Positions 1-64,000 of a DNA stretch of 64,000 bases are shown one piece after another. The position numbers and the translations under genes were made by a program. This stretch comes from Eunapius fragilis (lineage: Eukaryota; Porifera; Demospongiae; Spongillida; Spongillidae), in NCBI GenBank assembly GCA_963681505.1, contig OY811973.1, positions 10,140,559 through 10,204,558 on the forward strand. The letters run 5' to 3'. The notes below the pieces were generated by a model, which had not been told where the DNA came from, made no database searches, and saw nothing but the letters and a program-made list of their open reading frames with translations. Position 1 is the stretch's first letter. The number at the start of each line of letters is the position of its first letter.

Positions 1-1662
1 GCCCAAAAATTTTGGACCAGCATATTATAAGTTTTCATTGTAGATTAATAGATGCGATTTCCAATAAAGTGCGCCGTGCCATGCATGCATAAACGAGCAT
101 TTTCAATATTAACTACAAGCCGCCTGTGCATATTGATTGAAGCCCTTCATTGGTGAGGTGGGGGGGGGGGGGGGGGGGGGGGGGGGGGAAGGAACCTCCT
201 CATTAATCGCACAGATGAGTTCCAATCAGTAAAGAAGTGTGTCGTGATAACACTTTCACCTGAGCTTGTGCCTTAGGAAATAATTCCTTAGAAGTAACGA
301 TATATAGAGCTACCAGCGGATAAATGAACATCAACAGTAGTAGCTATGCCAATAAATAGTGCGATCCTCTTTAGTGCTTTCTAAACGTGTGCACTCCTCG
401 AGATAGCTTGCACCATGCCGGTCGCTGACGTTTTTGAATTTTAGCGTAGGGCAAGCAAATTTGATATATGCATGCATGCATAACTCGATGACCCAAGATT
501 TTTTAAAAGGAGAAAAGGTTGTGGATATCTTCGCTAAATTACACCCAAGACATGATGTTTACTAATAAGAAATGAAGCCCTAACCTTGACATCTTTGTGC
601 ACCTGCACTGTACTCTTACGTCATATGCACATTCTGTTACACATGAACAGTTCTGGTACTATTATAAGTTGCTTGTACCAATGCACGCAGTACATCAGTG
701 CACAGTTTCCAAGGTTTAACATAACGACCTTCTTCTTGCTGTTTATCAGCAGCCTATACTGGCAATTTAGATGGAAATAAACTTCTAGTTAGTGGAGCAG
801 CCGATCCTTGATTATCCTTATAAAATGCAGGCTATGTTAATACATATCTGTATGCAAATGACTTTGACGGTGAGCGTTTAGCCACCTGATTATCTCTTCT
901 GGACTGCAATCTTTCCTTTGAAGTTCATATAGTCTGAAAGGTGGCATGAAATTAAAAAAAAAAAGAACAATCATCCAACTTTTCTAGCAACTCGTTTCAC
1001 AGCTCAACTATACATAGAGGTACTGAAGCTTGCAAAATTTATTCTTGTAATGCGCCAGCAGTTAGAGAATTGAACGTTGCTCGTGAAGACATGGCGTACG
1101 GGAGGTGCCATGCACCAGACTTGCATGGTGCTACATGCACTATACTGATATGCTACAGACCTTCGAGCAGCCTTTGTAAGCCAAAATTCAAACCACCATA
1201 CAATAAAAATTTGTTTAAAACTAACCCTAAATCTAGAGCTATCATGTATCATTGCCCATGCACGCATGCACACGATGTGTTCTTTTTTCTCTACATGATT
1301 GATTTGGCTTTTAAAATTACTTCGATTAACTATTGCCATGTATATATGTCTTCCAAACTCAAAGAGTAGTACATTTCCACATCTCCTTTATATATCGCAA
1401 GTCAATTTTGGAGCATGTGAATACTAGCTGCTGTCTTAAAAAGTTACAAGTAGGGGCTAACATATAGACCATGCATAACTACCTCCTGCTTATGCATGGT
1501 TCATTCAGATGAGTTGAGTTTATGTGTTTCACTGTCAATGTGTTCTTGCCTTCAAGAAAAGATTTGTATTATAGCACCTCGCTATGGTGGGTCATTGATG
1601 CCGTTTATGGAAGACCCATTATTAGAAGAAATATTTTTCTCCTTTTAAAATTACCTAGCTCA
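1..1662. other. No gene recognised
   Basis: I see no convincing exon, RNA gene or mobile-element end here on either strand. Short open frames exist but have no recognisable domain or codon pattern. The only conspicuous feature is the poly-G tract listed separately. Confidence 0.6.
160..188. repeat. Poly-G tract, 29 G
   Basis: An uninterrupted run of 29 G. Similar long G runs occur at 31690-31701 and 62431-62461. Such tracts are unstable, and their assembled length may be unreliable. Confidence 0.9.
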
Positions 1663-1890
1663 ATGGCAAACAATGATTGGAATAGCTCGTGGACGAGATA
1701 TTTTGACGAAGTGAGCAAATTTCTAAGTGACACCGAGCGCCGCTATGGAGTTGCAACAGCAAACTATTGCGAAAACGTCTTGGATAGGCTCGATTGTATC
1801 TACACTTGCACAAACCTACACGATAGCATGGATCAGGAAAGGGACGACGAGGACGTCATCTCATGTCGGAGTACTTCCAGTGTATACTGA
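1663..1890 (+). CDS. Possible exon of an unknown protein
   Basis: An ATG at 1663 opens 75 codons that look protein-like: acidic and helical, with several aromatic residues (it begins MANNDWNSSW) and a DQERDDED acidic patch near the end. A potential splice donor may lie near the end of the frame. I do not recognise the family, and no neighbouring exon could be linked to it. It could be a chance frame in AT-rich DNA; the reasonably even amino-acid composition is the only argument in favour. Confidence 0.25.
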   Translation: MANNDWNSSWTRYFDEVSKFLSDTERRYGVATANYCENVLDRLDCIYTCTNLHDSMDQERDDEDVISCRSTSSVY

Positions 1891-1894
1891 TGTT

Positions 1895-2180
1895 TTGTGT
1901 CGGCTACACATTTCAACTTTGAGTGTACTATGCCAGTGTTGTGTGTAACTTTGAGTGTACTTGAGTATTCAACTTTGAGTATATTATGTGTTGTGTAATC
2001 TAGACATTTCAACTTCGAGTGCACTATGTGTATACAACTTCAAGTGTACTGATATGCTGTATGATCTACACATTTCAATATTGATGTCATGATGCGAGTA
2101 TATGTGTATATATGAGTATATGATGTCATGATGCGAGTATATTGTATACTGTGATGAGCTTTTCAGAATGTCACGTACAT
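1895..2180. repeat. Degenerate short tandem repeats
   Basis: Imperfect repeats built on the theme 'acatttcaactttgagtgta', seen near 1908, 1930, 1968, 2004 and 2030, followed by two copies of 'gatgtcatgatgcgagtata' near 2081 and 2123. This is a low-complexity minisatellite-like region with no coding signal. Confidence 0.5.
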
Positions 2181-2189
2181 GTACTGTAT

Positions 2190-3843
2190 GTAATTTCAAA
2201 GTATGGGTATTTATAATGTCTGGTTCTGATTATAGTCGCTGTGAAATAGCAATTACCTACCTTTAAAGCTAGTCCTCAGTGATATATGAACAGTTAATCA
2301 TTGCGGTGCACAAAATAATGTCAAAGTTTGTTGACGGTATTGTATACATGCTGCAGTATAAAGTCATCACACATTTTATATTTTCGCACTGAAAAACTAG
2401 CTAGTTCATCATAAAGGTGAAATTCATCCTCGTGTTACTACAGTACATACTGCAGCATATCCTTCCATTGTTAAAGTGTCGGTACCGCCTTTACGGTATT
2501 TTCGTGTGGTTGTGTAGAGAACACATAGGACTATTGATCGAGGAGGTGACATGCTAAGAAGCACTTCTTACAACCCGCAAAGAAGGTTCATTCATTAGTG
2601 TAATTGTTCACCAAAACAAGGTACGATAATTGGTTTTCGGAATCCACCGGTTTGACCGATTCTTTCAGTTTCGCAACAAATGTTTGTCCCGGATCCAGTG
2701 AGCACCTGCCATTATATTCCATGGATGAAACCACGATATGTTAGTATTCAATGACCCAGAGTTAGGATTTTAGATTATTCCGGATCGTCTTCCAAGCCTG
2801 ATAGTTGTACAAAACGCTTCATCTATACCCATCACCGATGCAGAGCAATCCCATATCCCATGCACGATCGTTAATATTATAACGGGTACATATAACTAGG
2901 GTGGTGAGTACGTTGTACGAAACGTTATTGCTGTATCTTGTAATAGCCGGGAGAATATTAATCAATGACAACTGTTCTCTCGATAAGAGACATTTTTCAC
3001 TATATTTTTCCTCCTGCGCTGTCTTCAAACTAAGAACAGCAGGGGCGGCGGCTCCAAAGGAGGGCGGGAAAACTGAACCAGCGCATGGCCAGTGTTTTGG
3101 CCACGTGAGTGGTGGAGATGCTTAGAAAATAAAGCGCACAAAAAGATTTAGACTTATACTATAGTCCTGACATAAAATAAATAAATTACAGTGCAATAAC
3201 GCATGAATTTTTAGCAGGTATGACCTTTGTGACAGGAATAAAACAAATCCCGTAAACCTCAATGTTGCTATTCATCTTTTTTTTTGCACGAAGGTTGACT
3301 TGAAGTACGCTGTACATCTAAACATCACACTATATTGTATATTTCCATTGGTCATTTTTCTTGTGCTTGGTATTAATGAATTTATTGATGTTCGCCGTCG
3401 GAAGTTGTACAAACAGTTTTACTCGGTGTGACATGGTTGACTGATGGGTTGAATTTTCACTGTCACTATGCTACGAATTGGATATACGATAGTGTATATT
3501 TTGCGGATATGTGAAAAATACACATGATAAACACATGTGTGTACGCAAGGTATACCCATTGGTATATTTTGCGGATAGAACCAGAATCTCATGTCGTATA
3601 TTTTGCGTATTCTCAAATTATCACGTGCGCTGATGATGGGTTCTTAATTTGCGCCTTCCGCACACCAATTGTGTACTTCTACCGCATACTTTGCTCCGTT
3701 ACATCAGTTGGATACGTCTTCCGAATTTGTTCATTGTATACTAGCTTGTATCCATTTGTGTATGTATGATCATATTAATATAGCTTTATATAATTTCAAT
3801 CAATAAATAAAAACCGCAATAGCCAAAACATATACAATGCGTT
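2190..3843. other. No gene recognised
   Basis: About 1.6 kb without recognisable genes, RNAs or element ends. Short frames are present on both strands but show no family resemblance. Confidence 0.55.
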
Positions 3844-4688
3844 TTAAAAACGTCCAAGTCTCTCGAACCATCCAGGCATGAACAGTTGGAGAAGTGGAAG
3901 AGTGGAGTAGCGGTCCTTCACATCGCTGTTGTAGGGGTGGTGCTTCAAGTTGCTTCGAGCATCCAGAGCGTCAATCGATTCACTTAGCCTATCAGAGCGC
4001 TATGACGTCGATGGACCACCGCTGTCCTCTTCGAAGGCTTAACCGCCACCTTGCCTTTCTTCTTCTGTCAGCATACGACACCTTTTAGCAAAAGCTACAG
4101 TAGGAAAAGAGCATCACGCGACATAGATAGGACTTACGCTGTTGAGTTGAATAGCCTTCAATTACTCTTAGTTCGCTTGTACCTAGTAAAAATATGGCTG
4201 AAGATAGCATTATGAAGACTCTACCTTTATGTGGCGGCAATAGCGTGAAGGTCTTCATCGAACTCTGCTATACAAAGTCGTGATTGCGTAAGAAAAAAGC
4301 GCAAAAATCTCTTACCCTTCATCACGCCGAACTGAAGTGCTGATGATCTTCCTAAACCTTTCTGACTTCTACAATTCTGACCTATATTTCAATGGGGGCT
4401 TCCGCTATCTGCTTGCGATGCAATCCAGCTTCATCGATGTGTCTTAGTATATCAGCGACGACTTGCGGATGCAGCTATTCCATGGCCGGTGAACATACCT
4501 GGAATCCAAGTTCACGAACACTGCGCTGTCCTGGCAATTTGCAAGGCGAGGCATCGTCAAAAAGTCTTGGCATAGTCAAAATCATAACAAAATTTACGAA
4601 CTATGATGTACTTTTGGACTAACCTGACTTCCGTCATCCAGTTCTTTCTGGTGTGGCTGCCTGATATCCCTACAACCTCGATCGCCAT
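3844..4688 (-). pseudogene. Decayed multi-exon gene of unknown family
   Basis: Minus-strand exons join in phase. Exon 1 (4688-4624) starts with ATG and ends at a GT donor. Exon 2 is 4565-4499 and exon 3 runs from 4474. Later exons are 4182-4138 and 4094-3844; the last has a pyrimidine-rich acceptor and ends in TAA at 3846-3844. Phases match across exons 1-2-3 and between the last two exons. The translation is protein-like (for example LHPQVVADILRHIDEAG in exon 3 and KDRYSTLPLLQLFMPGWF near the end). In-frame stops occur at 4384-4382 (TAG), 4041-4039 (TAA) and 4002-4000 (TAG), and the segment 4381-4183 could not be threaded cleanly, so I call it a pseudogene. Alternative: a live gene with a mis-modelled middle. 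I recognise no domain. Confidence 0.4.
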
Positions 4689-4793
4689 TTTACTAATATG
4701 CTCCGCGTGGTAATACTTGGCGCCAAATTAATACTTGCAATTAATTTAATAAGTTAATAAACGTAGTCTACATTATGAAGTCTTCAATTTGTA

Positions 4794-6214
4794 GATCTTT
4801 GACCCTTATACAGGAGTTAGGACCCCCTCTTGGCCTACATATCAATATCGCTAAATGTGAGCTGTACTGCCCAAGTGATGCCTCCCCTTTCCCACCAGAG
4901 CTCAAAGTTTTCCAATTGCCTCATTTTGAGATATTAGGATGCCCAATTGGTGACTACATATACTGTGCAAATTTTATTGCCTCAAAACGGCTTGAAGCTC
5001 GCAAGCTTTTGCACTGCTTGATAGAGGTTTCTGTCATAGACCCTCAAGTAGCTTTAACATTACTTCGTCTATGTGGTAGTTTTTGCAAGTTAAGCTACTT
5101 GGCTCGCTCAATTCCAACCAACTTGGTATCAGATGCTTTCAAGCTCTTCGATGATGACATCCACCACTGTTTCATGGACTGCATAGGTTTTGAAATGTCA
5201 GATGAGGCATGGTGTCAGGCCCAACTTGGCCTTAACAGTGGTGGTCTTGGGTTGCGCTCACTGTCCCTACACTCCAGCTCAGCTTTTATTGCTTCCTTCT
5301 GCTCCTCTGGGGTGTATGATACAGATGACATACACCTTACAAATGCCTTGGACCACTTCAATTCTACTGTTGCTCCAATTGAGAAACTATCTGTCAATTC
5401 TGTGGTTTCCTCACCTGTCAGTCAGAAGCTTCTGTCTTCAAAAGTAAACGACTATTGCTTTCAAGTCCTCTTTGATGAATCCTCCCCTGCTAACAAGGCT
5501 CGGTTGCTATCAGTTTCAGCCCCCCACGCGACATCCTGGTTATCAGTTATTCCCTCCACATCCCTAGCTCTCCATCTTGACCCAATTGAATTCAGGGTAG
5601 CTGTCAAGTGGTGGCTGGGCCAAGATACCTCCCAGGGCTCTCAGTGTGCTTTCTGCCCTGCCCACAGTCTGGACCCTCTTGGACACCATGCATTAACATG
5701 CAAATGTGGGGGTGATGTTATTACACGCCATAATGCTCTCAGGGACACTTTAGCGCACTTTCTTCACCGTGCACATGCTTCAATCAAAGTTGAAGCTGGT
5801 GCTGGGCTCTTTCCTGACCATTCACAGTCACGGCCTGCTGATATTCTCGTGAAGCATTAGAACCATGGAAGGCCCGTTGCCCTGGACATCTCCGTTGTCT
5901 CACCGCTAAGTACTTCAACTTTAGCTGAAGCGGGAGCAACGGTTGGTGCAGTCCTTGACGCAACGGAGAGGAGGAAACACCAGGCCAATGATGTAAAGTG
6001 TTTAGCTTTAGGGTGGGTCTCAACCCCTCTAGTAGTTGACTCCTATGGGGCTTGGGGTAACGAAGCTTCAATATTTCTGGCTCAGATAATTGCTAGGCTT
6101 GCGATTCACAAGTCTCTGCCAAAGGCACAGATATCTTTTGAGCTTTTCGCAAGCTTGAGCATTTGCCTAACAATAGCGAATGCCAGAGCCATCCTCCGTA
6201 GAATCCCATCTTAA
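4794..6214 (+). pseudogene. RT1: 5'-truncated non-LTR retrotransposon
   Basis: The 3' half of a retrotransposon polyprotein of the same superfamily as RT2 and RT3. It starts inside the reverse transcriptase just after the YLDDG motif (at the [20 protein letters not shown] block), continues through a thumb-like region, a C-x2-C...HHALTC zinc knuckle, and a restriction-like endonuclease (RPADI...LDIS) to a TAA at 6212-6214. The frame is open from 4775 to 5857, interrupted by one TAG at 5858-5860 inside the endonuclease, then open in the same frame to the end. Loss of the 5' part is typical of target-primed reverse transcription that stopped early. It cannot encode an active enzyme because the catalytic RT core is missing. 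Family assignment rests on the motifs seen here and on close resemblance to the two longer copies. Confidence 0.85.
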
Positions 6215-6946
6215 CTGTAGTGTGTTTATATATAGCAAGTGTTGTGTGTATGAGCTATCATCTTATGACATATGTCTTTTCAAACTTCACCAGGTATATC
6301 ACGTACTATATACGTTTCAGCTGGGGCATGTGATAAGCACTAATATTCACAGTAATCCACCTGGAACCTCTTCTGAGGAAACGCGTACCTAAACATTCTG
6401 GGTTTGCTTAGCTATTGTGTACAAGAAGCAGTATGATTAGCATGCATCGTGTTATTTGTGTTTTGAATGGTAAGACGCTCGGTAGCCTGTCGACACTGTG
6501 AAGTGTATTCCAGTGTCACGTAACGTCATTGAGCAGCTCAGCTTTCCTATGGTACAAGGTGGGGGCGTGGCATAATAACAAATACTTCTCTCGCCGTCTA
6601 CATGTATATTAGTTCCGTCAGATCACTCCTCAAAATGCTTTCCATGCACCGTCCAATGTTTGTGAGCCAACGCAAGTACATGTATGTTGTATGCACCTGT
6701 ACTAAGCTTGTACATGATCGACCCGCTAATAGTATAGGTAATAATAACTGAACAAACATTAATGTGCATGCATTGCATATTATTACTATTTTCATGAATC
6801 CTACAACTACATCATATGGGATGCAAACCTTGAGGTGTTGCTGTATCTTTGCCGGCATTAATTCCAAATTCGTTACATGCAAAATTGAAAAGAATTGAAT
6901 GCACGCGTGTTCTTGATCTTATATGATTCAATCCGATGTGCCATGC
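6215..6946. other. No gene recognised
   Basis: Sequence downstream of RT1, including what may be its short 3' untranslated tail. No coding or repeat signal I can support. Confidence 0.5.
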
Positions 6947-7400
6947 GAGAGAGCTGTGATAATCGTCACCCAAGTAGAAAGTGATTCAGAACTGTTGCCC
7001 CTATGTTTATGCATGCATATCACATGGTTTAGGCATTGAAACATGCTTGGTTGGGATGTTAATCAGGCATTCAGGTCTTACTCCTGGGCACCCGAGCCCC
7101 CTTTACTTTTGAGAGAGCTGTGATTATCGTCACCCATGTAGAAAGCCATTCAGAACTGTTGCCCCTATGTTTATACATACCTATTACATGATATAGCCAT
7201 TGAAACATGATTGGTTGGGATGTTCATGTCTTATTAACCTGAGCCCCCTTTACTTTTGACAGAGCTATGATATATATGACTCAAGTAGGAAGTCATATAA
7301 AACTGTTGCCCCTGTGTTTCTTCATACTTACCACATACAATAGGCACTGCAACATGTTTGGTACAGCCCTTATTCCTGGGAACCAGAGCCCCCTTCCTTT
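6947..7400. repeat. Three-unit degenerate tandem repeat
   Basis: Three imperfect units begin at about 6947, 7110 and 7258 (spacing 163 and 148 bp). Each starts near 'gagagagctgtgat', contains 'aactgttgcccctatgttt' and 'cattgaaacatg...ggt', and ends with 'gagccccctt'. The units have diverged by point changes and small deletions. Function unknown. Confidence 0.7.
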
Positions 7401-7856
7401 TCTTTGTTAGCTGGCACCAGAACATGCATGAACTATGATCCTATCTGTACGTGCACTGGAGAGCAAAGTTCACTCGTGCCGTCATGATGTATATGTTCGT
7501 TCAAATAGCACTTCATACCCACTTGGGAAAATCACTCGTGTTAAAACTGGTCATCAAATCACCCTGGCAGGCAAGTTCCAAATCAATGAGTCATGATCCT
7601 CACCATTTAAAAGCAACATGTTACATGTACAAAGAAAAGCATCAGTAAATGTCCTTTAACTCTTTAAGGCCCTAAGTAGAGCTTGCTGCTGAGGACAACA
7701 GTTTGGCCGCCTGCAGAAATAAGATCCGGAATGCATGTGCGAGAGTAAGTGTACATGGGTGAATAGACACGTACATGTACATGTATAGACACACCTCTTC
7801 ATAACGCACACATGGACCATATATCTCATCATTAAGTACACTCAATCACTAATACC
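7401..7856. other. No gene recognised
   Basis: Spacer between two repeat arrays; no supported gene. Confidence 0.5.
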
Positions 7857-10284
7857 TGATGAGGCCACACCCGTAAAGGTCACACACCTCCCTGGAGGCC
7901 AGTATGTGTGTTACATCTGCTCAGTTTGAAGCTCACAGGACATGTAACACCACAGCTACTCTAAAGAATGCAAAAGTCAATACCTCACAACACGTATTAA
8001 ATATTAGCATTTATCGGTTTACCTGATGAGGCCACGCCCATGAAGATGACAAACCTCCCAAGAGGCCAGTATGTGTGTTACACCTGCTCAGTTTGAAGCT
8101 CTCAGGACATGTAACACCACAGCTACTCTAAAGAATGCAAAAGTCAATACCTCACAACACGTATTAAATATTAGCATTTATCGGTTTACCTGATGAGGCC
8201 ACGCCCATGAAGGTGACAAACCTCCCAAGAGGCCAGTATGTGTGTTACACCTGCTCAGTTTGAAGCTCTCAGGACATGTAACACCACAGCTACTCTAAAG
8301 AATGCAAAAGTCAATACCTCACAACACGTATTAAATATTAGCATTTATCGGTTTACCTGATGAGGCCACGCCCATGAAGGTGACAAACCTCCCAAGAGGC
8401 CAGTATGTGTGTTACACCTGCTCAGTTTGAAGCTCTCAGGACATGTAACACCACAGCTACTCTAAAGAATGCAAAAGTCAATACCTCACAACACGTATTA
8501 AATATTAGCATTTATCGGTTTACCTGATGAGGCCACGCCCATGAAGGTGACAAACCTCCCAAGAGGCCAGTATGTGTGTTACACCTGCTCAGTTTGAAGC
8601 TCTCAGGACATGTAACACCACAGCTACTCTAAAGAATGCAAAAGTCAATACCTCACAACACGTATTAAATATTAGCATTTATCGGTTTACCTGATGAGGC
8701 CACGCCCATGAAGGTGACAAACCTCCCAAGAGGCTAATATGTGTGTTACACCTGCTCAGTTTGAAGCTCACAGGACATGTAACACCACAGCTACTCTAAA
8801 GAATGCAAAAGTCAATACCTCACAACACGTATTAAATATTAGCATTTATCGGTTTACCTGATGAGGCCACGCCCATGAAGGTGACAAACCTCCCAAGAGG
8901 CCAGTATGTGTGTTACATCTGCTCAGTTTGAAGCTCACAGGACATGTAACACCACAGCTACTCTAAAGAATGCAAAAGTCAATACCTCACAACACGTATT
9001 AAATATTAGCATTTATCGGTTTACCTGATGAGGCCACGCCCATGAAGGTGACAAACCTCCCAAGAGGCCAGTATGTGTGTTACACCTGCTCAGTTTGAAG
9101 CTCTCAGGACATGTAACACCACAGCTACTCTAAAGAATGCAAAAGTCAAGACCTCACAACACGTATTAAATATTAGCATTTATCGGTTTACCTGATGAGG
9201 CCACGCCCATGAAGGTGACAAACCTCCCAAGAGGCCAGTATGTGTGTTACACCTGCTCAGTTTGAAGCTCTCAGGACATGTAACACCACAGCTACTCTAA
9301 AGAATGCAAAAGTCAATACCTCACAACACGTATTAAATATTAGCATTTATCGGTTTACCTGATGAGGCCACGCCCATGAAGGTGACAAACCTCCCAAGAG
9401 GCTAGTATGTGTGTTACATCTGCTCAGTTTGAAGCTCACAGGACATGTAACACCACAGCTACTCTAAAGAATGCAAAAGTCAATACCTCACAACACGTAT
9501 TAAATATTAGCATTTATCGGTTTACCTGATGAGGCCACGCCCATGAAGGTGACAAACCTCCCAAGAGGCTAGTATGTGTGTTACACCTGCTCAGTTTGAA
9601 GCTCTCAGGACATGTAACACCACAGCTACTCTAAAGAATGCAAAAGTCAATACCTCACAACACGTATTAAATATTAGCATTTATCGGTTTACCTGATGAG
9701 GCCACGCCCATGAAGGTGACAAACCTCCCAAGAGGCCAGTATGTATGTTACATCTGCTCAGTTTGAAGCTCACAGGACATGTAACACCACAGCTACTCTA
9801 AAGAATGCAAAAGTCAATACCTCACAACACGTATTAAATATTAGCATTTATCGGTTTACCTGATAAGGCCACGCCCATGAAGGTGACAAACCTCCCAAGA
9901 GGCCAGTATGTGTGTTACACCTGCTCAGTTTGAAGCTCTCAGGACATGTAACACCACAGCTACTCTAAAGAATGCAAAAGTCAATACCTCACAACACGTA
10001 TTAAATATTAGCATTTATCGGTTTACCTGATGAGGCCACGCCCATGAAGGTGACAACCCTCCCAAGAGGCCAGTATGTGTGTTACACCTGCTCAGTTTGA
10101 AGCTCTCAGGACATGTAACACCACAGCTACTCTAAAGAATGCAAAAGTCAATACCTCACAACACGTATTAAATATTAGCATTTATCGGTTTACCTGATGA
10201 GGCCACGCCCATGAAGGTGACAAACCTCCCAAGAGGCTAGTATGTGTGTTACACCTGCTCAGTTTGAAGCTCACAGGACATGTA
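7857..10284. repeat. 167-bp satellite array
   Basis: Fourteen complete head-to-tail units plus a partial fifteenth, with unit starts at exactly 167-bp steps (7857, 8024, 8191 ... 10028, 10195), anchored on 'tgatgaggccacgcccatga'. The first unit (7857) is the most diverged. Internal units are nearly identical and differ at a few diagnostic sites, for example 'acatctg/ctcacagg' versus 'acacctg/ctctcagg', and 'ggccagtat' versus 'ggctagtat'. The fifteenth unit departs from consensus near 10285. A 167-bp period is close to the DNA wrapped in a nucleosome core plus linker, as in many satellites; that link is inference. No coding capacity is credible. Confidence 0.95.
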
Positions 10285-11163
10285 ACATTTGCTGCTTTGA
10301 AGCTAGCTATTCCAAAGAATGCCCATGTCCACAGTCATGAAAGTCATACACTTTTTCAAATGTGGTATAGCTGTAATGGTAATGAAAACAAATGTAATAA
10401 ATGGAGCACCATTACTTTCATACGCTCTATAGGTTAACTGTGCTTCAACCGTACCGCTGATCACAGCAAAGTTGGCCTTCAATCTTTGCCATGATGAAAA
10501 ACAGTATCACTGATACGGTATCGACGTCCATAGAGATGAAAGGTAGTGATCACCACCTGCGATAACGTCAGGAGTGTTCGCCACCCCCCCTGTTTATTCT
10601 ACAGAGAACGCTACTTGCGAGAAACTATGTATGGTACTAAGGGTTGTTTTAAACTCATATAAATCAAGCAGACTAGACGTACCGAATTTTAGAGAAGGAG
10701 GTGCTCAAAACGGGTTGCTCTGCAGCTATGTGAGATCAGAGATCATATTCGATGCTCTTGGATTCGAAATAATATTTTCAAAGGTATTAAATATAATAAG
10801 CTTCGAAAATGTTATCCAAATTAACATTTAGAATTTACGGTATTAGCGTATACTTTAAGAGTCAGGTGCGTATACCACGATGGTTAGTGAATACAATTGA
10901 CACCTGCGGATTCTTGGAATATACGTATGCGTATTTTTGAAATATAAGCACACACGGTATATTAATGGTATACCAGAAATATACGCATAAATATACATCA
11001 CTGTATACTACTTTCGTTGCACAGTGTGTCCTTTCGATGAAGATTGCTAAGCAAAGATGAAGGAGCAGTCGCTGTAGTATTGTTTCTTCTTATTTCCCAC
11101 ATCGGAAGTCATCTCAGTGATGAGTTAACTTTTTAATTTCCATTAGATAAATATATTGAATCG

Positions 11164-11340
11164 TGGTTGAGACCTACGGGTGTTGGGGAGCTGAAGCAGT
11201 GGCAGCATTATCAAAGCTTGCAGGTCGTCTCTCCGTCAGGAATAATGAACTAAAGTCCAAGACCATTTTTAGCCTGTACAGCCGCCTATAGGGTTGACAT
11301 TAGTAAGGGTGAACTGTAGAGCTATCCTATCTAGGTTAAC
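11164..11340 (+). pseudogene. Non-LTR retrotransposon 3' tail, copy 1
   Basis: A short remnant of the C-terminus of the RT1/RT2/RT3 superfamily. The translation begins ETYGCWGAEAVAALSKLAGR, matching the 'ETYGCWGTEA' block of RT3, then shifts frame at a TAG into LTLVRVNCRAIL, matching the family's last helix. It is followed by the family's 3' tail: a TAA microsatellite and a 'ttattcccattcgtgtatt' block shared with the end of RT2. Only the tail was copied. Confidence 0.8.
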
Positions 11341-11371
11341 TTGACTGTTATAGGACTTATATTAGTGTATG

Positions 11372-11398
11372 TATAATAATAATAATAATAATAATAAT
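11372..11398. repeat. (TAA)n microsatellite
   Basis: TAA trinucleotide tract in the 3' tail of the retrotransposon fragment; repeated at 13246-13272 in the duplicate block. Confidence 0.85.
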
Positions 11399-13037
11399 CC
11401 TGTACGTAGATTTATTCCCATTCGTGTATTCTCTTGTATCTTGTATCTATAAATAGGTTATACATAATTATAATAATAATACCGATTGTTAGTGAATACA
11501 ATTGACACAGAATGCAAAAGTCAATACCTCACAACACGTATTAAATATTAGCATTTATCGGTTTACCTGATGAGGCCACGCCCATGAAGGTGACAAACCT
11601 CCCAAGAGGCCAGTATGTATGTTACATCTGCTCAGTTTGAAGCTCACAGGACATGTAACACCACAGCTACTCTAAAGAATGCAAAAGTCAATACCTCACA
11701 ACACGTATTAAATATTAGCATTTATCGGTTTACCTGATAAGGCCACGCCCATGAAGGTGACAAACCTCCCAAGAGGCCAGTATGTGTGTTACACCTGCTC
11801 AGTTTGAAGCTCTCAGGACATGTAACACCACAGCTACTCTAAAGAATGCAAAAGTCAATACCTCACAACACGTATTAAATATTAGCATTTATCGGTTTAC
11901 CTGATGAGGCCACGCCCATGAAGGTGACAAACCTCCCAAGAGGCCAGTATGTGTGTTACACCTGCTCAGTTTGAAGCTCTCAGGACATGTAACACCACAG
12001 CTACTCTAAAGAATGCAAAAGTCAATACCTCACAACACGTATTAAATATTAGCATTTATCGGTTTACCTGATGAGGCCACGCCCATGAAGGTGACAAACC
12101 TCCCAAGAGGCTAGTATGTGTGTTACACCTGCTCAGTTTGAAGCTCACAGGACATGTAACATTTGCTGCTTTGAAGCTAGCTATTCCAAAGAATGCCCAT
12201 GTCCACAGTCATGAAAGTCATACACTTTTTCAAATGTGGTATAGCTGTAATGGTAATGAAAACAAATGTAATAAATGGAGCACCATTACTTTCATACGCT
12301 CTATAGGTTAACTGTGCTTCAACCGTACCGCTGATCACAGCAAAGTTGGCCTTCAATCTTTGCCATGATGAAAAACAGTATCACTGATACGGTATCGACG
12401 TCCATAGAGATGAAAGGTAGTGATCACCACCTGCGATAACGTCAGGAGTGTTCGCCACCCCCCCTGTTTATTCTACAGAGAACGCTACTTGCGAGAAACT
12501 ATGTATGGTACTAAGGGTTGTTTTAAACTCATATAAATCAAGCAGACTAGACGTACCGAATTTTAGAGAAGGAGGTGCTCAAAACGGGTTGCTCTGCAGC
12601 TATGTGAGATCAGAGATCATATTCGATGCTCTTGGATTCGAAATAATATTTTCAAAGGTATTAAATATAATAAGCTTCGAAAATGTTATCCAAATTAACA
12701 TTTAGAATTTACGGTATTAGCGTATACTTTAAGAGTCAGGTGCGTATACCACGATGGTTAGTGAATACAATTGACACCTGCGGATTCTTGGAATATACGT
12801 ATGCGTATTTTTGAAATATAAGCACACACGGTATATTAATGGTATACCAGAAATATACGCATAAATATACATCACTGTATACTACTTTCGTTGCACAGTG
12901 TGTCCTTTCGATGAAGATTGCTAAGCAAAGATGAAGGAGCAGTCGCTGTAGTATTGTTTCTTCTTATTTCCCACATCGGAAGTCATCTCAGTGATGAGTT
13001 AACTTTTTAATTTCCATTAGATAAATATATTGAATCG

Positions 13038-13214
13038 TGGTTGAGACCTACGGGTGTTGGGGAGCTGAAGCAGTGGCAGCATTATCAAAGCTTGCAGGTC
13101 GTCTCTCCGTCAGGAATAATGAACTAAAGTCCAAGACCATTTTTAGCCTGTACAGCCGCCTATAGGGTTGACATTAGTAAGGGTGAACTGTAGAGCTATC
13201 CTATCTAGGTTAAC
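13038..13214 (+). pseudogene. Non-LTR retrotransposon 3' tail, copy 2
   Basis: The second copy of the 11164-11340 fragment, present because of the 1,874-bp tandem duplication rather than a separate insertion. It carries the same frame break. Confidence 0.8.
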
Positions 13215-13370
13215 TTGACTGTTATAGGACTTATATTAGTGTATGTATAATAATAATAATAATAATAATAATCCTGTACGTAGATTTATTCCCATTCGTG
13301 TATTCTCTTGTATCTTGTATCTATAAATAGGTTATACATAATTATAATAATAATACCGATTAATAAAATA

Positions 13371-14511
13371 ATGGCGCGCGGTCGGATGGGACCGATTTCC
13401 CGAAACGCGCCCGACCCCCAGCACGGCCTCCCATCAAGTCTCCCTCAAGCATCCTCTCAGGTCAGCTCCAATTCGCGTCCATGTTGTCGCTGCAACGGTG
13501 TCAACGCACGGTGCAAATTTTGCGCGTGCGCCAAGACCGTGCACCGGCTGCCTTCCTGCCAGACGTGGGCGCTGTCATAACACCGCAGGACTGGTGTCTT
13601 CCTCTCAGTCACCCTCTTTCCACAGACTTGATCACTCTTCACAGCAGTCGTCGTCACCCCCCTCTACCCAGCTGCAGCAGCTGTCTCCTCCTCCCCACCC
13701 CCCCGAAGGATCCCAATCCCCCCTACCTGACCACAGTGTGAATGTCCTAACGCAATCGGATTCACAGTCATCCACCACCGCGCAAGATCCGTTGCCACTT
13801 ACACCTCCAGCTGTCATAATGCCACAGCTGCTTCCCACTATAGTTCCAGCATTACACCCGCCGCTGTTATCCTCTTCCACGTTACAAGGTCTACCCTTTC
13901 CAGGCCCATATCAACCACCCTCGACATCTAGGCAAGCGTTTTCTGATCTTCCACGTCAATGTGCATCTCCTGAACCCGTAGTCCTGTCCCGACCCTCGAG
14001 TGCTTCATCCCCACTATTAGAGTGTCTCATAGAGCCTCATCCAGTCATAACTCACAGGAAACAGTGTATAGTGGATGGATGCCAGGAGTTCATTGCACCA
14101 ACTATGTGGCGAAGCCACATGAACCTCCACGCTAAAGGGGTTTTTCCTGGTGAAGTACCTACCTGGTGGTTACAGGAACAGAACCTTACTGTCTGCACAA
14201 ATTGTTTCTGCCTTGTAGCAGTGTCCCGTTTTAGATCTCATTTGGATAGGTGCTCCACGATTGGTGTTTCAGGTTGTCGTAGTTTCCCTCATAGCTCTCC
14301 AGGTGTCTCATGTCCCTCAGAAAATCCTCTCCCTGCACTTCCTACATGGGAGGAGGTATGCGAACTACAATGTCCAACAATTCGCTACATTCCACACAAG
14401 GCTAGGCCGGCAGTTGCGCATGTCCTGTCAGACGTCCTGCGGTCAATCTGCTTTGAGAACTCAGAGGAGGCATGGCTAAAACTATTTATGCTTCCCAAAT
14501 GTGTGCTGTGA
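13371..14511 (+). pseudogene. RT2 N-terminal region, frameshifted
   Basis: This is the N-terminal part of the RT2 polyprotein. The cysteine cluster begins in the frame opened by the ATG at 13371 (CCRCNGVNARCKFCACAK) and continues in the next frame as RPCTGCLPARRGRCHN. The cluster is a single unit, so one nucleotide was lost or gained between about 13525 and 13540. The second frame then runs to the TGA at 14509-14511. It contains a low-complexity Ser/Pro linker (about 13600-14030), then a zinc-finger-like stretch C-x4-C...H-x3-H and another C-x2-C...H-x3-C. These are presumably nucleic-acid-binding regions that help choose or hold the target site. The same finger occurs in RT3 (CAVEGCPEL...HMTLH), which supports the reading. 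Confidence 0.8.
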
Positions 14512-14568
14512 GCTTCTAAGCGGGGTGGGCGTCACTGCAAGCATCCATCAATAGAGCAGCTGTGTGGC

Positions 14569-17049
14569 TTGTGGTCTCAAGGGGACATTGGCGGCATATG
14601 GAATAGAATCAAAAGGCGTCCTGTCATCCCTCCTCACAAACAAAATTCTCCAATAGACGTATCCAAAAAGAAGATCTCTTCGGCTATAGGTCTGGGTAGG
14701 GAGGGGTTATTAGGGAAAGCTTGTCAGGCCCTGGTTTCACCAGGCATAGCTCCAAATACCCAAGAGGTTTGGAATTTACTTCAACAGAAACACCCTAAGG
14801 GAGCTCAGCCTCCTCTACCTATATCTTCCAGTCCTCCTGTCACTCATGTGTTACCACAGGACTTTAACATCTTATCAGCTCTTCATTCCTTTCCCAAGGG
14901 TACAGCATGTGGGCCATCAGGGCTTCGCATTCAGCATCTGCTTGATTCTGCTCAAATCCATCTACCAGTTCCTCTCTGCTCCTCATTGCGTGGTGTAGTA
15001 GACATCCTGGCCAGTGGCAGAGCTCCAATTTCAGTATCAAAATTCCTGGCTGGTGGATCTCTCATTGCATTGTTGAAGAACAAGGACGGTCGCCCATTGG
15101 ATATTTGCCCTATTGTAGTTGGAGAGGCCTTGAGACGCTTAACAGGGAAGTGTCTTTGTATCATCACTAAGCCTAAAGCCTCCGATTTTTTTGCTCCTTT
15201 GCAATACGGAGTCGCTTGCACAGCTGGGGCAGAAAAGGTCATTCATGGGGTTAGGAGCTGCATCAAGGAGCATTGGACAGATGATAACTTTACTGTCTGT
15301 AAGGTGGATATGTCCAATGCATTTAACTGTGTGTCTCGTCAGGCTCTCCTGGAGGAATGTGCAGTCCATTTCCCAGAGCTTCTTCCCTGGGTAGGATGGT
15401 GTTATGGCTCACAACCAACTTCATGGCACCCACTTGGACAGTTAAGTTCGGAGGTTGGTGTCCAGCAGGGGGATCCGCTGGGTCCACTTCTCTTTTCCTT
15501 AGTTCTACACAAGGTTGTGTCATCTATTGCACAGGACAGGGAGTGTCTACCTCTACTATTTAATGGTTGGTACCTGGATGATGGGGTTTTGTTGGGGCAC
15601 TCGCAAGCGGTTAATCGGGCTTTGACTCTCATTCAAGAGATGGGTCCATCTTTGGGGCTTTTCGTCAACATATCTAAATGCGAGTTGTTTGGACGTGGAG
15701 ACCTGTCGTCTTTTCCTCTTGAGATGAAGGTGTCAAGAGTACCCAACCTTGTGATTCTGGGTGCTCCAATTGGGGATTTCGTTTTTTGTGCTAAATTTGT
15801 GGCACAAAAGCGGGTTGATGCAGCAGCACTACTATCCCAGCTGGCAGAAGTAGGTACGGAGGATCCTCAGGTAGCTTTCCTTCTATTACGGCAGTGTGCT
15901 GCGTTCTGCAAGTTAGTCCATTTGGCACGTTCCACACCTCCTTCGCATATTGCTGAGGGCTTGGCGCTTTTTGACAAGGACGTACGCCAATGCTTTGCCG
16001 AATGCACAGCTATAGATACTGCTGAGGTGGATTGGATGCAAGCACAGCTTAGCCTTAGTAGGGGTGGGCTTGGCCTCCGTAGTTTGTCATCCCATTGTGT
16101 TGCAGCATATCTTGCCTCCATCAGCAGTTCTGGCTGTGACAAGTGGAATCCTTTAGTGGAGCCAATCGAACTCTTTAATGGGTTAGTACCAGCGGAGGAT
16201 GCAATAACTCTGGAAACATTAGCCACCTCGAACATGCACCAGCACTCTCTGTCCGGAAAAATTGAAGACCAGCAGTTTCGGCAGCTGTTTCACATCTCTT
16301 CTCCTGCTAATAGAGCTCGCTTGCTATCAATTTCATCTCGTCATGCTGCTTCGTGGCTCACTGTTGTTCCCTCCCCAGGCCTTAACTTGCACCTAGAGCC
16401 CAATGAATTTCAGATTGCTGTGAAGTGGTGGTTAGGAATGGATGTTTCGTTTGGTTCTTGCTGTCCTCACTGTCCTGACCACAGGCTGGACCCGCTTGGT
16501 CACCATGCACTGACGTGCAAACATGGGGGGGATGTAGTCTTACGTCATAACAGCCTCCGGGATGTTTTTGTGGAGTTTTGCCACAGGGCCTGTCTAGGAG
16601 GTCAGGTAGAAGTGGGAAGTGGTCAAGGTCATGACAGGCTTAACTCTCGTCCTGCAGATGTCTTGGTTAAAAACTGGCACCTTGGCAAACCTGCTGCATT
16701 TGACCTCACCATCACTTCTCCGCTTAATCCAACCACTTTGACGGAAGCGGGAGTGAAATGTGGGTCATCCGCTCAGGTTGCCGAGGTTAGGAAGCATGCT
16801 GCTAATGATGAGAAGTGTAAGGAGCTGGGTTGGGTATGTATTCCACTAGCTGTGGAGGCATATGGATGCTGGGGCATGGAAGCCCAGGAAACTTTTAAAC
16901 GTCTGGCGGCTCGTCTAGCGATTCAAATGGGATGCGGCAGGTCACAGGCTACCACCACAGTGTACCAGAGGCTGAGCCTTTCGCTCGTGAGAGCTAATGC
17001 AAGGGCATTGCTCTCCCGTGCAAGGGTTCATTTGGAGGAGGGGGATTGA
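14569..17049 (+). CDS. RT2 reverse transcriptase / endonuclease
   Basis: Open for 826 codons in the same frame as the upstream piece, so the given start is only the first codon after the break. RT motifs in order: CGPSGLRIQHL (about 14910), the GGSLIALLKN / LDICPI block, KVDMSNAFN (about 15301), VQQGDPLGPLLF (15463-15495), YLDDG (15571-15585) with both catalytic aspartates, and the GLFVNISKCE thumb-side motif. The C-terminus has a C-x2-C...GHHALTC zinc knuckle (16459-16520) and a restriction-like nuclease signature RPADV (from 16648) followed by FDLT (Asp at 16702-16704). The YLDDG box departs from the usual YADD of LINEs. The enzyme would nick the target and reverse-transcribe its RNA from the nick. 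The core looks catalytically intact, although the element as a whole is disrupted upstream. Confidence 0.88.
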   Translation: MWSQGDIGGIWNRIKRRPVIPPHKQNSPIDVSKKKISSAIGLGREGLLGKACQALVSPGIAPNTQEVWNLLQQKHPKGAQPPLPISSSPPVTHVLPQDFNILSALHSFPKGTACGPSGLRIQHLLDSAQIHLPVPLCSSLRGVVDILASGRAPISVSKFLAGGSLIALLKNKDGRPLDICPIVVGEALRRLTGKCLCIITKPKASDFFAPLQYGVACTAGAEKVIHGVRSCIKEHWTDDNFTVCKVDMSNAFNCVSRQALLEECAVHFPELLPWVGWCYGSQPTSWHPLGQLSSEVGVQQGDPLGPLLFSLVLHKVVSSIAQDRECLPLLFNGWYLDDGVLLGHSQAVNRALTLIQEMGPSLGLFVNISKCELFGRGDLSSFPLEMKVSRVPNLVILGAPIGDFVFCAKFVAQKRVDAAALLSQLAEVGTEDPQVAFLLLRQCAAFCKLVHLARSTPPSHIAEGLALFDKDVRQCFAECTAIDTAEVDWMQAQLSLSRGGLGLRSLSSHCVAAYLASISSSGCDKWNPLVEPIELFNGLVPAEDAITLETLATSNMHQHSLSGKIEDQQFRQLFHISSPANRARLLSISSRHAASWLTVVPSPGLNLHLEPNEFQIAVKWWLGMDVSFGSCCPHCPDHRLDPLGHHALTCKHGGDVVLRHNSLRDVFVEFCHRACLGGQVEVGSGQGHDRLNSRPADVLVKNWHLGKPAAFDLTITSPLNPTTLTEAGVKCGSSAQVAEVRKHAANDEKCKELGWVCIPLAVEAYGCWGMEAQETFKRLAARLAIQMGCGRSQATTTVYQRLSLSLVRANARALLSRARVHLEEGD

Positions 17050-17141
17050 GGTGGGAGTGTGGATTTGTAGTTATAGGTGACTTTACTATAATTAAGGTGC
17101 ATTTATTCAGACCAGCATATGTATTAATTGTGTATGCACTT

Positions 17142-17288
17142 TAAATAATAATAATAATAATAATAAATTAGTGACAACATTAATAATAATTCTGTATGAG
17201 CATTTATTCCATTCGTGTATTGTCTTGTTTCATGTATTTCATTATTATTATTATAAAAAAATAAAAAATAATAATAATAATAATAATA
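17142..17288. repeat. TAA-rich tails bracketing a conserved 3' block
   Basis: A TAA tract (about 17142-17167), a block containing 'catttattccattcgtgt', and a second AT/TAA-rich tract (about 17240-17288). The block matches the tail of the fragment at 11340-11460, so it is the family's 3' untranslated end. Confidence 0.75.
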
Positions 17289-18322
17289 TGCAAGCGGACC
17301 ATCAGGCCTGCGAATACAGCATCTCATAGAAGTCGCAGAAGTCCCCCTGCCCACCCCCATATGTGCTTCCCTCAGGGCAGTGATCAACATCCTAGTGGCT
17401 GGTGATGCGCCAGCGGGGATCGCCAAGTTCATGGCAGGCGGCTCTCTCACAGCCTTGAACAAGAAGAAGGAGGGTGCCACGCAAGATATACGCCCAATCG
17501 CCGCAGGGGAAGCCTTACGACGATTGACAGGGAAATGCCTCTGTATCCTGATGAGGAACGAAGGCTTCAGAGTTTTTCGACCCACACCAGCTTGGCGTAA
17601 CTGGGGCAGAGAAATTGATTCACAACTTTAGGCGCTGCCTAACAGATCACTGGGGGGATGATGATTTTGTGGTCTGAAAAATTGACCTCAGCAATGCCTT
17701 CAATGAAGTCTCTAGGAATGCCCTCCTAACTGAATGTGCAACCCACTTCCCGCTTCTCTTCAAGTGGGTCTACTGGTGTTACGGTCAACACCCTACCTTG
17801 TGGCACTCCATGGGCACACTAGGTTCCGAACAGGGAGTCCAGCAGGGGGACCCACTGGGCCCTCTCCTATTTTCCTTGGTGCTGCACAAACTTGTCCAGT
17901 CCATCGCAGGAGCTGCCGAATGCTCAGGGCTCACATTCAATTGCTGGTACCTTGATGACGGCACCCTCGCTGGGCCGAAGTCTGCGATCAACCACGCCAT
18001 CCACCTCATCCAACTGGAAGGCCCTCCCCTGGGGCTGAGAATCAACACAGCCAAGTGTGAACTGTATTCCCGCAGCAACCTAGAGGGCCTCCCAGTAGAG
18101 ATCAAGAGGTTCAATGAACCCAACATGGAGATCCTAGGGGCCCCTGTTGGCGACATCATCTTTTGCGCCAAGTTCATGGCTCAGAAACGGGCCAGGGCAG
18201 CCAGGTTATTGACCCAGCTGACGGAGGTGGGTTCCATCGACCTGCAAATTGCCCTCCTCCTCCTGCACCATTGCGCATCCTTTTGCAAGTTTGTTCACCT
18301 GGCTCGGTCCACACCACCACCA
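17289..18322 (+). pseudogene. RT4: internal fragment of a non-LTR element
   Basis: A piece of the same retrotransposon superfamily missing both ends. It starts at the GPSGLRIQHL motif, continues through GGSLTALNKK / IRPIAAGEALRR, loses frame near 17575-17640, has an in-frame stop before KIDLSNAFNE, and resumes with VQQGDPLGPLLF, YLDDG and GLRINTAKCE. It stops abruptly at LARSTPPP near 18322, exactly where a different sequence begins. The codons here are GC-richer than in RT1-RT3, so this is a separate lineage. The 5' edge abuts the TAA tail of RT2, which suggests insertion into that tail or rearrangement. Confidence 0.85.
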
Positions 18323-18438
18323 TAAGTGTACACTGACACCATTTGAATGGGAGGAACATAGACATGAAGGGTGTAAGGTTCATATATCTATACATCCCTG
18401 CTAGAGTTCACACATGTAACATCATATGCAATACACAG

Positions 18439-20206
18439 GTGTGTGAGCACTTCAAAGTTGTTGCAAAAGGAGGTATCTCCAGAAAGCTCACCGTTGACAG
18501 AGGACGTCAACCAGGCCTCACATCGGACATGGCCATCTTTGGAAAATTGCCCCTCCTCCAGTCTTCTCACGGGAGCCGTACCCACCATTGTCAAGCCAGA
18601 ACAACACGACTGTCCTTAATGAGTTGAAATGTGTGGTATGTTGCAATGTGCTTTCACAGCCCCTTGAGCTACCATGTGGAAAGCTGGTCTGCACCAGTTG
18701 CATTGTAGAGCGAGTGACAGCCTCAGCCACAGTGTGCCCTTGCTGCTTGCTGGATGGTGGCTAGATCAGACCAGCATCCAACCTTATACAACTGCTGCTA
18801 AAAGATGTTCTGGTTCAGTGTGTAGTGTGCCATAGGGATGTAAAGGCTGGGCACTTTGAAGAATATGAGTGCACACAATCCCTTACTGTTGGCGAGGAAA
18901 GAGAAGCAGCGGGATTGTTGAAGAGGGCCATCTCCACCAGCCCTGATCAAGCCACAGTACAGCTGGCGACAGGAGGGATGGTTAGGCGTATTCAGTGCTA
19001 CTTAAATTGTTATGTTATGTTTGACCACCATACCTTGTAGCCAATGATGTTCATGAAGTTAACAAAAGCCCGGCATCCAACTACAGCTGCTTGTTCCAGG
19101 ACTGCCAAAACACGGTGTTCACAGATGCACACAGCTAGGAGTGTCATCAGTGGAGGGGAACCATCCGCCCTGCTTGAGAGCGAGGTGTTCACATTGAATG
19201 ATGAAGAGAAGAAGTCATTACTGGAGAAGGCAGGGATAACAAACGTCTCAATTGGCCCAGCTGAAGTATTGGCCAATAAAACTGGCCTTACTATTCCCTG
19301 GAATAGATTAAGGCTTCTAAGACGGTAAAGAACTTTATACACATCATAAAAATTAACCTATTGTTTGTTCAGGTGGCTCAAAGCATCAGGTGTTTCTCTA
19401 GCTGGGGAGGAGAGGATGTGCAACATCTGCAGACGAATCATGGGCGACAACTTGAAAGGAGAGATTGCTCTATTTTCATTTCCATCCACTTCTGGTGGTG
19501 AGGAGCTTAGGGGAGCTGCTTTGGTTTACATACCAGATCTGGTTCTAAAGGTTGTTGAACTTTTGGAAGAGAATCAAAGGTTAGGTGCTTAAGACACACA
19601 CCGATATACAATTAATTTGTTTTGAAACCTAATGCAGGAAGAGGACGGCTTACCTGGCATGATGGGTCATCCCCGCCAGTGAGATATGGCTAAACATTGG
19701 AGGGAGGCGGATCCTTCAAAATGAACTTTCAAATATTGAATGTTGTAGCGCCTAATTCAGTCCACAACACCTGCGCGTTTTGCTGCTTCGAAGCGGGAGA
19801 CACTGTCACCAACGTCCATATAGCCCTTGACCGCTACAAAGATCAAGTAGCACATCTGCAAGGGATGGAATGGAGGTATGAACAGTTATCTAACATGACA
19901 GTATAAAGAATAAAATAAGCATTACACAAACAGGCAATACACATTGAAATTGTTCATGTGTGGGGACTACGAGTTCATTACTAGAATGTATGGGCTATCT
20001 GGACCAAGTGATATGTGAGAAACTGGGGCCAAAAAAATGCATACCAATATTTCACCTTTGTTATAGGATGCTACCCATGCTTGTATTGCTTGGTCTTCCA
20101 TGAAAACATGGTAAAACCTCTCTCAGCCAGAGGACATGCACCACCAAGAACATATGAATCCATATGCACTGACCATCAGCGCTACATTGCATCACGAGTG
20201 AGCAGG
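18439..20206 (+). pseudogene. RAG1-N-like RING gene, 5' exons (decayed)
   Basis: Exons are separated by short introns. One from 18439 (acceptor 'acacag') carries a conserved leader and, from 18630, a RING-like finger: C-x2-C (KCVVCC), PCGKLVC, C-x2-C and CPCC, then a second C-x2-C...H...C finger (QCVVCHRDVKAGHFEEYEC). Further exons lie at 19100-19324, 19373-19579, about 19642-19875 (GGGSFKMNFQ, NTCAFCCFEAGD), 19932-20007 (FMCGDYEFITRMYGLSG) and 20067-20206 (GCYPCLYCLVF). The RING plus following finger resembles the RAG1 N-terminal region and, as I recall, the mollusc N-RAG-TP transposon proteins. A TAG at 18762-18764, a frameshift before the RING and another in the 19642 exon make it a pseudogene. 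The last exon is interrupted at 20206 by a Gypsy element and resumes at 25823. Confidence 0.72.
20202..20206. other. Gypsy target-site duplication, left (GCAGG)
   Basis: The five bases before the 5' LTR are repeated directly after the 3' LTR (25818-25822). Removing the element and one copy restores the reading frame of the interrupted exon. Confidence 0.92.
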
Positions 20207-20377
20207 TGTTATGTGCGTATAATTGAAGGATTGAGTGTTTCATTACATTTCCGGAGTCACGTGCCCGGATACTCTCGTGTGCATGCTATTGCGGGTGTTC
20301 TCGTGTTGTTCATTTTTGGTTGTGATTTTGTTCGTTCTGATCTGTTATCATCCACGTTGCTCCGCGAAAATACAACA
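20207..20377 (+). repeat. 5' LTR of Gypsy element (171 bp)
   Basis: Begins TGTTATGTGCG and ends ACAACA. It matches 25646-25817 almost base for base; the visible differences include 'ggagtcac' versus 'ggagatcac' and 'gtgttgttcattttt' versus 'gtgtagttcatttct'. Confidence 0.95.
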
Positions 20378-20383
20378 GAAAAT

Positions 20384-20401
20384 AGGCGTAGTCGGCAGGA
20401 T
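20384..20401 (+). promoter_or_regulatory. Primer-binding site, tRNA-Ser type
   Basis: AGGCGTAGTCGGCAGGAT lies six bases after the LTR. It is complementary to the 3' end of a eukaryotic tRNA-Ser (acceptor stem CGACTACG plus CCA) except at the first base, where T is expected. The identification is from memory of tRNA-Ser, not a search. Confidence 0.65.
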
Positions 20402-20412
20402 CTACTATGTCT

Positions 20413-21276
20413 CAGGGGCGGATGCAGGATTTAGGCGAGGGGGGGGTCCGACATGAATAATTGATGAGGAGGAGGGGCGCGCGCGAAGCGCGCGAAAAAT
20501 TTTGTGGTACGCATTCCAATTTTTCCACAGATTGTACATGTAAGGGGGCCGGGGATTGGAAACTAAGGTAATCAACACCAATAAATGACTGACACTCCGT
20601 TACATTTCTGCCGGCTATTGTAGTCTTATGGATTTAAATGGCTGTGTTGTTACATGCATGCGGTTTCCATTGCTATTTGAACCACTTAAAATTTACCATC
20701 GCACTCCGGCAGATGACCTACTTCAAGCAGTGAACAGTAGCGCGCGAAAAAATTTTTTGCACACATTCCACAGATTGTACATGTAAGGGGATTAGAAACG
20801 GAAGCAATCATAACCAATAAATGCGTGCCACTCCGTTACGTTCTGGTTTCCAGGCTATTGTGGTTTTGCGGATTTAAACGGCTAGTGTGTTTCGTCGCAG
20901 ATTTGTATTGTACGCCGGCTTAGTTTCTTCGTTAAAATTTATAATTTAAAATTTACAATGGTCTTGCAGCAAGGTGCATTCAACCTTGATGGGTACTAAT
21001 AAAAGAGCACGAATCAAAATAACTGCGGAAAGAATCGCTCTATATTACGACCGTGGGTACAAATACCAGCCTACTACGTATCTCGCAATTTACAGAACTA
21101 AAATATATTACTAACCAACGAATAAGCAATAAGAATGAGCTATTTAGCAACTTCACGAAGTGCACTCCGTAGAAATGTATATCTCACGTGCGACACGTCA
21201 TATGCTAATTATATTCATATTCAGGTTCGAGGGGGGGGTCCAGACACCCTGGACCCCCCCCCTGGATCCGCCACTG
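20413..21276. mobile_element. hAT-like non-autonomous element in the gag start
   Basis: Imperfect terminal inverted repeats: left CAGGGGCGGATGCAGG, right end (reverse complement) CAGTGGCGGATCCAGG. It is 864 bp with no credible coding region. The left flank CTATGTCT (20405-20412) reappears on the right as CTGTCT (21277-21282), an 8-bp duplication that lost two bases. An 8-bp duplication and CAG...CTG ends fit the hAT superfamily. It split the gag start: ATG TCT is on the left, and the next codon GAG (21283) is on the right. The right end also has a palindrome around 'gggtccagacaccctggacc'. Confidence 0.82.
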
Positions 21277-21282
21277 CTGTCT

Positions 21283-22341
21283 GAGACCGGGCAACTAATT
21301 GAGTTACTTCGTCAGCAGTTGGACACTCAACGAAAACAGATGGAGTCTGAACGAAAGCAGATGGAGTCTGAACGAAAGCAGATGGAGACACTGTTTGCAA
21401 CACTAGCGGGAAAACTTACTTCGGAACATGTTTCCAAACCGCCTGCGGCTGCAATCCCGAGTTTCGTTCCTTTCGACACTACTTCAGAATTATGGTCCGA
21501 TTACTGGGCGCGCTTCTTGACTTTCCTCGGTGCGAATTCGGTTCCAGATGACAGGGCTGCTCAGATATTCCTGACAAATCAGTCTAAAGTCACGTACAAG
21601 CTTTTGGGCAATCTCGCTTGCCAACAGAGCCCGCCCAAAGACGTGAACGCGCTTACTCTGGACGAAATTGCGGCTTTCATGAAAACCCAGTTCGACCCTA
21701 CGAGGTATGTGGTCCGCGAACGGTTTAAATTCTGGTCGGAGATGCAGCGCAAGCCCGGGGAAACGATTCAAGAACTGGCTGCCAGGATACGTCATGATGC
21801 TGTCAGATGCGATTTCCCCTCAATTAAGGACCCTCAAGACGAGGCGATGCGCACACGCTTTATGTGTTCGGTGAACAATGAAGCCGTACTGAAGGCCCTA
21901 TTTAAGGTGAAGGATGACGAACTCTCATTCGCTAAGGCACTTCAAATAGCACAGGAGACTGAGGAGGCTGCAAAGGTAGCTAAGGAGACAGTATATGGAG
22001 CCAAACCGATACAGCAAAGCCCTAGTCCTTACTCCTCCCCGGTCAACCAAGTTCAGTCATCACAGCAGCAGTCTTCTTCGTGGCATCCCCATACCAAACC
22101 AGCAGCTGGTGGCACTCACAAGAGAGATTTCCCTAGGGGAACCTGTCCAAGGTGCAGCAAGACGGATCATGGATCTACGGACTGCCCTTTCAAAGAGACT
22201 GTATGCAACTACTGCCAGAAGATGGGGCATATTCAAGCAGCCTGTCTGAAGAAAAGGAAGGAACAGCAACCACTCAGAACTATTTCAAAACACTCCATTC
22301 AGACTGTTAAGGTCATTGATTCAATCCCACAAGTGCGATAA
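21283..22341 (+). CDS. gag: Gypsy gag-like protein (start codon displaced)
   Basis: The frame after the hAT insertion encodes a gag-type protein. A short coiled coil is built of three near-identical ERKQMES units (about 21328-21390). A capsid-like region follows (FVPFDTTSELWSDYWARF; RFKFWSEMQRKPGETIQEL), then two CCHC knuckles near the end: C-x2-C-x4-H-x4-C (CPRCSKTDHGSTDC) and CNYCQKMGHIQAAC. These bind the element's RNA during particle assembly. The original start ATG is at 20407, on the other side of the hAT insertion, so this copy should not make normal gag. The frame ends at TAA (22339-22341), in frame with pol. Confidence 0.85.
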   Translation, partial: ETGQLIELLRQQLDTQRKQMESERKQMESERKQMETLFATLAGKLTSEHVSKPPAAAIPSFVPFDTTSELWSDYWARFLTFLGANSVPDDRAAQIFLTNQSKVTYKLLGNLACQQSPPKDVNALTLDEIAAFMKTQFDPTRYVVRERFKFWSEMQRKPGETIQELAARIRHDAVRCDFPSIKDPQDEAMRTRFMCSVNNEAVLKALFKVKDDELSFAKALQIAQETEEAAKVAKETVYGAKPIQQSPSPYSSPVNQVQSSQQQSSSWHPHTKPAAGGTHKRDFPRGTCPRCSKTDHGSTDCPFKETVCNYCQKMGHIQAACLKKRKEQQPLRTISKHSIQTVKVIDSIPQVR

Positions 22342-25300
22342 CCCGTTCAGATCAAAGGCCATGATTTTACCTTTGAGGTGGACACAGGTGCAGGGGACAA
22401 CTTCTGTTCTGTTGAGGTGTGGACCAAGATAGGAAAGCCTACTTTGGCACCAGCTTCTTGTCGTTACGAAGTTGCCAATGGACAACCCTTGGCTACATTG
22501 GGAACATTTCAAACTGTAGTATCAATGCAAGGAGAGAAACCCAGAAGCAGCAAAATTCAGTTCACTGTCAGCAAGACACCAAGGCTAAACCTCTTGGGAC
22601 GAGATGCAATCGTCAAGCTAGGTGTGGACATTCCGGCTCTACTGGGCATACCTTCAGCAGACAAGCAATTCAATGATGAAGCTGTCCTCTCCATTTCTTC
22701 ACAACCAGACCTAATCCTTCAACAGGCCTGTGAGCAGCTCTGCACGGAATTCCCAGGCCTTTTCAAGCCAGAGCTTGGCTGTCTGAAGGACTGCCAGCTG
22801 GAGGTCAAATTCAAGCCGGAGGCAAAGCCAGTGTTCTGTAAGCCAAGGGTGGTTCCGTTTGCTCTCCTGGAAGATCTGAACCAAGCATATGATGCTGGCA
22901 TTGCTCAAGGAGTATGGAAGCCAGTCCAATTCAATTCATACGGGACTCCAGTTGTTCCCATTCGGAAATCGTGCACTCCTAATCAGGCCAAGGCCAAAAT
23001 TCGTGTGTGTGGAGACTACTCAGTGTCAGTCAACCCACAGCTGGAACCACATCGCTACCCAATGCACCTACCAGAGGATCTCATGCGCAAGCTGAGTGGG
23101 GGCCATGGTTTCACCAAGGTAGACCTTGCTGATGCCTACAATCAAGTCATGCTAGGACCGGAAAGCCAGAAGCACCTAGCGTTGAGTACACACAGGGGAG
23201 TGCTTCTTCAACTTCGACTCCCATTCGGGATCAGTTCGGCCTCAGGCTATTTTCAAGAAATAATGGACCAGCTAATTGGCGATCTAGGAGGTGTGACTAG
23301 CTACATGGATGACATTTTGGTCAGCGGATCGAATGCATCTGAACACCTGCGGAACCTACGTGCCCTTCTTCAACGTCTCCAAGACAAAGGACTCCGTTGC
23401 CGTAAAGAGAAGTGCCTATTCGCTCAACCCTCCGTTGAGTATTTGGGTTACACACTGTCTAGCAAAGGAGTTGCCAAGGGACGCAAGGCAGATGCAGTGA
23501 GGATGATGCCACCCCCAGACAATGTCTCCAGTCTACGTTCCTTCCTAGGGTCAATCCAATTCTACAGCAAATTCCTTCCAAATCTGGCTACTGTTACTGA
23601 TCCTCTGTATCGACTCACCAAGAAGAATGTCCAGTGGGAGTGGGGAGCAGAACAGCAAGCAGCTTTTCAAAGTCTCAAGGACTTACTCTGCACAGACACT
23701 GTTCTGGCCCATTTCGACCCTTCACTCCCCGTCGGAATTTCCTGTGACGCTTCTGAGTGTGGCTTAGGAGCTGTGCTGTTCCACCGCTACCCAGATGGCA
23801 GTGAGCGTCCTATCGGCAATGTTTCCAAAACCCTAACGGACACCCAGAGGAGGTACAGCCAAATTCAGAAAGAGGCTCTGGCCATAGTATTTGCACTCAA
23901 GAAGTTTCACCAGTTCCTGTATGGCAGAAATTTCATTCTGGTGACCGATCACAAACCACTTCTGGCCCTGTTTGGACCAAACAAGGCCACCCCAGTTCTT
24001 GCAGCGAACAGGCTGGCACGTTGGGCACTCCTTCTCAATCAGTACAGCTATTCTATCGAATACAGGAAGACCACTGATCATGGGAATGCCGATGCCCTCA
24101 GCCGTCTCCCATTTGGTCCTGACCCAAGTTTCGATGGAGAGGAAGGTGATGCAGACGTGGACACAGTATGTGCCATTCGGACAATCAGCCTTCAGCTTAA
24201 CCCCACTGATCCAGGTGTCTTAGCCAAGGAGTCTGCCAAAGACCCAGTACTGGCAAAGGTGATGCTTTTTACACGTGAAGGCTGGTCACCTAAGGCAGAG
24301 CCTGAAGATCAAGGAAAGGACTACTCAGTGGAAGATTTCAGGAAAATCTCAGCTTCACTTTCAACTGTTCATGGTTGTCTGCTATATGGCTCCAGAGTCA
24401 TCATTCCTCCTAGCCTTCAACCTCAAGTCCTTGAACTCCTGCATTTGGGTCATTTCGGGATGCAGAGGATGAAACAGCTGGCCCGTACGGCTGTGTACTG
24501 GCCAAGGATTGACACGGATATAATGAACCAGTGCCATCGATGTTCAACATGTGCTGAGCACCACAACATGCCAGCCAAAGCTCCCAATCACCCCTGGATG
24601 GTACCAGAAAAACCATGGAGCAGACTCCATCTGGATCATGCCATTAACTTCATGGGAACAAACTGGCTAGTTCTGATCGATGCGTATTCTAAGTATCCGT
24701 GCATCCACCCAGTCAGTTCTACTTCAACCAAGGCAACTACTGAGCTACTCGAGCAGGAGTTCGCTCATTTTGGTTATCCTCACACAGTGGTGACAGATAA
24801 TGCCACTTCCTTCGTATCAGAAGAGTTTCAGGCTTGGTGCAAAGAACGGGGTATCACTCACCTGACGGGTGCTCCGTATCATCCAGCAACAAATGGTGCC
24901 GCTGAACGCCTAGTTCAAACCTTCAAGCAAGCACTCATCAAGTCATCTCTGCCTCCAAGAGCGGCAACTCTAGAATTTCTTATGCAGTACCGCAGAACGC
25001 CACTTACATCAGGTTACTCTCCCAGTGAGATTCTGAATGGACGGCAGATCCGGTGCAAAATTGACGTCCTCATTCCTTCCCCAGCTCACATTGCCCAAGC
25101 AAAACAGGCGACAGCAACTTCTAAGTCTCCACCCTCTACTTCCAACAGCCAAGTGGCCAGAGTGGCTCACACTTTCAAGGTCGGCGACCCTTGTTATGCC
25201 CTGTACTGTGGACCTCGGCGAAACAAGGATCCACGTTGGGTACCTGCAGTAGTGACCAAAGTGTTTGGCCCCCGAAGTGTTAATGTTCGTGTTTTCCCTC

Positions 25301-25602
25301 ATGGGGCTACTTGGAGACGTCATGTGGAGCAGCTGCAGTACTGCTATGGCTCCCTAGAGGATTCAGATCCTGGAGAGCTCCCGGCCTTGGTGACGTCCTC
25401 GCAGGTTTCAGTAGAACCACTACTTTCAAATGACCCCCCATTTGCAGAGACAGAGATGCCAGAGACTGCTGAACCCTTAGACCAAAGAGATCAAGTGCCT
25501 CAGCTTGCGAAGCAAAAGAAGACTCAACATAACCCACGACTTCCCACAGGGAATGAGTATGGTCCTAACAACCCTCTCCGCAGCACCAGGAACAAGAAGT
25601 AG
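22342..25602 (+). CDS. pol: Gypsy pol polyprotein
   Basis: Encodes, in order: aspartic protease (VDTGAGDN, about 22378-22400); reverse transcriptase with KVDLADAYNQV, LPFGISSASGYFQ and YMDD (about 23300); RNase H (ISCDASECGLGAVLF ... TDHKPL); and integrase with an HHCC zinc motif (LGHFGMQRMK ... CHRCSTC) and D,D,E residues in LHLDHA, VTDNATSF and NGAAERL. A GPY/F-like C-terminal segment follows. It is in the same frame as gag, separated only by the TAA at 22339-22341, so either this copy gained a stop (CAA to TAA would do it) or the stop is normally read through. All catalytic residues I can check are present and there is no other stop, so pol itself is intact. Downstream at 25639-25645 is the polypurine tract AGGGAGG. 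Confidence 0.93.
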   Translation, partial: PVQIKGHDFTFEVDTGAGDNFCSVEVWTKIGKPTLAPASCRYEVANGQPLATLGTFQTVVSMQGEKPRSSKIQFTVSKTPRLNLLGRDAIVKLGVDIPALLGIPSADKQFNDEAVLSISSQPDLILQQACEQLCTEFPGLFKPELGCLKDCQLEVKFKPEAKPVFCKPRVVPFALLEDLNQAYDAGIAQGVWKPVQFNSYGTPVVPIRKSCTPNQAKAKIRVCGDYSVSVNPQLEPHRYPMHLPEDLMRKLSGGHGFTKVDLADAYNQVMLGPESQKHLALSTHRGVLLQLRLPFGISSASGYFQEIMDQLIGDLGGVTSYMDDILVSGSNASEHLRNLRALLQRLQDKGLRCRKEKCLFAQPSVEYLGYTLSSKGVAKGRKADAVRMMPPPDNVSSLRSFLGSIQFYSKFLPNLATVTDPLYRLTKKNVQWEWGAEQQAAFQSLKDLLCTDTVLAHFDPSLPVGISCDASECGLGAVLFHRYPDGSERPIGNVSKTLTDTQRRYSQIQKEALAIVFALKKFHQFLYGRNFILVTDHKPLLALFGPNKATPVLAANRLARWALLLNQYSYSIEYRKTTDHGNADALSRLPFGPDPSFDGEEGDADVDTVCAIRTISLQLNPTDPGVLAKESAKDPVLAKVMLFTREGWSPKAEPEDQGKDYSVEDFRKISASLSTVHGCLLYGSRVIIPPSLQPQVLELLHLGHFGMQRMKQLARTAVYWPRIDTDIMNQCHRCSTCAEHHNMPAKAPNHPWMVPEKPWSRLHLDHAINFMGTNWLVLIDAYSKYPCIHPVSSTSTKATTELLEQEFAHFGYPHTVVTDNATSFVSEEFQAWCKERGITHLTGAPYHPATNGAAERLVQTFKQALIKSSLPPRAATLEFLMQYRRTPLTSGYSPSEILNGRQIRCKIDVLIPSPAHIAQAKQATATSKSPPSTSNSQVARVAHTFKVGDPCYALYCGPRRNKDPRWVPAVVTKVFGPRSVNVRVFPHGATWRRHVEQLQYCYGSLEDSDPGELPALVTSSQVSVEPLLSNDPPFAETEMPETAEPLDQRDQVPQLAKQKKTQHNPRLPTGNEYGPNNPLRSTRNKK

Positions 25603-25638
25603 GGATATCACCTTTCACCTGCGTACTTCAAGGCTGAC

Positions 25639-25645
25639 AGGGAGG
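25639..25645 (+). promoter_or_regulatory. Polypurine tract of Gypsy element
   Basis: AGGGAGG directly before the 3' LTR, the usual place for plus-strand priming. Confidence 0.7.
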
Positions 25646-25817
25646 TGTTATGTGCGTATAATTGAAGGATTGAGTGTTTCATTACATTTCCGGAGATCAC
25701 GTGCCCGGATACTCTCGTGTGCATGCTATTGCGGGTGTTCTCGTGTAGTTCATTTCTGGTTGTGATTTTGTTCGTTCTGATCTGTTATCATCCACGTTGC
25801 TCCGCGAAAATACAACA
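25646..25817 (+). repeat. 3' LTR of Gypsy element (172 bp)
   Basis: Partner of 20207-20377. It is followed by the second GCAGG copy (25818-25822), then by the resumed host exon. Confidence 0.95.
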
Positions 25818-25822
25818 GCAGG

Positions 25823-27043
25823 AAACAAGTACAGCACTTTTACAACTGCATCACGGAACCTATATTTAACATCCCTATTGAACAGGTAAACATGAATTTC
25901 GTTTTTTTTTTTGCATAACTACACATACATGCATACACACACATACGTGTGCATGCACATACACACCCACAAAACACACGTGCACAAGGTTTGCCCCCGG
26001 GGCTTCACATCACTTTGGGCATCTTTACAAAGCTTTATGGCTTGCTTGAAGATGAGTGTCATGCCCTTGACCTTGAACTAGCCCTGCTTTCAAGTGAGGA
26101 AGCCCACTCCAGCTTTGACACATATAGCCAAGAGCTGCACTGAAATGCTTCGCTTATTGCAATCTGAGCTAAAGCAAGCCGAGGAGGCATATGCTGTATT
26201 GCAGCAATGACAACATATGTATCCTAGGTGATTGGGGAGAAAGACCCAGTCACCGCTGATTTTTTTGTGCAATGTGAAGAAAAAAAGAAACATCTTGGAA
26301 AACTAGTAAGCCATATGCACTAAACATACAAAATGTGTAATACAGGCCATGATTTTGCTAGGAAGCAGAGGTAGCTAAATCTAAAGCTATTGTGGAAAAG
26401 GGGTTCTCTAAAATAGAAGGCCCCTTTGTTAATGGTGCATGATGATGCATTACAGTCAGTTGGAGTGCACCGTCAACAGTATTTTGGTGGTGCTTTTGTT
26501 GGAAATCATGTACATAAGGCTCTAAAGGTACCACAAGTGTAATATGTACAAACACATAAATGAGACATCTCCTACACTTTTTCAGGAATGCAACATTCAG
26601 AAGTTGTGCGGGTCTCTATGTGAAACAGCCAAGAATAAATTGCCTCATCGATCTACACAGGCAGAACATCGTACTGAGAAAGTATTCGCAATGTCATAAC
26701 ATCTATACGACCACAATTTCATTGATGAGACACAAGCTCATGCCTTAGGTTGGTAATGGACCTTCAGATGTTTATGTGAACTAAGCCAACAATATTGTTT
26801 TTTACAGAGGAGGCTGTGGGAGAGTTCATGACGTTCTTCCGTGAATCCTTCCCCCAGGCAACAGTCCCCATAAAAATGCATGTATTGGAAGACCATGCTG
26901 TTCCATGGGCAAAATCTTTCCATGTTGGATTTGGCCTACTTGGTGAACAAGGGGCTGAGTCCATTCATGCTAAGTTCACACGACTTAGCCTATCATACAA
27001 TGCAATTACTGATAAAGTACAGCATCAGCAGCTCCTATGTATA
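25823..27043 (+). pseudogene. RAG1-N-like RING gene, middle exons (decayed)
   Basis: Continuation after the Gypsy insertion. Pieces: 25823-25885 (in frame with the pre-insertion exon); about 25989-26140 (PPGLHITLGIF ... LLEDECHALDL, with one C missing at 'gcccccgggg' so its first codons are out of frame); 26228-26304 (VIGEKDPVTADFFVQCEEKK); 26362-26527 (VGVHRQQYFGGAFVGNHVHK after a 1-nt frameshift); 26586 to about 26750; and 26808-27043 (HVLEDHAVPWAKSFHVGFGL, GEQGAESIHAKF). The GEQGAESIH block is highly conserved in this family as I remember it from sponges and cnidarians. The frame is cut at 27043 by the inverted-repeat element and resumes at 30734. Several frame breaks confirm decay. Confidence 0.72.
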
Positions 27044-27749
27044 AAGTGGAAACCGTACCGTGATTGTCGAGTATAAATTTTTTTTCCTACTCGTCAATGT
27101 TTGAAATCAGTTTTATCAATAATGACTTGAGCTATTAAAATTCTAATAATGCAGTTTCGTTGGCAAACTAGTTTTCCAAAAGATTTTGAAATTGTAGCTT
27201 ATCACGTGACACCTTACTTTGTATTTTGGGGAATTTGTGTTCCTCGTCCTGAAAAAACATTTTTAGCTGATTTCTCCCCTATTCGGAAACAGATCAGGCT
27301 AAACATTGCCATATAACTACCCCATATATAACTGCACTACTTGGTCGGGCCGAAAGTTGAATGCGCTAAACGGTTCGAGGACCGCGGCTGCAAATGTGTT
27401 GTTTTAGAGGGAAACGCATCTAGCTGATTGTCGCGTATTGCGTTGATTTTTGGCTACCGTACCTAAACAATGCATAGAAGACAGGTATATCTGTATCTGA
27501 AACGCTAGTTTACCGAGAAGTTTCGTTTACTCTGCCGCTAAAATGTTTGCCTCGAACGTTGGCTCCGAAAAGTTAGCCATTTTCGGATGAATAACATTAT
27601 AATTATTGACAGTATTGTGGTTATCGTGGTTATGATTGACCGAGCAAGTTGAAAACGGTTCTTTTCAGAAGCAAACGGAGAGTCCATTAGCACGCAGGCT
27701 GCCACGAAGAGCTGGCAGACAGGGACCACCACTTTGGGAAGGTTTGAAG
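27044..27749. repeat. Left arm of long inverted repeat
   Basis: Inverted partner of 30031-30731. The inner boundary is where 'ggtttgaag' stops matching. The arm has a 5-6 bp insertion near the tip compared with its partner. Confidence 0.88.
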
Positions 27750-27944
27750 CCAAGGAGCACTGAAACCCTAGGAAACCCTAAAGCGGCAGGTTTGCTGCGG
27801 CAATCGTTGTTTCGTGCCAGAAAGCTCGAGCTGGCTCGAAGGACTGCTATCAGAAAGTGCAACCAAAGAACGTGCGTTAGCCGAGTACATGCAGACGTTG
27901 ATGCTAGGACACTGGCATTGAGAATGTACTAGCTACATCGAGCC

Positions 27945-28784
27945 ATGGATATTATAGTAGAGGGATTGGAAACGGCGCACGTGAGCCATAGACCCCTGTA
28001 CTAGACGGATTCTACCATCCGCGCACTTGCTAATTGAGTGTCAATTGAGCCGATTCTATCCACCCCTTTTATTTTTTTCTATCTGCGTCGAAACCAGGTA
28101 CATATTTGGATTCCTTGCTGTGTGTAGGTTTCGGGAACGTTTTTCTTTTTTTTACACGATGTACGGATTGGAAGATATGGTTTTTTGTGTGTAATACGTC
28201 TAACGATCTACTTGCGACTGATTCAGCCGAGTAGATTGTTTTTTATCCCTTTCTTTTACGCAAGAGTGATAGTGGTCACGTTTATACACTGCAACGTGTA
28301 GTTTTTGTGATGTTTGCTCGTACGTATCGGCGCAACTAAACGAAACAGCGTTTTTTACACTCATTGAAGCTCGGGACTATAGCTTCATTAGTTAAGTCGC
28401 TAAAAATAATACAAAACCGTCCTCCGATAGAGCATACATTTTTACACTGCAACGTCTTGTTTTCGTATTTAGTACTACTAAGAGAATATTTATATGAATT
28501 TTTTTAATGCGAGCGTATTTTTGTTAATTGCACAATTGATTGGTTTATGTCATTATGCCCTCTCCTACTTCATAACGTACGCTGTAAAAAGCCATGGGTA
28601 AGAGAAATTTTCGACTCGATAGTCGTACTCTTTATGTCAAGGAAACTCAGTCTTGTTTATGTGAACCTCTTATAGTCTCCATTCCACTATATCCAAAGCT
28701 CCAAATAGTGCCCGAATGTGCGGAGTATAGGTGTTAACTAGTGTTGATTGGGCTCGTTTCCCATCCCTTTACTATAATATCTAT
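27945..28784. mobile_element. MITE 1 (first of a tandem pair)
   Basis: Ends are inverted: left ATGGATATTATAGTAGAGGG, right ...CCCTTTACTATAATATCTAT. It is flanked by CATCGAGCC (27936-27944) and GATCGAGCC (28785-28793), an 8-9 bp target duplication. Non-coding, about 840 bp. Confidence 0.78.
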
Positions 28785-28793
28785 GATCGAGCC

Positions 28794-29864
28794 AGAGATA
28801 ATATATAGAGGGATTGGCAACGAGTCACGTGCCCATTCATTTTCCGCGGGCGATCCGTGTACGTGTTACTCGCGCCTTGAAAACGTGTCGAAGTTTGCGT
28901 GCATCTTGGTGAATCAAAGGAATCACAAGGAAGGGGAGCACGGAAACGCAGCATGGAACTATAAATAAGTAGCCAAGACCGGGGCGCATAGAACTGTTTT
29001 AGTTAGGTAGATTTTTGTCGCGATTCTCAATATATATTCATTCGAATACGGCATAACAGCTTTCTCGAACTTTGTGTACCTTTTAGTGTTTAGACGAACG
29101 ATGTCAACGACTTATTTCAAGTTACTACATCAATTCCCTTTGCATAGGAGTATTTTGGGGTCGCTCTACTGCTTGTTACGTCCTTATTACGTCCTTACCA
29201 TAAGATTGGAGGTCTCGAATTTGTGTACCTCCTGTATCTCAATCCTACTGAATGTTGGTTTTTTATGTCCTTTTTTGATGTTTTGAGTACTTACGTTTTT
29301 GCATGGCTATATTTTTTGGTAACATTATCGCCGGTTTTTCTGTATACTAGTTCGCTGTAAAAATGGGGAGGAAATTTCGACGATTTCGTCGCGGAGGAAA
29401 TTTCGACCTAGCCTGGTCAGAGGTGTCCACTGCATGGTCCTGCCTCCTAGCCTGGTCAGAGGTGTCCACTGATGTTTGGGAGCTGAAGTTAAGGCTAAGC
29501 TGGAGAGAAATGACGATGTTTTGTTTTACTGGTCCATCATTTCCGCCAAGTGGGACCAAGAATCGGAAGCTATTCTACTACGAATGACTGTTGACCTCTG
29601 GGTAACTATTCGTGGTTTCTCCTTAACCAGTGCGTGGGTCGAAAGGTACAAGTTTATTAATAAGACAGGGATTCAAAAATCTAAAGGACTACGAAAGAAA
29701 CTATTGTAATTGCGTACTTTTCTTTTTGTTATCTTGTTGTGCGCGATGCGCTACAAATACAAATTCCAACATGTCCGTATAAGACCGTTTTCGTTAACAG
29801 ACAGCGGATAGACCGCGTTAATTGGTGTTGCAACTCGTTGCCAATCCCTCTATATACTATCTCT
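28794..29864. mobile_element. MITE 2 (second of a tandem pair)
   Basis: Starts immediately after the shared GATCGAGCC. Ends are AGAGATAATATATAGAGGG and ...CCCTCTATATACTATCTCT, similar to MITE 1. The right flank GATCGAGCT (29865-29873) is the third copy of the target. Inside, 'agcctggtcagaggtgtcca' occurs twice near 29410 and 29451. A 77-codon frame (29476-29709), ending KSKGLRKKL, reminds me of a sponge repeat protein but shows no domain. Confidence 0.78.
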
Positions 29865-30030
29865 GATCGAGCTGAGCGAGGGGATTTCTCCAAGAAATGC
29901 AAATAGAAAGGTCGACAAGATGCTTCTGATTTTAATGCAATCACCGTGAAAAGATGGGTTACTGCCTGGTGAGTAGTTGGAGTTACAATATGAATACATG
30001 CATACATGTACATTGATAAATGTGTATACA

Positions 30031-30731
30031 CTTCAAACCTTCCCAAAGTGGTGGTCCCTGTCTGCCAGCTCTTCGTGGCAGCCTGCGTGCTAATGGACTC
30101 TCCGTTTGCTACTGAAAAGAACCGTTTTCAACTTGCTCGATCTCAATCATAACCACGATAACCACAATACTGTCAATAATTATAATGTTATTCATCCGAA
30201 AATGGCTAACTTTTCGGAGCCAACGTTCGAGGCAAACATTTTAGCGGCAGAGTAAACGAAACTTCTCGGTAAACTAGCGTTTCAGATACAGATACCTGTC
30301 TTCTATGCATTGTTTAGGTACGGTAGCCAAAACTCAAAGCAATAAGCGACAATCAGCTAGATGCGTTTCCCTCTAAAACAGCACATTTGCAGCCGCGGTC
30401 GTCGAACCGTTTAGCGCATTCAACTTTCGGCCCAACCAAGTAGTGCAGTTATATATGGGGTAGTTATATGGCAATGTTTAGCCTGATCTGTTTCCGAATA
30501 GGGGAGAAATCAGCTAAAAATGTTTTTTCAGGACGAGGAACACAAATTCCCCAAAATAGAAAGTAAGGTGTCACGTGATAAGCTACAATTTCAAACTCTT
30601 TTGGAAAACTAGTTTGCCAACGAAACTGCATTATTAGAATTTTAATAGCTCAAGTCATTATTGATAAAACTGATTTCAAACATTGACGAGTAGGAAAAAA
30701 TTTTATACTCAACTATCACGGTGTCCACTTT
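30031..30731. repeat. Right arm of long inverted repeat
   Basis: Inverted partner of 27044-27749, followed by TA (30732-30733). Confidence 0.88.
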
Positions 30732-30733
30732 TA

Positions 30734-30811
30734 GTGAAGGAACACCTAATAAGTATTTCCCCACAAGTTGTAGCTGCTATCCCTCCTCCACAAAAAAGAA
30801 TAAAATCATAA
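30734..30811 (+). pseudogene. RAG1-N-like RING gene, last exon end
   Basis: Final 25 codons and TAA of the interrupted gene: it starts VKEHLISISPQVVAAIPPPQ and finishes in a basic tail (KRIKS). This proline-then-lysine ending is the family's normal C-terminus as I recall it. It is in frame with 27041-27043 once the inverted-repeat element is removed. Confidence 0.7.
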
Positions 30812-30835
30812 TACTTTGTGTACTTACATATTCAA

Positions 30836-30951
30836 CTAGCAATCCACTGCACGTTCGTCTTCAATCTCCTGAGCTGTAGTACACATCAAAAAAGCTTCAA
30901 GTTTTATCATTTTCCGCACTCGCTCATGTGCATGTGAGATCCTCTTGACTG
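30836..30951 (-). CDS. Possible terminal exon of an unknown gene
   Basis: On the minus strand a strong acceptor (pyrimidine run then 'cttcag') precedes 38 codons ending in TAG at 30838-30836. The peptide is charged and helical (VKRISHAHERVRKMIKLEAF...). No upstream exon was established; an ATG with a GT donor lies near 31104 but is unproven. It could be a chance reading. Confidence 0.28.
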
Positions 30952-31596
30952 CTGAAGCGAAAAACATAATGATACAAAGACATCACTTCACACTTCATAA
31001 CCGAATAGCCAACAAAATGGCTACTTTTAGACCGTTTGAAAACTGCTTCAGAAAATCCGAGACTGCATGCGTGTAATATAGCCATTAGAACTCACGGGGT
31101 CCATGCGCGATGAAATAAGTCCCTCGCTTCCATTCACTAAACTGACACGTTTTTGTACGGTAAGGCTACGTGATTTAGATGATCACAGGAAGGTCAGAGG
31201 TGTTTCTTTAGCATAGTATGGCTTATAGGTGTTTATTGTACTCAGTGTGCAAATTTAGTGTATAGCGCATTCCAAAGGACATCGGTTGTCAGGTTCGTTG
31301 CTATGGGACAGCATATCCATTTCAAAATTTTTGGGCGAAAGTAAATAAATTCCGCTATATGCTAAAATGTTATAGAATTCAATTTGGAAATTTTTAATGA
31401 ATGTCCTCCAATGTATGGGGCATTTCCGGATATGCACTCTTTGTCTACCACGCCCCCTTCGTTCGTCCGCCCCTGGCCTCCACACTTCTATCTAATTATA
31501 ACTCCTGTCGCTGTTTCTTTGTCTTTTTGTTTACTTTAGCTGTTTCGAAAATATAAAACAGATTGATTCAGGCACCCGACCCTGGCTTGCCTCATA
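30952..31596. other. No gene recognised
   Basis: No exon or element end I can support beyond the possible minus-strand exon nearby. Confidence 0.5.
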
Positions 31597-32125
31597 CCGT
31601 ACTGACAAGACGTTTTGGCGGTGGCTATTTGACGGAAGGCTCCGCCAACTGTGCCGCCATCAACTTAATATTTAATTTTTCCGCCATTGGGGGGGGGGGG
31701 GGGACAATGCCCTAGACCTATGGCTCATAATCTTGCCATGCTAAATGATTACCGTACATGTACATGTACTTCTTATACAATACACAGACATACGGCGCTT
31801 GTAGTGTTCATACCGGTACTACTATACACCCGGTAGCGGGTCGGCCATACGAAATAATTCTTTTCTCCCCTCTATACAGTTCAATTCATGGAAGGCACTG
31901 AGCTGTATCCTACCTCCGGTACTCTCTCTGCTGAGGATCCTCCCCCGAATCCCCCAGGGAGCCCGCTTTCGAAGTATGGTCAACAGCTACTAATCATTTC
32001 ATTTCCGCCAATCATAAATTTAATGATTCTGAGACTTCCGCCAATTACAAATCGCCAGTTAGTTAAAATAAATAGTTTTGGCTCCGCCAAATAGTTCTCT
32101 CCGCCATTATGTCTTGGCAGTACGG
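31597..32125. mobile_element. TA-flanked MITE upstream of the sacsin-like gene
   Basis: Ends CCGTACTGACAAGAC and, reverse-complemented from the right, CCGTACTGCCAAGAC, each flanked by TA. Internal copies of 'ccgccaa/ttggcgg' repeat in both orientations, plus a G run at 31690-31701. It is 529 bp and non-coding. Its right end lies about 73 bp before the sacsin-like ATG, so it occupies the probable promoter or 5' untranslated region. Confidence 0.75.
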
Positions 32126-32198
32126 TAGTGTGTGATTATTCATTGTTGAATGTTCCATTTACAGATCGGGGCGGCCATAGTTCGATATTTCTATTGTG

Positions 32199-35100
32199 AT
32201 GGATGAGTGTGAGATGAACGGAAAACCATTGCGACCACGTAGTACAGTCTCTGCCACTATAAAAGGAATTCTACGTCGTTATCCGGATGGTCAAATCTTT
32301 AAGGCAAGCTCTATAACCGATTAAGCTGCGGAGTACTATTATAGATTGCGTTTGCATATGAGTGGCGATCTGCAACTAGGTATGAATTCAGTTGGCACGC
32401 TGGAGGGACAAAGTGTGAGAGTTCTGTCTGGCTATTTTCATACCACGCAGCTTCATACGATAACTGCCGGGAGGGGGGAGCGGGGTTAGGGGGGTGCACT
32501 CCCTCCGCGGTACACTCAACCTATTCAGTATATACACACATCCCGCTACTTATCTAAAGGTGTGTGGTGGAAACGAACGAAATGTCTAGCTTTGGGGTTA
32601 GAACTATTCATTCTGGACGTTCACAACTTGTGAAAAAGGACGACCCGAAACTGCGGGTATTTAATAGAGATTCCTTGGCTATGCCATTTATGGACAAGTT
32701 AACAGCTAGGCTGTTAACATATTCCCTAGACAAATTATCTCACTTGATTTTTAGCAACTTTCATGAATTCATAGAACCTTGAGTGGAATGAATTATTTGT
32801 GAAGGATGTTATGAGGATTTTATCAAGTATAAATAACTGCACTGGATACATAAATTTAGTTGGCTTGTACATGGGGGAGGAGAGGGGGAAGGAGGCATGT
32901 GAGGCACTGTAATGAAGAGTTTTACAATGTGCAGCAGGCTTATCAGCTTATACAGTTCACTGGCTGTAACCATGTAAGGGGGGTGGAATGTGCCATCCCT
33001 GCCTTTATATAGTTTTCTATATCAAATTATCTATATGCACAGAGTCCCTTAATTGTGGCAGAGACTCTCTGTATTTATAAATCTGTATGGCTTCCACTTA
33101 ATACCTTGATGAAGGTCCTGCACTTGAAGAGTTTAGAATTTAATTATGTTACATTCAGTGTGCTGTGACAGTTTCTAGTCGGAAGTTTCGTTAGAAACTT
33201 CCATATAGGATTTGACCCCGACTATGAATGTCATTAAAAAAACGCGACCCGTCAGTAACAACACTCCCGACGATCGGATCGTGTAGCTTGTTTTAGCAAT
33301 CGATCTAGAAGTCAAAAATGAGTAGTTTCGTTTTTGTTTCATGTCGCTGAACCGCGTGGTTGTTGAGAACAAGAGTGTACTGCCCGTCCTCGTACCCAGT
33401 CTCGGAACAAGGGGCGGGTCGTCTTCTTATTCTCCTTCTCCTCCTTCTTGGCAACGCATAACTCAGGACAGGAACATTTCTAAGCGATGAAAATTTCATC
33501 AATAGTGTCAGAATCGGCTGGAGGACTCGCTTTTATATAATATATGAAAAAAAAATTAAGAAAACAAGTAAATAAAAACATTCTCTACGAGAAAGTTGGT
33601 GGGATATAGGATTTGATTATGACATTGGTGGTGTAAAAAGCAAGGAAACAAGGTCTTATCAGAAGGGAAAATGTCATAGTCCTATATTTAGCACATTTCT
33701 AGGGCATGTGTTGTTTGTGTGCTAAATATAGGACTATGACATTTTCCCTTCTGATAAGACCTTGTTTCCTTGCTTTTTACACCACCAATGTCATAATCAA
33801 ATCCTATATCCCACCAACTTTCTCGTAGAGAATGTTTTTATTTACTTGTGTAATGTAGATTTTGTGCCTGCATATTTAGCATCGTATGTGCTTATTGAGT
33901 ATCTCGGGTATGCTACTCATTGAATGTTTTACAATTCTTCCATTATAGGAACTAATTCAAAATGCAGATGATGCAGGTGCTAAAGTAGTCAAATTTATAA
34001 TTGACGATTGTCAATATGATAAAACCAATTTGGTGAAACCAGCAATGGCTCAATACCAAGGCCCAGCATTATTGTCATATAATGATGCTCAGTTCAAGCT
34101 AGAAGACTGGGATGGTATTCAGCTACTGCAAAACAGCAAAAAAGCACAGAATCCAGTGAAAGTAGGAAAGTTTGGAATCGGTTTCAATGCAGTCTATCAT
34201 ATTACAGGTAAGTGCATGTTATGTATGCTGCTGTACCATTGGTAATACTAGACTACTGCATGACAACTGTCCACGCAGACCTTCCTATTATAATCAGTGG
34301 TGATACCATTGGTTTTCTTGATCCTCAAGAGAAGGTGTGGCCTCAAGGTGGTTGGTCATACGAGCTTGGTGATATGTGGAAAAGGAATAATTTGTTGAAC
34401 ACAATGCTTCCATTTATTGAAAAGCAAGGATTCACTAGCAATATGAAAATGTATCCTGGCACTTTGTTTCGATTTCCACTTAGAAATGACATTTCTGATA
34501 TTTCTGAAAAGCCTTACACTGTAGAAAACCTGTGTGACCTGCTGATGAACTTTAAAGAGGAAGCTAAATTTTTACTACTTTTCCTACAGTCAGTCACTAC
34601 AATTGAAATTATTGATAAAACTAATACTTTTAGCATTCAGATAGCAGAAGAGAAACAAATTCATGATAAAGATGCCTTTATACAAAATGTCCACAAAGCA
34701 TGGGAACAACTTCAAGGGGCAAGTAAACCAATGTCTCTAGTGATAAAGTTAAATGTCACAATTCATGTGAATGAATCTTTAAAATCCGAACATAGCTGGC
34801 TAATTGCCTATTATTTAGGATGTCTAGTTGGCGATGATCTTTGCAAGGCAAAGAAGCTCAATGTCATGCCTTATGTTGGTGTTGCAATGGAAGTACCTAT
34901 AGATGGTGCTGCTGCATCGGAATTACTTGTAGACAATGCAAGGGAAATTCATTTAGATGACACAGTGGCAGCTACTAGTAGGATATTTTGTTTTCTACCA
35001 ATGCCAGTGGAGCTCACTTGTCCTCTTCCTGTCCACATAAATGGTACATTCGCAACAAGTGATGATCGCAGATCATTGAAGTGGAGGAGTGCTCAGAACC

Positions 35101-38100
35101 AAAGTGAGGAGGATGAGGCACGTTGGAATGAGATCATTGTAAGCAGACTGCTTCCACATTGCTATGCATTACTCATTAAGGAGGCATGCCAACGCTTGAT
35201 ACATAGTGATGTGGTTTATAGAATGTGGCCTAATGTCACTGATGTGCTTAAGAGCAAACATTGGAATCCAGTTCTTGAACCTTTGCTTAAAATACTTTAC
35301 ACCCAGAATAACTTCTGGACCACTGATGGCAGCATAGGTAGGTGGGTTGGCTTAAAGGATGCAATAATCACACCCATAGTGGAGTCATGTCCACCTGGCT
35401 GGGAAATAGTATGTGATGTCATTGCCAAGTCTAATAAAATGCTTGTTGAAGTTCCGCAAAATGTTTTGGAATGCTTGAAACTTAAACATCATGTAACAGT
35501 GAGTGAGTTGACACCATTTCTTGTAACACAATTACTTAAGCAGTACCCATCCAGCTACATTAATCGCCCACAAGATGAAAAACTTGCACTTTTAATGTTT
35601 TGTCTTTCTGATAAATGCTTTACTAATGTAGTAGGACTTCAGCTGCTTGCATTGGCCAATGGGAAGTATGCTGAGTTCCATGCAGCCTCAATAAATGCAG
35701 AACAAAAGTTCCTGTGTACAGATAGGTACCCACTTGAAGTTTTCCTTGAAAGGAGCCATCACCAGTTAGTAAATATAATAGAGGCAGATAAGCGCACGTT
35801 ATTCCTGGAATTGGCTGAGTCTGGGAAAACAAATCTATGCTTATTGGATGATAAAACAACCAGTGCGCTCATGTCCAAATATGTGTCGGATATCTCTTAT
35901 TCTCAGTGGCTACCTTTGTTTTGGGATTGGTCACAATCACATGAACTGAAGTACTTTCTTGGTCAGTATTTGATTCCTCTATCATGTCCACACAATTACG
36001 TGGCACAATTATCTGATAGCAAGGTTTCAAAGATAGTTTATTTGCAGGATGATGGTGATGAAGAAATTCTAAAGTGCCTGCAAAAATTTTCTATTTTATA
36101 TGTAAAATGTAGTGATTATCCATACTTCAAGCATGCTGACCTTGCTAATTACATTCATAAATTCTCCCCTAATGGAATACTCAATGCTCTACAAAACATT
36201 TCACTACCCGAGACTATGGCTATGGACTTAACTGAGGCATACATATTTCAACAATTTCTGTCTAGCATTGCACCTCCATCTTCGAGTCAAATTGAAGTGC
36301 TTTTGTCTCTTCCAATCTTTATTACAACAATGGATACGATAACATCAATTGGAAAAGCTTCTTCATCATCATGGAAAAGAAATGTTGTTATGATGACATC
36401 AGAACAGTTTGATATTGCCTGCTTGCCATCAAATTTGGTTGTCCTCAAGAGCATTAATAACAGGCCCTTATTAGAAAAGTTTGCTAAAAAATTCATCAAA
36501 TTCCCTGACATTAATGACATGATCCAAACTGTGCTATTGCTTATGGTTAAAGAAGATGCTATTGTATCATCTGACCAAACTGATAAGATGATGTATTACA
36601 TTTTACAGTTTTTGAGTAGCAATGGTATAGATATGTGTAAGGAGATATCTACTCTTCCATTTATAAAAGTTGAAGAAAACCCTTTGAGTAGACGAAAATG
36701 CCCCATTGAACTGTATAGTCCAACATTAAGTAAACTTTTCTTTGGTAAACCTGTAATTCCATTGCCTCCATATGATAATTCAATGTGCCTAAATTATTTA
36801 ATGCGCTGTGGTCTCATTACATTGATATCTCCTCAAATGATTATTGATGTGATTAATGAGATTGGAACCAAACCCTCTGACAGCAATTGCAATGGTACTA
36901 AAGTAAGTAGTGTACAGATGGTAAGAGCGCATGCTGTGCTGAAGTACCTACTATCTTGTAGTAGGGAAGAACTAAATACGATGGTGTCATTTCAACACAA
37001 ACAAATGACGCTACAAATTGCAGTCGTGCAATCGTTTAGTACACATGACTGGCTTCCAGTTCAATATGTTCCACGGATTGATTATCCTAAGGACTTGAAT
37101 TGGAAAGGATCTGATTATCCATCCCATTTTACATCTAAAGCAAATGGAATACTTGTAATAAACACCAAAACACATCACATTGCTGGGTCTCAAGTACTAA
37201 TTGTGGATACCAGAGAGTACCTTAATGCACCAGAACGAGTGCCTGAACTTGGTTTGTCTAGTTTGCCCAGTGTTGAACATGTTCTTGATCATTTTACACA
37301 TGTACGTGATCGGAGTACTAAACTTTCCACTGAAGTGCTTCATGACATTGTTTGCCAGATATATGAATTTTTGTCTAAACATTCATCAGAACCATTAGAT
37401 ATTGCCAAAATTAAAGCATATAAGTGTCCTTGGATAATGGTACAGGATGGTCACTTTGCATTTCCTGAAATGGTTGCTATGAAAGGAAGAAAGGATTGTT
37501 CACTGATTAACCTTGCACCATACAATCATTTCTGTGTTCCCAGTACATTACTTAAGTACAATGATCTTTTTACAAAATGTGGGGTTGAGAAGGAGACAAC
37601 TGATAAACAGCTCCTTATGGTGCTATCCACAATGAAAATGAAAGCGGATTATACTCTCCAATCTATGAATATTGTTGTCATTATTTTGAACTCACTCACT
37701 GATAGCGGTACCAAAATGGTTAATTTACAAGATTCTAACTTATATGTTCCAGTTGAGTCTAAATCATATTATTTTGAGCTGCAAGATGCTTCAATGGTTG
37801 TATATTCAGAAAGTGATGACTTGACGGGTTATGGAATTGGCTTGGAGGATAACATTGTTGAATCTGAAGACACATTGGATGCCTCAGAACCTTGCTTATT
37901 GCTGCACCATGATGTGAATCTCAAATTAGCAGCATTTTTAAACCTCCGATCATTGAAATATCACTCACCATTTGGAGCAGAACCATTTGGTCAAAGTGAA
38001 AATATCACAAACAGAATCAGAACAATCCTACGTGACTATCCTTTTGACATCACAGTCATGAAAGAGCTGATACAGAATGCCGATGATGCTAAGGCTAGTA

Positions 38101-41100
38101 AGGTATACTTTATTGTGGACATGCGCACTCACGGAAATAAAAATCTGCTTTCTCCTGAGTGGGAAGAGTTGCAAGGTCCAGCTCTACTTGTTTGGAATGA
38201 CAGACAATTTTCGGATGACGATCTCAAAGGAATACAGAATATTGGCCTAGGTAGTAAGGGCAGCAGGGTGGAATCTATTGGACAGTATGGTATTGGCTTT
38301 AATGTAGTCTACCATCTCACTGATTGTCCAAGCTTCATCACAACGGGTCGCTTGTATGTACTAGATCCATTTGGTAGATATGTAAAATCCAAGGATCCCA
38401 CAAGACCTGGGTGTAGCTTCAGAGTCACCAAAAACTTTCTTAGGCATCATTTATCTCTGAGAAGTGCATATTTATACTCTGATGTTAATATATCAGAGAA
38501 TGTACATTCTGGTACACTTTTTCGCTTTCCACTCAAACAGTCATACATAACGGATTCAATGAACAACTCACAATTCCTGACGGCTGATTATTTGTATTCC
38601 ATGCTTCAAATTTGGATTAAACAGGACATCAAATTAGTTCTCCTTTTTCTTAATCATGTAAGAGAGATTAAGCTGTGTTTCATTGATAACAAAGATTCGT
38701 TCCATGTTTTTTACCACTGCGTATGTAGATTTCAGCAATCAATGGAACAGAAGTTTTCACAACTATATTCTGAAGTTCAGAACTTCACTATGCATGCCAA
38801 ACCATACCAGTTACAGTACCAGATAAATCTGGTGGAATTTGATGGTAAAACTGAGCCTATGTCATCGGATCTATGGATGATCCAGCAAGGGGTGGGAGAC
38901 AGGGACAGTAATATAGAATCATGGCAGTTAATCAAGTCAAAAAAACCTCACTATGGTATTGCAGTACCCTTCAACCCATCTGTTACACCATCAGCTTCAG
39001 GACAGATTTTCTGCTTCCTTCCTCTTCCTATCAAATCAAAACTACCAGTCCACATTAATGGACGGTTTTGTCTAGACTCATCAAGACGGGCACTCTGGAC
39101 ATCTTCTGTTCCAGGTCAAAGTGATGAAAGGCAAAGGTGGAATTTGAATCTAGGGAAAGCTGTCTCATCTTCATATGCTGCTCTGTTGTCCAGTATTGCT
39201 CCAGAGTATGTTGGTACCTCTCACTCTGATGAGAAAGAACTTGATAATAGATTGAAAAACTTTTTTTGCCTATTTCCGAACTGGAAAATTTACTCACCGG
39301 CAACAAATCCAGAAGGGATGTGGCTCCAGGTAGCTAAAGATGTTTACAAAAGCCTTGTCAAACAAAATGCATGTATATTGTGTCAGAAAGTTGAAGTCGC
39401 TGGTAAGTCTGAAATACAAGTGCAATGGCACCCAATAAAGGGAAGAGATGAAATAGATCAAATATACTTACCCTGTGCCAATAGTAATCTTACAAAGCTG
39501 TTAGTAAGGATGGGCCTGAAATTTACTTGTATACCACTATCCCTGAAGTCCTTCTTTTTAGAGGTGGAAGAAGAATTACCAAAAATCAACCCCAACATAG
39601 CATTTAAGTCTTTTGATGTCCTTTGCAAAGCTAAAAGCAATGTGGCATATCCATGCCCTGTTGAATGTACAGTATTCAAATCAACTGATGATTTTGTACT
39701 TTTTACTAAATATGTGTTACAAACTCAAGGAAATGGTTTTTTGAAATTCCCAACAACACCATTTTCCTTACCCCTGATTTTAACTGCTGACAACTATTTA
39801 CATCCTTTAACCAAATCCATGCAGGTCATTAAATCAAGCAATTCATCGTTATTTCCAAATAGTAAGCAGTGTTTCATGCACCCACATTTGGTGACTTTGA
39901 ACTACTCCTCTGAGTACTTTCTTCCACCCAATGCAATGAGAATTAGTTATTTAGAGGACATTCTTGACCATAATTTGCCACATGCGCTTAAACATAAGCA
40001 GTATACAGATCAAGCCAGCCAATTCTTTAAATATCCTTATCTACATGATCTATGGAAGTGTTTAAGTTCAGATCCATATTTCCATGCTCATCGTGGCTTT
40101 GTTAATAGAAACTGGGCACTTCTTTTGACATGGAATAATGAACTCTACCTCAGGGATGATGTTGGCTTGCTTCCTGTAATACTGGAGTATAATAATTCTA
40201 TCAAGCATGAATCTGATGTTAAAATTGAACAAAGTAGACTTTTGTATAAGAAAATGGTTTTAGTATTGCTAGAACTTGGAATGCCATTTCTTAATGATGA
40301 CATAGTCATTACAGACATTTCAGAATGCCCACACATTTCTGACTATATGAAGATACTTAATAATATGATTTATCTTCACAGAAGAAGTGATATTTCATCA
40401 ACTTTGACTGAAGAGCATATAGACATCATACTGGAGTACTTTTGTACCCATTCTTCATTAATGCCAAACATTGAAAAGCTGACAGAACTTCCACTATTAA
40501 AAAATGCTGCAGGGAGTGATTTAAATGTTGCAGGAAGTGCACTGCAAGGAAAAAAGTTATATTTATTAATTGATTTAATATGCATTCCTGAAATAATAAG
40601 TTGTATGAGAATTGAAACAAGCTGTGTGTTTGTGTCTAAAAGTTGGAAGTGGGCAGATTTCTTAAAACAGATATGTCCCAAAACAAAAATATTATCACCT
40701 GAAGAGTTTTATGCACAATTTGTGATACCTAACCTTGAAAAATTTACTGAAGGAGAAAGGTATGTAATTCTGAAACACATTCGTGATACCATATATTTTC
40801 ACTATCGTGGCAATTATAAACTGATGGAGAAGGCAGAGTATCAGTTAATTAAGAAGGCTCTATCTGAAGCGCAATGCATAGGTCCTGAATGCAGACTTAT
40901 TTCTAACTACTGTGATCATAGAAATCCAATATTTAGTTTATTCTCTGGCCTTTTTAATTTCCTTCCTGAATACTTTAAAGATGGCGAAGAATCTGTGTGG
41001 CTGGAATTTTTTAGTCAATATAATTTAAAGATGTCAATCTCAAATAAGGAATTCATTGATTTGTGTAAAATGGTTGCACGTGAGGTTAATGCTGAAGCAA

Positions 41101-43793
41101 GCCACTATCTTCTGGAACACCTTTCCTCCAATTGTACATGGTATGAAGATTTTGAATTTATTTCAAGCATTTCTGAAATTCCTTTTGTGTGTGCCAGTTC
41201 AGTTAGTACAGTTCGTTGGATTTGTGAACCCCCCAAACACAATGGTGTAATGACAAAATTATGTGGTACAGCAGTAGAGGAACACACATCACTACTTTGG
41301 ACATTACAACCAATTGTTACATTGCCACTACCACTCTGTCAACGACGTTCATTGTTTCAAATGGTCAAAACACCCTCTGCTTCAGATGTGATCAGCAACA
41401 TAATAAATATTTCATCTAAAAGCACTAATTCAGGTCAAGGGCTATTTCTTAATTTTCCAGATGAATTAAAGACACCTAAGGAATGCTTGACATTACTGGA
41501 TGTAATGGTTCATAATTTTAAGTACCTAAAGCAGCATATGGAAGTTACAGAATCCTGCCAGTTTAATTGCCTTGCTGATTTGCCATGCATTCCTGTGTAT
41601 GCAAACCCTTCGCTGAAAAGCAAAGATAAGATGGTGCTAGTGAAGCCGCTCCAAGTTGTTCTAACTGGTGATGGATATAATTTCCATCCTCATGTACATA
41701 CCCTTCCAGATGAGCTTTCAGAAGTCTTTCCTTTCCTTCAAGTAATTGGAGTAAGAAAACAAATTGAACTCCATCATTTAAGACTCATCCTTGAGAGCCA
41801 ACTAAATAGCTCATGTAATGAGCCTATTGTTAGCAATGCAGTTGAACTTCTCTATAGGCTTCTTCAGCAGGAGACAAACAAAATGTATAATGCACAACTA
41901 TTAAGTCCATTATATTTACCAAATGCACAAGGACAACTTAGAGATTCTACTAAACTCCTATTACTGGATTACCAATGTAGGGATATTAACTTCAGTGACC
42001 CTAGTTTGCTGTTTAAGCTACCTCAAAAGTGTGTTTTCTCTGAAGTAAACCTATGTGAGCTCCTTCCTACAAGTCTAGCACCAAAGGCAATGTCTACATG
42101 TTGCAAAGAGATAGTATCCTCCATACCTACTGATCAATGTTCTGTTGTATTGAACAATTATAAAGCATCCTTGATAAGCGAAAATTTTAGAATTGCTCTC
42201 TGCTTAATTGTACAAGACATTACTGCTTGTGATCAGATAAGCAATGAAATTTATGACTGGTTGGTGACGTTTCAAAATGCTGTTAAAGTTATAGGAGTTG
42301 AAAAACTAACAATAACAGTATATTACAATGACCATGATGTTGCTACTATGGCATCTGTGCTTCATATGGACAGCACCTCTTACAAAATATACATAAAATC
42401 AAATCTGAATGGAGTTTACATTGATTTTGCGTACAGAAAGTTTGCAAACCAATTAATTCAGTTGCTACTGATGAATATCTCAAGCACAAATTGGAACACA
42501 AAACAGCTCATTGATGCCATCCCATTACTTCTTAAGTGCAATGGCTGGAATGAGACAAATGAATGTTTGCAAGAAATACACATCAAGTCAGTCAGAACAC
42601 AAGTTGACATCAAACTAGGAGCTGAAGTGCCAGAGTCATGTATTGATTATGACGTTTGCAGTCCACTGAAAACATGGGTTGTATATGAAAATGAGAAAGG
42701 AGATATGGTATTTGTTCAAATAGTTAATTGGGATGTTTCATGCAATGCTATAAACACTGAGAGATATAAAATTCTTCTTAATGAAACTGAAACTACATTT
42801 GCAGGCAGGTTGCAGCTTTATAACATCAAAACGGAGTCACTAACCCAAAATGAGCATTCTGTTGTGAAAATCAAAGAAGATATAAGCAAATTACTTGAAT
42901 ACTTCTCATCTACATATGACAGAGAAAAATTACTTCAAAGGTTATATTTTACATGGTTATATCAGAACCAAAGTGTGTTGGATTTTCTAAAGGACAAAAT
43001 TGTTCAATTATTTCCTGAAAATGAAGCCAGTAATACTCCAACCCTACCTCAATTAGCACATCCTTATGGTAAACCCAGTGATGTGGAAATGGATACATGC
43101 CATCATCCAGTACCCAGTAGTCACTATGATGTTCAAGGTTCTAGCACTAATGCCACCATTCAACACCATCTTCCAGTCGATGTTCAAAGTCCTAAAATAA
43201 ATCAAGGGAACACATTGAGATCTAGAAGTGTTGTAAAAAAATATTTACCACACGTAACGTCTGGTCGAGCACTCTTAGATAAATGGAATTCAATTGCTCA
43301 AGGGCTCTTCAAGGATAGATGGAAAGGTCGATGTGTATGTGCTGACATCACAAATTACCCTGACCAAAAAGAGGGCAAGCGTTGGTTAGAACAGGCCAAA
43401 AATGATTATAAAGCTCTTCAATTACTTAATTACAGCCTTAATCGTCAAGGGTACCAGGACATGTGCTGTCATGTCTGCTTCATGGCACATCAAGTTGCTG
43501 AGAAGGCCTTAAAGGGTGGAAGGTATGCATTGTGTGGTATGAGCAATGACCTACTAGCCAGTCACAATTTGACTCCACATGCCCATGCCATACAGAAAGC
43601 AAAGCCTGAGCTTTTTAATCGATTGGTTGAATTATCGGTTCCTTTAGAACAGTACTACTTGGGTACTCGCTTTCCAAACAGACACCAGCACCCACTTGTT
43701 CCAAAGGATGTGTATAGGGCAAGCGATGCTTCTGAAGCTTTTGAAAATGCAGGGAACATTCTGAAAATCATTGAAAAATTAATTGATGGATAA
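32199..43793 (+). CDS. Sacsin-like protein with HEPN domain
   Basis: Three exons: 32199-32303, 33949-34207, 34279-43793; 3,292 codons plus TAA. Exon phases agree, and the conserved [15 protein letters not shown] / [11 protein letters not shown] block is rebuilt exactly across intron 1. Intron 1 (1,645 bp) has a GC donor (AAG|GCAAGC); intron 2 is 71 bp. Domains: HSP90-type ATPase fold 1 (about residues 15-250: [24 protein letters not shown]); a long all-helical repeat region; ATPase fold 2 (about 1353-1600: [29 protein letters not shown]); a second long region; and a C-terminal HEPN domain (about 3154-3285, [16 protein letters not shown]). Human sacsin has three such repeats plus ubiquitin-like and J domains; none of those extras is visible here. 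Sacsin family members act as chaperone-like proteins; the role here is inferred. No internal stop in 9.5 kb argues that it is functional. Confidence 0.93.
33181..33848 (+). mobile_element. AB foldback element, copy 1
   Basis: Left end: stem GGAAGTTTC / loop GTTA / GAAACTTCC (33181-33202), followed by 'atataggatttgaccccgac' shared with the other copies. Right end: a hairpin with 132-nt arms (33564-33695 and 33718-33849, including one edge base pair) that are perfectly complementary, loop 22 nt. The middle shares 'gcgaccc', 'cgcgtggttgt' and 'cgcataactc' with copy 3. No protein. It lies in intron 1 of the sacsin-like gene, in the sense strand of its pre-mRNA. Confidence 0.88.
33564..33849. repeat. 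Perfect hairpin, 132-nt arms (copy 1)
   Basis: Arms pair without a mismatch from 'acaagtaaataaaaacattc' to 'cctatatttagcaca'. Transcribed as part of the intron, it would fold into a long double-stranded RNA. Confidence 0.93.
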
Positions 43794-44690
43794 ATTAATA
43801 CTTCACATGGTAGTGCAATGTGTTCAGATTTTGCAGTGTTAAAGCTGATATAGCAGAATTATTTTTATTTGCAGTAATGATTAGAAGCTCCACTTGTTTT
43901 GTAATGTCTGATTGACGTTAGATATAATGTTTATAACTTTAATGTACCAAGTACTTCATCATCCCAAACTGAATTACCAGCAGTTAAGCATTGTCCTACA
44001 CACCAGGAGAACATGTACATGCTGAGACATGCCTGTACAGTAGGGCGACACTTCTACACACCTGAGCTGAGACCTATATGGCATGTACATGGCACGTAAC
44101 GTATATGGGGTTGCATATGATATAAAAGTCACGCACTGACTCCGTTGCATGGACGCAGGCTGGCGTATAGATGAACTATTATACCCTTTATTGCATACTC
44201 TAGCACTGATTGTAAAACACGGAGATTGACTCCTTTTGCGATATGCGTTGGTTTTATGCATGCGATGCGAAAATGTTATACTGAGCTATCTATATGCATG
44301 CAGTGTCAACAGCTCGGAGGATGGATCATCCACCTTTTAAAAGAATCCGGTCCTCTATTGATTGAGGACAGAAACTTTCGTCATCTTATTAAAAGAAGGG
44401 GATTTCAACTGCTGGACTTGCCTGAAGCTGGAATAAGGGATGCATTTGTTGTCCAAGTCAAGGGGGGAAAGGAGGTAATTCGTTCTGTGATAGTATTCAT
44501 TTTGCTGTTGTTGATTACTGCCGGTTTGTTGGTATATAGAACGTTAATGACCGCACGATCATGAAAGGCTATTATAGTGGAGGAATTCTATATCACATTT
44601 TGAAACAGATCCATGATAAAGATATATTGTCTGCATACTGGTTCAAGAAAAACCTAAGTATACATGCTAAATTGAGTCATGTATGTGTCA
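43794..44690. other. Downstream spacer; possible start of integrase gene
   Basis: Nothing firm. A 113-codon frame (44226-44564) contains a hydrophobic run (VIVFILLLLITAGLLVY) that would span a membrane, preceded by a plausible soluble segment (HLIKRRGFQLLDLPEAG). It may be an unrelated short gene or the decayed 5' part of the next locus. Confidence 0.35.
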
Positions 44691-45424
44691 CTCCTTATAT
44701 ACTGTAGGTCCAGTCATTGTACTCCTACATGCCAAGAGTTGTGGTTGAAAATTATGTAAGCTTGTGTTCAACATGCAGCTTAAGGAAACCACAGCAAACT
44801 ATAAAGCCCCTTTAAGGCCATTCATAGCTGATGGGCTACATTCTCGTATCCAGGTAGGTTTATCACTATTCATGCTTACTAACATGTACTAAATATTTAT
44901 ACGTATCTATGGATCGATCTGATTGATATGAGGCATGTGCCACATAATGGATGCAACTGGATATTATACATCGTGGATCATTGGTCAAAGTTTAACATTG
45001 CATTTCCTCTGGTAAAAAGAAGCAATCCATGTGGTTAAAGCATTGCACAACTATGTTTTCCCAGTGTTTGGCTTGCCTGCGATCATTCACAGTGATAGTG
45101 GCAAAGAATTATAAACTCATTGAAGATCTACTTTCTACATGGCCAGCTCAGGTCATGTGCAATTAATCAGTGGTCGTCCACGACATCTCCAATCCCAAGG
45201 ATTAGTTGAACAAGCACACTACACACTTGAGAGAATGATCAGTGCCAAAGTTGCTGAATGTGGCGATCAATCCCCACCATGGTCTCAATGGCTTCCACAT
45301 ATGGTGTGTAATTGATCCAATGTTTTTCTATGCTGTATAAATTGTTTTATGTTTTATCTGCCATTGCAGATACAATAAACACTCAGGTTCATGACACCAC
45401 CAAGCAAACCCCATACGAGTTAGT

Positions 45425-46187
45425 ACAAGTAAATAAAAACATTCTCTCTGAGAAAGTTGGTGGGATATAGGTTTTGCAGGCAAATAGTATACTGGTGTAA
45501 AAAGCAAGGAAACAAGTTTTATCAGAAGGGAAAATGTAATAGTCCTATATTTAGCACACTTCGACTAAGGCGTATGTTGTTTCTGTGCTAAATATAGGAC
45601 TATTACATTTTCCCTTCTGATAAAACTTGTTTCCTTGCTTTTTACACCAGTATACCATTTGCCTGCAAAACCTATATCCCACCAACTTTCTCAGAGAGAA
45701 TGTTTTTATTTACTTGTTTCCTTGACTTTTTTAACACCCAAATCACTGTTGCTTCGCAGGTTTTCCCCCTTTCATTTAACTGATTTAATTCAATCCAGAC
45801 GTATTGTGAAAGTTTTCTAGGTACTATTGCTTAATTAGACTTGATAAGACCGTATATAGGCTTTTGTGTATCAAAGCGAGTCCTCCAGCAAATTCTAAAG
45901 CTATTGGTGCAATTTTTGTTGCTTAAAAATGTTCCTGTCCCGAGTTATGAGTTCTCAAGAAGCAGAAGCAGAAGAAGACGACCCGCCCATTATTTTTGGA
46001 AGGGGAACGAGGATAGCAGTATTTTTCGTTTACGACAACCACGCGGTTCTACGACGTGAAACAAAAACGAAACTACTCAGTTTTGACTTCTAGATCGATT
46101 GCCGCAACACTACGGTAGGGTCGCGAGATTTTAATTAAATTCATAGTCGGGGTCAAAACCTATATGGAAGTCTCTAGCGAGACTTCC
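45425..46187 (-). mobile_element. AB foldback element, copy 2
   Basis: Reverse orientation. The large hairpin is 45425-45558 with 45584-45717 (134-nt arms, one mismatch: 'aaatagtat' against 'ataccattt'). The small stem is GGAAGTCTC / loop / GAGACTTCC at 46166-46187. The middle is the reverse complement of the copy 1 core. It interrupts the integrase-like coding sequence between TPYELV and PRAFFVP. Confidence 0.85.
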
Positions 46188-46289
46188 ATCTCCAAGAGCA
46201 TTTTTTGTTCCAGATGTCAACTTTTGGGGACAGCTTGATGAAGATGTTTTGAAGCCTTGTGACAGAGAAATTTCAGAGGAAGGGACGAA

Positions 46290-46560
46290 AAACAAAGAAC
46301 AGGATGATGAAGGAAAAATGATGAGGAGGATGAGGAAACAGAAAAGGAAGAAGAGGAGAAGGAAAAGGAGGATGTTGAAAAAGAAGGGAGCATGATGAAA
46401 ACGGCGTGCATGAGGAGGAGAAAGAAGATGAGGATGAGGAATGAGACAATGAGGAAAAAGATGAGGATGAGGAAAAAGTTAATGAGGAAAAAGAAGACGA
46501 GGATGAGGAAAAAGAAGAGGATGATGAGAAAATAGCAAAGGACAAGGGGATGTAGACAAG
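46290..46560 (+). repeat. GA-rich low-complexity coding stretch
   Basis: Purine-rich 'gatgaggaaa'-type repeats. In the sense strand they encode alternating Asp/Glu/Lys, a disordered acidic linker of the integrase gene; slippage has moved the frame several times. The opposite strand gives an artefactual poly-Ser frame. Confidence 0.7.
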
Positions 46561-47351
46561 GATGATGGAGTGGAAGAAGATGAGGACATTATAGTGGAAA
46601 AGGAAATGGAAGGTACTTATGTGGGCACTGTTGCAAGGGAGTTAGAAAGCAATATTGAGGAGAGAATCAAAACCACTGCTGCAAGTGATCGTTCTGTCTA
46701 CCAGTACTCTGCTGATTCAGAAAAATGTGATGTTCATGACAGTGATCGCGATAAAAATGGTAACAACAATGTACAAGTAAGTGCCTCAATATATGTTTTA
46801 ATCTTTCTGGTTCCTTTCAATGTATAGGTGGCTTTAATGAAGTCCAGTTCAAGGATTTGACTACTACTGAGAAGCACTTGCCTGTTCGCCAGATTGCAGA
46901 CAAAGAATATTTAATAGGATGGTGGTAAAATACAACCTTAAGCACAAAATTAAAGAATTTCATGTAGGAGATTGTGTTGAATTCCTCGCATTGATTGGGC
47001 TTTCACTGACCCAATTAGACTGCCAAGCATAATTGGACAGGTGATTGGAACGGCATGTGCAATGTACCGCTTGCGGTGCAAGTCAGGAGTGTTGAATAAA
47101 TGCTACTCTGCTTGTGATCTGGAATTTTTTTGAAGGGAATTTCTGTCTATCTGTGAAAGGATGGAAAAGTTCTACTCATGTGTCACTTCGAGCAGCTTCA
47201 AAAGAAAGTGCGCCAAGGAGTGCATTTTCAAAGAACAGGTGCAAGTGCACAGCTGGCTGCAGCACACAACAATGTCCTTGCAAGAAAATGCACCTCACAC
47301 TGGCATTAAAGGGATAACTGCAAAAACAAGAATTGTACACCTGCATCAGCT

Positions 47352-48250
47352 ATGAAATCATCAACACCATCTTATTACAACAAAACTCCTTTCTTGGATA
47401 CCCAGCATCATTGTCATGTGCATGCAAAACGAGATGCAACAGTGCAAAGTATTGATGCTGCAAAAAGAACAAATCGTCCTGCTCTGCTCGTTGTCACCCA
47501 GGCCATTCTTGCACTAACGGTGATCACACAAAACCTGTGCAAGATGGATTTAACAGCAGAATTTAGAGGAGATGATGAAGGCACCTGGGTTACTATCTGT
47601 ACTGTTCAACTGACAATGTACCACAAGGCAATAGTTGCATCTTCAAAAAGCTGGCTAGATGACCTTATAATCACCGCTGCACAATATATGCTGAAACAGC
47701 AGCACCCATCATAGATGGCTTTCAACCACCAGCACTTTTCAATGATTCCACCACAGGAGCAGTTTGTGCGGATCATAAATGTGAATAAAAATCATTGGAT
47801 TGCTCTATCCACTGTTGATGCCAAAAAAGCATGCATCAAAATCTTTGACTGCAATGGAGGTAAAGAGCGTCCCAAGCCTACCCTGAAGCCTGCCCTTCTT
47901 CAAACACAGAAAAACCAATATTCTGTTGAGTTTTAGATGCTCAAATGCAGGAAGGATCACATGACTGTGGATTATTTTCTCTAGCCTACATCACTTCCAT
48001 TTGTAATGGACAAAATCTAGCAGTTCTATTGTATAAACAGAATGCAATGAGGAAGCATATTTTGAATAGTATTGAGGACAGAGTGATGACTGCCTTCCTA
48101 ACTTCTGCAAGCAGACTTCCTAAGGCATCTATCAGCAAGAATATACCAGTATACTGTATTTGCTGGCATATTAATGATGGCTCAAAAATGATACAATGTG
48201 ATGTTTGCCAGCAGTGGTTCCACGTAGCCTGCATGAAGATCAACACTGCC
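47352..48250 (+). pseudogene. Ulp1-like cysteine protease plus PHD finger fragment
   Basis: The region translates in three consecutive pieces. It begins with a conserved loop (SWLDDLIITAAQYML), then NKNHWIALSTV (His at 47793), IKIFDCNGG (Asp at 47847) and QEGSHDCGLFSLAY (Gln and Cys at 47948 and 47966). His-Asp-Gln-Cys is the SUMO-protease (C48) arrangement. Then VYCICWHINDGSKMIQCDVC and WFHVAC give a PHD-type C4HC3 start, which is cut off. Stops at 47712-47714 and 47934-47936 and a frame change break the chain. I take this as part of the integrase locus because such pairings occur in sponge and cnidarian transposon-like genes. Confidence 0.62.
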
Positions 48251-48540
48251 CTTCATGCAGTACAGTATAAACTGATTATCACTATTTGTAACAGTCATAG
48301 TATATTAATATTTCTGTTGCATGATACTAAGTACTGGGAAGTTGTAAGCCTCATGTCAGCATTATACAACAACATGAGTTACTAGTGTCCATAAACATAC
48401 ATTGTCATCTTCTCTTTATGACAGAACATCTTCCCATAATGTGCAATCGTCACATCCATACAGATGGCCGGTTGTATCAAGCCTTATCCAAAAAAAACAG
48501 CCTTAATTGTGCATATTCATAATCATAAAGATATTAAATA

Positions 48541-48805
48541 ACGGGCAGCCGGTTACACAACGGGACAGCCAGTTGCACAACGGGACAGCCGGTTACACAA
48601 CCGGACAGCCAGTTACGCAACGGGACAGCCACTTGTGTAACCGGACAGCCGGTTGCACAACGGGACAGCCGGTTACGCAACGGGACAACCGGTTGTGTAA
48701 CCGGACAGCTATTATACATCATGCATTGAAACGGGACACCCGGTTACATAACCGGACAGCCGGTTACACAACCGGCATCCGGTTACGTAACCGGCAATGT
48801 TGGGC
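48541..48805. repeat. 20-bp minisatellite with CCGGTT palindromes
   Basis: About nine 20-bp units of the type CGGGACAGCCGGTTACACAA up to 48717, then a further set after 48728. Many units contain or create AACCGG/CCGGTT palindromes. Frames through it are repetitive and not credible as protein. Confidence 0.8.
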
Positions 48806-48809
48806 ATCC

Positions 48810-49235
48810 GTACGGAACATGTTCACGGCATTGATTCCATGTATATGTGTGCCAGTATATCGGCAGGGATGGCGCAAATGGTCGGCCCGGTCGGGATTTA
48901 GCCCGTCCACTTTTTACTAGAATTGATAGCGCGTGGTACACAGGGAAAAAAGTTTGAAATACTACGGCATAATGCAATAATTTTTCAACTGTAGTAAAAT
49001 TATACAACAGTTTTACATTACTTTGCTCGTAAGAGTCAGTAAAACTATTGTAATTCTGAATTAAATCATGCAAAAGTAATGTAAATTTTACTAACAATGT
49101 TAAAATTACATCCCATGTAAAACACCAATTTTAAAGCATCTGCAAATCACAATTCACAACAGTTTACAACAATTTTACATCAGATCATATGGAAGTACTT
49201 CAGATTATCAGGGTAGCAAAGAGAACATTTTTTCC
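48810..49235. other. No gene recognised
   Basis: AT-rich spacer before RT3. It contains repeated 'taaaattacatc / ttttacat' themes but no supported feature. Confidence 0.45.
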
Positions 49236-51601
49236 TGTGGTAAGCGCGTTTCAAGAGGCCTCCCGCATAGTTCTATCCCGCAATCAGATTCACAGCCTCT
49301 GGAACTGAGCGTTTCTAAAGGTAGGTTTGAATGTCTCTTACCTGGTTGTTCCTCTTCCTTAGGGACGAAGGATGCTTTTAAAAAACACCTGCAGGGACAC
49401 TTTTCGAAAAACGACCCTGGAATCTCTGCGGATTTACTTCACGAAGCAGGTTTCACTGCTTGCGTGGGTTGCAAATTAGTCCTTTTTACCATTAAGCGGA
49501 CCCGGTGCAAGTCCTGCTTGAATGACAGCCGCCATTCATCCAAGTCCAATGGCAGCAGCTGTGAGTCCTTGTTTTCAAATAACAATAATAGCGGTTCATT
49601 AGTCGGTAGTTCGCTACAGCCCTCCGAGCCATCTTTATGTTTCAATACGTCGTCTCCTGAGCCATCCCGATCGTCGGTTTCGCATGGGTCGCCATCATCA
49701 CCCCAGCCCTCTCTTAGCACTTCATTCACACCTTCTTCGGCAGTGCCAGCGCTGACTGATCCTCCAATAGTATCCACGGACCTTCCGCCATCTGTAGTTG
49801 TCCAGCATTTGCATGTTCAGACCCATCTGCCAGCAATAGCCCCTGCACCTATATCACCAGAATAGAGGTCCTCTCCATCTTCTAACCATTCGTGCTCGCA
49901 TGCGACTTAGGAAGGCCCCTTGCAACCTCCACCTGAGCTTTCATCCCCAGGATATATCCTGCCTTCTTCTGCACAGGCACACTGTTCTTACAAAGCCACC
50001 TCCACGCTTTCCTCATCATTCTGTCCCTCTCCTTCCCTTTCTTACACCTCGAACAGGAAACAATGCGCAGTAGAGGGTTGCCCTGAACTAGTTGCTCCCA
50101 CAATGTGGCGACACCACATGACATTACATGCCCAGAGGTTGCTTCCAGGTAATGTGCCTGACACCTGGCTGAAGGAACACGGTCTGTTTATATGCTCTGA
50201 CTGCCAGGTGCTGGTAGCTAATTCCCACAGCCTATCCCATCGGACTAAATGCGCACGCACTGCACATGCAGTGGTGGAAACGTTGGGTATGAATCTGCCA
50301 ATGTCTGCCAGCATTGATGAGACGTCTGCATTGCCAACATTTGAAGACATATGCCAACTGCCTGGTTACACTCTAAGACGTGTACCTACCAAAGCTAGAT
50401 CTGCATTTGCATGTGCCCTATCTGCTACTCTAAGATCAGCTTTGTAAGAGAACACTGAGGACTCATGGTTAAAGCTATTCATGTTGCCTAAATGCTTGCT
50501 TCTTACCCCAAAACGTAGAGGACGTCACCATAAGCCTATTCCCATTGAGTACCTCTGTGGTTTATGGTTGAAAGGTCAATACGGAACACTTTGGCAGCGT
50601 GCTGTTGGTCAGACTACTTCAAGACCTTCTCATTCAAGGCACAATGATACTGGCAGAAGGATCCACACCTCAGTTGCTCTAGCCAGAGAAGGACTGTATG
50701 GAAAGGCCTGTCAAGTCCTAACTTCATCGGGTCTAGCACCTCACAATAATGACACCTGGGAACTCCTGCAGTCTAAACATCCCAAGGGCCCTCCTCCAAC
50801 TCTACCCACTGCTAATAGTTCATGGACAGCTATTCTTCCAAAGGATTTCAATGTAGGGGCCATTCTGCGGTCTTTCCCAAAGACTACTGCATGTGGACCT
50901 TCAGGCCTTCGAATTCAACATCTCATAGATGCAGCGGAGATACATTTGCAGGTTCCTATATGCTCTACTCTTAGGGATATCATCAATCTACTGGCTTCTG
51001 GTGAAGTCCCAGTGGTTGTCTCTAAACATTTAGCTGGAGGTAGTCTCATTGCGCTGTTGAAAAGTGAAGAGGATTTGCCACTTGATATTTGCCCCATTGC
51101 AGTAGGTGAAGCTTTACGTCGCCTGGTGGGAAAATGTGTTTGTGCAGTTGAAAAGTCCAAAGCCAGTGACTTCTTTGCCCCCTACCAGTTTGGAGTGGCT
51201 TGTGCAGCAGGAGCAGAAAAGGTTATCCATGGTCTCAGGTCTTGCATGGATGATCATTGGACGGATGAGAACTTCACAGTGCTGAAAATAGACATGCGTA
51301 ATGCTTACAATCTTGTGTCTCGTCAGGCCCTCTTGGATGAGTGCAGCATTCAATTCCCAGAGTTGCTCCCTTGGGCATCATGGTGCTATGGCCAACACCC
51401 AGTATTGCAGCATGTATTGGGTACTATAAGCTCAGAGGTGGGTGTCCAGCAAGGAGACCCTTTAAGTCCAATGTACTTCTGCCTAGTACTACACAAGATT
51501 GTGTCTGCTATTGCATCAGATGAAAATTGCTCCAGTTTGCTGTTTCATGCATGGTACCAAGATGATGGTGTGGTTGCTGGTCCTAAGTGTAGTGTCGCCA
51601 A
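49236..51601 (+). pseudogene. RT3: non-LTR element, 5' part
   Basis: One frame runs from about 49236 to the insertion at 51601, with stops at 49863-49865, near 49908-49910, and 50445-50447. The N-terminus differs from RT2: a C2H2 finger (FECLLPGCSSS...HLQGHF) and a CVGCKLVLF...CKSCL pair, then a Ser/Pro linker. After that come the shared finger (CAVEGCPEL...HMTLH), GPSGLRIQHL, KIDMRNAYNLV and VQQGDPLSPMYF. The catalytic box reads YQDDG (about 51557) in place of YLDDG. The coding sequence stops at 51601 because an antisense Gypsy is inserted; the next codon is found at 54036. Confidence 0.85.
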
Positions 51602-51823
51602 TGTACACGTTACACGCGTATTGTCAGTAGACTGGATGGTGCAGCCCAATCACGGACAGCAGGCTATATTCAAGAACTCCGTACTCACACAAGCAATACA
51701 CTTATATAGGAATTTACAGATGGACAGACTGACTGGCAACTATGACGTCATCTATAGAGCATGCACAATGACAGACAGAGAAGGACAGAGAGACTAGACA
51801 TAGTCAACAGTACAAATATTACA
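51602..51823 (-). repeat. 3' LTR of truncated Gypsy (222 bp)
   Basis: On the minus strand it begins TGTAATATTTGTACTG and ends CGTGTAACGTGTACA (TG...CA). It is preceded on that strand by the polypurine tract GGAGGGAGGAAA (51824-51835). No second LTR exists in the window. Confidence 0.82.
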
Positions 51824-51871
51824 TTTCCTCCCTCCTTGCAAAGGCTGCTGCTACAAACGATCAGGTGGGCG

Positions 51872-54035
51872 TCAGTCCCTGGTAGACCGACGGAGTGGAA
51901 CTGGATTTGGAATGGGTTCAGGAACTGCCTGGATTACAGCATCAGCTAGAGGTACTGAGATGTCAACCATGGGTGGTCTTTCCTCATCTCTTGTTGCAGC
52001 CTCCTCCTGAATGTCTGGAAGGTCAACTACTTCATCCTGCTGTGCTGCTGTAGTCTTCTTAGGGACTTGCGGCTCAGGTGTGGGTGACCGAGCCTTTACA
52101 TGGTCTGTATGACGACGCACAGCTTGACCATCCTCCAGCTGTATCACCATGGACACAGGACCAGACATAGCGGTGACCACTCCTGGGACCCATGTGGGAG
52201 AACCATGAAAATTACGTGCACACACCAAATCCCCATTCTGGAACTTGCAATACTTGGCATGTTGATCATGGGCTTCCTTCTGCAGCTCCTGTCTTTGAGT
52301 CACCTTGGGTGAGATGTCTGGATGCAAAAGGTCCAGGTGGGATCGTGGCCGCCGACCCAACAACATCTCCGCAGGTGAAAGTCCAGTTGTTGTGTGTGGT
52401 GTAAGCCGATACTGAAATAGAAATCTGGCCAGCCTTGTATCCAGATCTCCAGTGGTTTTCAAAATGGCCTCCTTGAAGGTCTGGACCACTCTCTCAGCTT
52501 GTCCATTAGATGATGGATGATAAGGAGCACTTCTCACATGCCTGATGCCATTCCTTTTAACAAATGTCTGGAACTCAGCACTAGTGAATGCGGAACCGTT
52601 ATCTGAAACCATCATTTCTGGTAGACCATGCGTGGCAAAAAGGTTTCTCAATACTTTAATGGCCTGTTGAGAAGAAGGTGTTGTTACCACAGCTACATCT
52701 AACCACTTTGAATGCGCATCCACAACGACCATAAACATCTTTCCCAAAAACGGGCCTGCAAAGTCCAAATGAAGTCGAGACCATGGTCTGGCTGGCCACT
52801 CCCACGGGTGCAAGGGGGCCACCGCAGGTGCTTTACCATGTTCCTGACAAGCTTGACAACCTTTTACTTTGCCCTCTAAGTCAGCATCAATCCCAGGCCA
52901 CCAAACAAAACTTCTAGCTAGTCCCTTCATACGCGTGATCCCAGGGTGAGCATCATGCAGAGTACGCATCACAGCCTCTCTCCCAGCAGGCGGAATAACT
53001 ACGCGATGCCCCCACAATACACACCCATCCTGCACGCTTAGCTCGCATTCTCTCTGCTTGTATGGACGAAAAGTCGCATCGTTACTAGCGTGAGCCTGCC
53101 ATCCAGTCAAAGCCATGTTTCTGACACGGGACAGAATAGGATCTTTATCCGTCCAGGACTTTATTTCGGCAGCGGTCACAGGAGAGTCGCCTGTTCTGAG
53201 CGTTTCCAACATGAATATGGTGTCCCCGGGAACAGGCACATCTGCAGTACTCTCACTAAGTGGCAATCTACTGAAAGCATCGGCATTTGCTTGAGAATCA
53301 CCAGACTTAAACACAATACGATAATTGTAGGCACTTAAAGTCAACGCCCACCGTTGTATTCTTGATGATGCCATCGGTGGTACAGGGCGTGTCTCACTGA
53401 AGAGATACTGTAGAGGTTTATGATCGGAGTAAATCGTGAAGCTTCTGCCCACAAGGTACTGATGGAACTTCTTAACCCCAAAAACGATCGCTAAGCCTTC
53501 CTTTTCTATTTGAGAGTATTTGGCTTCGGCAGGTGCTAAGGTACGGGACGCATACGCGATCGGCCTCTCAGATCCATCTTTCAGCTGATGAGACAAAACT
53601 GCTCCAAGCCCGTAGGGTGAAGCATCATATGAAAGGATTAACTCCTTTTCTGGATCAAAGTGGATCAACAGGCTGGAGGAGGACAGTTGCTGTTTTGCAT
53701 GGTTGAACGCCGCATCCTGTTCTGCCTCCCAGCACCAAGCAGCACCCTTCCGGAGCAGCCTATACAGTGGAGCGAGTATGTCAGCCATGTTGGGCAAAAA
53801 CTTGCCGTAATAATTCAGGAGACCCACAAACGATCTCAGCTGCCCAACGTTCTGAGGTCTCGGAGCATCCTCTATGGCGCGTTTCTTCCCTTCCGCTGGA
53901 CGAATGCCATCAGCTGAGATGTGGTGGCCCAGGTACTCAACAGAAGGAGCCATGAAGACGCATTTGGAGAGCTTTAAGCGTAGTCCATGCTCTTCCAAAC
54001 GCGACATGACACGATCCAGCGTGTGAAGGTGTTCA
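51872..54035 (-). CDS. pol: Truncated Gypsy pol (RNase H and integrase)
   Basis: Open without stops to the TAG at 51872-51874. It contains RT connection (VEYLGHHIS), RNase H ([23 protein letters not shown]), the integrase zinc motif ([19 protein letters not shown] ... CQACQEHG) and a D,D,E core ([29 protein letters not shown]), ending with a charged tail (STRD). It lacks the RT catalytic core, so it cannot replicate by itself, but the integrase looks intact. It is a different Gypsy lineage from the element at 20207-25817. Confidence 0.88.
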
Positions 54036-55476
54036 CGTGCACTTACCATCATCCAAGAGCTTGGCCCTCCATTGGGTCTGTTTATTAATGCAGCAAAATG
54101 TAAACTCTTCAGTATTAGTGATCTCAGCATGTTCCCACCAGAAATGAAAAGATCTAGTGTACCTCATTTGGAGATCCTGAGAGCTCCTATTGGGGATGCA
54201 ATTTTTTGTGCCAAAATTGTATCTCAGAAGTGTGCTACAGCCTCCAAATTACTTTCCCAACTGGAAGAGGTTGGTTCTGTGGACCCCCAAGTTGCTCTGC
54301 TTCTGTTACGACAGTGTGGCGGATTGTGTAAGCTTGTGCACCTGGCAAGATCTACACCCCCTTCTCTCATTGCCGAAGGACTGGAGTACTACTTCGATAA
54401 TGATGTTCGTCACTGCTTTGCTCTATCTACAGCTGTAGACACCACAAACAATGCTTGGAAACAGGCACAACTAAGCCTTAGCAGAGGTGGTTTAGGGCTT
54501 CGCCGGCTTTCAGAACATTCATCTGCCCGTTATATAGCATCTCTAAGCATGGCTGGCATGTGCTCTGAGACCAATCAGCACCTGTTGAATGCCATCGATA
54601 AGTTTAATGAACATGTTTCTAATGAGGATACAGTTACATTGGAAACTATCAGAGAGACATCATGCCGCCAAAAGATGCTTTCGAACAAATTGGAAGACAG
54701 CCTGTTTGCACAGCTTTTTTCAAAATCATCATTGCCTGACAGAGCTCACCTTTTATCAGTTTCATCTCCCCATGCTGCAGCATGGCTTTCCACAGCTCCT
54801 TCTCCTGGTCTCAATCTGCAGTTGGAGCCTTCTGAGTTCCAAGCAGCCTTATAATGGTGGCTTGGTGTTAGCATCTCAGGCTCTCAGGGTGCCACATGTC
54901 CTCACTGTCCAGCTCATTCTTTGGACCCTTTAGGCCACCATGCTTTGACATGCAAGCATGGGGGCGATGTGGATTCGCCACAACAGGCTTCGGGATGTAT
55001 TTGCAGAGTCATGTAGGAGAGCCTGCATAAGTGCACAGGTGGAGGTTGGGTACGGCTTTACATCTGAGGAACGCCACACGCGACCAGCTGATGTCCTGGC
55101 AGCAAACTGGATGATGGGAAAGCCTGCTGCATTTGACTTTACTGTCACATCACTGCTAACCTCAAGTAATTTACCTGAAGCGAGTGTGACAACAGGGTCT
55201 GCAGCCTTGGCAGCAGAGGAGAGAAAGCATAATGCCAATGACTCCAAATGTGCAGAACTGGGTTGGGTATGCATCCCAATAGCTGTGGAGACCTATGGGT
55301 GTTGGGGCACTGAAGCAAAGTGGGCAATATTGCAGCTAGCCTCTCGCTTGGCCACACGTCAGAACTGCCCAAAGTCTGCATCTGTCACAGCCCTATATCA
55401 AAGGTTGAGCATGACCCTTGTTAGGGCAAATGTGAGGGCTCTGCTGTCCAGGGCCATCTCAGACACCGGCTACTGA
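54036..55476 (+). pseudogene. RT3: non-LTR element, 3' part
   Basis: Resumes the RT3 protein right after the truncated Gypsy: [20 protein letters not shown], the conserved IFCAK / LARSTPPS blocks, LSLSRGGLGLRRLS, and the zinc knuckle (CPHCPAHSLDPLGHHALTC). A TAA at 54852-54854 and a frameshift near 54965 break it. After the shift come the nuclease (RPADVLAANW...FDFTV) and the terminal ETYGCWGTEA block, with the stop at 55474-55476. The 3' tail is short and A-rich (about 55477-55572) rather than TAA-repeated as in RT2. Confidence 0.85.
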
Positions 55477-55749
55477 TAGGTAATTTATAACGTTATGTGC
55501 TTGTTTATCTGTATTGTACAAGTTTTTGTCTATAATCATATTAAAGCATTATTAAAGATAAAAAATAAAAAAAACAATTTAAAATGTTTTACATTGATGC
55601 GCTCAAGTAATTACATGTCATTATATTCAATCTTGTAGTCTGTTATATAGTCGTCACCTCAGAGTGTTAGTGACCAGATGTGCAAGTTTGTGTGTGCACG
55701 TGCTGGGACTAACCATAGATATTCATAAACTAATATCTTTGGACTAATT

Positions 55750-57984
55750 ATGGCTACAGGTTCGCGCCGTTTACCATTTGTTTTGGAAAAACCTCATCAA
55801 CCTATAGCGTTGAAATTTCCAAAGCGACAATTTTGGAAAGCAGCATCGCGCCTTTCAGAGCGGGTGGTTTCAGCTAGCAGTGGCACTGGCTACATTTCGA
55901 TGAGAGCAAAGATTTCACATCTGTGTTACGGCAATAGAGACTGGCAAAATGAAGGATGGTGGAAATGTTGATGACGCTTTAATTAATTTTATATACAGCG
56001 GTTACAGTAACTGGAAGAACGCCATTGTAAACATGGGTGGTGGATTTAGTTGTCATGAAAGAAGTAGAAGCCACAAAACAGCTCTGGAAGTTGTAGTTTC
56101 TCTACCACAAACAACAAAAGATGTGAGAGAAATGCTGTCTTCCAAATACGCCGAGGAAAAAAGGATTCGTAGGCTATATCTTTATAAAAATAGGTGTTTC
56201 AGTCCGTACTGTTTTTAGCGCTGCAGCGCTTACCTCTTTGAGGAGATGGAAATGACGAGGACAGTAACCTAAAACAATTGTTCTATTTACGAAGTTATGA
56301 TGATCCAATAATGCGACAGCACATGGAAAAGAGTGCAGAAAAGTATACATCTCACGATATTCAAAACGAGATTCTTGACATCATGGCACTTACAGTGGCG
56401 AGAGAAATATGCTGTGGTATAAGAAGGGCTTCCTATTATACTATAATGGCAGGTGAAGTAATAGATGCTTCTAATAGAGAGCAAGTTGTTGTTTGCTTCC
56501 GTTGGGACGATAATGATTTTGAGTGGTCATGAAGATTTTGTTGGTGTTTACATAGTGGACTCTTTACAACAAATGTTGTGGTGGCTGTATTGAAAGACGT
56601 AATCCTGCGCATGAATTTGGAGCTCAACAAGTGTCGCGGTCAGTGCTACGATGGTGCTAGTAACATGGCTGGTATTAGAAATGGCACTGCTACTTAAATA
56701 CTTAAAGATGAGCTACGTGCTGTTTATACACACTGTTATGGCCATGCACTCAACCTTGCAGCATGCGATACTGTGCGAGTAATAAGATATTAGGTGACAC
56801 ACTTGGATACAACGACGGAATGAAATTTCGAAGCTACTGAGGTTTTCTCTACGATCGCGACGGGACACCCCTTTTTAAAATATTAAGTCAGAAATATTTC
56901 CTGAACTACCTGGATTCAGAACGCTATGCCCAACCCGGTGGACTGTAAAAGCTGATTCGCTATGCAGCGTTATCAATAACTATTCTGCAGGGAGAAGACA
57001 AAGATATCGTTTCCGATTCTGAAACTCGTGCTCGTATTGCTGGTGTTGAAACTTATATGAGTTAGTTTGAGTATGTTTGGTTTAGTGCTTGGTGAGTGTG
57101 TCCATATACACACGGATACTCTGAGCAAGACATTCAGTCACCAAAGCTGAATGCGTCAGAAGGCCAACGGATTGCTAAATTGACATGCTTAACATTGAAA
57201 GAATCAGAACAAATGAGTGCTTTGATGAATTTTGGGAGAAGGTTCATCAGTTGGCAAGAAAACATGACATAAATGAGCCAACTCTATCAAGAAAGAGGAA
57301 GGTTTCTGCTAGGTACGAGGTTGTATCATAAGATAGGCACTTTCATGATTCCCCTAAAATGCTGTTTCAACAAAATTATTTTGAAGTTCTTGATTTTGTG
57401 GTGAATTGTGTTAGACATGCAATGATTTAACCAACCTGGTTATGCAGTGTATAAAACTGTTACTGAAAGCAGCAAGATGCGAAACTTACAACACTGAATA
57501 TGATATTATTGTTCAATTCTAATGATTTAGACAAGTTGAACTTGAAAATTCAGCTGGATCTTCTAGCTACGCAATTCAAACATAGTGGTAATTCTTCTCC
57601 CACTTTTCATGATATCTAGGATTACCTGGTTAGACTGTCACCTGTTGCTAGTACCTTGATGTCAGAGGTATGCACTGTGTTAAAACTCGTTCTGGTCATG
57701 ACCGCCACAAATGCAGTAAGCGAAAGATGTGCATCAGCGCTTAGAAGGATAAAATCGAACTTGCGAGCGACAATGCAACAAGATCGTCTCAACAGCTTAA
57801 TGATTCTCCAGATACATAAAGAGCGTACAGATACGCTGTCCTATTTAATTGTGCATGAACGAATTTATTGCAAGACTGGAGCACAGACTAGCATTATTCG
57901 GAACATTTTTAATACGAAATGGAAATTTGTGCGTGAATCATGCATGTACTGGCTCATGCGAATTACAATTGCATCATCTAATTA
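55750..57984 (+). pseudogene. hAT transposase pseudogene (ZMYM1-like)
   Basis: Fragments in order: a start ATG (55750) with an FxKRQFW-type leader; a TTF-type zinc finger region (GYSNWKNAIVN...CHERSRSHKTA, about 56000); the DUF4371 transposase core (LRSYDDPIMRQHMEKSAEKY, EVIDASNREQVVVCFRW at 56278-56530; then LNKCRGQCYDGASNMAG and AVYTHCYGHALNLAACDT, about 56620-56770); and the C-terminal hAT dimerisation domain (VMTATNAVSERCASALRRIK, about 57690-57760). Stops and frame changes separate the pieces. The order and the CRGQCYDGASNM and THCYGHALNLA motifs are characteristic of the hAT lineage that includes ZMYM1-type proteins. I did not find convincing terminal repeats. Confidence 0.82.
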
Positions 57985-58198
57985 ACGACCACTTTAAAGG
58001 GTGCTGCGCCGGCCGTGATCAGTATAACTCAATAATGATATACTTTAGTCTCACAGGCCAACTTATCAAAAAGATAAGTTGGCCTGGTGGATTTCTCATT
58101 ACACGAATAACTCAAAATAAAGCGCGCATTTAGTTTCCAGCCTTCTCTTCTCGCAACAAAGGGATGAAACTTATACCGTTGTCATGCATAGTCGCCAA
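57985..58198. other. No gene recognised
   Basis: Spacer after the hAT pseudogene. It contains a small hairpin, 'ggccaacttatc' then 'gataagttggcc' (about 58048-58086). Confidence 0.45.
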
Positions 58199-58965
58199 TG
58201 ACTCCCCTAAAAATTGACTCCCCAGTCATTCGCGCCTAGGCATATATGACTCCCGGTCATATATGCCTCAGTAGGCCTATTTGACTCCCCAGTCATTCAC
58301 GCGAAGACATATATGACTCTCCCCTGATAAAAGTGACTCCCGGGAGTTATTACAGCCTTAGGCATAATTAACTCCCCGTCGATCTTGCCAGGCGTACATG
58401 TACATGCATGCATGTATAAGACAAATAACATCACAGTCTGCTTGCTACTTATACAGATCGACAATTCATGCACAACCATGATGCAGGAACACTTTTTAAA
58501 ATTACCGTACCGGCTGAATAATACATACATTCAGTTTTACCCGGCTTCAATCCCAGCATGGCATGACAAGAGAATGCGTCTTTTTTCGCCTTCAGTTCTA
58601 ACACAAATATTCCATCCTTCCCCATCACTTTCGCCATCACCTTCCCCATCACCTTGGCCTTTCTTTACTCTTTTGAAGGTCTTTTGAAATAGAGCACTCC
58701 ACAGTCGAACTTGAAGTTATTGCATTTGCGTCTTAGATTGGCCTTATCTTCCTTCGAAATTCCCTCAGGATATTGATTCCTACGCAGGTAATTCTCGACA
58801 ACACTGACGAATTCGTCCTTGTCCATGTGAGCGAGCTTTCTCACTTCAACAACTACACGTGGCTTATGGAATTCACGTGGGGAGTCATATATGCCTAGGA
58901 GGAGTAAATCATCGGGGGAGTCATTTATACCTCGATTTATACCTGGGAGTCATTTATGCCTCTGA
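58199..58965. repeat. Inverted TGACTCCC arrays flanking a gene fragment
   Basis: The left array (58199-58380) carries several TGACTCCC-type motifs in one orientation; the right array (58876-58965) carries GGGAGTCAT in the other. The block CCTAGGCATATATGACTCCC (58235-58254) occurs inverted at 58880-58899. The arrangement looks like long, repetitive terminal inverted repeats of a non-autonomous element. The interior holds the minus-strand fragment below. Exact ends and target duplication were not resolved. Confidence 0.5.
58686..58877 (-). pseudogene. Integrase-gene N-terminal fragment
   Basis: About 63 codons on the minus strand: HKPRVVVEVRKLA, DEFVSVVENYLRRNQYPEGI, SKEDKANLRRKCNNFKF and CGVLYFKR, then TAA. 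The 'YLRRxQYPEGIxKEDKxNLRRK...GVLYFK' pattern is what I associate with the region just before the integrase core in KRBA2/Ginger-type genes. No integrase core follows, so it is a captured or truncated fragment. Confidence 0.5.
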
Positions 58966-59221
58966 CACCGTTTTAGTCCTCGAAGGACGCCTAACCGATC
59001 GAAGTATCAACTCGATCAGTACGTTCGGTTGTACGGATAAAGAAGGATTAGCCACATTTCTGTGCCATGCGGTAACTAGGGTTTGGTTGCTTGTCTCCAA
59101 GTAGGGCCTAATGTAATGCATGGAATCGATAATTGTGAATAACTCCCCCACGCCACGCCCCCTCGATAAACAAACACGTACGTAGTGAAGTTAGAGTTCC
59201 TGTCAAGTTCGAACGGCGATC

Positions 59222-60634
59222 ATGCAACCAGCAAGATTCCATCAAGTAGGAGGAAAGGACGACTTTGTGTTGATCAGTACGAGACAACCTTCTGCGAATA
59301 ATAGCGATTTTGATTTCGACGTCATTGAAAACCCTGCCGAAAAAGTAGAGTTTGATCCGACGCAAAGCCATCTGATCGGGTTCGCTATCAACGATCAGAG
59401 TCACGAGAGGTTCAAAGCCAGGACTCTAGGTAGGTCCGTCGTGAACGATGCCAAACTCATCTCGGAGACCTTTGTGCAAATCGGCGCCCTCCCCCCGCGC
59501 AACGCGATCGTGCACGAGGCCAAAGAAGCCGTCAACAACTGCACGTTCGAAGGAATGAAGAGGTGTTTTGTCCAGACGGCTCGGTTGGTTGGAGAGGACG
59601 GTCTCTTCGTCTTCCACTTCTCTGGACACGGTATTAGGGTCAGAGACGACCAGTGGGGACTGGCACCTTCGGATTTCGACTACACCGAAAGCACTTACGT
59701 CACAGCTAAGGTACTGAACGACTGGTTGACGGAAGCCGACTGCAAAGCCAAACACGTCCTCTTCACGTTGGACTGCTGCTACGCCGGGGGCGTGGCACAG
59801 TCCCTTATGTCAACCGAGGTCTCCCACCGAAGCCTTTTTGTCATGAGCTCATGCACTGCCGACGAGACCTCTTACGCCGTGGGAACTCTGGATCACTCCG
59901 TGTTCAGTTACTTCCTCTCTGACGCCATGAAAAGGTGTGCGAACGCGGGGAGGGAAACGAAGCAGGGTCTGACATTTTTCATCGAATTGCAAAAAATCTT
60001 CGCCGAGTGCCTTTTTTGCTCGGAGGCATTGTCTTCGCTGCTGGTAAAGTACGTGGATGGAACACTTCACCCAGCAGAGATACATCCCAACATGCAAACG
60101 TTTGGCCCTCCCTCGATAAGATCCTTCTCCGTCACGGGCACTGACGAAACCGACTCGTCTAACATTGGGCGATTTGATTACGTCATCAGGCACTACGACC
60201 GTCAGTCCATACAGCCCCTCGACAGAGACAGTGAGAAATGGCTGAGCAGTCTTTGCCAGCCTGAGGGGCCCCTCTCAAAGCTCCAGAGCAGAGGCCTTCT
60301 GATGCGCAAGGAGGTGTTGCTTACAGCACTGTCTTCCATGATGTACAGCGTTGGTGCTTATCAGCTCCATCGTAACCCTGCTAACGTGTGCATGGTTAAT
60401 ACCTTCATCACAGCATACCTGAATGTTGTGTCTGTTATCGACTTTCATTATAGTAAAGGCGATTTCTCAGCATTTCACTTTCTTATTGCATTGGGGTATT
60501 ACATGGAGGTATTGAAGAAGAACAGCCATCCGTATGACCCACTTCGTGGCTTGTATACAACAATATGCAGAGAAACGAACCAACTGGAAGACAGCACTGA
60601 TGGACCAGAGTCTAAAGTGAGCAGTGTCCACTAA
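59222..60634 (+). CDS. Caspase-like (C14) peptidase, single exon
   Basis: 470 codons from the ATG at 59222 to TAA. The caspase/metacaspase fold is visible: LIGFAINDQ first strand, LGRSVVNDAKLISETF helix, FHFSGHGIR with the catalytic His (residue 136), and LDCCYAGGVAQS with the catalytic Cys (residue 186 by alignment to the DSCHSG box of metacaspases). FVMSSCTADETSYAV and HSVFSYFLSDAM follow, as in C14 proteins. It would cleave after acidic or basic residues depending on subclass, which I cannot tell. There is no long prodomain. Residues about 300-470 form a C-terminal extension with no recognised domain. The gene is GC-richer than its surroundings, intronless, and free of stops, so I judge it functional; a retrocopy origin or foreign origin is possible but not shown. 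Confidence 0.85.
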   Translation: MQPARFHQVGGKDDFVLISTRQPSANNSDFDFDVIENPAEKVEFDPTQSHLIGFAINDQSHERFKARTLGRSVVNDAKLISETFVQIGALPPRNAIVHEAKEAVNNCTFEGMKRCFVQTARLVGEDGLFVFHFSGHGIRVRDDQWGLAPSDFDYTESTYVTAKVLNDWLTEADCKAKHVLFTLDCCYAGGVAQSLMSTEVSHRSLFVMSSCTADETSYAVGTLDHSVFSYFLSDAMKRCANAGRETKQGLTFFIELQKIFAECLFCSEALSSLLVKYVDGTLHPAEIHPNMQTFGPPSIRSFSVTGTDETDSSNIGRFDYVIRHYDRQSIQPLDRDSEKWLSSLCQPEGPLSKLQSRGLLMRKEVLLTALSSMMYSVGAYQLHRNPANVCMVNTFITAYLNVVSVIDFHYSKGDFSAFHFLIALGYYMEVLKKNSHPYDPLRGLYTTICRETNQLEDSTDGPESKVSSVH

Positions 60635-61544
60635 TCATGCATGCATGGTACATGCAGCATGCTTCGGATCCACCCCATGCACTTAAAAAAAAAGAATAAT
60701 CTGGGCACTGTCGAATTGCTACAGTACTAATTTACTAGGGTTGATAAAAATCTATATCTATGTTGAGAGGGGAGGGGGATTCCATGGGAAAGTCCCTTAT
60801 CAGTACAGCAATTTAACAGCTATAATTGTCTGCATTATGCAGTAAGGTGACACATCCTGTGTTAATGCCACATCCTGTGTTTATGCCACCCTCTCATTAT
60901 TTTCACAGCTTCCAGACATTCCCCCCATCACCAAGTGGGAAGCATTGTAAGCAAGGATGATGTCTTAGATAAATGTAGATAGTCAAGTTGTATACAGAAA
61001 ATCATTTCCCAGTGTCCACTAACCCTGCATCAGCATCAGATTGATTTTTATATCTTGTTGTATTTATCTGTATAAAAATTTGAATGTAGCATAAAACATG
61101 GAACATCTCAATAGCTTGGACGGTGGCTTTAATTGAGCACTGAGCCATGTATCAATGTATTAAAATGATATCAAATTGGATGCCCAAGCTTGCAAGTATT
61201 TGTTGTTGTCCAGATTTGGAAACTTGGAAGCCCAGCCATACTCACAGATAATGTCAGAAGAGTGTGTCATGGAGAGATTGGGGAGGGGAAGTGGGAGTGT
61301 CAGATGTACATGCCTTATCAGCCAAAGAGGTCAGTTTGTAGAGGATGCTGAACTGGTGGTAATTCAGTTTGGATGATAAGGTATTTAGTACATTACAGTT
61401 ATAAACACTATATCTAAGGTCAATCAGACATACAAAACAAGAGGAGCTTCTAATCATTATACTGCACATAAAACATAATAGCTAGGACACCACAAAATCG
61501 GAACACATTGCATTACCATGCATATGATTTATTAATAATTTATC
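60635..61544. other. No gene recognised
   Basis: Downstream of the caspase-like gene. 'cacatcctgtgttaatgcca' is partly repeated at 60851-60890. No supported coding sequence. Confidence 0.5.
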
Positions 61545-61603
61545 CAATTAATCTTTCAAAGATCTTCAGACTTTTCAAAAGCTTCAGAAGCATCACTTAT
61601 ATC
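61545..61603 (-). pseudogene. Dead sacsin-like paralogue, 3' end
   Basis: On the minus strand 'gatgcttctgaagcttttga' matches the last exon of the sacsin-like gene (its SDASEAFE block at about 43724) exactly, followed by a diverged match to its final codons and stop region. It is the continuation of the HEPN fragment at 63088-63349 beyond the AB element. Confidence 0.72.
61600..61603. other. Target duplication of AB copy 3, left (TATC)
   Basis: TATC precedes the small stem and recurs at 63088-63091 after the large hairpin. Removing the element and one TATC joins the two halves of the sacsin-like paralogue in frame (P K D I S D A S E A). Confidence 0.6.
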
Positions 61604-62224
61604 GAGAGTTACGTTAGTAACTCTCATATAGGATTTGACCCCGATTATGAATGTCATTAAAAAAACGCGACCCGCTTCTAACAAGACTCTCGACGAGCGG
61701 ATGGCTTACCTTGTTATCGTCGTCGTACAAGAAGGCAATAACAAGCAGTTTCGTGTTTGTTTGATGTCACAAAACAGCGTGGTTGTAGAGAACAAAACAA
61801 TTTTTGAAACTCGTACCCAGTCCCACGTATTTTTCTTCTTCTTCTTGTTCTTGTTCTTGACCACGCATAACTCGGGATAGGAACACTTTTAAGAAATGAA
61901 AATCACACCAATGGCTTCAGAATTCGCTGGCATTTTCGCTTCTGTGGTCAAAACGTCTCGAGGCTACATGACATATATCGGTGGTTGTGTTAGCAAATCA
62001 CGTATAGCTTACTGCACTGACACGACTCGGATAGGTCCTACGTCGCTCTTTATACGAAGTACTAGCAGTATACATCAAATGTGTACGGTCTGGGCACTAC
62101 ACGTAGTGGTAATTAACTTTGGCGGTTATGTATTTTTAATAACGTGCACGTGCGTACTATAATCATTCGATCGTTGTAGGTTTGACGCTCTTTGTAACTT
62201 AGTGAAGTTTTTTTTTTTTTTCAA

Positions 62225-62430
62225 AATGCCTTCATGCACGTCAGGAAAAGAAGAAAGCCAAACGACGAGCATAGTACCTCAAAACTAGAGACGACGTATT
62301 AGATTCAGCCCGAGCGGAACTACAAAGCAGAGCCTGAAAAGAAGCGGGCCTCTCAAACATGAAAACTATCGAGCAGAGCCTGAAAAGAAACGGATCTCTC
62401 GACGCGCAAGGTATCGAGATGCGATTAGTA

Positions 62431-62462
<32 letters not shown>

Positions 62463-62702
62463 GGAGAGGGTGCTGTCTGCTTCTGGCCCGATACAAAATG
62501 CGTTTGTGGGTTCGATCGCGCTGGGGCGACAATTAATAACCTCTCTTCTATTTCGGCCGCCCCTTAAAAGCCCCCTCAGATCCTGAAAAGGAACGGACCT
62601 CTCGACGTGCAAGGTATCGAGCAGATCCTGAAAAAAGACAGCGATATTGCCATAGTCCTAAACGTGCATCTCGCTCGGCGAAAAGAGTGAAGGTCACTCA
62701 AA
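62225..62702 (+). pseudogene. YRADPEKK-repeat coding fragment
   Basis: After a T-rich stretch, ATG at 62225 opens a basic frame that soon hits TAG. Downstream, several decayed copies of a repeat of the type YRAEPEKKRISRRARYR are readable in changing frames (about 62350-62430 and 62580-62660), ending SPKRASRSAKRVKV before a GT donor (AAAG|GTATGT, 62703). Such repeats occur in sponge transposon-associated proteins as I recall. It may be cargo captured by the AB element or a coding remnant of its autonomous form. Confidence 0.45.
62431..62461. repeat. Poly-G tract, 31 G
   Basis: A run of 31 G inserted in the basic-repeat fragment. Probably unstable and possibly mis-sized in the assembly. Confidence 0.9.
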
Positions 62703-62797
62703 GGTATGTCGTACCTTTACTACCTCCCTCTCATATCAAGATGGATTACTTAACATGCTATACGGCTCATAATCGGGTATGAATAAAAATCAATGAA

Positions 62798-63088
62798 ACA
62801 AGTAAATAAAAACATTCTCTATGAGAAAGTTGGTGGCATATAGGATTTGAAGGCAATGGTGGTGTAAAAAGGAAGGAAACAAGGGTCTAGTAATAAGGGA
62901 AAATGGAATAGTCCTATATTTAGCACATTTCTATATGTAGGATATAGTATGTTGTTCGTGTGCTAAATATAGGACTATTCCATTTTCCCTTATTACTAGA
63001 CCCTTGTTTCCTTCCTTTTTACACCACCATTGCCTTCAAATCCTATATGCCACCAACTTTCTCATAGAGAATGTTTTTATTTACTTGT
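62798..63088. repeat. Perfect hairpin, 130-nt arms (copy 3)
   Basis: The arms pair without mismatch; loop 31 nt. Compared with copy 1 it differs at several arm sites (for example CTATGAG versus CTACGAG; GGCATATAGG versus GGGATATAGG; AAAGGAAGG versus AAAGCAAGG), each change present in both arms. Confidence 0.93.
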
Positions 63089-63349
63089 ATCCTTTGGAAT
63101 ATGTGGGTGAGGGCGTCTGTTTGGAAAGTGAATACGCAAGTAGTAGTGTTCCAAAGGAAACGATAATTCAACCAAAGCTCGGGCTTTGCTTTCTGTATAG
63201 CATGGGCATGTGGAGTCAAGTTGTGACTGGATAGTATTTGCTCACCTTCCACCCTTTAAAGCCTTCTCAGCAACTTGATGTGCCATGAAGCAAACATGAC
63301 AGCACATGTCCTGACACCCTTGAAGATTAAGGCTATAAGTAAGAGCTTT
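63088..63349 (-). pseudogene. Dead sacsin-like paralogue, HEPN fragment
   Basis: Minus-strand match to the HEPN end of the sacsin-like gene: [29 protein letters not shown], then after a small deletion and stop [17 protein letters not shown] and FPNR...PKD. Compared with 43434-43715 it has small deletions and a frame change, so it is non-functional. It is cut by AB copy 3 on one side and ends at a TTAA with palindromes on the other. It shows a second sacsin-like locus once lay here. Confidence 0.85.
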
Positions 63350-63426
63350 AACGGTTTAACCGCGAACGCCGCTTATAAGCGGCAAAATTATTGTGCTTCG
63401 TACGGCGGACGCCGCTTATAAGCGGC
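63348..63426. repeat. TTAA junction with repeated 16-bp palindromes
   Basis: TTAA (63348-63351), then CGGTTTAACCG, then the perfect palindrome GCCGCTTATAAGCGGC twice (63368-63383 and 63411-63426). It looks like the end of a TTAA-targeting (piggyBac-like) element entering the sacsin-like fragment; the other end was not found. Confidence 0.45.
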
Positions 63427-64000
63427 ATGGCGACATACCCCCGAGTAGCCGCGTTTTATTCTATAATCCCAATCCGTATGGTACTTTTAGACTAAGGATG
63501 TGATTGTCCTCAGTTTTAGATGCAAGAAACATCACCCATTGTCTATTGTTTATATATCGATATCTCATCCAAGCGCCGTGTGAAAGATTGTACGCGGGCA
63601 CGAAGATGTCATTGCAGGTGTTCTATAGATGCTCACGCATTGCGTGCGTAAGAAGAAGCGTAAGGCGTGTAACGAGTGCTTGGCTAGACGAGTGTGTTTT
63701 ATACCGACATAGAGAGGCGGAAGTTTTTGCTGTTAGATATGAATAGTGCAACGATGCGCTGAAGAGTCGTAGTGACGATAGTTTCCTGCCATGTCCGAAA
63801 ACTACGTAGATCCAGAACCTGAGGTACCACCAGGAAATGATGACGAAGTCCAAGTGCCTGTGTGTGCATGTATATTGCCTAACCACAATCATTTACACGC
63901 ACAACAATAACAAGCAGCTCCCAGTGACCTGGAAGAGGAAATTGAAATTCATGAAACCCAGAGATAAGGATGTATCAAATGATAGACCTTTGATTGTGAT
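63427..64000. other. No gene recognised
   Basis: A short frame from 63792 (MSENYVDPEPEVPPGNDDE) to a stop at 63909-63911 is acidic and could be a small or partial protein, but it has no recognised domain and the window ends soon after. Confidence 0.4.

Follow-up and report, generated by a model that had tools for sequence, protein, structure and literature searches.

Among the described systems closest to the sponge element examined here are the Helitron2 transposons, with which it shares a RepHel protein, a Rep frame that may run in either direction, an asymmetric subterminal inverted repeat and hairpins at both ends, together with the compensatory changes reported in a small terminal hairpin; a target duplication is lacking in some Helitron2 families (passages on element structure in PMC3627910), and none was seen here at insertion sites known only approximately. 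The hairpins in that account are small, whereas the sponge element ends in a foldback of ~290 nt with ~130-bp arms that change in concert and a loop that inverts. The HINE/DINE-1 and Helentron elements, in the parts of PMC4067079 that describe their layout, are non-autonomous, carry subterminal repeats and a 5–10 bp palindrome near one end, and insert at T-rich targets; the giant hairpin repeats this HINE/DINE-1 layout in its outermost ~50 nt. The giant foldback itself sets the present element apart from these groups, and, unlike in the Helentrons of that account, no endonuclease domain was found in the RepHel pieces scanned and the OTU match shares the RepHel frame, at its end, instead of occupying a frame of its own. 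The FoHeli Helitrons of Fusarium likewise have asymmetric repeats and a hairpin at the very 5′ end, two subgroups having their 3′ repeat 38–51 bp from the terminus, but no long foldback is described in the sections cited (PMC5148889). Two further systems resemble the behavior of the arms. Template switching shares arm homogenization and inversion of the spacer or loop, although the passages cited concern short repeats in yeast genes and rRNA stems rather than a transposon terminus and a transmitted lineage (PMC8604942, PMC8794818). The palindromes in mitochondrial genes of Nematomorpha combine long, perfect inverted repeats with concerted change of the two arms, yet they are not a mobile element, and the word inversion is absent from that text (PMC6649704).

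The window analyzed here is a 64,000-nt stretch of the Eunapius fragilis genome (contig OY811973.1, positions 10,140,559 to 10,204,558), in which an earlier note had described three hairpins with arms perfect or one mismatch from perfect. All three were found at those places (33564–33849, 45425–45717 and 62798–63088) with arm identities of 99–100%, and a 22-nt arm tip (≤3 mismatches) matched the window six times, as against zero matches in 100 shuffles. Aligned arm against arm, copies 1 and 3 showed no differences (0 of 129 and 0 of 127 columns) and copy 2 a single one (1 of 131). The paired arms are therefore real, but the note had overlooked that the hairpins are only one terminus, designated Y, of asymmetric 0.67–1.5 kb elements, and not whole elements (Table 1). 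The opposite terminus, X, is a small stem that likewise varies in pairs among copies. Elements have the ends ATCGG... (or TATCGG...) and ...ACTTGT, with hairpins at both: the small stem at X, and at Y the foldback, which has a 5-bp palindrome within each arm and contains an exact inverted copy of the element terminus. An asymmetric subterminal inverted repeat (ATATAGGATTTGA in family C, ATATAGGAATC in family F) lies beside X and inside the Y arms. The note had also known of no described family that combines such pairing with a small stem at the far end. The subterminal repeat and small far-end stem are in fact the plan of Helitron2, Helentrons and HINE, as outlined in the passages cited above; with regard to the foldback, the open-access papers searched gave no description of a Helitron that joins a terminal foldback of this size to concerted arms and a loop that inverts.

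Table 1. Features of the three element copies in the window and of a related flank.
Feature	Positions	Strand	Details
Element copy 1, family C	33178..33849	+	X to Y, 672 bp; minority loop orientation; X stem 33181-33202, Y terminus 33849
X terminus, copy 1	33178..33202	+	GTCGGAAGTTTCGTTAGAAACTTCC; stem 9 bp, loop 4 nt
Subterminal repeat, copy 1	33203..33215	+	ATATAGGATTTGA, adjoining X stem; motif also in both hairpin arms
Inner arm, giant Y hairpin, copy 1	33564..33695	+	Inverted-repeat search; 132 nt, 100% identity to outer arm
Outer arm, giant Y hairpin, copy 1	33718..33849	+	Terminates in TTTATTTACTTGT, the element end
Element copy 2, family A	45425..46190	-	Y terminus 45425, X end ~46187-46190
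X small stem, copy 2	46166..46187	-	One paired stem change vs family C
Inner arm, copy 2	45584..45717	-	Inverted-repeat search; 134 nt, 99% identity to outer arm
Outer arm, copy 2	45425..45558	-	Inverted-repeat search
Element copy 3, family B	61601..63088	+	X to Y, 1488 bp
X terminus, copy 3	61601..61625	+	ATCGAGAGTTACGTTAGTAACTCTC; small stem; three paired stem changes vs family C
Inner arm, copy 3	62798..62927	+	Inverted-repeat search, which pairs 62792-62927/62959-63094 (136 nt, 99%), a few bases past 62798-63088
Outer arm, copy 3	62959..63088	+	Inverted-repeat search
Paralogue of joined copy 3 flanks	43552..43883	-	Rough empty site only; 75% over 342 columns, indels at junction

With respect to classification, a 10,524-bp relative with the same X and Y contains between its ends an open stop-to-stop frame of 1977 codons that carries Helitron Rep and Pif1-helicase domains. 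Specifically, PF14214, PF05970 and Pif1_2B exceeded their Pfam cut-offs in a scan that began at codon ~136, and an OTU match at its cut-off falls at the end of the frame. The Rep region includes an H-Y-H motif, which we take to be the HUH nuclease motif. No Pfam match to a Helentron-type C-terminal apurinic-type endonuclease was obtained at E 0.001 in two pieces (1188 and 722 aa) extending to the frame end. As the same two ends flank a RepHel frame in this relative, we assign the hairpin family, from its shared ends and domains, to the Helitron2-like rolling-circle transposons, with an unusually large terminal foldback; the short elements would be moved in trans by the RepHel of the ~10.5 kb relatives. 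The ends do not fit a canonical Helitron1 (5′-TC, CTRR-3′ and one 3′ hairpin), and a symmetric TIR foldback or MITE was rejected, the hairpin being one end of an asymmetric element with no evident target duplication. Further RepHel lineages were observed at loci L039–L048 and L052–L056, and nearly the whole of copy 1, searched against phage records, found no match.

In terms of insertion sites, no target duplication was seen at the flanks of the collected copies, for which empty sites are approximate only. The base 5′ of X was T in 23 of 34 copies, and the base 3′ of Y was A in 19, T in 17, G in 8 and C in none (n = 44). An exact empty site was sought and none was obtained: junction indels mark the copy 3 paralogue in the window, L003 has its flanks in a local repeat whose copies cross the junction with small gaps, and the matches for L006 and L077 were each the locus matching its own X junction only.

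Arm evolution was compared across 44 hairpins in six families, retained from 93 loci and the window; nearly all of the copies either lie within the initial 6.5 Mb of a single contig or were picked by identity. Overlapping loci were merged, as was the hairpin of L024 with that of L014, from which it differs in location but not in its near flanks, and one whole hairpin (L034 448–724) and several incomplete ones from the profile search were left out. Families were sorted by eye, followed by a leave-one-out check. Seven incomplete hairpins were inspected and no common rule was seen among them; L064 and L070 run into apparent other inserted elements, while L073 and L078 lack the body-side part of the inner arm.

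The contention that the arms mirror one another beyond what independent decay would give holds for inherited differences, since, of the 63 columns variable between families, 62 show one pattern common to the inner and outer arms. Family consensuses differ by 8–30 substitutions and 2–5 indels per ~125 columns; for families C, A and B, each pair differs by 12–16 substitutions and 2 indels that are identical in both arms, more than the seven first noted. Across the six consensuses, inner and outer arms agree in 377 of 378 cells, where random assignment of outer arms to families gives 220 on average, and the two consensuses coincide in five of six families, the sixth (family D, two copies only) having a one-column tie. 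For all 88 arms, the partner is nearer than any arm from a different family, and in all 44 copies the inner and outer arms sort to one family. Within copies, the arms differ at 41 of 5,670 columns (0.72%).

These data bear directly on two explanations. One is that the hairpins are simply recent offspring of a few perfect masters, with nothing special about their arms; in its favor, 21 of 44 have no arm substitution (nine of these being copy 1 and the eight fetched for identity to it). The families themselves, however, differ by mirrored two-arm changes, which contradicts chance or mere youth, and the loop inversion described below would be unaccounted for; the probability of this explanation is negligible. 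Selection for double-stranded structure alone, with single changes lost unless a second independent mutation compensates, we regard as highly improbable. Compensatory changes are reported in the terminal hairpins of two Helitron2 elements (same passages of PMC3627910), the X stem varies in pairs, and 15 of the 41 one-armed mismatches are G-T wobbles. Nonetheless, dozens of double hits would be required, and the mirrored differences include multi-base indels, with 45 transversion versus 24 transition state pairs (private one-armed changes comprise 24 transitions and 17 transversions), on which grounds compensatory selection alone was rejected as the main cause. Nor does it predict loop inversion, and family C has no shared one-armed intermediates. 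Among the copying, conversion and selection that the note had proposed, arm copying fits the mirrored multi-base indels and transversions better than stepwise selection does, but resident arms are not kept paired.

This last point emerges from the one-armed changes, almost all of which are private to a single copy. In 16 family-C copies not selected by hairpin identity (copy 1 and L001–L008, taken for identity to its hairpin, were excluded), one-armed substitutions amount to 18 in 4,113 nt (0.44%) and private body substitutions to 28 in 5,984 nt (0.47%), the X end of all 16 fitting a 31-nt pattern so that those body columns are fixed by the way the copies were sampled. As one-armed changes are mostly private and arise at the body rate, pairing belongs to the transmitted lineage and not to resident copies; the unpaired changes with age that the note had named as contrary evidence are thus found for private changes but not for inherited ones. 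The same 16 copies contain one paired substitution, and a paired deletion in L076, against the 18 one-armed substitutions. Within family C no arm variant is shared, paired or one-armed, while the body has 8 in 376 columns; constraint is therefore likely to act on the arms, and the paired evidence rests on between-family differences and small families.

The arms could instead be converted in resident copies through ordinary host replication, if an extruded palindrome underwent template switching or gene conversion and transposition were confined to well-paired copies. Template switching at inverted repeats works without a transposase, and paired changes confined to a single copy do occur in 20 alignment columns from eight copies (L014, L026, L032, L034, L066, L068, L076 and L093), such as a substitution in L066 and a 3-nt deletion in L076. 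One family-A change is paired in L034 and one-armed in L088. Such single-copy paired changes may reflect either conversion in resident copies or subfamilies absent from the sample. The slower evolution of arms than body and the lack of shared arm variants in family C also fit conversion in residence. Against it, divergence of the arms between families is 0.34–0.70 of the body rate, and a third to two thirds is a high rate for changes that would each depend on a rare event. Moreover, the near-equality of one-armed and body rates and the preponderance of one-armed over paired changes led us to reject continuous conversion of resident arms as the sole explanation for family C. Overall, we consider this route rather unlikely.

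A further feature of family C is loop inversion: with the body as reference, 5 of 25 copies have the loop turned around and the other 20 do not. Copy 1, the hairpin of which was correctly described in the note, belongs to this minority, a point that had been missed. Among the C1 hairpins, identical over 286 bp, 2 of 17 orientable copies are inverted among the matches listed; the two sets, of 17 and 25 copies, have at least 4 in common. A tree built from 24 bodies, with 4 of 21 branches firm, gives three changes of loop orientation, and three inverted copies form one supported clade; inverted copies cluster on the tree (11 of 500 shuffles equally low), and the three changes may represent one gain and two losses.

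In parvoviruses, the terminal hairpin is a foldback found in two loop orientations and Rep is of the HUH type, although these are viruses with a linear genome and a helicase of another type, unlike the present element. By analogy, RepHel could nick the element terminus and the mirrored inner terminus, and the foldback would be transferred and recopied to give both loop orientations and perfect arms. The exact inverted terminus copy inside the foldback, the HUH-type Rep and the presence of both orientations (5 of 25 in family C inverted, at least 2 of 17 in C1 among the matches listed) are in keeping with such a transfer, but the large foldback is at one end only, the orientations at 20 to 5 are far from equal, and transfer alone swaps mismatches instead of clearing them. 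It is also unneeded, as template switching accounts for both signatures, and we judge it improbable. Published work identifies arm homogenization together with spacer inversion as the signature that template switching leaves at inverted repeats (sections cited of PMC8604942 and PMC8794818). Since the mirrored arms and inverted loops match this signature, arm-to-arm templating is the best reading.

Taken together, these observations are probably best explained by arm-to-arm templating in a transposition intermediate of a RepHel-moved Helitron2-like element. When the element is copied and a strand exposed, the last ~290 nt would fold into a ~130-bp duplex, within which one arm would template the other through polymerase switching or self-priming between the strands of the foldback, or through repair of mismatches in the hairpin. 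To judge from the mirrored arms and inverted loops, a mutation in one arm would be erased or written into both, and a strand-to-strand switch would reverse the loop. A fresh insert would then begin with matched arms that later decay independently, as the arms of family C do. The sequence patterns suggest that arm rewriting is coupled to transposition; snap-back copying, conversion and template switching are indistinguishable in the present data.

In this family, thousands of dispersed, datable copies record the fate of a long palindrome during multiplication of a rolling-circle transposon. As inherited differences are mirrored and later ones are not, the rewriting of arms is assignable to the transmitted lineage; the inverted loops are a visible trace of strand switching. 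The family thus offers a natural mutation-accumulation test for template switching at palindromes, and genome sequence could make it possible to read the stage of Helitron movement at which the element is single-stranded or a hairpin. Hairpin transfer, if true, would mean that a eukaryotic rolling-circle transposon rewrites one end in each round, and would form a bridge from Helitrons to hairpin-ended single-stranded DNA viruses.

An inverted-repeat search of the window found the three large hairpins where the earlier note had placed them, with arms of 132-136 nt and 99-100% complementarity. The 22-nt arm tip has 6 matches in the window at ≤3 mismatches (0 in 100 shuffles), and at ≤2 mismatches 3,433 forward and 3,517 reverse matches (reversed control, 0) across the 218.9-Mb, 24-contig assembly containing the window; taking two tips per hairpin, this would amount to roughly 3,500 hairpins genome-wide. 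On one side of the hairpin the flanks vary between copies, and on the other an A/T-rich stretch leads into a body common to the copies; the giant hairpin is one end (Y) of a longer element. At the opposite end (X), family C and A bodies close with TCAAATCCTATAT or TCAAAACCTATAT and then a small stem, for example GGAAGTTTC-TAAC-GAAACTTCC. A 31-nt X pattern (≤3 mismatches) occurs 704 times forward and 633 times reverse in the genome (control, 0).

Elements and other features in the window and in sampled genome loci (L-numbers)
Feature	Position	Strand	Description
Element copy 1 (family C)	33178-33849	+	X end to Y end
Element copy 2 (family A)	46190-45425	-	X end to Y end
Element copy 3 (family B)	61601-63088	+	X end to Y end
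Inverted-loop family-C copies	L002, L006, L065, L072, window copy 1
Facing element pair	L081 377-967		Y ends facing, 9 nt apart
Facing element pair	L021 1246-1913		Y ends facing, 100 nt apart
RepHel frame/stem junction	L058 1050-1250		truncated 962-codon frame ends where X-type stem starts
167-bp tandem unit	7798-10435, 11509-12309		most 300-nt stretches 98-100% alike; nearest block starts 1373 bp apart
33-bp inverted repeat	28793-28825, 29833-29865		1 kb apart; starts CAGAGATAATATATAGAGGGATTGG
Retroelement-like frames	13372-25602, 49104-55476		several frames
Reverse-transcriptase frames (both scanned)	14512-17049, 22342-25602		second also RNase H + integrase
Sacsin/HEPN frame	34212-43793		unbroken, 3193 codons; two sacsin-domain stretches, C-terminal HEPN domain
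Caspase-domain frame	59195-60634		479 codons

Among the neighbouring features, the 33-bp inverted repeat apparently represents the ends of another transposon, and its starting sequence also follows a broken-off hairpin arm at locus L064. The flanks of copy 3 match the end of the sacsin/HEPN frame.

The expectation of the earlier note that arms would differ little within a copy and far more between copies held across 44 extracted hairpins (88 aligned arms), which sort into six families (C, n=25; A, 8; B, 4; E, 3; D, 2; F, 2). Summed over the copies, the inner arm and the outer arm, which ends at the element terminus, differ by 41 substitutions in 5,670 compared columns, with none in 21 of the 44 copies, whereas pairs of family consensuses differ by 8-30 substitutions per 121-129 columns plus 2-5 indels, a figure that changes by no more than one between inner-inner, outer-outer and inner-outer comparisons. 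Families vary at 63 columns, 42 of which involve substitutions only, and at 62 of the 63 the pattern is identical in both arms; inner and outer cells agree in 377 of 378 cases, compared with a mean of 220 when the outer arms are reassigned to families at random. For all 88 arms the partner is nearer than any arm from a different family, and in leave-one-out sorting both arms were assigned alike in 44/44 copies. The X stem likewise varies through paired changes. Selection alone, with pairing kept by compensating second mutations, is a very improbable explanation, as it would require dozens of double hits, indels and transversions included, and the state pairs between families comprise 45 transversions versus 24 transitions. 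Private one-armed changes, those confined to one arm of one sampled copy, comprise 17 transversions versus 24 transitions, and G-T wobbles make up 15 of the 41 one-armed mismatches.

With respect to resident copies, the 16 family-C copies that had not been picked for hairpin identity carry one-armed substitutions at 0.44% (18 in 4,113 nt), a rate similar to the 0.47% (28 in 5,984 nt) of private substitutions in the body. Once resident, the two arms thus accumulate changes independently and at close to the ordinary rate, and arm pairing belongs to what is transmitted. Counting deletions once per column, so that columns are not independent events, differences from a copy's own family fall in 62 private and 2 shared columns when one-armed and in 20 private and 2 shared columns when paired (44 copies). 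The two classes have their shared columns in common: one is a tie in two-copy family D, the other a family-A column where L034 has a paired and L088 a one-armed change. Three observations nonetheless count against a simple picture: across 376 body columns family C has 8 shared variants, but it has no shared arm variant, paired or one-armed; arms diverge between families only 0.34-0.70 times as much as the body, whose own divergence of 17-44% makes its alignment noisy; and paired changes unique among the sampled copies occur in eight copies. The slower divergence also makes it likely that the arms are under constraint.

The loop of the Y hairpin can be inverted relative to the body. One orientation is found in 20 family-C copies and the opposite in 5, with the same arm consensus; orientation also differs in one of three family-E copies, and families A, B, D and F each have a single form. 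In a tree built from 24 family-C bodies, with firm support for only 4 of its 21 inner branches, the inverted state requires 3 changes (bootstrap range 3-3), compared with a mean of 4.8 for shuffled labels (11/500 as low as 3). Three of the inverted copies group in a single supported clade, so an inversion was apparently inherited, and the three changes may represent one gain and two losses. Among the matches listed, 20 hairpins on contig C1 show no difference from copy 1 across 286 bp; the 17 that adjoin an X end and can be oriented, at least 4 of which overlap the 25 family-C copies, divide 15 to 2. Parvovirus-type hairpin transfer inverts terminal hairpin loops, and such transfer at Y would also be expected to produce the inversion seen here. 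It is nonetheless an unlikely account, since alone it retains mismatches and predicts approximately equal loop orientations.

A domain search of the genome gave 91 Helitron_like_N matches. One lineage is represented by two near-identical copies, at C1:1777642 and C1:1405918; each starts upstream of the Rep frame with TATCGGAACCTACGCGAGTAGGTTCCATATAGGAATCC, an X end with a different stem, and the downstream end of C1:1777642 is a giant hairpin closing with ACTTGT. From X to Y this element spans 10,524 bp and carries smaller frames and a 1977-codon frame, open from stop to stop, that has an H-Y-H motif and, from the two pieces scanned, matches Helitron_like_N, PIF1 and Pif1_2B, with OTU at the cut-off. 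These shared ends and domains place the window elements in a Helitron2-like family, as its non-autonomous members. As the 1977-codon frame runs from X to Y, the 3′ end is probably Y, although Helitron2 frames may run in either direction (PMC3627910). The outermost ~50 nt of Y, made up of the subterminal repeat, the 5-bp palindrome TTCTC-GTA-GAGAA and the terminus, resemble the HINE 3′ end described in PMC4067079, and on this reading the giant hairpin is a HINE-like 3′ end plus an inverted copy of that end. The frame length at the L058 junction is found at four places among the Helitron_like_N matches, and the junction may reflect either a nested insertion or a newly gained end.

Of the 34 copies that have an X end, 23 carry T immediately before it, and Y is followed by A (19), T (17) or G (8) but never C (n=44). 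No target duplication was evident at the element flanks. Candidate empty sites were imperfect matches.

Because resident family-C copies lack measurable homogenisation, we assign the matching of the arms to a transposition intermediate, in which a rolling-circle transposon would expose single strands and the foldback could self-prime, switch strands or be corrected by mismatch repair. Polymerase template switching between inverted-repeat arms is described as homogenising arms and inverting the spacer (PMC8604942, PMC8794818), a combination that the Y hairpin shares; long palindromes with concerted arms are reported from nematomorph mitochondria (PMC6649704). Small hairpins at both ends, with compensatory changes, are already described for Helitron2 (PMC3627910). 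For a Helitron that has a ~290-nt terminal foldback together with concerted arms and an inverting loop, our search of the open-access literature, with subscription journals and Repbase entries outside its scope, turned up no earlier account.
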